Shown: positions 1-32,492 of the stretch, piece by piece
How positions within the stretch are numbered: position 1 is the stretch's first letter
Layout: every line of letters starts with the position of its first letter
NCBI RefSeq assembly: GCF_000003605.2
Contig: NW_003144495.1
Span: 1-32,492 of the forward strand
DNA: 32,492 nucleotides
Origin: Saccoglossus kowalevskii
Taxonomy: Eukaryota; Hemichordata; Enteropneusta; Harrimaniidae
Reading direction: 5' to 3'
Program-made: the position numbers and the translations under genes
The notes under the pieces: model-generated
Databases searched by the model: none
What the model was told of the DNA's origin: nothing
The model's input: the letters and a program-made list of their open reading frames with translations, nothing else

Positions 1-953
1 AGGACTATTCAATTCCTATAGGACTTTAAACTGCCACTCCTATATGACTGGTGTATGATGTCATAAGTCTATAGAACTTTACAATTATTCCAATATGATT
101 TTAAACTGCCTGTCCTGTAGGATTGGTGTGCGAGATAGTAAGTTCTATAGGACTGTACAATTCCAATATGATTTTAAACTGCCAGTCCTATAGGACTAGT
201 GTGTGAGATAGTAAGTCCTATAGGACTATTCAATTCCTATAGGACTTTAAACTGCCAGTCCTATAGGACTGGTGTGTGAAATAGTAAGTCATATAAGACT
301 ATAAATTATTCCTATAAGACTTTAAACTGCCAGTTTTATAGGACGGGTGTGTGAGATCATAAGTCCTATAGGACTATACAATTATTTCTATACGATTTTA
401 AACTGCCAGTCTTATAGGACCGGCGTGTGAGATAGTAAGTCCCATAGGACTATACAATTCCTATAGGACTTTGAACTGCCAGTCCTATATGACTGGTGTA
501 TGAGGTCATAAGTCCTATAGGACTATAAAATTTATTCCTACATGATTTTAAACTGCCAGTCCTATAGGACTGGTGTGTGCAATCGTAAGTCCTATAGGAC
601 TATTCAATTCCAATAGGACTTTAAACTGCCAGTCCTATAGGACTGGTGTGTGAGATAGTAAGTCCTATATGACTATACAATTTCTATAAGACTTTAAACT
701 GCCAGTTTTATAGGACTGGTGTGTGAGATCGTAAGTCCTATAGGACCATTCAATTCCTATAGGACTTTAAACTGCCAGTTCTAAAGGACTGGTGTGTGAG
801 ATCATAAGTCCTATATGACTTTACAATTATTCCTATATGATTTAAACTGCCAGTCCTATATGACTGGTGTGTGAGATAGTAAGTCCTATAGGACTATTCA
901 ATTCCTATATGACTTTAAACTGCCAGTCCTATAGGACTGGTGTGTGAGATCGT
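1..953 (+). repeat. HOR unit 1 (short; left end cut by window)
   Basis: About 13 monomers. It begins inside M1 (GATGTCAT tail ends at 64) and follows the same order as unit 2 (M2, M3, then M6-M12), with M4 and M5 merged into one monomer at 213-285. At 806-880 a fused monomer has the head of the M13 type and the tail of the second-to-last monomer of a full unit. The end monomer (881-953) follows directly. Some 20-30 middle monomers of the reference unit are therefore missing. Single-base losses occur in M2 (AAGTCTATAGAAC near 65) and near 840 (GATTTAAAC). Confidence 0.8.
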
Positions 954-3670
954 AAGTCCTATAGGACTATTCAATTCCTATAGGACTTTAAACTGCCACT
1001 CCTATATGACTGGTGTATGATGTCATAAGTCCTATAGAACTTTACAATTATTCCAATATGATTTTAAACTGCCTGTCCTGTAGGATTGGTGTGCGAGATA
1101 GTAAGTTCTATAGGACTGTACAATTCCAATATGATTTTAAACTGCCAGTCCTATAGGACTAGTGTGTGAGATAGTAAGTCCTATAGGACTATTCAATTCC
1201 TATGAAACTTTAAACTGCCAGTCCTATAGGACTGGTGTGTGAGATCGTAAGTCCTATAAGACTATTCAATTCCTATAGGACTTTAAACTGCCAGTCCTAT
1301 AGGACTGGTGTGTGAAATAGTAAGTCATATAAGACTATAAATTATTCCTATAAGACTTTAAACTGCCAGTTTTATAGGACGGGTGTGTGAGATCATAAGT
1401 CCTATAGGACTATACAATTATTTCTATACGATTTTAAACTGCCAGTCTTATAGGACCGGCGTGTGAGATAGTAAGTCCCATAGGACTATACAATTCCTAT
1501 AGGACTTTGAACTGCCAGTCCTATATGACTGGTGTATGAGGTCATAAGTCCTATAGGACTATAAAATTTATTCCTACATGATTTTAAACTGCCAGTCCTA
1601 TAGGACTGGTGTGTGCAATCGTAAGTCCTATAGGACTATTCAATTCCAATAGGACTTTAAACTGCCAGTCCTATAGGAATGGTGTGTGAGATAGTAAGTC
1701 CTATATGACTATACAATTTCTATAAGACTTTAAACTGCCAGTTTTATAGGACTGGTGTGTGAGATCGTAAGTCCTATAGGACCATTCAATTCCTATAGGA
1801 CTTTAAACTGCCAGTCCTAAAGGACTGGTGTGTGAGATCATAAGTCCTATATGACTTTACAATTATTCCTATATGATTTTAAACTGCCAGTCCTATAGAA
1901 CTGATGTGTGAGATAGTAAGTCCTATAGGACTATTCAATTCCTATATGACTTTAAACTGCCTGTCCTATAAGATTGGTGTGCGAGATCGTAAGTTCTATA
2001 GGACTATACAATTCCTATACGACTTTAAACTGCCTGTCCTATTGGACTGGTGTGTGAGATCAAAAGTCCTATAGAACTATACAATTCCTATAGGATTTTA
2101 AACTACCAGTCTATAGGACTGGTGTGTGAGATCGTAAGTCCTATAATTCCTACAGGACTTTAAACTGCCACTCCTATATGACTGGTGTATGAGGTCATAG
2201 GTCCTATAGGACTATAAAATTTATTCCTACATGATTTTAAACTGCCAGTCCTATAGGACTGGTGTGTGCAATCGTAAGTCCTATAGGACTATTCATTTTC
2301 TATAAGACTTTAAACTGCCAGTTTTATAGGACTGGTGTGTGAGATCGTATGTCCTATAGGACCATTCAATTCCTATAGGACTTTAAACTGCCAGTCCTAA
2401 AGGACTGGTGTGTGAGATCATAAGTCCTATATGACTTTACAATTATTCCTATATGATTTTAAACTGCCAGTCCTATAGGACCGGCGTGTGAGATAGTAAG
2501 TCCCATAGGACTATACAATTCCTATAGGACTTTGAACTGCCAGTCCTATATGACTGGTGTATGAGGTCATAAGTCCTATAGGACTATAAAATTTATTCCT
2601 ACATGATTTTAAACTGCCAGTCCTATAGGACTGGTGTGTGCAATCGTAAGTCCTATAGGACTATTCATTTTCTATAAGACTTTAAACTGCCAGTTTTATA
2701 GGACTGGTGTGTGAGATCGTATGTCCTATAGGACCATTCAATTCCTATAGGACTTTAAACTGCCAGTCCTAAAGGACTGGTGTGTGAGATCATAAGTCCT
2801 ATATGACTTTACAATTATTCCTATAGGATTTTAAACTGCCAGTCTATAGGACTGGTGTGTGAGATCGTAAGTCCTGTAATTCCTATAGGACTTTAAACTG
2901 CCACTCCTGTAGGACTGGTGTGTGAGATCATAAGTCCTATAGGACTATAAAATATATTCCTATATGATTTTAAACTGCCAGTCCTATAGGACTGGTGTGT
3001 GAGATCATAAGTCCTATATGACTTTACAATTATTCCCATATGATTTTAAACTGCCAGTCCTATAGGACTGGTGTGTGAGATAGTAAGTCCTATAGGACTA
3101 TTCAATTCCTATATGACTTTAAACTGCCTGTCCTATAAGATTGGTGTGCGAGATCGTAAGTTCTATAGGACTATACAATTCCAATATGATTTTAAACTGG
3201 CAGTCCTATAGGACTGGTGTGTGAGATAGTAAGTCCTATAGGACTATTCATTTTCTATAAGACTTTAAACTGCCAGTTTTATAGGCCTGGTGTGTGAGAT
3301 CGTAAGTCCTATAGGACCATTCAATTCCTATAGGACTTTAAACTGCCAGTCCTAAAGGACTGGTGTGTGAGATCATAAGTCCTATATGACTTTACAATTA
3401 TTCCTATATGATTTTAAACTGCCAGTCCTATAGGACTGGTGTGTGAGATAGTAAGTCCTATAGGACTATTCAATTCCTATATGACTTTAAACTGCCTGTC
3501 CTATAAGATTGGTGTGCGAGATCGTAAGTTCTATACGACTATACAATTCCTATACGACTTTAAACTGCCTGTCCTATTGGACTGGTGTGTGAGATCAAAA
3601 GTCCTATATAACTATACAATTCCTGTAGGATTTTAAACTGCCAGTCTATAGGACTGGTGTGTGAGATCGT

Positions 3671-4826
3671 ATGTCCTATAATTCCTATAGGACTTTAAAC
3701 TGTCAGTCCTAAAGGACTGGTGTGTGAGATCACAAGTCCTATAGGACTATACAATTCCAATATGATTTTAAACTGCCAGTCCTATAGGACTGGTGTGTTA
3801 GATAGTACGTCCTATAGGAATATTCAATTCCTATATGACTTTGAACTGCCTGTCCTATAAGATTGGTGTGCGAGATCGTAAGTTCTATAGGACTATACAA
3901 TTCCAATATGATTTTAAACTGGCAGTCCTATAGGGCTTGTGTGTGAGATAGTAAGTCCTATAGGAATATTCAATTCCTATATGACTTTAAACTGCCAGTC
4001 CTGTAGGACTGGTGTGTGAGATCGTAAGTCATATAGGACTATTCAATTTCTATATGATTTTAAACTGCCAGTCCTATAGGACTGGTGTGTGAGATAGTAA
4101 GTACTATATGACTATACAATTTCTATAAGACTTTAAACTGCCAGTTCTATAGGACTGGTGTGTGAGATAGTAAGTATATAGGATTATACAATTTCTATAA
4201 GACTTTAAACTGCCAGTCATAAAGGACTGGTGTATGAAATCATAAGTCCTATAGGACTATAAAATTTATTCCTATATGATTTTAAACTGCCAGTCCTATA
4301 GTCCTGGTGCGTGCGATCGTATGTCCTATAGGACTATACAATTGCTATAAGACTTTAAACTGCCAGTCCTAAAGGACTGGTGTGTGAGATCATAAGTCCT
4401 ATATGACTTTACAATTATTCCTATATGACTTTAAACTGCCTGTCCTATAAGATTGGTGTGCGAGATCGTAAGTTCTATAGGACTATAAATTCCTATACGA
4501 CTTTAAACTGCCTGTCCTATTGGACTGGTGTGTGAGATCAAAAGTCCTATAATTCCTATAGGACTTTAAACTGCCACTCCTATTGGACTGGTGTGTGAGA
4601 TCATAAGTCCTATAGGACTATACATTTATTCCTATATGATTTTAAACTGCCAGTCCTATAGGACTGGTGTGTGAGATAGTATGTCCTGTAGGACTATTCA
4701 ATTCCTATGAAACTATAAACTGCCAGTCCTATAGGACTGGTGTGTGAGATCATAAATCCTATAGGACTATTCAATTCCTATAGGACTTTAAACTGCCAGT
4801 CATATAGGACTGGTGTGTGAAATAGT
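3671..4826 (+). repeat. Divergent monomer block inside unit 2
   Basis: Sixteen monomers with many variants not seen in units 3-11. Examples are a GTTAGATAGTACGTCC junction near 3797, AGGGCTTGTGTG near 3932, AAGTACTATATG near 4099, AAGTATATAGG at 4172, TAGTCCTGGTGCGTGCGATC near 4299 and ATTGCTATAAG near 4344. The monomer frame and orientation are unchanged. The end of the block (4681-4826) still resembles M4 and M5. The first part (3671-4038) recurs at 32125-32492, where the window stops, so the rest of that second copy cannot be seen. It may be older, less homogenised satellite. Confidence 0.7.
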
Positions 4827-5486
4827 AAGTCATATAGGACTATACAATTATTCCTATATGATTTTAAACTGCCAGTCCTATAGGACCGGCGTGTGAGATA
4901 GTAAGTCCCATAGGACTATACAATTCCTATAGGACTTTGAACTGCCAGTCCTATATGACTGGTGTATGAGGTCATAAGTCCTATAGGATTATAAAATTTA
5001 TTCCTACATGATTTTAAACTGCCAGTCCTATTGGACTGGTGTGTGAGATCAAAAGTCCTATAGAACTATACAATTCCTATAGGATTTTAAACTGCCAGTC
5101 TATAGGACTGGTGTGTGAGATCGTAAGTCCTATAATTCCTATAGGACTTTAAACTGCCACTCCTATATGACTGGTGTATGAGGTCATAAGTCCTATAGGA
5201 CTATAAAATTTATTCCTACATGATTTTAAACTGCCAGTCCTGTAGGACTGGTGTGTGCAATCGTAAGTCCTATAGGACTATTCATTTTCTATAAGACTTT
5301 AAACTGCCAGTTTTATAGGACTGGTGTGTGAGATCGTATGTCCTATAGGACCATTCAATTCCTATAGGACTTTAAACTGCCAGTCCTAAAGGACTGGTGT
5401 GTGAGATCATAAGTCCTATATGACTTTACAATTATTCCTATATGATTTTAAACTGCCAGTCCTATAGGACTGGTGTGTGAGATAGT

Positions 5487-5704
5487 AAGTCCTATAGGAC
5501 TATTCAATTCCTATATGACTTTAAACAGCCTGTCCTATAAGATTGGTGTGCGAGATCGTAAGTTCTATAGGACTATACAATTCCTATAGGATTTTAAACT
5601 GCCAGTCTATAGGACTGGTGTGTGAGATAGTAAGTCCTATAGGACTATTCAATTCCTATATGACTTTAAACAGCCTGTCCTATAAGATTGGTGTGCGAGA
5701 TCGT
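5487..5704 (+). repeat. 145-bp dimer repeat, 1.5 copies (unit 2)
   Basis: A 73-bp monomer with AAACAGCC instead of AAACTGCC (5487-5559), a 72-bp monomer with a shortened box 3 (5560-5631), then the 73-bp type again (5632-5704). The same pair recurs in most later units in different copy number, so it behaves as a local tandem repeat within the HOR. Confidence 0.8.
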
Positions 5705-6367
5705 AAGTTCTATAGGACTATACAATTCCAATATGATTTTAAACTGGCAGTCCTATAGGACTGGTGTGTGAGATAGTAAGTCCTATAGGACTATTCATTT
5801 TCTATAAGACTTTAAACTGCCAGTTTTATAGGACTGGTGTGTGAGATCGTAAGTCCTATATGACCATTCAATTCCTATAGGACTTTAAACTGCCAGTCCT
5901 AAATGACTGGTGTGTGAGATCATAAGTCCTATATGACTTTACAATTATTCCTATATGATTTTAAACTGCCAGTCCTATATGACTGGTGTGTGAGATAGTA
6001 AGTCCTATAGGACTATTCAATTCCTATATGACTTTAAACTGCCAGTCCTATAGGACTGGTGTGTGAGATCGTAAGTCCTATAGGACTATTCAATTCCTAT
6101 AGGACTTTAAACTGCCACTCCTATATGACTGGTGTATGATGTCATAAGTCCTATAGAACTTTACAATTATTCCAATATGATTTTAAACTGCCTGTCCTGT
6201 AGGATTGGTGTGCGAGATAGTAAGTTCTATAGGACTGTACAATTCCAATACGATTTTAAACTGCCAGTCCTATAGGACTAGTGTGTGAGATAGTAAGTCC
6301 TATAGGACTATTCAATTCCTATGAAACTTTAAACTGCCAGTCCTATAGGACTGGTGTGTGAGATCGT

Positions 6368-6440
6368 AAGTCCTATAGGACTATTCAATTCCTATAGGAC
6401 TTTAAACTGCCAGTCCTATAGGACTGGTGTGTGAAATAGT
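6368..6440 (+). repeat. Reference monomer with three intact palindromic boxes
   Basis: This 73-bp copy shows the basic architecture without decay. Box 1 (6369-6382, AGTCCTATAGGACT), box 2 (6390-6399, TCCTATAGGA) and box 3 (6410-6427, CCAGTCCTATAGGACTGG) are perfect inverted repeats sharing the CCTATAGG core. Core-to-core spacings are about 19, 25 and 29 bp (the last across the monomer boundary), so the monomer itself looks like three diverged copies of a shorter ancestral repeat of roughly 24 bp. TTTAAA lies between boxes 2 and 3. The tail is GAAATAGT, a type that recurs once or twice in units that keep this part of the order. Confidence 0.85.
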
Positions 6441-7182
6441 AAGTCATATAAGACTATAAATTATTCCTATAAGACTTTAAACTGCCAGTTTTATAGGACG
6501 GGTGTGTGAGATCATAAGTCCTATAGGACTATACAATTATTTCTATACGATTTTAAACTGCCAGTCTTATAGGACCGGCGTGTGAGATAGTAAGTCCCAT
6601 AGGACTATACAATTCCTATAGGACTTTGAACTGCCAGTCCTATATGACTGGTGTATGAGGTCATAAGTCCTATAGGACTATAAAATTTATTCCTACATGA
6701 TTTTAAACTGCCAGTCCTATAGGACTGGTGTGTGCAATCGTAAGTCCTATAGGACTATTCAATTCCAATAGGACTTTAAACTGCCAGTCCTATAGGACTG
6801 GTGTGTGAGATAGTAAGTCCTATATTACTATACAATTTCTATAAGACTTTAAACTGCCAGTTTTATAGGACTGGTGTGTGAGATCGTAAGTCCTATAGGA
6901 CCATTCAATTCCTATAGGACTTTGAACTGCCAGTCCTAAAGGACTGGTGTGTGAGATCATAAGTCCTATATGACTTTACAATTATTCCTATATGATTTTA
7001 ATTTGCCAGTCCTATAGAACTGATGTGTGAGATAGTAAGTCCTATAGGACTATTCAATTCCTATATGACTTTAAACTGCCTGTCCTATAAGATTGGTGTG
7101 CGAGATCGTAAGTTCTATAGGACTATACAATTCCTATACGACTTTAAACTGCCTGTCCTATTGGACTGGTGTGTGAGATCAA

Positions 7183-8124
7183 AAGTCCTATAGAACTATA
7201 CAATTCCTATAGGATTTTAAACTGCCAGCCTATAGGACTGGTGTGTGAGATCGTAAGTCCTATAATTCCTACAGGACTTTAAACTGCCACTCCTATATGA
7301 CTGGTGTATGAGGTCATAGGTCCTATAGGACTATAAAATTTATTCCTACATGATTTTAAACTGCCAGTCCTATAGGACTGGTGTGTGCAATCGTAAGTCC
7401 TATAGGACTATTCATTTTCTATAAGACTTTAAACTGCCAGTTTTATAGGACTGGTGTGTGAGATCGTATGTCCTATAGGACCATTCAATTCCTATAGGAC
7501 TTTAAACTGCCAGTCCTAAAGGACTGGTGTGTGAGATCATAAGTCCTATATGACTTTACAATTATTCCTATATGATTTTAAACTGCCAGTCCTATAGGAC
7601 CGGCGTGTGAGATAGTAAGTCCCATAGGACTATACAATTCCTATAGGACTTTGAACTGCCAGTCCTATATGACTGGTGTATGAGGTCATAAGTCCTATAG
7701 GATTATAAAATTTATTCCTACATGATTTTAAACTGCCAGTCCTATTGGACTGGTGTGTGAGATCAAAAGTCCTATAGAACTATACAATTCCTATAGGATT
7801 TTAAACTGCCAGTCTATAGGACTGGTGTGTGAGATCGTAAGTCCTATAATTCCTATAGGACTTTAAACTGCCACTCCTATATGACTGGTGTATGAGGTCA
7901 TAAGTCCTATAGGACTATAAAATTTATTCCTACATGATTTTAAACTGCCAGTCCTGTAGGACTGGTGTGTGCAATCGTAAGTCCTATAGGACTATTCATT
8001 TTCTATAAGACTTTAAACTGCCAGTTTTATAGGACTGGTGTGTGAGATCGTATGTCCTATAGGACCATTCAATTCCTATAGGACTTTAAACTGCCAGTCC
8101 TAAAGGACTGGTGTGTGAGATCAT
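7183..8124 (+). repeat. Internal 584-bp (eight-monomer) duplication within the HOR
   Basis: The five-monomer run of 72, 63, 77, 73 and 73 bp at 7183-7540 is repeated at 7767-8124, with three monomers (76, 73 and 77 bp) between, giving a 584-bp period. The two runs differ at a few positions, for example CCTACAGGACT versus CCTATAGGACT in the 63-mer and AGGTCC versus AAGTCC at the start of the 77-mer. The same arrangement is kept in units 5, 6, 8 and 10, and is amplified once more in unit 9. Confidence 0.8.
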
Positions 8125-8707
8125 AAGTCCTATATGACTTTACAATTATTCCTATATGATTTTAAACTGCCAGTCCTATAGGACTGGTGTGTGAGATAGT
8201 AAGTCCTATAGGACTATTCAATTCCTATATGACTTTAAACAGCCTGTCCTATAAGATTGGTGTGCGAGATCGTAAGTTCTATAGGACTATACAATTCCTA
8301 TAGGATTTTAAAGTGCCAGTCTATAGGACTGGTGTGTGAGATCGTAAGTCCTGTAATTCCTATAGGACTTTAAACTGCCACTCCTGTAGGACTGGTGTGT
8401 GAGATCATAAGTCCTATAGGACTATAAAATATATTCCTATATGATTTTAAACTGCCAGTCCTATAGGACTGGTGTGTGAGATCATAAGTCCTATATGACT
8501 TTACAATTATTCCCATATGATTTTAAACTGCCAGTCCTATAGGACTGGTGTGTGAGATAGTAAGTCCTATAGGACTATTCAATTCCTATATGACTTTAAA
8601 CTGCCTGTCCTATAAGATTGGTGTGCGAGATCGTAAGTTCTATAGGACTATACAATTCCAATATGATTTTAAACTGGCAGTCCTATAGGACTGGTGTGTG
8701 AGATAGT

Positions 8708-8997
8708 AAGTCCTATAGGACTATTCAATTCCTATATGACTTTAAACAGCCTGTCCTATAAGATTGGTGTGCGAGATCGTAAGTTCTATAGGACTATACA
8801 ATTCCTATAGGATTTTAAACTGCCAGTCTATAGGACTGGTGTGTGAGATAGTAAGTCCTATAGGACTATTCAATTCCTATATGACTTTAAACAGCCTGTC
8901 CTATAAGATTGGTGTGCGAGATCGTAAGTTCTATAGGACTATACAATTCCTATAGGATTTTAAACTGCCAGTCTATAGGACTGGTGTGTGAGATAGT
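8708..8997 (+). repeat. 145-bp dimer repeat, two exact-length copies (unit 3)
   Basis: 8708-8852 and 8853-8997 are consecutive 145-bp pairs (73 + 72 bp) that look identical by eye. A further pair of the same kind sits earlier in this unit at 8201-8345, separated by the 63-, 77- and 76-mers. The AAACAGCC variant (near 8745 and 8890) marks each 73-bp member. Confidence 0.85.
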
Positions 8998-9438
8998 AAG
9001 TCCTATAGGACTATTCAATTCCTATATGACTTTAAACTGCCTGTCCTATAAGATTGGTGTGCGAGATCGTAAGTTCTATAGGACTATACAATTCCAATAT
9101 GATTTTAAACTGGCAGTCCTATAGGACTGGTGTGTGAGATAGTAAGTCCTATAGGACTATTCATTTTCTATAAGACTTTAAACTGCCAGTTTTATAGGAC
9201 TGGTGTGTGAGATCGTAAGTCCTATATGACCATTCAATTCCTATAGGACTTTAAACTGCCAGTCCTAAAGGACTGGTGTGTGAGATCATAAGTCCTATAT
9301 GACTTTACAATTATTCCTATATGATTTTAAACTGCCAGTCCTATATGACTGGTGTGTGAGATAGTAAGTCCTATAGGACTATTCAATTCCTATATGACTT
9401 TAAACTGCCAGTCCTATAGGACTGGTGTGTGAGATCGT

Positions 9439-11714
9439 AAGTCCTATAGGACTATTCAATTCCTATAGGACTTTAAACTGCCACTCCTATATGACTGGTG
9501 TATGATGTCATAAGTCCTATAGAACTTTACAATTATTCCAATATGATTTTAAACTGCCTGTCCTGTAGGATTGGTGTGCGAGATAGTAAGTTCTATAGGA
9601 CTGTACAATTCCAATATGATTTTAAACTGCCAGTCCTATAGGACTAGTGTGTGAGATAGTAAGTCCTATAGGACTATACAATTTCTATAAGACTTTAAAC
9701 TGCCAGTTTTATAGGACGGGTGTGTGAGATCATAAGTCCTATAGGACTATACAATTATTTCTATACGATTTTAAACTGCCAGTCTTATAGGACCGGCGTG
9801 TGAGATAGTAAGTCCCATAGGACTATACAATTCCTATAGGACTTTGAACTGCCAGTCCTATATGACTGGTGTATGAGGTCATAAGTCCTATAGGACTATA
9901 AAATTTATTCCTACATGATTTTAAACTGCCAGTCCTATAGGACTGGTGTGTGCAATCGTAAGTCCTATAGGACTATTCAATTCCAATAGGACTTTAAACT
10001 GCCAGTCCTATAGGACTGGTGTGTGAGATAGTAAGTCCTATATTACTATACAATTTCTATAAGACTTTAAACTGCCAGTTTTATAGGACTGGTGTGTGAG
10101 ATCGTAAGTCCTATAGGACCATTCAATTCCTATAGGACTTTAAACTGCCAGTCCTAAAGGACTGGTGTGTGAGATCATAAGTCCTATATGACTTTACAAT
10201 TATTCCTATATGATTTTAAACTGCCAGTCCTATAGAACTGATGTGTGAGATAGTAAGTCCTATAGGACTATTCAATTCCTATATGACTTTAAACTGCCTG
10301 TCCTATAAGATTGGTGTGCGAGATCGTAAGTTCTATAGGACTATACAATTCCTATACGACTTTAAACTGCCTGTCCTATTGGACTGGTGTGTGAGATCAA
10401 AAGTCCTATAGAACTATACAATTCCTATAGGATTTTAAACTGCCAGTCTATAGGACTGGTGTGTGAGATCGTAAGTCCTATAATTCCTACAGGACTTTAA
10501 ACTGCCACTCCTATATGACTGGTGTATGAGGTCATAGGTTCTATAGGACTATAAAATTTATTCCTACAAGATTTTAAACTGCCAGTCCTATAGGACTGGT
10601 GTGTGCAATCGTAAGTCCTATAGGACTATTCATTTTCTATAAGACTTTAAACTGCCAGTTTTATAGGACTGGTGTGTGAGATCGTATGTCCTATAGGACC
10701 ATTCAATTCCTATAGGACTTTAAACTGCCAGTCCTAAAGGACTGGTGTGTGAGATCATAAGTCCTATATGACTTTACGAATTATTCCTATATGATTTTAA
10801 ACTGCCAGTCCTATAGGACCGGCGTGTGAGATAGTAAGTCCCATAGGACTATACAATTCCTATAGGACTTTGAACTGCCAGTCCTATATGACTGGTGTAT
10901 GAGGTCATAAGTCCTATAGGATTATAAAATTTATTCCTACATGATTTTAAACTGCCAGTCCTATTGGACTGGTGTGTGAGATCAAAAGTCCTATAGAACT
11001 ATACAATTCCTATAGGATTTTAAACTGCCAGTCTATAGGACTGGTGTGTGAGATCGTAAGTCCTATAATTCCTATAGGACTTTAAACTGCCACTCCTGTA
11101 GGACTGGTGTGTGAGATCATAAGTCCTATAGGACTATAAAATATATTCCTATATGATTTTAAACTGCCAGTCCTATAGGACTGGTGTGTGAGATCATAAG
11201 TCCTATATGACTTTACAATTATTCCCATATGATTTTAAACTGCCAGTCCTATAGGACTGGTGTGTGAGATAGTAAGTCCTATAGGACTATTCAATTCCTA
11301 TATGACTTTAAACTGCCTGTCCTATAAGATTGGTGTGCGAGATCGTAAGTTCTATAGGACTATACAATTCCAATATGATTTTAAACTGGCAGTCCTATAG
11401 GACTGGTGTGTGAGATAGTAAGTCCTATAGGACTATTCATTTTCTATAAGACTTTAAACTGCCAGTTTTATAGGACTGGTGTGTGAGATCGTAAGTCCTA
11501 TATGACCATTCAATTCCTATAGGACTTTAAACTGCCAGTCCTAAATGACTGGTGTGTGAGATCATAAGTCCTATATGACTTTACAATTATTCCTATATGA
11601 TTTTAAACTGCCAGTCCTATATGACTGGTGTGTGAGATAGTAAGTCCTATAGGACTATTCAATTCCTATATGACTTTAAACTGCCAGTCCTATAGGACTG
11701 GTGTGTGAGATCGT
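9439..11714 (+). repeat. HOR unit 4 (2276 bp, 31 monomers)
   Basis: Reference order with two losses. M4-M6 are replaced by one 73-bp hybrid at 9661-9733 (head with ATACAATTTCTATAAG, tail with GGACGGGTG). Further on, the 63-mer at 11058-11120 has the head of the second 63-mer type and the tail of the third (CACTCCTGTAGG), so the 507 bp (or 652 bp, if the dimer was doubled) that lie between those 63-mers elsewhere are gone, with the 145-bp dimer. A single G insertion (TTTACGAATT) is at about 10787. Confidence 0.8.
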
Positions 11715-14641
11715 AAGTCCTATAGGACTATTCAATTCCTATAGGACTTTAAACTGCCACTCCTATATGACTGGTGTATGATGTCATAAGTCCTATAGAA
11801 CTTTACAATTATTCCAATATGATTTTAAACTGCCTGTCCTGTAGGATTGGTGTGCGAGATAGTAAGTTCTATAGGACTGTACAATTCCAATATGATTTTA
11901 AACTGCCAGTCCTATAGGACTAGTGTGTGAGATAGTAAGTCCTATAGGACTATACAATTTCTATAAGACTTTAAACTGCCGGTTTTATAGGACGGGTGTG
12001 TGAGATCATAAGTCCTATAGGACTATACAATTATTTCTATACGATTTTAAACTGCCAGTCTTATAGGACCGGCGTGTGAGATAGTAAGTCCCATAGGACT
12101 ATACAATTCCTATAGGACTTTGAACTGCCAGTCCTATATGACTGGTGTATGAGGTCATAAGTCCTATAGGACTATAAAATTTATTCCTACATGATTTTAA
12201 ACTGCCAGTCCTATAGGACTGGTGTGTGCAATCGTAAGTCCTATAGGACTATTCAATTCCAATAGGACTTTAAACTGCCAGTCCTATAGGACTGGTGTGT
12301 GAGATAGTAAGTCCTATATTACTATACAATTTCTATAAGACTTTAAACTGCCAGTTTTATAGGACTGGTGTGTGAGATCGTAAGTCCTATAGGACCATTC
12401 AATTCCTATAGGACTTTAAACTGCCAGTCCTAAAGGACTGGTGTGTGAGATCATAAGTCCTATATGACTTTACAATTATTCCTATATGATTTTAAACTGC
12501 CAGTCCTATAGAACTGATGTGTGAGATAGTAAGTCCTATAGGACTATTCAATTCCTATATGACTTTAAACTGCCTGTCCTATAGGATTGGTGTGCGAGAT
12601 CGTAAGTTCTATAGGACTATACAATTCCTATACGACTTTAAACTGCCTGTCCTATTGGACTGGTGTGTGAGATCAAAAGTCCTATAGAACTATACAATTC
12701 CTATAGGATTTTAAACTGCCAGTCTATAGGACTGGTGTGTAAGATCGTAAGTCCTATAATTCCTACAGGACTTTAAACTGCCACTCCTATATGACTGGTG
12801 TATGAGGTCATAGGTTCTATAGGACTATAAAATTTATTCCTACATGATTTTAAACTGCCAGTCCTATAGGACTGGTGTGTGCAATCGTAAGTCCTATAGG
12901 ACTATTCATTTTCTATAAGACTTTAAACTGCCAGTTTTATAGGACTGGTGTGTGAGATCGTATGTCCTATAGGACCATTCAATTCCTATAGGACTTTAAA
13001 CTGCCAGTCCTAAAGGACTGGTGTGTGAGATCATAAGTCCTATATGACTTTACAATTATTCCTATATGATTTTAAACTGCCAGTCCTATAGGACCGGCGT
13101 GTGAGATAGTAAGTCCCATAGGACTATACAATTCCTATAGGACTTTGAACTGCCAGTCCTATATGACTGGTGTATGAGGTCATAAGTCCTATAGGATTAT
13201 AAAATTTATTCCTACATGATTTTAAACTGCCAGTCCTATTGGACTGGTGTGTGAGATCAAAAGTCCTATAGAACTATACAATTCCTATAGGATTTTAAAC
13301 TGCCAGTCTATAGGACTGGTGTGTGAGATCGTAAGTCCTATAATTCCTATAGGACTTTAAACTGCCACTCCTATATGACTGGTGTGTGAGGTCATAAGTC
13401 CTATAGGACTATAAAATTTATTCCTACATGATTTTAAACTGCCAGTCCTGTAGGACTGGTGTGTGCAATCGTAAGTCCTATAGGACTATTCATTTTCTAT
13501 AAGACTTTAAACTGCCAGTTTTATAGGACTGGTGTGTGAGATCGTATGTCCTATAGGACCATTCAATTCCTATAGGACTTTAAACTGCCAGTCCTAAAGG
13601 ACTGGTGTGTGAGATCATAAGTCCTATATGACTTTACAATTATTCCTATATGATTTTAAACTGCCAGTCCTATAGGACTGGTGTGTGAGATAGTAAGTCC
13701 TATAGGACTATTCAATTCCTATATGACTTTAAACAGCCTGTCCTATAAGATTGGTGTGCGAGATCGTAAGTTCTATAGGACTATACAATTCCTATAGGAT
13801 TTTAAACTGCCAGTCTATAGGACTGGTGTGTGAGATAGTAAGTCCTATAGGACTATTCAATTCCTATATGACTTTAAACAGCCTGTCCTATAAGATTGGT
13901 GTGCGAGATCGTAAGTTCTATAGGACTATACAATTCCTATAGGATTTTAAACTGCCAGTCTATAGGACTGGTGTGTGAGATCGTAAGTCCTGTAATTCCT
14001 ATAGGACTTTAAACTGCTACTCCTGTAGGACTGGTGTGTGAGATCATAAGTCCTATAGGACTATAAAATATATTCCTATATGATTTTAAACTGCCAGTCC
14101 TATAGGACTGGTGTGTGAGATCATAAGTCCTATATGACTTTACAATTATTCCCATATGATTTTAAACTGCCAGTCCTATAGGACTGGTGTGTGAGATAGT
14201 AAGTCCTATAGGACTATTCAATTCCTATATGACTTTAAACTGCCTGTCCTATAAGATTGGTATGCGAGATCGTAAGTTCTATAGGACTATACAATTCCAA
14301 TATGATTTTAAACTGGCAGTCCTATAGGACTGGTGTGTGAGATAGTAAGTCCTATAGGACTATTCATTTTCTATAAGACTTTAAACTGCCAGTTTTATAG
14401 GACTGGTGTGTGAGATCGTAAGTCCTATATGACCATTCAATTCCTATAGGACTTTAAACTGCCAGTCCTAAAGGACTGGTGTGTGAGATCATAAGTCCTA
14501 TATGACTTTACAATTATTCCTATATGATTTTAAACTGCCAGTCCTATATGACTGGTGTGTGAGATAGTAAGTCATATAGGACTATTCAATTCCTATATGA
14601 CTTTAAACTGCCAGTCCTATAGGACTGGTGTGTGAGATCGT
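11715..14641 (+). repeat. HOR unit 5 (2927 bp, 40 monomers)
   Basis: Shares the M4/M6 hybrid (11937-12009) with unit 4 and is collinear with it from M1 through the monomer ending at 13260, so the two are close relatives. Unlike unit 4 it keeps the second five-monomer run and two 145-bp dimers (13695-13984) before the third 63-mer (13985-14047). It ends with the standard series 14347-14641. Confidence 0.8.
13695..13984 (+). repeat. 145-bp dimer repeat, two copies (unit 5)
   Basis: Two consecutive 73 + 72 bp pairs carrying the AAACAGCC marker, followed at 13985 by the 63-mer AAGTCCTGTAATTCC. Confidence 0.8.
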
Positions 14642-15133
14642 AAGTCCTATAGGACTATTCAATTCCTATAGGACTTTAAACTGCCACTCCTATATGACTG
14701 GTGTATGATGTCATAAGTCCTATAGAACTTTACAATTATTCCAATATGATTTTAAACTGCCTGTCCTGTAGGATTGGTGTGCGAGATAGTAAGTTCTATA
14801 GGACTGTACAATTCCAATATGATTTTAAACTGCCAGTCCTATAGGACTAGTGTGTGAGATAGTAAGTCCTATAGGACTATACAATTTCTATACGACTTTA
14901 AACTGCCAGTTTTATAGGACGGGTGTGTGAGATCATAAGTCCTATAGGACTATACAATTATTTCTATACGATTTTAAACTGCCAGTCTTATAGGACTGGC
15001 GTGTGAGATAGTAAGTCCCATAGGACTATACAATTCCTATAGGACTTTGAACTGCCAGTCCTATATGACTGGTGTATGAGGTCATAAGTCCTATAGGACT
15101 ATAAAATTTATTCCTACATGATTTTAAACTGCC

Positions 15134-15168
15134 ATTGTATAGTCCTAAGTTCTATAGGACTATACAAT
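15134..15168 (+). repeat. Fold-back junction with 14-bp inverted repeat
   Basis: Left arm 15134-15147 (ATTGTATAGTCCTA), 7-base loop, right arm 15155-15168 (TAGGACTATACAAT); the arms are perfect reverse complements. The right arm is the normal start of M15. The left arm replaces the rest of M9: after AAACTGCCA the next 12 bases are the reverse complement of satellite sequence, and then M15 starts at 15147. About 400 bp of normal order is missing here. This fits a templated switch to the opposite strand. An identical copy is at 25446-25480. Confidence 0.85.
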
Positions 15169-16237
15169 TCCTATACGACTTTAAACTGCCTGTCCTATTG
15201 GACTGGTGTGTGAGATCAAAAGTCCTATAGAACTATACAATTCCTATAGGATTTTAAACTGCCAGTCTATAGGACTGGTGTGTGAGATCGTAAGTCCTAT
15301 AATTCCTACAGGACTTTAAACTGCCACTCCTATATGACTGGTGTATGAGGTCATAGGTCCTATAGGACTATAAAATTTATTCCTACATGATTTTAAACTG
15401 CCAGTCCTATAGGACTGGTGTGTGCAATCGTAAGTCCTATAGGACTATTCATTTTCTATAAGACTTTAAACTGCCAGTTTTATAGGACTGGTGTGTGAGA
15501 TCGTATGTCCTATAGGACCATTCAATTCCTATAGGACTTTAAACTGCCAGTCCTAAAGGACTGGTGTGTGAGATCATAAGTCCTATATGACTTTACAATT
15601 ATTCCTATATGATTTTAAACTGCCAGTCCTATAGGACCGGCGTGTGAGATAGTAAGTCCCATAGGACTATACAATTCCTATAGGACTTTGAACTGCCAGT
15701 CCTATATGACTGGTGTATGAGGTCATAAGTCCTATAGGATTATAAAATTTATTCCTACATGATTTTAAACTGCCAGTCCTATTGGACTGGTGTGTGAGAT
15801 CAAAAGTCCTATAGAACTATACAATTCCTATAGGATTTTAAACTGCCAGTCTATAGGACTGGTGTGTGAGATCGTAAGTCCTATAATTCCTATAGGACTT
15901 TAAACTGCCACTCCTATATGACTGGTGTATGAGGTCATAAGTCCTATAGGACTATAAAATTTATTCCTACATAATTTTAAACTGCCAGTCCTGTAGGACT
16001 GGTGTGTGCAATCGTAAGTCCTATAGGACTATTCATTTTCTATAAGACTTTAAACTGCCAGTTTTATAGGACTGGTGTGTGAGATCGTATGTCCTATAGG
16101 ACCATTCAATTCCTATAGGACTTTAAACTGCCAGTCCTAAAGGACTGGTGTGTGAGATCATAAGTCCTATATGACTTTACAATTATTCCTATATGATTTT
16201 AAACTGCCAGTCCTATAGGACTGGTGTGTGAGATAGT

Positions 16238-16527
16238 AAGTCCTATAGGACTATTCAATTCCTATATGACTTTAAACAGCCTGTCCTATAAGATTGGTGT
16301 GCGAGATCGTAAGTTCTATAGGACTATACAATTCCTATAGGATTTTAAACTGCCAGTCTATAGGACTGGTGTGTGAGATAGTAAGTCCTATAGGACTATT
16401 CAATTCCTATATGACTTTAAACAGCCTGTCCTATAAGATTGGTGTGCGAGATCGTAAGTTCTATAGGACTATACAATTCCTATAGGATTTTAAACTGCCA
16501 GTCTATAGGACTGGTGTGTGAGATCGT
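16238..16527 (+). repeat. 145-bp dimer repeat, two copies (unit 6)
   Basis: Two consecutive 73 + 72 bp pairs with the AAACAGCC marker, in the same position of the unit as in units 5, 7, 8 and 10. Confidence 0.8.
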
Positions 16528-17184
16528 AAGTCCTGTAATTCCTATAGGACTTTAAACTGCCACTCCTGTAGGACTGGTGTGTGAGATCATAAGTCCTATA
16601 GGACTATAAAATATATTCCTATATGATTTTAAACTGCCAGTCCTATAGGACTGGTGTGTGAGATCATAAGTCCTATATGACTTTACAATTATTCCCATAT
16701 GATTTTAAACTGCCAGTCCTATAGGACTGGTGTGTGAGATAGTAAGTCCTATAGGACTATTCAATTCCTATATGACTTTAAACTGCCTGTCCTATAAGAT
16801 TGGTGTGCGAGATCGTAAGTTCTATAGGACTATACAATTCCAATATGATTTTAAACTGGCAGTCCTATAGGACTGGTGTGTGAGATAGTAAGTCCTATAG
16901 GACTATTCATTTTCTATAAGACTTTAAACTGCCAGTTTTATAGGACTGGTGTGTGAGATCGTAAGTCCTATATGACCATTCAATTCCTATAGGACTTTAA
17001 ACTGCCAGTCCTAAAGGACTGGTGTGTGAGATCATAAGTCCTATATGACTTTACAATTATTCCTATATGATTTTAAACTGCCAGTCCTATATGACTGGTG
17101 TGTGAGATAGTAAGTCATATAGGACTATTCAATTCCTATATGACTTTAAACTGCCAGTCCTATAGGACTGGTGTGTGAGATCGT

Positions 17185-19090
17185 AAGTCCTATAGGACTA
17201 TACAATTATTTCTATACGATTTTAAACTGCCAGTCTTATAGGATTGGTGTGTGAGATAGTAAGTCCCATAGGACTATACAATTCCTATAGGACTTTGAAC
17301 TGCCAGTCCTATATGACTGGTGTATGAGGTCATAAGTCCTATAGGACTATAAAATTTATTCCTACATGATTTTAAACTGCCAGTCCTATAGGACTGGTGT
17401 GTGCAATCGTAAGTCCTATAGGACTATTCAATTCCAATAGGACTTTAAACTGCCAGTCCTATAGGACTGGTGTGTGAGATAGTAAGTCCTATATTACTAT
17501 ACAATTTCTATAAGACTTTAAACTGCCAGTTTTATAGGACTGGTGTGTGAGATCGTAAGTCCTATAGGACCATTCAATTCCTATAGGACTTTAAACTGCC
17601 AGTCCTAAAGGACTGGTGTGTGAGATCATAAGTCCTATATGACTTTACAATTATTCCTATATGATTTTAAACTGCCAGTCCTATAGAACTGATGTGTGAG
17701 ATCGTAAGTTCTATAGGACTATACAATTCCTATACGACTTTAAACTGCCTGTCCTATTGGACCGGCGTGTGAGATAGTAAGTCCCATAGGACTATACAAT
17801 TCCTATAGGACTTTGAACTGCCAGTCCTATATGACTGGTGTATGAGGTCATAAGTCCTATAGGATTATAAAATTTATTCCTACATGATTTTAAACTGCCA
17901 GTCCTATTGGACTGGTGTGTGAGATCAAAAGTCCTATAGAACTATACAATTCCTATAGGATTTTAAACTGCCAGTCTATAGGACTGGTGTGTGAGATCGT
18001 AAGTCCTATAATTCCTATAGGACTTTAAACTGCCACTCCTATATGACTGGTGTATGAGGTCATAAGTCCTATAGGACTATAAAATTTATTCCTACATGAT
18101 TTTAAACTGCCAGTCCTGTAGGACTGGTGTGTGCAATCGTAAGTCCTATAGGACTATTCATTTTCTATAAGACTTTAAACTGCCAGTTTTATAGGACTGG
18201 TGTGTGAGATCGTATGTCCTATAGGACCATTCAATTCCTATAGGACTTTAAACTGCCAGTCCTAAAGGACTGGTGTGTGAGATCATAAGTCCTATATGAC
18301 TTTACAATTATTCCTATATGATTTTAAACTGCCAGTCCTATAGGACTGGTGTGTGAGATAGTAAGTCCTATAGGACTATTCAATTCCTATATGACTTTAA
18401 ACAGCCTGTCCTATAAGATTGGTGTGCGAGATCGTAAGTTCTATAGGACTATACAATTCCTATAGGATTTTAAACTGCCAGTCTATAGGACTGGTGTGTG
18501 AGATAGTAAGTCCTATAGGACTATTCAATTCCTATATGACTTTAAACAGCCTGTCCTATAAGATTGGTGTGCGAGATCGTAAGTTCTATAGGACTATACA
18601 ATTCCTATAGGATTTTAAAGTGCCAGTCTATAGGACTGGTGTGTGAGATCGTAAGTCCTGTAATTCCTATAGGACTTTAAACTGCCACTCCTGTAGGACT
18701 GGTGTGTGAGATCATAAGTCCTATAGGACTATAAAATATATTCCTATATGATTTTAAACTGCCAGTCCTATAGGACTGGTGTGTGAGATCATAAGTCCTA
18801 TATGACTTTACAATTATTCCCATATGATTTTAAACTGCCAGTCCTATAGGACTGGTGTGTGAGATAGTAAGTCCTATAGGACTATTCATTTTCTATAAGA
18901 CTTTAAACTGCCAGTTTTATAGGACTGGTGTATGAGATCGTAAGTCCTATAGAACTTTACAATTATTCCAATATGATTTTAAACTGGCTGTCCTGTAGGA
19001 TTGGTGTGCGAGATAGTAAGTTCTATAGGACTGTACAATTCCAATATGACTTTAAACTGGCAGTCCTATAGGACTGGTGTGTGAGATCGT
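17185..19090 (+). repeat. HOR unit 7, mosaic, lacking M1-M6 (1906 bp)
   Basis: About 26 monomers. It opens with an M7 type (17185-17260) that has GGATTGGTG instead of GGACCGGCG. At 17630-17705 an M13 head carries an M14-like tail. At 17706-17778 an M15 head (GCCTGTCCTATTGG) carries an M21 tail (ACCGGCGTG), so M16-M20 and M21's head are missing. Two dimers lie at 18363-18652. The end is unusual: after the ATTCATTTTC monomer (18869-18941) come M2- and M3-like monomers (18942-19090) and then a true M1. This suggests at least three exchange points. Confidence 0.75.
18363..18652 (+). repeat. 145-bp dimer repeat, two copies (unit 7)
   Basis: Two 73 + 72 bp pairs with the AAACAGCC marker. The second 72-mer has TTTTAAAGTGCC (near 18614), a variant also found in units 3, 8 and 11. 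Confidence 0.8.
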
Positions 19091-19274
19091 AAGTCCTATA
19101 GGACTATTCAATTCTTATAGGACTTTAAACTGCCACTCCTATATGACTGGTGTATGATGTCATAAGTCCTATAGAACTTTACAATTATTCCAATATGATT
19201 TTAAACTGCCTGTCCTGTAGGATTGGTGTGCGAGATAGTAAGTTCTATAGGACTGTACAATTCCAATATGATTT

Positions 19275-19480
19275 TAAACTGGCCAGTCCTATAGGACTAG
19301 TGTGTGAGATAGTAAGTCCTATAGGACTATTCAATTCCTATGAAACTTTAAACTGCCAGTCTCTATAGGACTGGTGTGTGAAATAGTAAGTCATATAAGA
19401 CTATAAATTATTCTCTATAAGACTTTAAACTGCCTAGTTTTATAGGACGGGTGTGTGAGATCATAAGTCTCTATAGACTA
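19275..19480 (+). other. Cluster of private small indels (possible consensus errors)
   Basis: Within about 200 bp there are several changes to otherwise invariant sites: ACTGGCCAG (extra G, near 19280), AGTCTCTATAGG (extra T, near 19358), ATTCTCTATAAG (extra T, near 19411), TGCCTAGTTTT (extra T, near 19432) and AAGTCTCTATAGAC (extra T and a lost G, near 19465). Most insert a T between two C bases or after CC. Elsewhere such events are rare and scattered, so this looks like uncorrected sequencing or assembly error, or a local burst of mutation. Confidence 0.6.
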
Positions 19481-21373
19481 TACAATTATTTCTATACGAT
19501 TTTAAACTGCCAGTCCTATAGGACTGGTGTGTGAGATCGTAAGTCCTATAGGACTATTCAATTCCTATAGGACTTTAAACTGCCAGTCCTATAGGACTGG
19601 TGTGTGAAATAGTAAGTCATATAAGACTATAAATTATTCCTATAGGATTTTAAACTGCCAGTCCTATAGGACTGGTGTGTGAGATAGTAAGTCCTATAGG
19701 ACTATACAATTTCTATAAGACTTTAAACTGCCTGTTTTATAGGACGGGTGTGTGAGATCATAAGTCCTATAGGACTATACAATTATTTCTATACGATTTT
19801 AAACTGCCAGTCTTATAGGACCGGCGTGTGAGATAGTAAGTCCCATAGGACTATACAATTCCTATAGGACTTTGAACTGCCAGTCCTATATGACTGGTGT
19901 ATGAGGTCATAAGTCCTATAGGACTATAAAATTTATTCCTACATGATTTTAAACTGCCAGTCCTATAGGACTGGTGTGTGAGATAGTAAGTCCTATATGA
20001 CTATACAATTTCTATAAGACTTTAAACTGCCAGTTTTATAGGACTGGTGTGTGAGATCGTAAGTCCTATAGGACCATTCAATTCCTATAGGACTTTAAAC
20101 TGCCAGTCCTAAAGGACTGGTGTGTGAGATCATAAGTCCTATATGACTTTACAATTATTCCTATATGATTTTAAACTGCCAGTCCTATAGAACTGATGTG
20201 TGAGATAGTAAGTCCTATAGGACTATTCAATTCCTATATGACTTTAAACTGCCTGTCCTATAAGATTGGTGTGCGAGATCGTAAGTTCTATAGGACTATA
20301 CAATTCCTATACGACTTTAAACTGCCTGTCCTATTGGACTGGTGTGTGAGATCAAAAGTCCTATAGAACTATACAATTCCTATAGGATTTTAAACTGCCA
20401 GTCTATAGGACTGGTGTGTGAGATCGTAAGTCCTATAATTCCTACAGGACTTTAAACTGCCACTCCTATATGACTGGTGTATGAGGTCATAGGTCCTATA
20501 GGACTATAAAATTTATTCCTACATGATTTTAAACTGCCAGTCCTATAGGACTGGTGTGTGCAATCGTAAGTCCTATAGGACTATTCATTTTCTATAAGAC
20601 TTTAAACTGCCAGTTTTATAGGACTGGTGTGTGAGATCGTATGTCCTATAGGACCATTCAATTCCTATAGGACTTTAAACTGCCAGTCCTAAAGGACTGG
20701 TGTGTGAGATCATAAGTCCTATATGACTTTACAATTATTCCTATATGATTTTAAACTGCCAGTCCTATAGGACCGGCGTGTGAGATAGTAAGTCCCATAG
20801 GACTATACAATTCCTATAGGACTTTGAACTGCCAGTCCTATATGACTGGTGTATGAGGTCATAAGTCCTATAGGATTATAAAATTTATTCCTACATGATT
20901 TTAAACTGCCAGTCCTATTGGACTGGTGTGTGAGATCAAAAGTCCTATAGAACTATACAATTCCTATAGGATTTTAAACTGCCAGTCTTTAGGACTGGTG
21001 TGTGAGATCGTAAGTCCTATAATTCCTATAGGACTTTAAACTGCCACTCCTATATGACTGGTGTATGAGGTCATAAGTCCTATAGGACTATACAATTTAT
21101 TCCTACATGATTTTAAACTGCCAGTCCTATAGGACTGGTGTGTGCAATCGTAAGTCCTATAGGACTATTCATTTTCTATAAGACTTTAAACTGCCAGTTT
21201 TATAGGACTGGTGTGTGAGATCGTATGTCCTATAGGACCATTCAATTCCTATAGGACTTTAAACTGCCAGTCCTAAAGGACTGGTGTGTGAGATCATAAG
21301 TCCTATATGACTTTACAATTATTCCTATATGATTTTAAACTGCCAGTCCTATAGGACTGGTGTGTGAGATAGT

Positions 21374-21663
21374 AAGTCCTATAGGACTATTCAATTCCTA
21401 TATGACTTTAAACAGCCTGTCCTATAAGATTGGTGTGCGAGATCGTAAGTTCTATAGGACTATACAATTCCTATAGGATTTTAAACTGCTAGTCTATAGG
21501 ACTGGTGTGTGAGATAGTAAGTCCTATAGGACTATTCAATTCCTATATGACTTTAAACAGCCTGTTCTATAAGATTGGTGTGCGAGATCGTAAGTTCTAT
21601 AGGACTATACAATTCCTATAGGATTTTAAAGTGCCAGTCTATAGGACTGGTGTGTGAGATCGT
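21374..21663 (+). repeat. 145-bp dimer repeat, two copies (unit 8)
   Basis: Two 73 + 72 bp pairs with the AAACAGCC marker. The first 72-mer has ACTGCTAGTC (near 21486) and the second 73-mer has CCTGTTCTAT (near 21557), both private substitutions. Confidence 0.8.
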
Positions 21664-22171
21664 AAGTCCTGTAATTCCTATAGGACTTTAAACTGCCACT
21701 CCTGTAGGACTGGTGTGTGAGATCATAAGTCCTATAGGACTATAAAATATATTCCTATATGATTTTAAACTGCCAGTCCTATAGGACTGGTGTGTGAGAT
21801 CATAAGTCCTATATGACTTTACAATTATTCCCATATGATTTTAAACTGCCAGTCCTATAGGACTGGTGTGTGAGATAGTAAGTCCTATAGGACTATTCAA
21901 TTCCTATATGACTTTAAACTGCCTGTCCTATAAGATTGGTGTGCGAGATCGTAAGTTCTATAGGACTATACAATTCCAATATGATTTTAAACTGGCAGTC
22001 CTATAGGACTGGTGTGTGAGATAGTAAGTCCTATAGGACTATTCATTTTCTATAAGACTTTAAACTGCCAGTTTTATAGGACTGGTGTGTGAGATAGTAA
22101 GTCCTATAGGACTATTCATTTTCTATAAGACTTTAAACTGCCAGTTTTATAGGACTGGTGTGTGAGATCGT

Positions 22172-24953
22172 AAGTCCTATAGGACTATTCAATTCCTATA
22201 GGACTTTAAACTGCCACTCCTATATGACTGGTGTATGATGTCATAAGTCCTATAGAACTTTACAATTATTCCAATATGATTTTAAACTGCCTGTCCTGTA
22301 GGATTGGTGTGCGAGATCGTAAGTTCTCTAGGACTGTACAATTCCAATATGATTTTAAACTGCCAGTCCTATAGGACTAGTGTGTGAGATAGTAAGTTCT
22401 ATAGGACTATTCAATTCCTATGAAACTTTAAACTGCCAGTCCTATAGGACTGGTGTGTGAGATCGTAAGTCCTATAGGACTATTCAATTCCTATGAAACT
22501 TTAAACTGCCAGTCCTATAGGACTGGTGTGTGAAATAGTAAGTCATGTAAGACTATAAATTATTCCTATAGGATTTTAAACTGCCAGTCCTATAGGACTG
22601 GTGTGTGAGATAGTAAGTCCTATAGGACTATACAATTTCTATAAGACTTTAAACTGCCTGTTTTATAGGACGGGTGTGTGAGATCATAAGTCCTATAGGA
22701 CTATACAATTATTTCTATACGATTTTAAACTGCCAGTCTTATAGGACCGGCGTGTGAGATAGTAAGTCCCATAGGACTATACAATTCCTATAGGACTTTG
22801 AACTGCCAGTCCTATATGACTGGTGTATGAGGTCATAAGTCCTATAGGACTATAAAATTTATTCCTACATGATTTTAAACTGCCAGTCCTATAGGACTGG
22901 TGTGTGAGATAGTAAGTCCTATATGACTATACAATTTCTATAAGACTTTAAACTGCCAGTTTTATAGGACTGGTGTGTGAGATCGTAAGCCCTATAGGAC
23001 CATTCAATTCCTATAGGACTTTAAACTGCCAGTCCTAAAGGACTGGTGTGTGAGATCATAAGTCCTATATGACTTTACAATTATTCCTATATGATTTTAA
23101 ACTGCCAGTCCTATAGAACTGATGTGTGAGATAGTAAGTCCTATAGGACTATTCAATTCCTATATGACTTTAAACTGCCTGTCCTATAAGATTGGTGTGC
23201 GAGATCGTAAGTTCTATAGGACTATACAATTCCTATACGACTTTAAACTGCCTGTCCTATTGGACTGGTGTGTGAGATCAAAAGTCCTATAGAACTATAC
23301 AATTCATATAGGATTTTAAACTGCCAGTCTATAGGACTGGTGTGTGAGATCGTAAGTCCTATAATTCCTACAGGACTTTAAACTGCCACTCCTATATGAC
23401 TGGTGTATGAGGTCATAGGTCCTATAGGACTATAAAATTTATTCCTACATGATTTTAAACTGCCAGTCCTATAGGACTGGTGTGTGCAATCGTAAGTCCT
23501 ATAGGACTATTCATTTTCTATAAGACTTTAAACTGCCAGTTTTATAGGACTGGTGTGTGAGATCGTATGTCCTATAGGACCATTCAATTCCTATAGGACT
23601 TTAACTGCCAGTCCTAAAGGACTGGTGTGTGAGATCATAAGTCCTATATGACTTTACAATTATCTATATGATTTTAAACTGCCAGTCCTATAGGACCGGC
23701 GTGTGAGATAGTAAGTCCCATAGGACTATACAATTCCTATAGGACTTTGAACTGCCAGTCCTATATGACTGGTGTATGAGGTCATAAGTCCTATAGGATT
23801 ATAAAATTTATTCCTACATGATTTTAAACTGCCAGTCCTATTGGACTGGTGTGTGAGATCAAAAGTCCTATAGAACTATACAATTCCTATAGGATTTTAA
23901 ACTGCCAGTCTATAGGACTGGTGTGTGAGATCGTAAGTCCTATAATTCCTATAGGACTTTAAACTGCGACTCCTATATGACTGGTGTATGAGGTCATAAG
24001 TCCTATAGGACTATAAAATTTATTCCTACATGATTTTAAACTGCCAGTCCTGTAGGACTGGTGTGTGCAATCGTAAGTCCTATAGGACTATTCATTTTCT
24101 ATAAGACTTTAAACTGCCAGTTTTATAGGACTGGTGTGTGAGATCGTATGTCCTATAGGACCATTCAATTCCTATAGGACTTTAAACTGCCAGTCCTAAA
24201 GGACTGGTGTGTGAGATCATAAGTCCTATATGACTTTACAATTATTCCTATATGATTTTAAACTGCCAGTCCTATAGGACCGGCGTGTGAGATAGTAAGT
24301 CCCATAGGACTATACAATTCCTATAGGACTTTGAACTGCCAGTCCTATATGACTGGTGTATGAGGTCATAAGTCCTATAGGATTATGAAATTTATTCCTA
24401 CATGATTTTAAACTGCCAGTCCTATTGGACTGGTGTGTGAGATCAAAAGTCCTATAGAACTATACAATTCCTATTGGATTTTAAACTGCCAGTCTATAGG
24501 ACTGGTGTGTGAGATCGTAAGTCCTATAATTCCTATAGGACTTTAAACTGCCACTCCTATATGACTGGTGTATGAGGTCATAAGTCCTATAGGACTATAA
24601 AATTTATTCCTACATGATTTTAAACTGCCAGTCCTGTAGGACTGGTGTGTGCAATCGTAAGTCCTATAGGACTATTCATTTTCTATAAGACTTTAAACTG
24701 CCAGTTTTATAGGACTGGTGTGTGAGATCGTAAGTCCTATATGACCATTCAATTCCTATAGGACTTTAAACTGCCAGTCCTAAAGGACTGGTGTGTGAGA
24801 TCATAAGTCCTATATGACTTTACAATTATTCCTATATGATTTTAAACTGCCAGTCCTATATGACTGGTGTGTGAGATAGTAAGTCATATAGGACTATTCA
24901 ATTCCTATATGACTTTAAACTGCCAGTCCTATAGGACTGGTGTGTGAGATCGT
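22172..24953 (+). repeat. HOR unit 9 (2782 bp, 38 monomers)
   Basis: Begins like unit 8, with two M4-type monomers (GAAACTTT) in a row at 22394-22539, and also lacks M10 (M9 with GATAGT tail at 22837-22913). From 23639 the eight-monomer 584-bp block is tandemly repeated (23639-24220, 24221-24804). The dimer and the third 63-mer section are absent. It ends with the terminal monomers 24659-24953. Private changes include GTTCTCTAGG near 22323, TTTAACTGCC near 23600 (1 bp lost) and ATTATCTATATG near 23660 (2 bp lost). Confidence 0.8.
23639..24804 (+). repeat. Tandem 584-bp eight-monomer block, two copies
   Basis: Copy 1 is 23639-24220 (582 bp because of a 2-bp loss in its first monomer) and copy 2 is 24221-24804. 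Each runs 76, 73, 77, 72, 63, 77, 73 and 73 bp and starts with the M21 type (ACCGGCGTG). In copy 2 the last monomer is the terminal type (CCTATATGACCATTC), which marks the exchange point with the end of the unit. Copy 2 also has private changes GATTATGAAATTT (near 24381) and CCTATTGGATTTT (near 24471). Confidence 0.8.
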
Positions 24954-25445
24954 AAGTCCTATAGGACTATTCAATTCCTATAGGACTTTAAACTGCCACT
25001 CCTATATGACTGGTGTATGATGTCATAAGTCCTATAGAACTTTACAATTATTCCAATATGATTTTAAACTGCCTGTCCTGTAGGATTGGTGTGCGAGATA
25101 GTAAGTTCTATAGGACTGTACAATTCCAATATGATTTTAAACTGCCAGTCCTATAGGACTAGTGTGTGAGATAGTAAGTCCTATAGGACTATACAATTTC
25201 TATAAGACTTTAAACTGCCAGTTTTATAGGACGGGTGTGTGAGATCATAAGTCCTATAGGACTATACAATTATTTCTATACGATTTTAAACTGCCAGTCT
25301 TATAGGACTGGCGTGTGAGATAGTAAGTCCCATAGGACTATACAATTCCTATAGGACTTTGAACTGCCAGTCCTATATGACTGGTGTATGAGGTCATAAG
25401 TCCTATAGGACTATAAAATTTATTCCTACATGATTTTAAACTGCC

Positions 25446-25480
25446 ATTGTATAGTCCTAAGTTCTATAGGACTATACAAT
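25446..25480 (+). repeat. Second copy of the fold-back junction
   Basis: Same 14-bp inverted arms and 7-base loop as at 15134-15168, in the same place within unit 10. Because the two are at the offset shared by the whole duplicated block, they descend from one event followed by duplication. Confidence 0.85.
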
Positions 25481-26549
25481 TCCTATACGACTTTAAACTG
25501 CCTGTCCTATTGGACTGGTGTGTGAGATCAAAAGTCCTATAGAACTATACAATTCCTATAGGATTGTAAACTGCCAGTCTATAGGACTGGTGTGTGAGAT
25601 CGTAAGTCCTATAATTCCTACAGGACTTTAAACTGCCACTCCTATATGACTGGTGTATGAGGTCATAGGTCCTATAGGACTATAAAATTTATTCCTACAT
25701 GATTTTAAACTGCCAGTCCTATAGGACTGGTGTGTGCAATCGTAAGTCCTATAGGACTATTCATTTTCTATAAGACTTTAAACTGCCAGTTTTATAGGAC
25801 TGGTGTGTGAGATCGTATGTCCTATAGGACCATTCAATTCATATAGGACTTTAAACTGCCAGTCCTAAAGGACTGGTGTGTGAGATCATAAGTCCTATAT
25901 GACTTTACAATTATTCCTATATGATTTTAAACTGCCAGTCCTATAGGACCGGCGTGTGAGATAGTAAGTCCCATAGGACTATACAATTCCTATAGGACTT
26001 TGAACTGCCAGTCCTATATGACTGGTGTATGAGGTCATAAGTCCTATAGGATTATAAAATTTATTCCTACATGATTTTAAACTGCCAGTCCTATTGGACT
26101 GGTGTGTGAGATCAAAAGTCCTATAGAACTATACAATTCCTATAGGATTTTAAACTGCCAGTCTATAGGACTGGTGTGTGAGATCGTAAGTCCTATAATT
26201 CCTATAGGACTTTAAACTGCCACTCCTATATGACTGGTGTATGAGGTCATAAGTCCTATAGGACTATAAAATTTATTCCTACATAATTTTAAACTGCCAG
26301 TCCTGTAGGACTGGTGTGTGCAATCGTAAGTCCTATAGGACTATTCATTTTCTATAAGACTTTAAACTGCCAGTTTTATAGGACTGGTGTGTGAGATCGT
26401 ATGTCCTATAGGACCATTCAATTCCTATAGGACTTTAAACTGCCAGTCCTAAAGGACTGGTGTGTGAGATCATAAGTCCTATATGACTTTACAATTATTT
26501 CTATATGATTTTAAACTGCCAGTCCTATAGGACTGGTGTGTGAGATAGT

Positions 26550-26839
26550 AAGTCCTATAGGACTATTCAATTCCTATATGACTTTAAACAGCCTGTCCTA
26601 TAAGATTGGTGTGCGAGATCGTAAGTTCTATAGGACTATACAATTCCTATAGGATTTTAAACTGCCAGTCTATAGGACTGGTGTGTGAGATAGTAAGTCC
26701 TATAGGACTATTCAATTCCTATATGACTTTAAACAGCCTGTCCTATAAGATTGGTGTGCGAGATCGTAAGTTCTATAGGACTATACAATTCCTATAGGAT
26801 TTTAACGTGCCAGTCTATAGGACTGGTGTGTGAGATCGT
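26550..26839 (+). repeat. 145-bp dimer repeat, two copies (unit 10)
   Basis: Two 73 + 72 bp pairs with the AAACAGCC marker. The second 72-mer carries the private TTTTAACGTGCC change (near 26799). Confidence 0.8.
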
Positions 26840-27496
26840 AAGTCCTGTAATTCCTATAGGACTTTAAACTGCCACTCCTGTAGGACTGGTGTGTGAGATC
26901 ATAAGTCCTATAGGACTATAAAATATATTCCTATATGATTTTAAACTGCCAGTCCTATAGGACTGGTGTGTGAGATCATAAGTCCTATATGACTTTACAA
27001 TTATTCCCATATGATTTTAAACTGCCAGTCCTATAGGACTGGTGTGTGAGATAGTAAGTCCTATAGGACTATTCAATTCCTATATGACTTTAAACTGCCT
27101 GTCCTATAAGATTGGTGTGCGAGATCGTAAGTTCTATAGGACTATACAATTCCAATATGATTTTAAACTGGCAGTCCTATAGGACTGGTGTGTGAGATAG
27201 TAAGTCCTATAGGACTATTCATTTTCTATAAGACTTTAAACTGCCAGTTTTATAGGACTGGTGTGTGAGATCGTAAGTCCTATATGACCATTCAATTCCT
27301 ATAGGACTTTAAACTGCCAGTCCTAAAGGACTGGTGTGTGAGATCATAAGTCCTATATGACTTTACAATTATTCCTATATGATTTTAAACTGCCAGTCCT
27401 ATATGACTGGTGTGTGAGATAGTAAGTCCTATAGGACTATTCAATTCCTATATGACTTTAAACTGCCAGTCCTATAGGACTGGTGTGTGAGATCGT

Positions 27497-29257
27497 AAGT
27501 CCTATAGGACTATTCAATTCCTATAGGACTTTAAACTGCCACTCCTATATGACTGGTGTATGATGTCATAAGTCCTATAGAACTTTACAATTATTCCAAT
27601 ATGATTTTAAACTGCCTGTCCTGTAGGATTGGTGTGCGAGATAGTAAGTTCTATAGGACTGTACAATTCCAATATGATTTTAAACTGCCAGTCCTATAGG
27701 ACTAGTGTGTGAGATAGTAAGTCCTATAGGACTATTCAATTCCTATGAAACTTTAAACTGCCAGTCCTATAGGACTGGTGTGTGAGATCGTAAGTCCTAT
27801 AGGACTATTCAATTCCTATAGGACTTTAAACTGCCAGTCCTATAGGACTGGTGTGTGAAATAGTAAGTCATATAAGACTATAAATTATTCCTATAAGACT
27901 TTAAACTGCCAGTTTTATAGGACGGGTGTGTGAGATCATAAGTCCTATAGGACTATACAATTATTTCTATACGATTTTAAACTGCCAGTCTTATAGGACC
28001 GGCGTGTGAGATAGTAAGTCCCATAGGACTATACAATTCCTATAGGACTTTGAACTGCCAGTCCTATATGACTGGTGTATGAGGTCATAAGTCCTATAGG
28101 ACTATAAAATTTATTCCTACATGATTTTAAACTGCCAGTCCTATAGGACTGGTGTGTGCAATCGTAAGTCCTATAGGACTATTCAATTCCAATAGGACTT
28201 TAAACTGCCAGTCCTATAGGACTGGTGTGTGAGATAGTAAGTCCTATATGACTATACAATTTCTATAAGACTTTAAACTGCCAGTTTTATAGGACTGGTG
28301 TGTGAGATCGTAAGTCCTATAGGACCATTCAATTCCTATAGGACTTTAAACTGCCAGTCCTAAAGGACTGGTGTGTGAGATCATAAGTCCTATATGACTT
28401 TACAATTATTCCTATATGATTTTAAACTGCCAGTCCTATAGAACTGATGTGTGAGATAGTAAGTCCTATAGGACTATTCAATTCCTATATGACTTTAAAC
28501 TGCCTGTCCTATAAGATTGGTGTGCGAGATCGTAAGTTCTATAGGACTATACAATTCCTATACGACTTTAAACTGCCAGTCTATAGGACTGGTGTGTGAG
28601 ATAGTAAGTCCTATAGGACTATTCAATTTCTATATGACTTTAAACAGCCTGTCCTATAAGATGGTGTGCGAGATCGTAAGTTCTATAGGACTATACAATT
28701 CCTATAGGATTTTAAAGTGCCAGTCTATAGGACTGGTGTGTGCGATCGTAAGTCCTGTAATTTCTATAGGACTTTAAACTGCCACTCCTGTAGGACTGGT
28801 GTGTGAGATCATAAGTCCTATAGGACTATAAAATATATTCCTATATGATTTTAAACTGCCAGTCCTATAGGACTGGTGTGTGAGATCATAAGTCCTATAT
28901 GACTTTACAATTATTCCCATATGATTTTAAACTGCCAGTCCTATAGGACTGGTGTGTGAGATAGTAAGTCCTATAGGACTATTCAATTCCTATATGACTT
29001 TAAACTGCCTGTCCTATAAGATTGGTGTGCGAGATCGTAAGTTCTATAGGACTATACAATTCCAATATGATTTTAAACTGGCAGTCCTATAGGACTGGTG
29101 TGTGAGATAGTAAGTCCTATAGGACTATTCATTTTCTATAAGACTTTAAACTGCCAGTTTTATAGGACTGGTGTGTGAGATAGTAAGTCCTATAGGACTA
29201 TTCATTTTCTATAAGACTTTAAACTGCCAGTTTTATAGGACTGGTGTGTGAGATCGT
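27497..29257 (+). repeat. HOR unit 11, shortest complete unit (1761 bp, 24 monomers)
   Basis: M1-M14 follow the reference without the M4/M6 fusion (27497-28533). A 72-bp hybrid at 28534-28605 has the M15 head (CCTATACGAC) and a dimer-type 72-mer tail, deleting everything from M16 to the dimer region. One shortened pair follows (28606-28749, 144 bp, with AAGATGGTG lacking one T), then the third 63-mer and terminal types. The ATTCATTTTC monomer is doubled at the end (29112-29257), as in unit 8. Confidence 0.8.
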
Positions 29258-32200
29258 AAGTCCTATAGGACTATTCAATTCCTATAGGACTTTAAACTGC
29301 CACTCCTATATGACTGGTGTATGATGTCATAAGTCCTATAGAACTTTACAATTATTCCAATATGATTTTAAACTGCCTGTCCTGTAGGATTGGTGTGCGA
29401 GATCGTAAGTTCTATAGGACTGTACAATTCCAATATGATTTTAAACTGCCAGTCCTATAGGACTAGTGTGTGAGATAGTAAGTCCTATAGGACTATTCAA
29501 TTCCTATGAAACTTTAAACTGCCAGTCCTATAGGACTGGTGTGTGAGATCGTAAGTCCTATAGGACTATTCAATTCCTATAGGACTTTAAACTGCCAGTC
29601 CTATAGGACTGGTGTGTGAAATAGTAAGTCATATAAGACTATAAATTATTCCTATAGGATTTTAAACTGCCAGTTCTATATTACTGGTGTGTGAGATAGT
29701 AAGTCCTATAGGACTATACAATTTCTATAAGACTTTAAACTGCCAGTTTTATAGGACGGGTGTATGAGATCATAAGTCCTATAGGACTATACAATTATTT
29801 CTATACGATTTTAAACTGCCAGTCTTATAGGACCGGCGTGTGAGATAGTAAGTCCCATAGGACTATACAATTCCTATAGGACTTTGAACTGCCAGTCCTA
29901 TATGACTGGTGTATGAGGTCATAAGTCCTATAGGACTATAAAATTTATTCCTACATGATTTTAAACTGCCAGTCCTATAGGACTGGTGTGTGCAATCGTA
30001 AGTCCTATAGGACTATTCAATTCCAATAGGACTTTAAACTGCCAGTCCTATAGGACTGGTGTGTGAGATAGTAAGTCCTATATTACTATACAATTTCTAT
30101 AAGACTTTAAACTGCCAGTTTTATAGGACTGGTGTGTGAGATCGTAAGTCCTATAGGACCATTCAATTCCTATAGGACTTTAAACTGCCAGTCCTAAAGG
30201 ACTGGTGTGTGAGATCATAAGTCCTATATGACTTTACAATTATTCCTATATGATTTTAAACTGCCAGTCCTATAGAACTGATGTGTGAGATAGTAAGTCC
30301 TATAGGACTATTCAATTCCTATATGACTTTAAACTGCCTGTCCAATAAGATTGGTGTGCGAGATCGTAAGTTCTATAGGACTATACAATTCCTATACGAC
30401 TTTAAACTGCCTGTCCTATTGGACTGGTGTGTGAGATCAAAAGTCCTATAGAACTATACAATTCCTATAGGATTTTAAACTGCCAGTCTATAGGACTGGT
30501 GTGTGAGATCGTAAGTCCTATAATTCCTACAGGACTTTAAACTGCCACTCCTATATGACTGGTGTATGAGGTCATAGGTCCTATAGGACTATAAAATTTA
30601 TTCCTACATGATTTTAAACTGCCAGTCCTATAGGACTGGTGTGTGCAATCGTAAGTCCTATAGGACTATTCATTTTCTATAAGACTTTAAACTGCCAGTT
30701 TTATAGGACTGGTGTGTGAGATCGTATGTCCTATAGGACCATTCAATTCCTATAGGACTTTAAACTGCCAGTCCTAAAGGACTGGTGTGTGAGATCATAA
30801 GTCCTATATGACTTTACAATTATTCCTATATGATTTTAAACTGCCAGTCCTATAGGACCGGCGTGTGAGATAGTAAGTCCCATAGGACTATACAATTCCT
30901 ATAGGACTTTGAACTGCCAGTCCTATATGACTGGTGTATGAGGTCATAAGTCCTATAGGACTATAAAATTTATTCCTACATGATTTTAAACTGCCAGTCC
31001 TATAGGACTGGTGTGTGCAATCGTAAGTCCTATAGGACTATTCATTTTCTATAAGACTTTAAACTGCCAGTTTTATAGGACTGGTGTGTGAGATCGTATG
31101 TCCTATAGGACCATTCAATTCCTATAGGACTTTAAACTGCCAGTCCTAAAGGACTGGTGTGTGAGATCATAAGTCCTATATGACTTTACAATTATTCCTA
31201 TATGATTTTAAACTGCCAGTCCTATAGGACTGGTGTGTGAGATCATAAGTCCTATATGACTTTACAATTATTCCTATATGATTTTAAACTGCCAGTCCTA
31301 TAGGACTGGTGTGTGAGATCGTAAGTCCTGTAATTCCTATAGGACTTTAAACTGCCACTCCTGTAGGACTGGTGTGTGAGATCATAAGTCCTATAGGACT
31401 ATAAAATATATTCCTATATGATTTTAAACTGCCAGTCCTATAGGACTGGTGTGTGAGATCATAAGTCCTATATGACTTTACAATTATTCCCATATGATTT
31501 TAAACTGCCAGTCCTATAGGACTGGTGTGTGAGATAGTAAGTCCTATAGGACTATTCAATTCCTATATGACTTTAAACTGCCTGTCCTATAAGATTGGTG
31601 TGCGAGATCGTAAGTTCTATAGGACTATACAATTCCAATATGATTTTAAACTGGCAGTCCTATAGGACTGGTGTGTGAGATAGTAAGTCCTATAGGACTA
31701 TTCATTTTCTATAAGACTTTAAACTGCCAGTTTTATAGGACTGGTGTGTGAGATCGTAAGTCCTATAGGACCATTCAATTCCTATAGGACTTTAAACTGC
31801 CAGTCCTAAAGGACTGGTGTGTGAGATCATAAGTCCTATATGACTTTACAATTATTCCTATATGATTTTAAACTGCCAGTCCTATAGGACTGGTGTGTGA
31901 GATAGTAAGTCATATAGGACTATTCAATTCCTATATGACTTTAAACTGCCTGTCCTATAAGATTGGTGTGCGAGATCGTAAGTTCTATACGACTATACAA
32001 TTCCTATACGACTTTAAACTGCCTGTCCTATTGGACTGGTGTGTGAGATCAAAAGTCCTATATAACTATACAATTCCTGTAGGATTTTAAACTGCCAGTC
32101 TATAGGACTGGTGTGTGAGATCGTATGTCCCATAATTCCTATAGGACTTTAAACTGTCAGTCCTAAAGGACTGGTGTGTGAGATCACAAGTCCTATAGGA

Positions 32201-32492
32201 CTATACAATTCCAATATGATTTTAAACTGCCAGTCCTATAGGACTGGTGTGTTAGATAGTACGTCCTATAGGAATATTCAATTCCTATATGACTTTGAAC
32301 TGCCTGTCCTATAAGATTGGTGTGCGAGATCGTAAGTTCTATAGGACTATACAATTCCAATATGATTTTAAACTGGCAGTCCTATAGGGCTTGTGTGTGA
32401 GATAGTAAGTCCTATAGGAATATTCAATTCCTATATGACTTTAAACTGCCAGTCCTGTAGGACTGGTGTGTGAGATCGTAAGTCATATAGGA
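29258..32492 (+). repeat. HOR unit 12, relative of unit 2 (right end cut by window)
   Basis: About 45 monomers. It is collinear with 954-4038 of unit 2 except for one extra 73-bp monomer (29701-29773, the GGACGGGTG hybrid) and a net extra 77 bp around 31171-31322, where two 76-mers replace one 75-mer. From 31323 to the end it matches 2869-4038 almost base for base, including CTATATAACTATAC (near 32058) and AGGGCTTGTGTG (near 32386). The window ends in the divergent block. Confidence 0.8.
32125..32492 (+). repeat. Start of a second divergent monomer block
   Basis: Matches 3671-4038 at an offset of 28,454 bp, with the same private variants (GTTAGATAGTACGTCC near 32251, AGGAATATTC near 32276 and 32417). 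One difference is ATGTCCCATAATTCC in place of ATGTCCTATAATTCC at the start. The block continues past the window. Confidence 0.75.

Follow-up and report, generated by a model that had tools for sequence, protein, structure and literature searches.

What kind of repeat fills this locus, how many levels of order does it hold, and what process could have produced them? A first-pass annotation of the window (the whole stretch of DNA that was analysed, 32,492 bases) described five nested levels of tandem structure. Its view of the locus as a long, irregular higher-order repeat (HOR) satellite is correct, and its exact figures for the 73-, 584-, 3,366- and 10,312-bp features were reproduced. Five nested levels is an overstatement; what stands is the monomer and one variable HOR made of mosaics of shared modules. 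In our reading, the window is probably one piece of a satellite array of the eukaryotic type, built on a "cascading" HOR of variable make-up; it is likely noncoding heterochromatin that is renewed by out-of-register exchange or break-induced replication (BIR).

All 32,492 bases belong to one satellite, and both window ends lie in the interior of the array.

1..32492, plus strand: continuous satellite array with monomers head to tail (TRF, anchor tiling and orientation scan)

Run on the whole window (1-32492), TRF returned a period of 73 with 442.1 copies and 80% matches. The TTTAAACTGCC box served as the cutting anchor as well as being the conserved box described below. Its 444 anchors divide the window without gaps into 443 complete monomers (132 distinct), so no monomer was lost in the cutting, and the two approaches together confirm the reported monomer of about 73 bp. 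Most monomers are 73 bp (258), 76 bp (72), 77 bp (56), 62 bp (29) or 72 bp (13) long; the rarer lengths are 75 bp (nine) and 63, 57 and 74 bp (two each). The spacing of 57-77 bp is uninterrupted across the window, and no reverse-orientation anchor with at most one mismatch, and hence no inverted monomer, was found in it. G+C content is 36-38% for each 1-kb step up to 32,000. Only four open reading frames of at least 70 codons are present (71, 71, 72 and 86 codons), none of gene length in 32 kb; no tRNA was found in the window, and no Rfam family matched positions 1-12000, the stretch searched. With 443 monomers in a single orientation and a longest reading frame of 86 codons, the locus is satellite DNA in the usual sense of a long, noncoding, head-to-tail array. 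A further level, a 145-bp dimer, is weak. Among the 442 adjacent monomer pairs, the summed length is 146 bp in 130, 149 bp in 125, 150 bp in 68 and 145 bp in only 19, and the C-T dimer measures 145 bp in 8 of 26 cases.

The order of the monomers is far from chance. Clustering placed them in 38 groups, and the conditional entropy of the next monomer is 1.00 bit, compared to a mean of 3.37 and a minimum of 3.25 in 1,000 shuffles. Variants of type J are specific to their neighbours, with one variant in 9 of 10 I-J-K runs and another in 17 of 19 R-J-K runs. Decomposition of all monomers, one of the checks that the first-pass annotation had proposed, yielded an ordered backbone of 42 monomer positions with variable units. 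The backbone order was picked by eye from the same data on which the array was then parsed; it spans 3,075 bp and contains 35 distinct monomers, separated by a median distance of 12 edits. Compared to their backbone positions, 317 of the 443 monomers are identical and 404 differ by at most two edits, and the whole parse requires 335 edits in 32,415 bp and 43 jumps. Monomers are thus diverged within a unit and near-identical between units, as expected of an HOR satellite. Furthermore, 35 distinct monomers at 42 positions means that types are repeated inside the unit, which is how the available text of PMC11276891 defines a cascading HOR.

When the array is split at the A-B pair, ten units result, with 13, 70, 46, 31, 40, 61, 42, 38, 35 and 24 monomers (962 to 5,119 bp), and an eleventh of 43 monomers is cut by the window end. 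Two of the units, placed by monomer order, are as follows.

6106..9471, plus strand: 46-monomer HOR unit, 3,366 bp
11748..14674, plus strand: 40-monomer HOR unit, 2,927 bp

The 46-monomer unit, previously reported as the HOR, is exact at 6106-9471, but it is one of ten units of 13-70 monomers and does not represent a general HOR length. A run of 40 consecutive monomers (11970-14896) tracks the 42-mer backbone without a jump, as a canonical copy would, but the monomer count is different in each of the ten units. HOR copies are mosaics that have gained or lost entire monomers and modules relative to one another. One such module is the FGOPQRJK octamer, which occurs nine times, is exactly 584 bp long every time, and lies inside the HOR instead of forming a level of its own. 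It is found in tandem once, again by monomer order.

23673..24840, plus strand: sole tandem pair of the 584-bp FGOPQRJK octamer

The array bears the hallmark of an HOR, but its unit is unusually unstable.

The anatomy of a single monomer is best followed from one example.

6106..6181, plus strand: example monomer of type A, 76 bp, beginning at the conserved TTTAAACTGCC box

In the consensus, the TTTAAACTGCC box is followed by core 1 (AGTCCTATAGGACT), a linker (GGTGTGTGAGATCGTA), core 2 (AGTCCTATAGGACT), a short linker and a decayed core 3, giving three palindromic CCTATAGG-type cores per 73-bp monomer. The window contains 471 perfect palindromes of at least 10 bp, which span 19.3% of its bases; 20 first-order Markov simulations gave 49 on average and never more than 61. 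Palindromic sub-blocks of about 24 bp had been proposed. The palindromes are there, but their chief centres fall at monomer phases 48, 18 and 67, and the resulting core spacings of 30, 19 and 24 bp rule out even 24-bp sub-blocks. On the minus strand, self-comparison gave at least 2,000 matches, the six longest of those listed being 64-66% identical, which we put down to the palindromic cores.

Selection for hairpin pairing was considered for the cores and rejected, as a second complementary pair type was absent at all 27 symmetric core positions examined in the 35 backbone types. The cores decay as would copies of any symmetric site, with no visible sign that hairpins are being preserved. Among 11-bp stretches, the TTTAAACTGCC box is conserved best, with a mean identity of 0.990 over the 35 backbone types; 155 of 20,000 column permutations reached this conservation, which does no more than suggest a candidate protein site. 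It should also be noted that the 31 of 443 monomers that are 62-63 bp long (30 of type P, and monomer c at 4502-4564) share a 10-bp deletion between cores 2 and 3, and in most of them core 1 is one base shorter as well.

This combination of variable HOR and dyad-rich cores could mark the deposition of centromeric histone, making the locus an active centromeric satellite. Such a reading is narrower than ours and does not exclude it; we regard it as possible, though less likely than not. The commonest adjacent-pair length, 146 bp (130 of 442 pairs), is close to that of the nucleosome core and counts in its favour, as does the share of bases in perfect palindromes. Centromeres are also described as HOR arrays with BIR-type growth in which short dyad symmetries are enriched (available text of PMC8997354). 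CENP-B binding is not indicated, as the 17-bp CENP-B box pattern had 0 and 0 matches on the two strands of the window. This counts against the centromeric reading, though many centromeres have no CENP-B box, and a further point against it is that HOR satellites occur outside active centromeres too.

Longer-range repetition was measured by an ungapped diagonal scan of the window against itself, because plus-strand megablast (25 rows) missed known long diagonals. The scan found 241 near-identical ungapped segments, each 300 bp or longer, spread over many offsets (the best 45 of the 241 were listed). Two duplications had been reported as further levels, at 10.3 kb and about 28.4 kb, and both are present.

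14345..17201, plus strand: copy 1 of the duplication at an offset of 10,312 bp (7 mismatches in 2,857 bp, 99.75% identity)
24657..27513, plus strand: copy 2 of the same duplication (diagonal scan)
1348..4038, plus strand: copy 1 of the duplication at about 28.4 kb (two ungapped pieces, offsets 28,377 and 28,454)
29725..32492, plus strand: copy 2 of the same duplication, running to the window end

In the second duplication, 1348-2844 matches 29725-31221 at an offset of 28,377 (99.60%) and 2844-4038 matches 31298-32492 at an offset of 28,454 (99.75%). Most of the 77-bp change of offset is explained by one additional K monomer of 76 bp, located at 31207. A 28.4-kb repeat level was rejected in favour of a duplication in two pieces. 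Other offsets among the segments listed are 12,855, 7,679, 2,543 and 5,494. Since 10,312 bp and about 28.4 kb are two offsets in a continuum of 241 segments, we read them as duplications and not as periods of the array.

Similarity is high throughout. Shared segments of HOR copies are about 99.5% identical, and 94.8% of the window has a near-identical ungapped partner of at least 300 bp. For segments of at least 500 bp (n = 110, selected for near-identity), the median divergence is 0.53% and shows no dependence on distance (Spearman 0.007, p-value 0.94). One block stands out by its poor fit to the backbone.

3694..4862, plus strand: divergent block of rare monomers

Within it, nothing else in the window is near-identical to 4039-4842 over 300 or more ungapped bp; this stretch may be an older relic or derive from another array. 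A second stretch with no such partner, 18889-19500, shows several short jumps in series and contains a chimeric monomer (j). These two stretches are the longest that lack a partner.

A mosaic order such as this might also come from an assembly that mis-joined or collapsed reads. The window is wholly repetitive with array at both ends, and the duplication at about 28.4 kb reaches the very window end, as an artefact of this kind could produce. We nevertheless consider an artefact very unlikely. Monomer lengths stay in phase throughout, and when singleton monomers are compared to the closest recurrent monomer, 122 substitutions (61 of them transitions) and 28 indel columns are seen, with a single deletion accounting for ten of these columns; this is unlike the error pattern of raw reads. 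Furthermore, the longest exact repeat in the window is 847 bp, which would be short if long reads were used.

We then return to the satellite reading and to the points at which its mosaics are joined. The array has 32 junction types. Where the flanks fit well (23 types), the mean smaller edit distance between joined monomers is 6.09 compared to 9.12 under the null (5 of 20,000 draws were as low), a figure that omits the nine of 32 types whose flanking monomers fit worse than four edits. With all 32 types the values are 6.78 and 9.11 edits (11 of 20,000 draws). Both comparisons use the backbone order drawn by eye from the same data, and shared ancestry of recent duplicates lowers junction distances too. 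Several junctions link dissimilar monomers; for example, K20 (14 and 14 edits) and K12 (14 and 15 edits) are both joined to P33. With these caveats of backbone choice and shared ancestry, junctions favour similar monomers. Because monomer lengths remain within 57-77 bp at every junction, we infer that joining was directed by homology.

Chimeric monomers were also identified.

4502..4564, plus strand: chimeric monomer c, 63 bp (50-bp prefix common to O, 23-bp suffix common to P)
17145..17220, plus strand: chimeric monomer h, 76 bp (57-bp prefix common to C, 37-bp suffix common to E)
17666..17738, plus strand: chimeric monomer i, 73 bp (37-bp prefix common to M, 41-bp suffix common to N)

Each of these three is completely covered by the prefix of one recurrent type and the suffix of another. 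For chimera j, two parents cover only 67 of 76 bp.

One junction has a different structure. Monomer g lies where G is joined to N and H, I, J, K and M are absent.

15123..15179, plus strand: monomer g, 57 bp, copy 1, at the G-to-N junction
25435..25491, plus strand: monomer g, copy 2, inside the 10,312-bp duplication

Monomer g shares 11 bp on the left and 34 bp on the right with the N type, and in between 12 nt stand in place of 28 bp of N. Together with the two bases that follow, these 12 nt match exactly, in inverted orientation, a 14-nt sequence further along g, giving a hairpin with a 14-bp perfect stem and a 7-nt loop. Four stretches of the window were folded as DNA. Three ordinary dimers gave z-scores of -2.8 to -5.2, showing that palindrome-rich folding is general in the array, and monomer g was extreme (z -7.05, 0 of 200 shuffles). 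An inverted segment of this kind is the expected signature of replication template switching. As both copies of g lie within the 10,312-bp duplication, the switch predates the duplication, and the two copies count as one event.

The most likely mechanism is out-of-register homology-directed exchange or BIR. Unequal crossing-over alone would account for all of the features listed here except monomer g. The setting would be noncoding heterochromatin, whether centromeric, pericentromeric or on a degenerate chromosome. There, a broken or stalled end may re-invade a similar monomer in a different register, so that a block of monomers would be duplicated or lost with the monomer phase preserved. Occasionally, a fork may switch template at a palindrome and leave an inverted templated segment such as that in monomer g. 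If the array has any host function, we speculate that it could act through chromatin or through a protein bound to the cores or to the TTTAAACTGCC box. A stronger version would make the three palindromic cores of each monomer the engine of HOR scrambling, by stalling forks, so that the array would evolve mainly by BIR with template switching. We think this version unlikely; if the cores do drive the scrambling, the array would be a natural record for testing the BIR model against unequal crossing-over.

Palindromes also connect the array, by description, to the PSR chromosome of Nasonia vitripennis and raise the idea that it belongs to a B, sex or other degenerate chromosome. About 70% of PSR-unique sequence is reported to be complex satellites carrying a highly conserved palindromic heptamer (PMC10462710), and recombination at the junctions of PSR repeats has been linked to palindromes (PMC5139131). 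The likeness thus lies in a complex satellite with a conserved palindromic motif and in junction recombination at palindromes, a comparison of descriptions and not of sequence. The accessible PSR descriptions (PMC10462710, PMC5139131) do not mention a large HOR, and unrelated satellites carry palindromes as well (PMC5139131). We consider an origin on such a chromosome highly unlikely.

The first-pass annotation did not recognise the family, and this holds only within the collections searched, which cover prokaryotes, phages, plasmids and viruses. Positions 1901-2500 (600 of 32,492 bases) had no blastn match in phages, plasmids or E. coli genomes, and exact patterns, which diverged relatives escape, had 0 matches in IMG/VR and GTDB contigs. 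The papers listed for monomer words are, by title, on other subjects. A prokaryotic or viral repeat array is extremely improbable given the 0 matches in these collections (which may omit the source genome and near records) and the lack of a gene-length reading frame in 32 kb, and to our knowledge HOR arrays of the present kind are eukaryotic. From the kind of sequence, the source is probably a eukaryote.

The locus thus looks like an ordinary heterochromatin-type satellite with unusually clear recombination scars. Whether HORs form by unequal exchange or by BIR is debated (available text of PMC8997354). With its short monomers, its 32 junction types, its three exact chimeras and a deletion junction that bears an inverted templated segment, this array is a compact case for comparing the two models. 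Given a known host species, the family would also serve as a probe for host heterochromatin or centromere.

Satellites with parts of this organisation have been described elsewhere. TCsat18 of Tribolium castaneum has monomers of about 73 bp and a 63-bp variant, with HORs composed of length variants (PMC10218199). The present array resembles it in both monomer lengths, as far as the two descriptions can be compared, and we do not claim relatedness; the HORs described for TCsat18 are dimeric (PMC10218199). Short and long dyad symmetries are reported in a second paper on a Tribolium satellite, in the part available. A close counterpart in organisation is orangutan alpha satellite, whose cascading HORs include a 58mer on the Y chromosome and a 59mer on chromosome 13, with a divergence between copies of 0.25% and 0.1%, respectively (available text of PMC12428378 and PMC11276891). 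Variants of the 58mer range from a 28mer to a 90mer by gain or loss of monomers or rows (PMC12428378, PMC11276891). Like these HORs, ours has dozens of ordered monomers, types repeated in the unit, low divergence between copies, and variants made by gain or loss. The first-pass annotation had called the number of monomers per HOR unusual. That claim is not supported given the published 58mer and 59mer, and with variants of 28-90 monomers on record, the size and the variability of the present HOR are each already known. The differences lie elsewhere. The monomers here are 57-77 bp long with palindromic cores and are by length not alpha satellite, whereas the orangutan arrays are described as built of alpha monomers of about 171 bp with many canonical copies; in the present array, no two of the ten A-B units are equal in monomer count.
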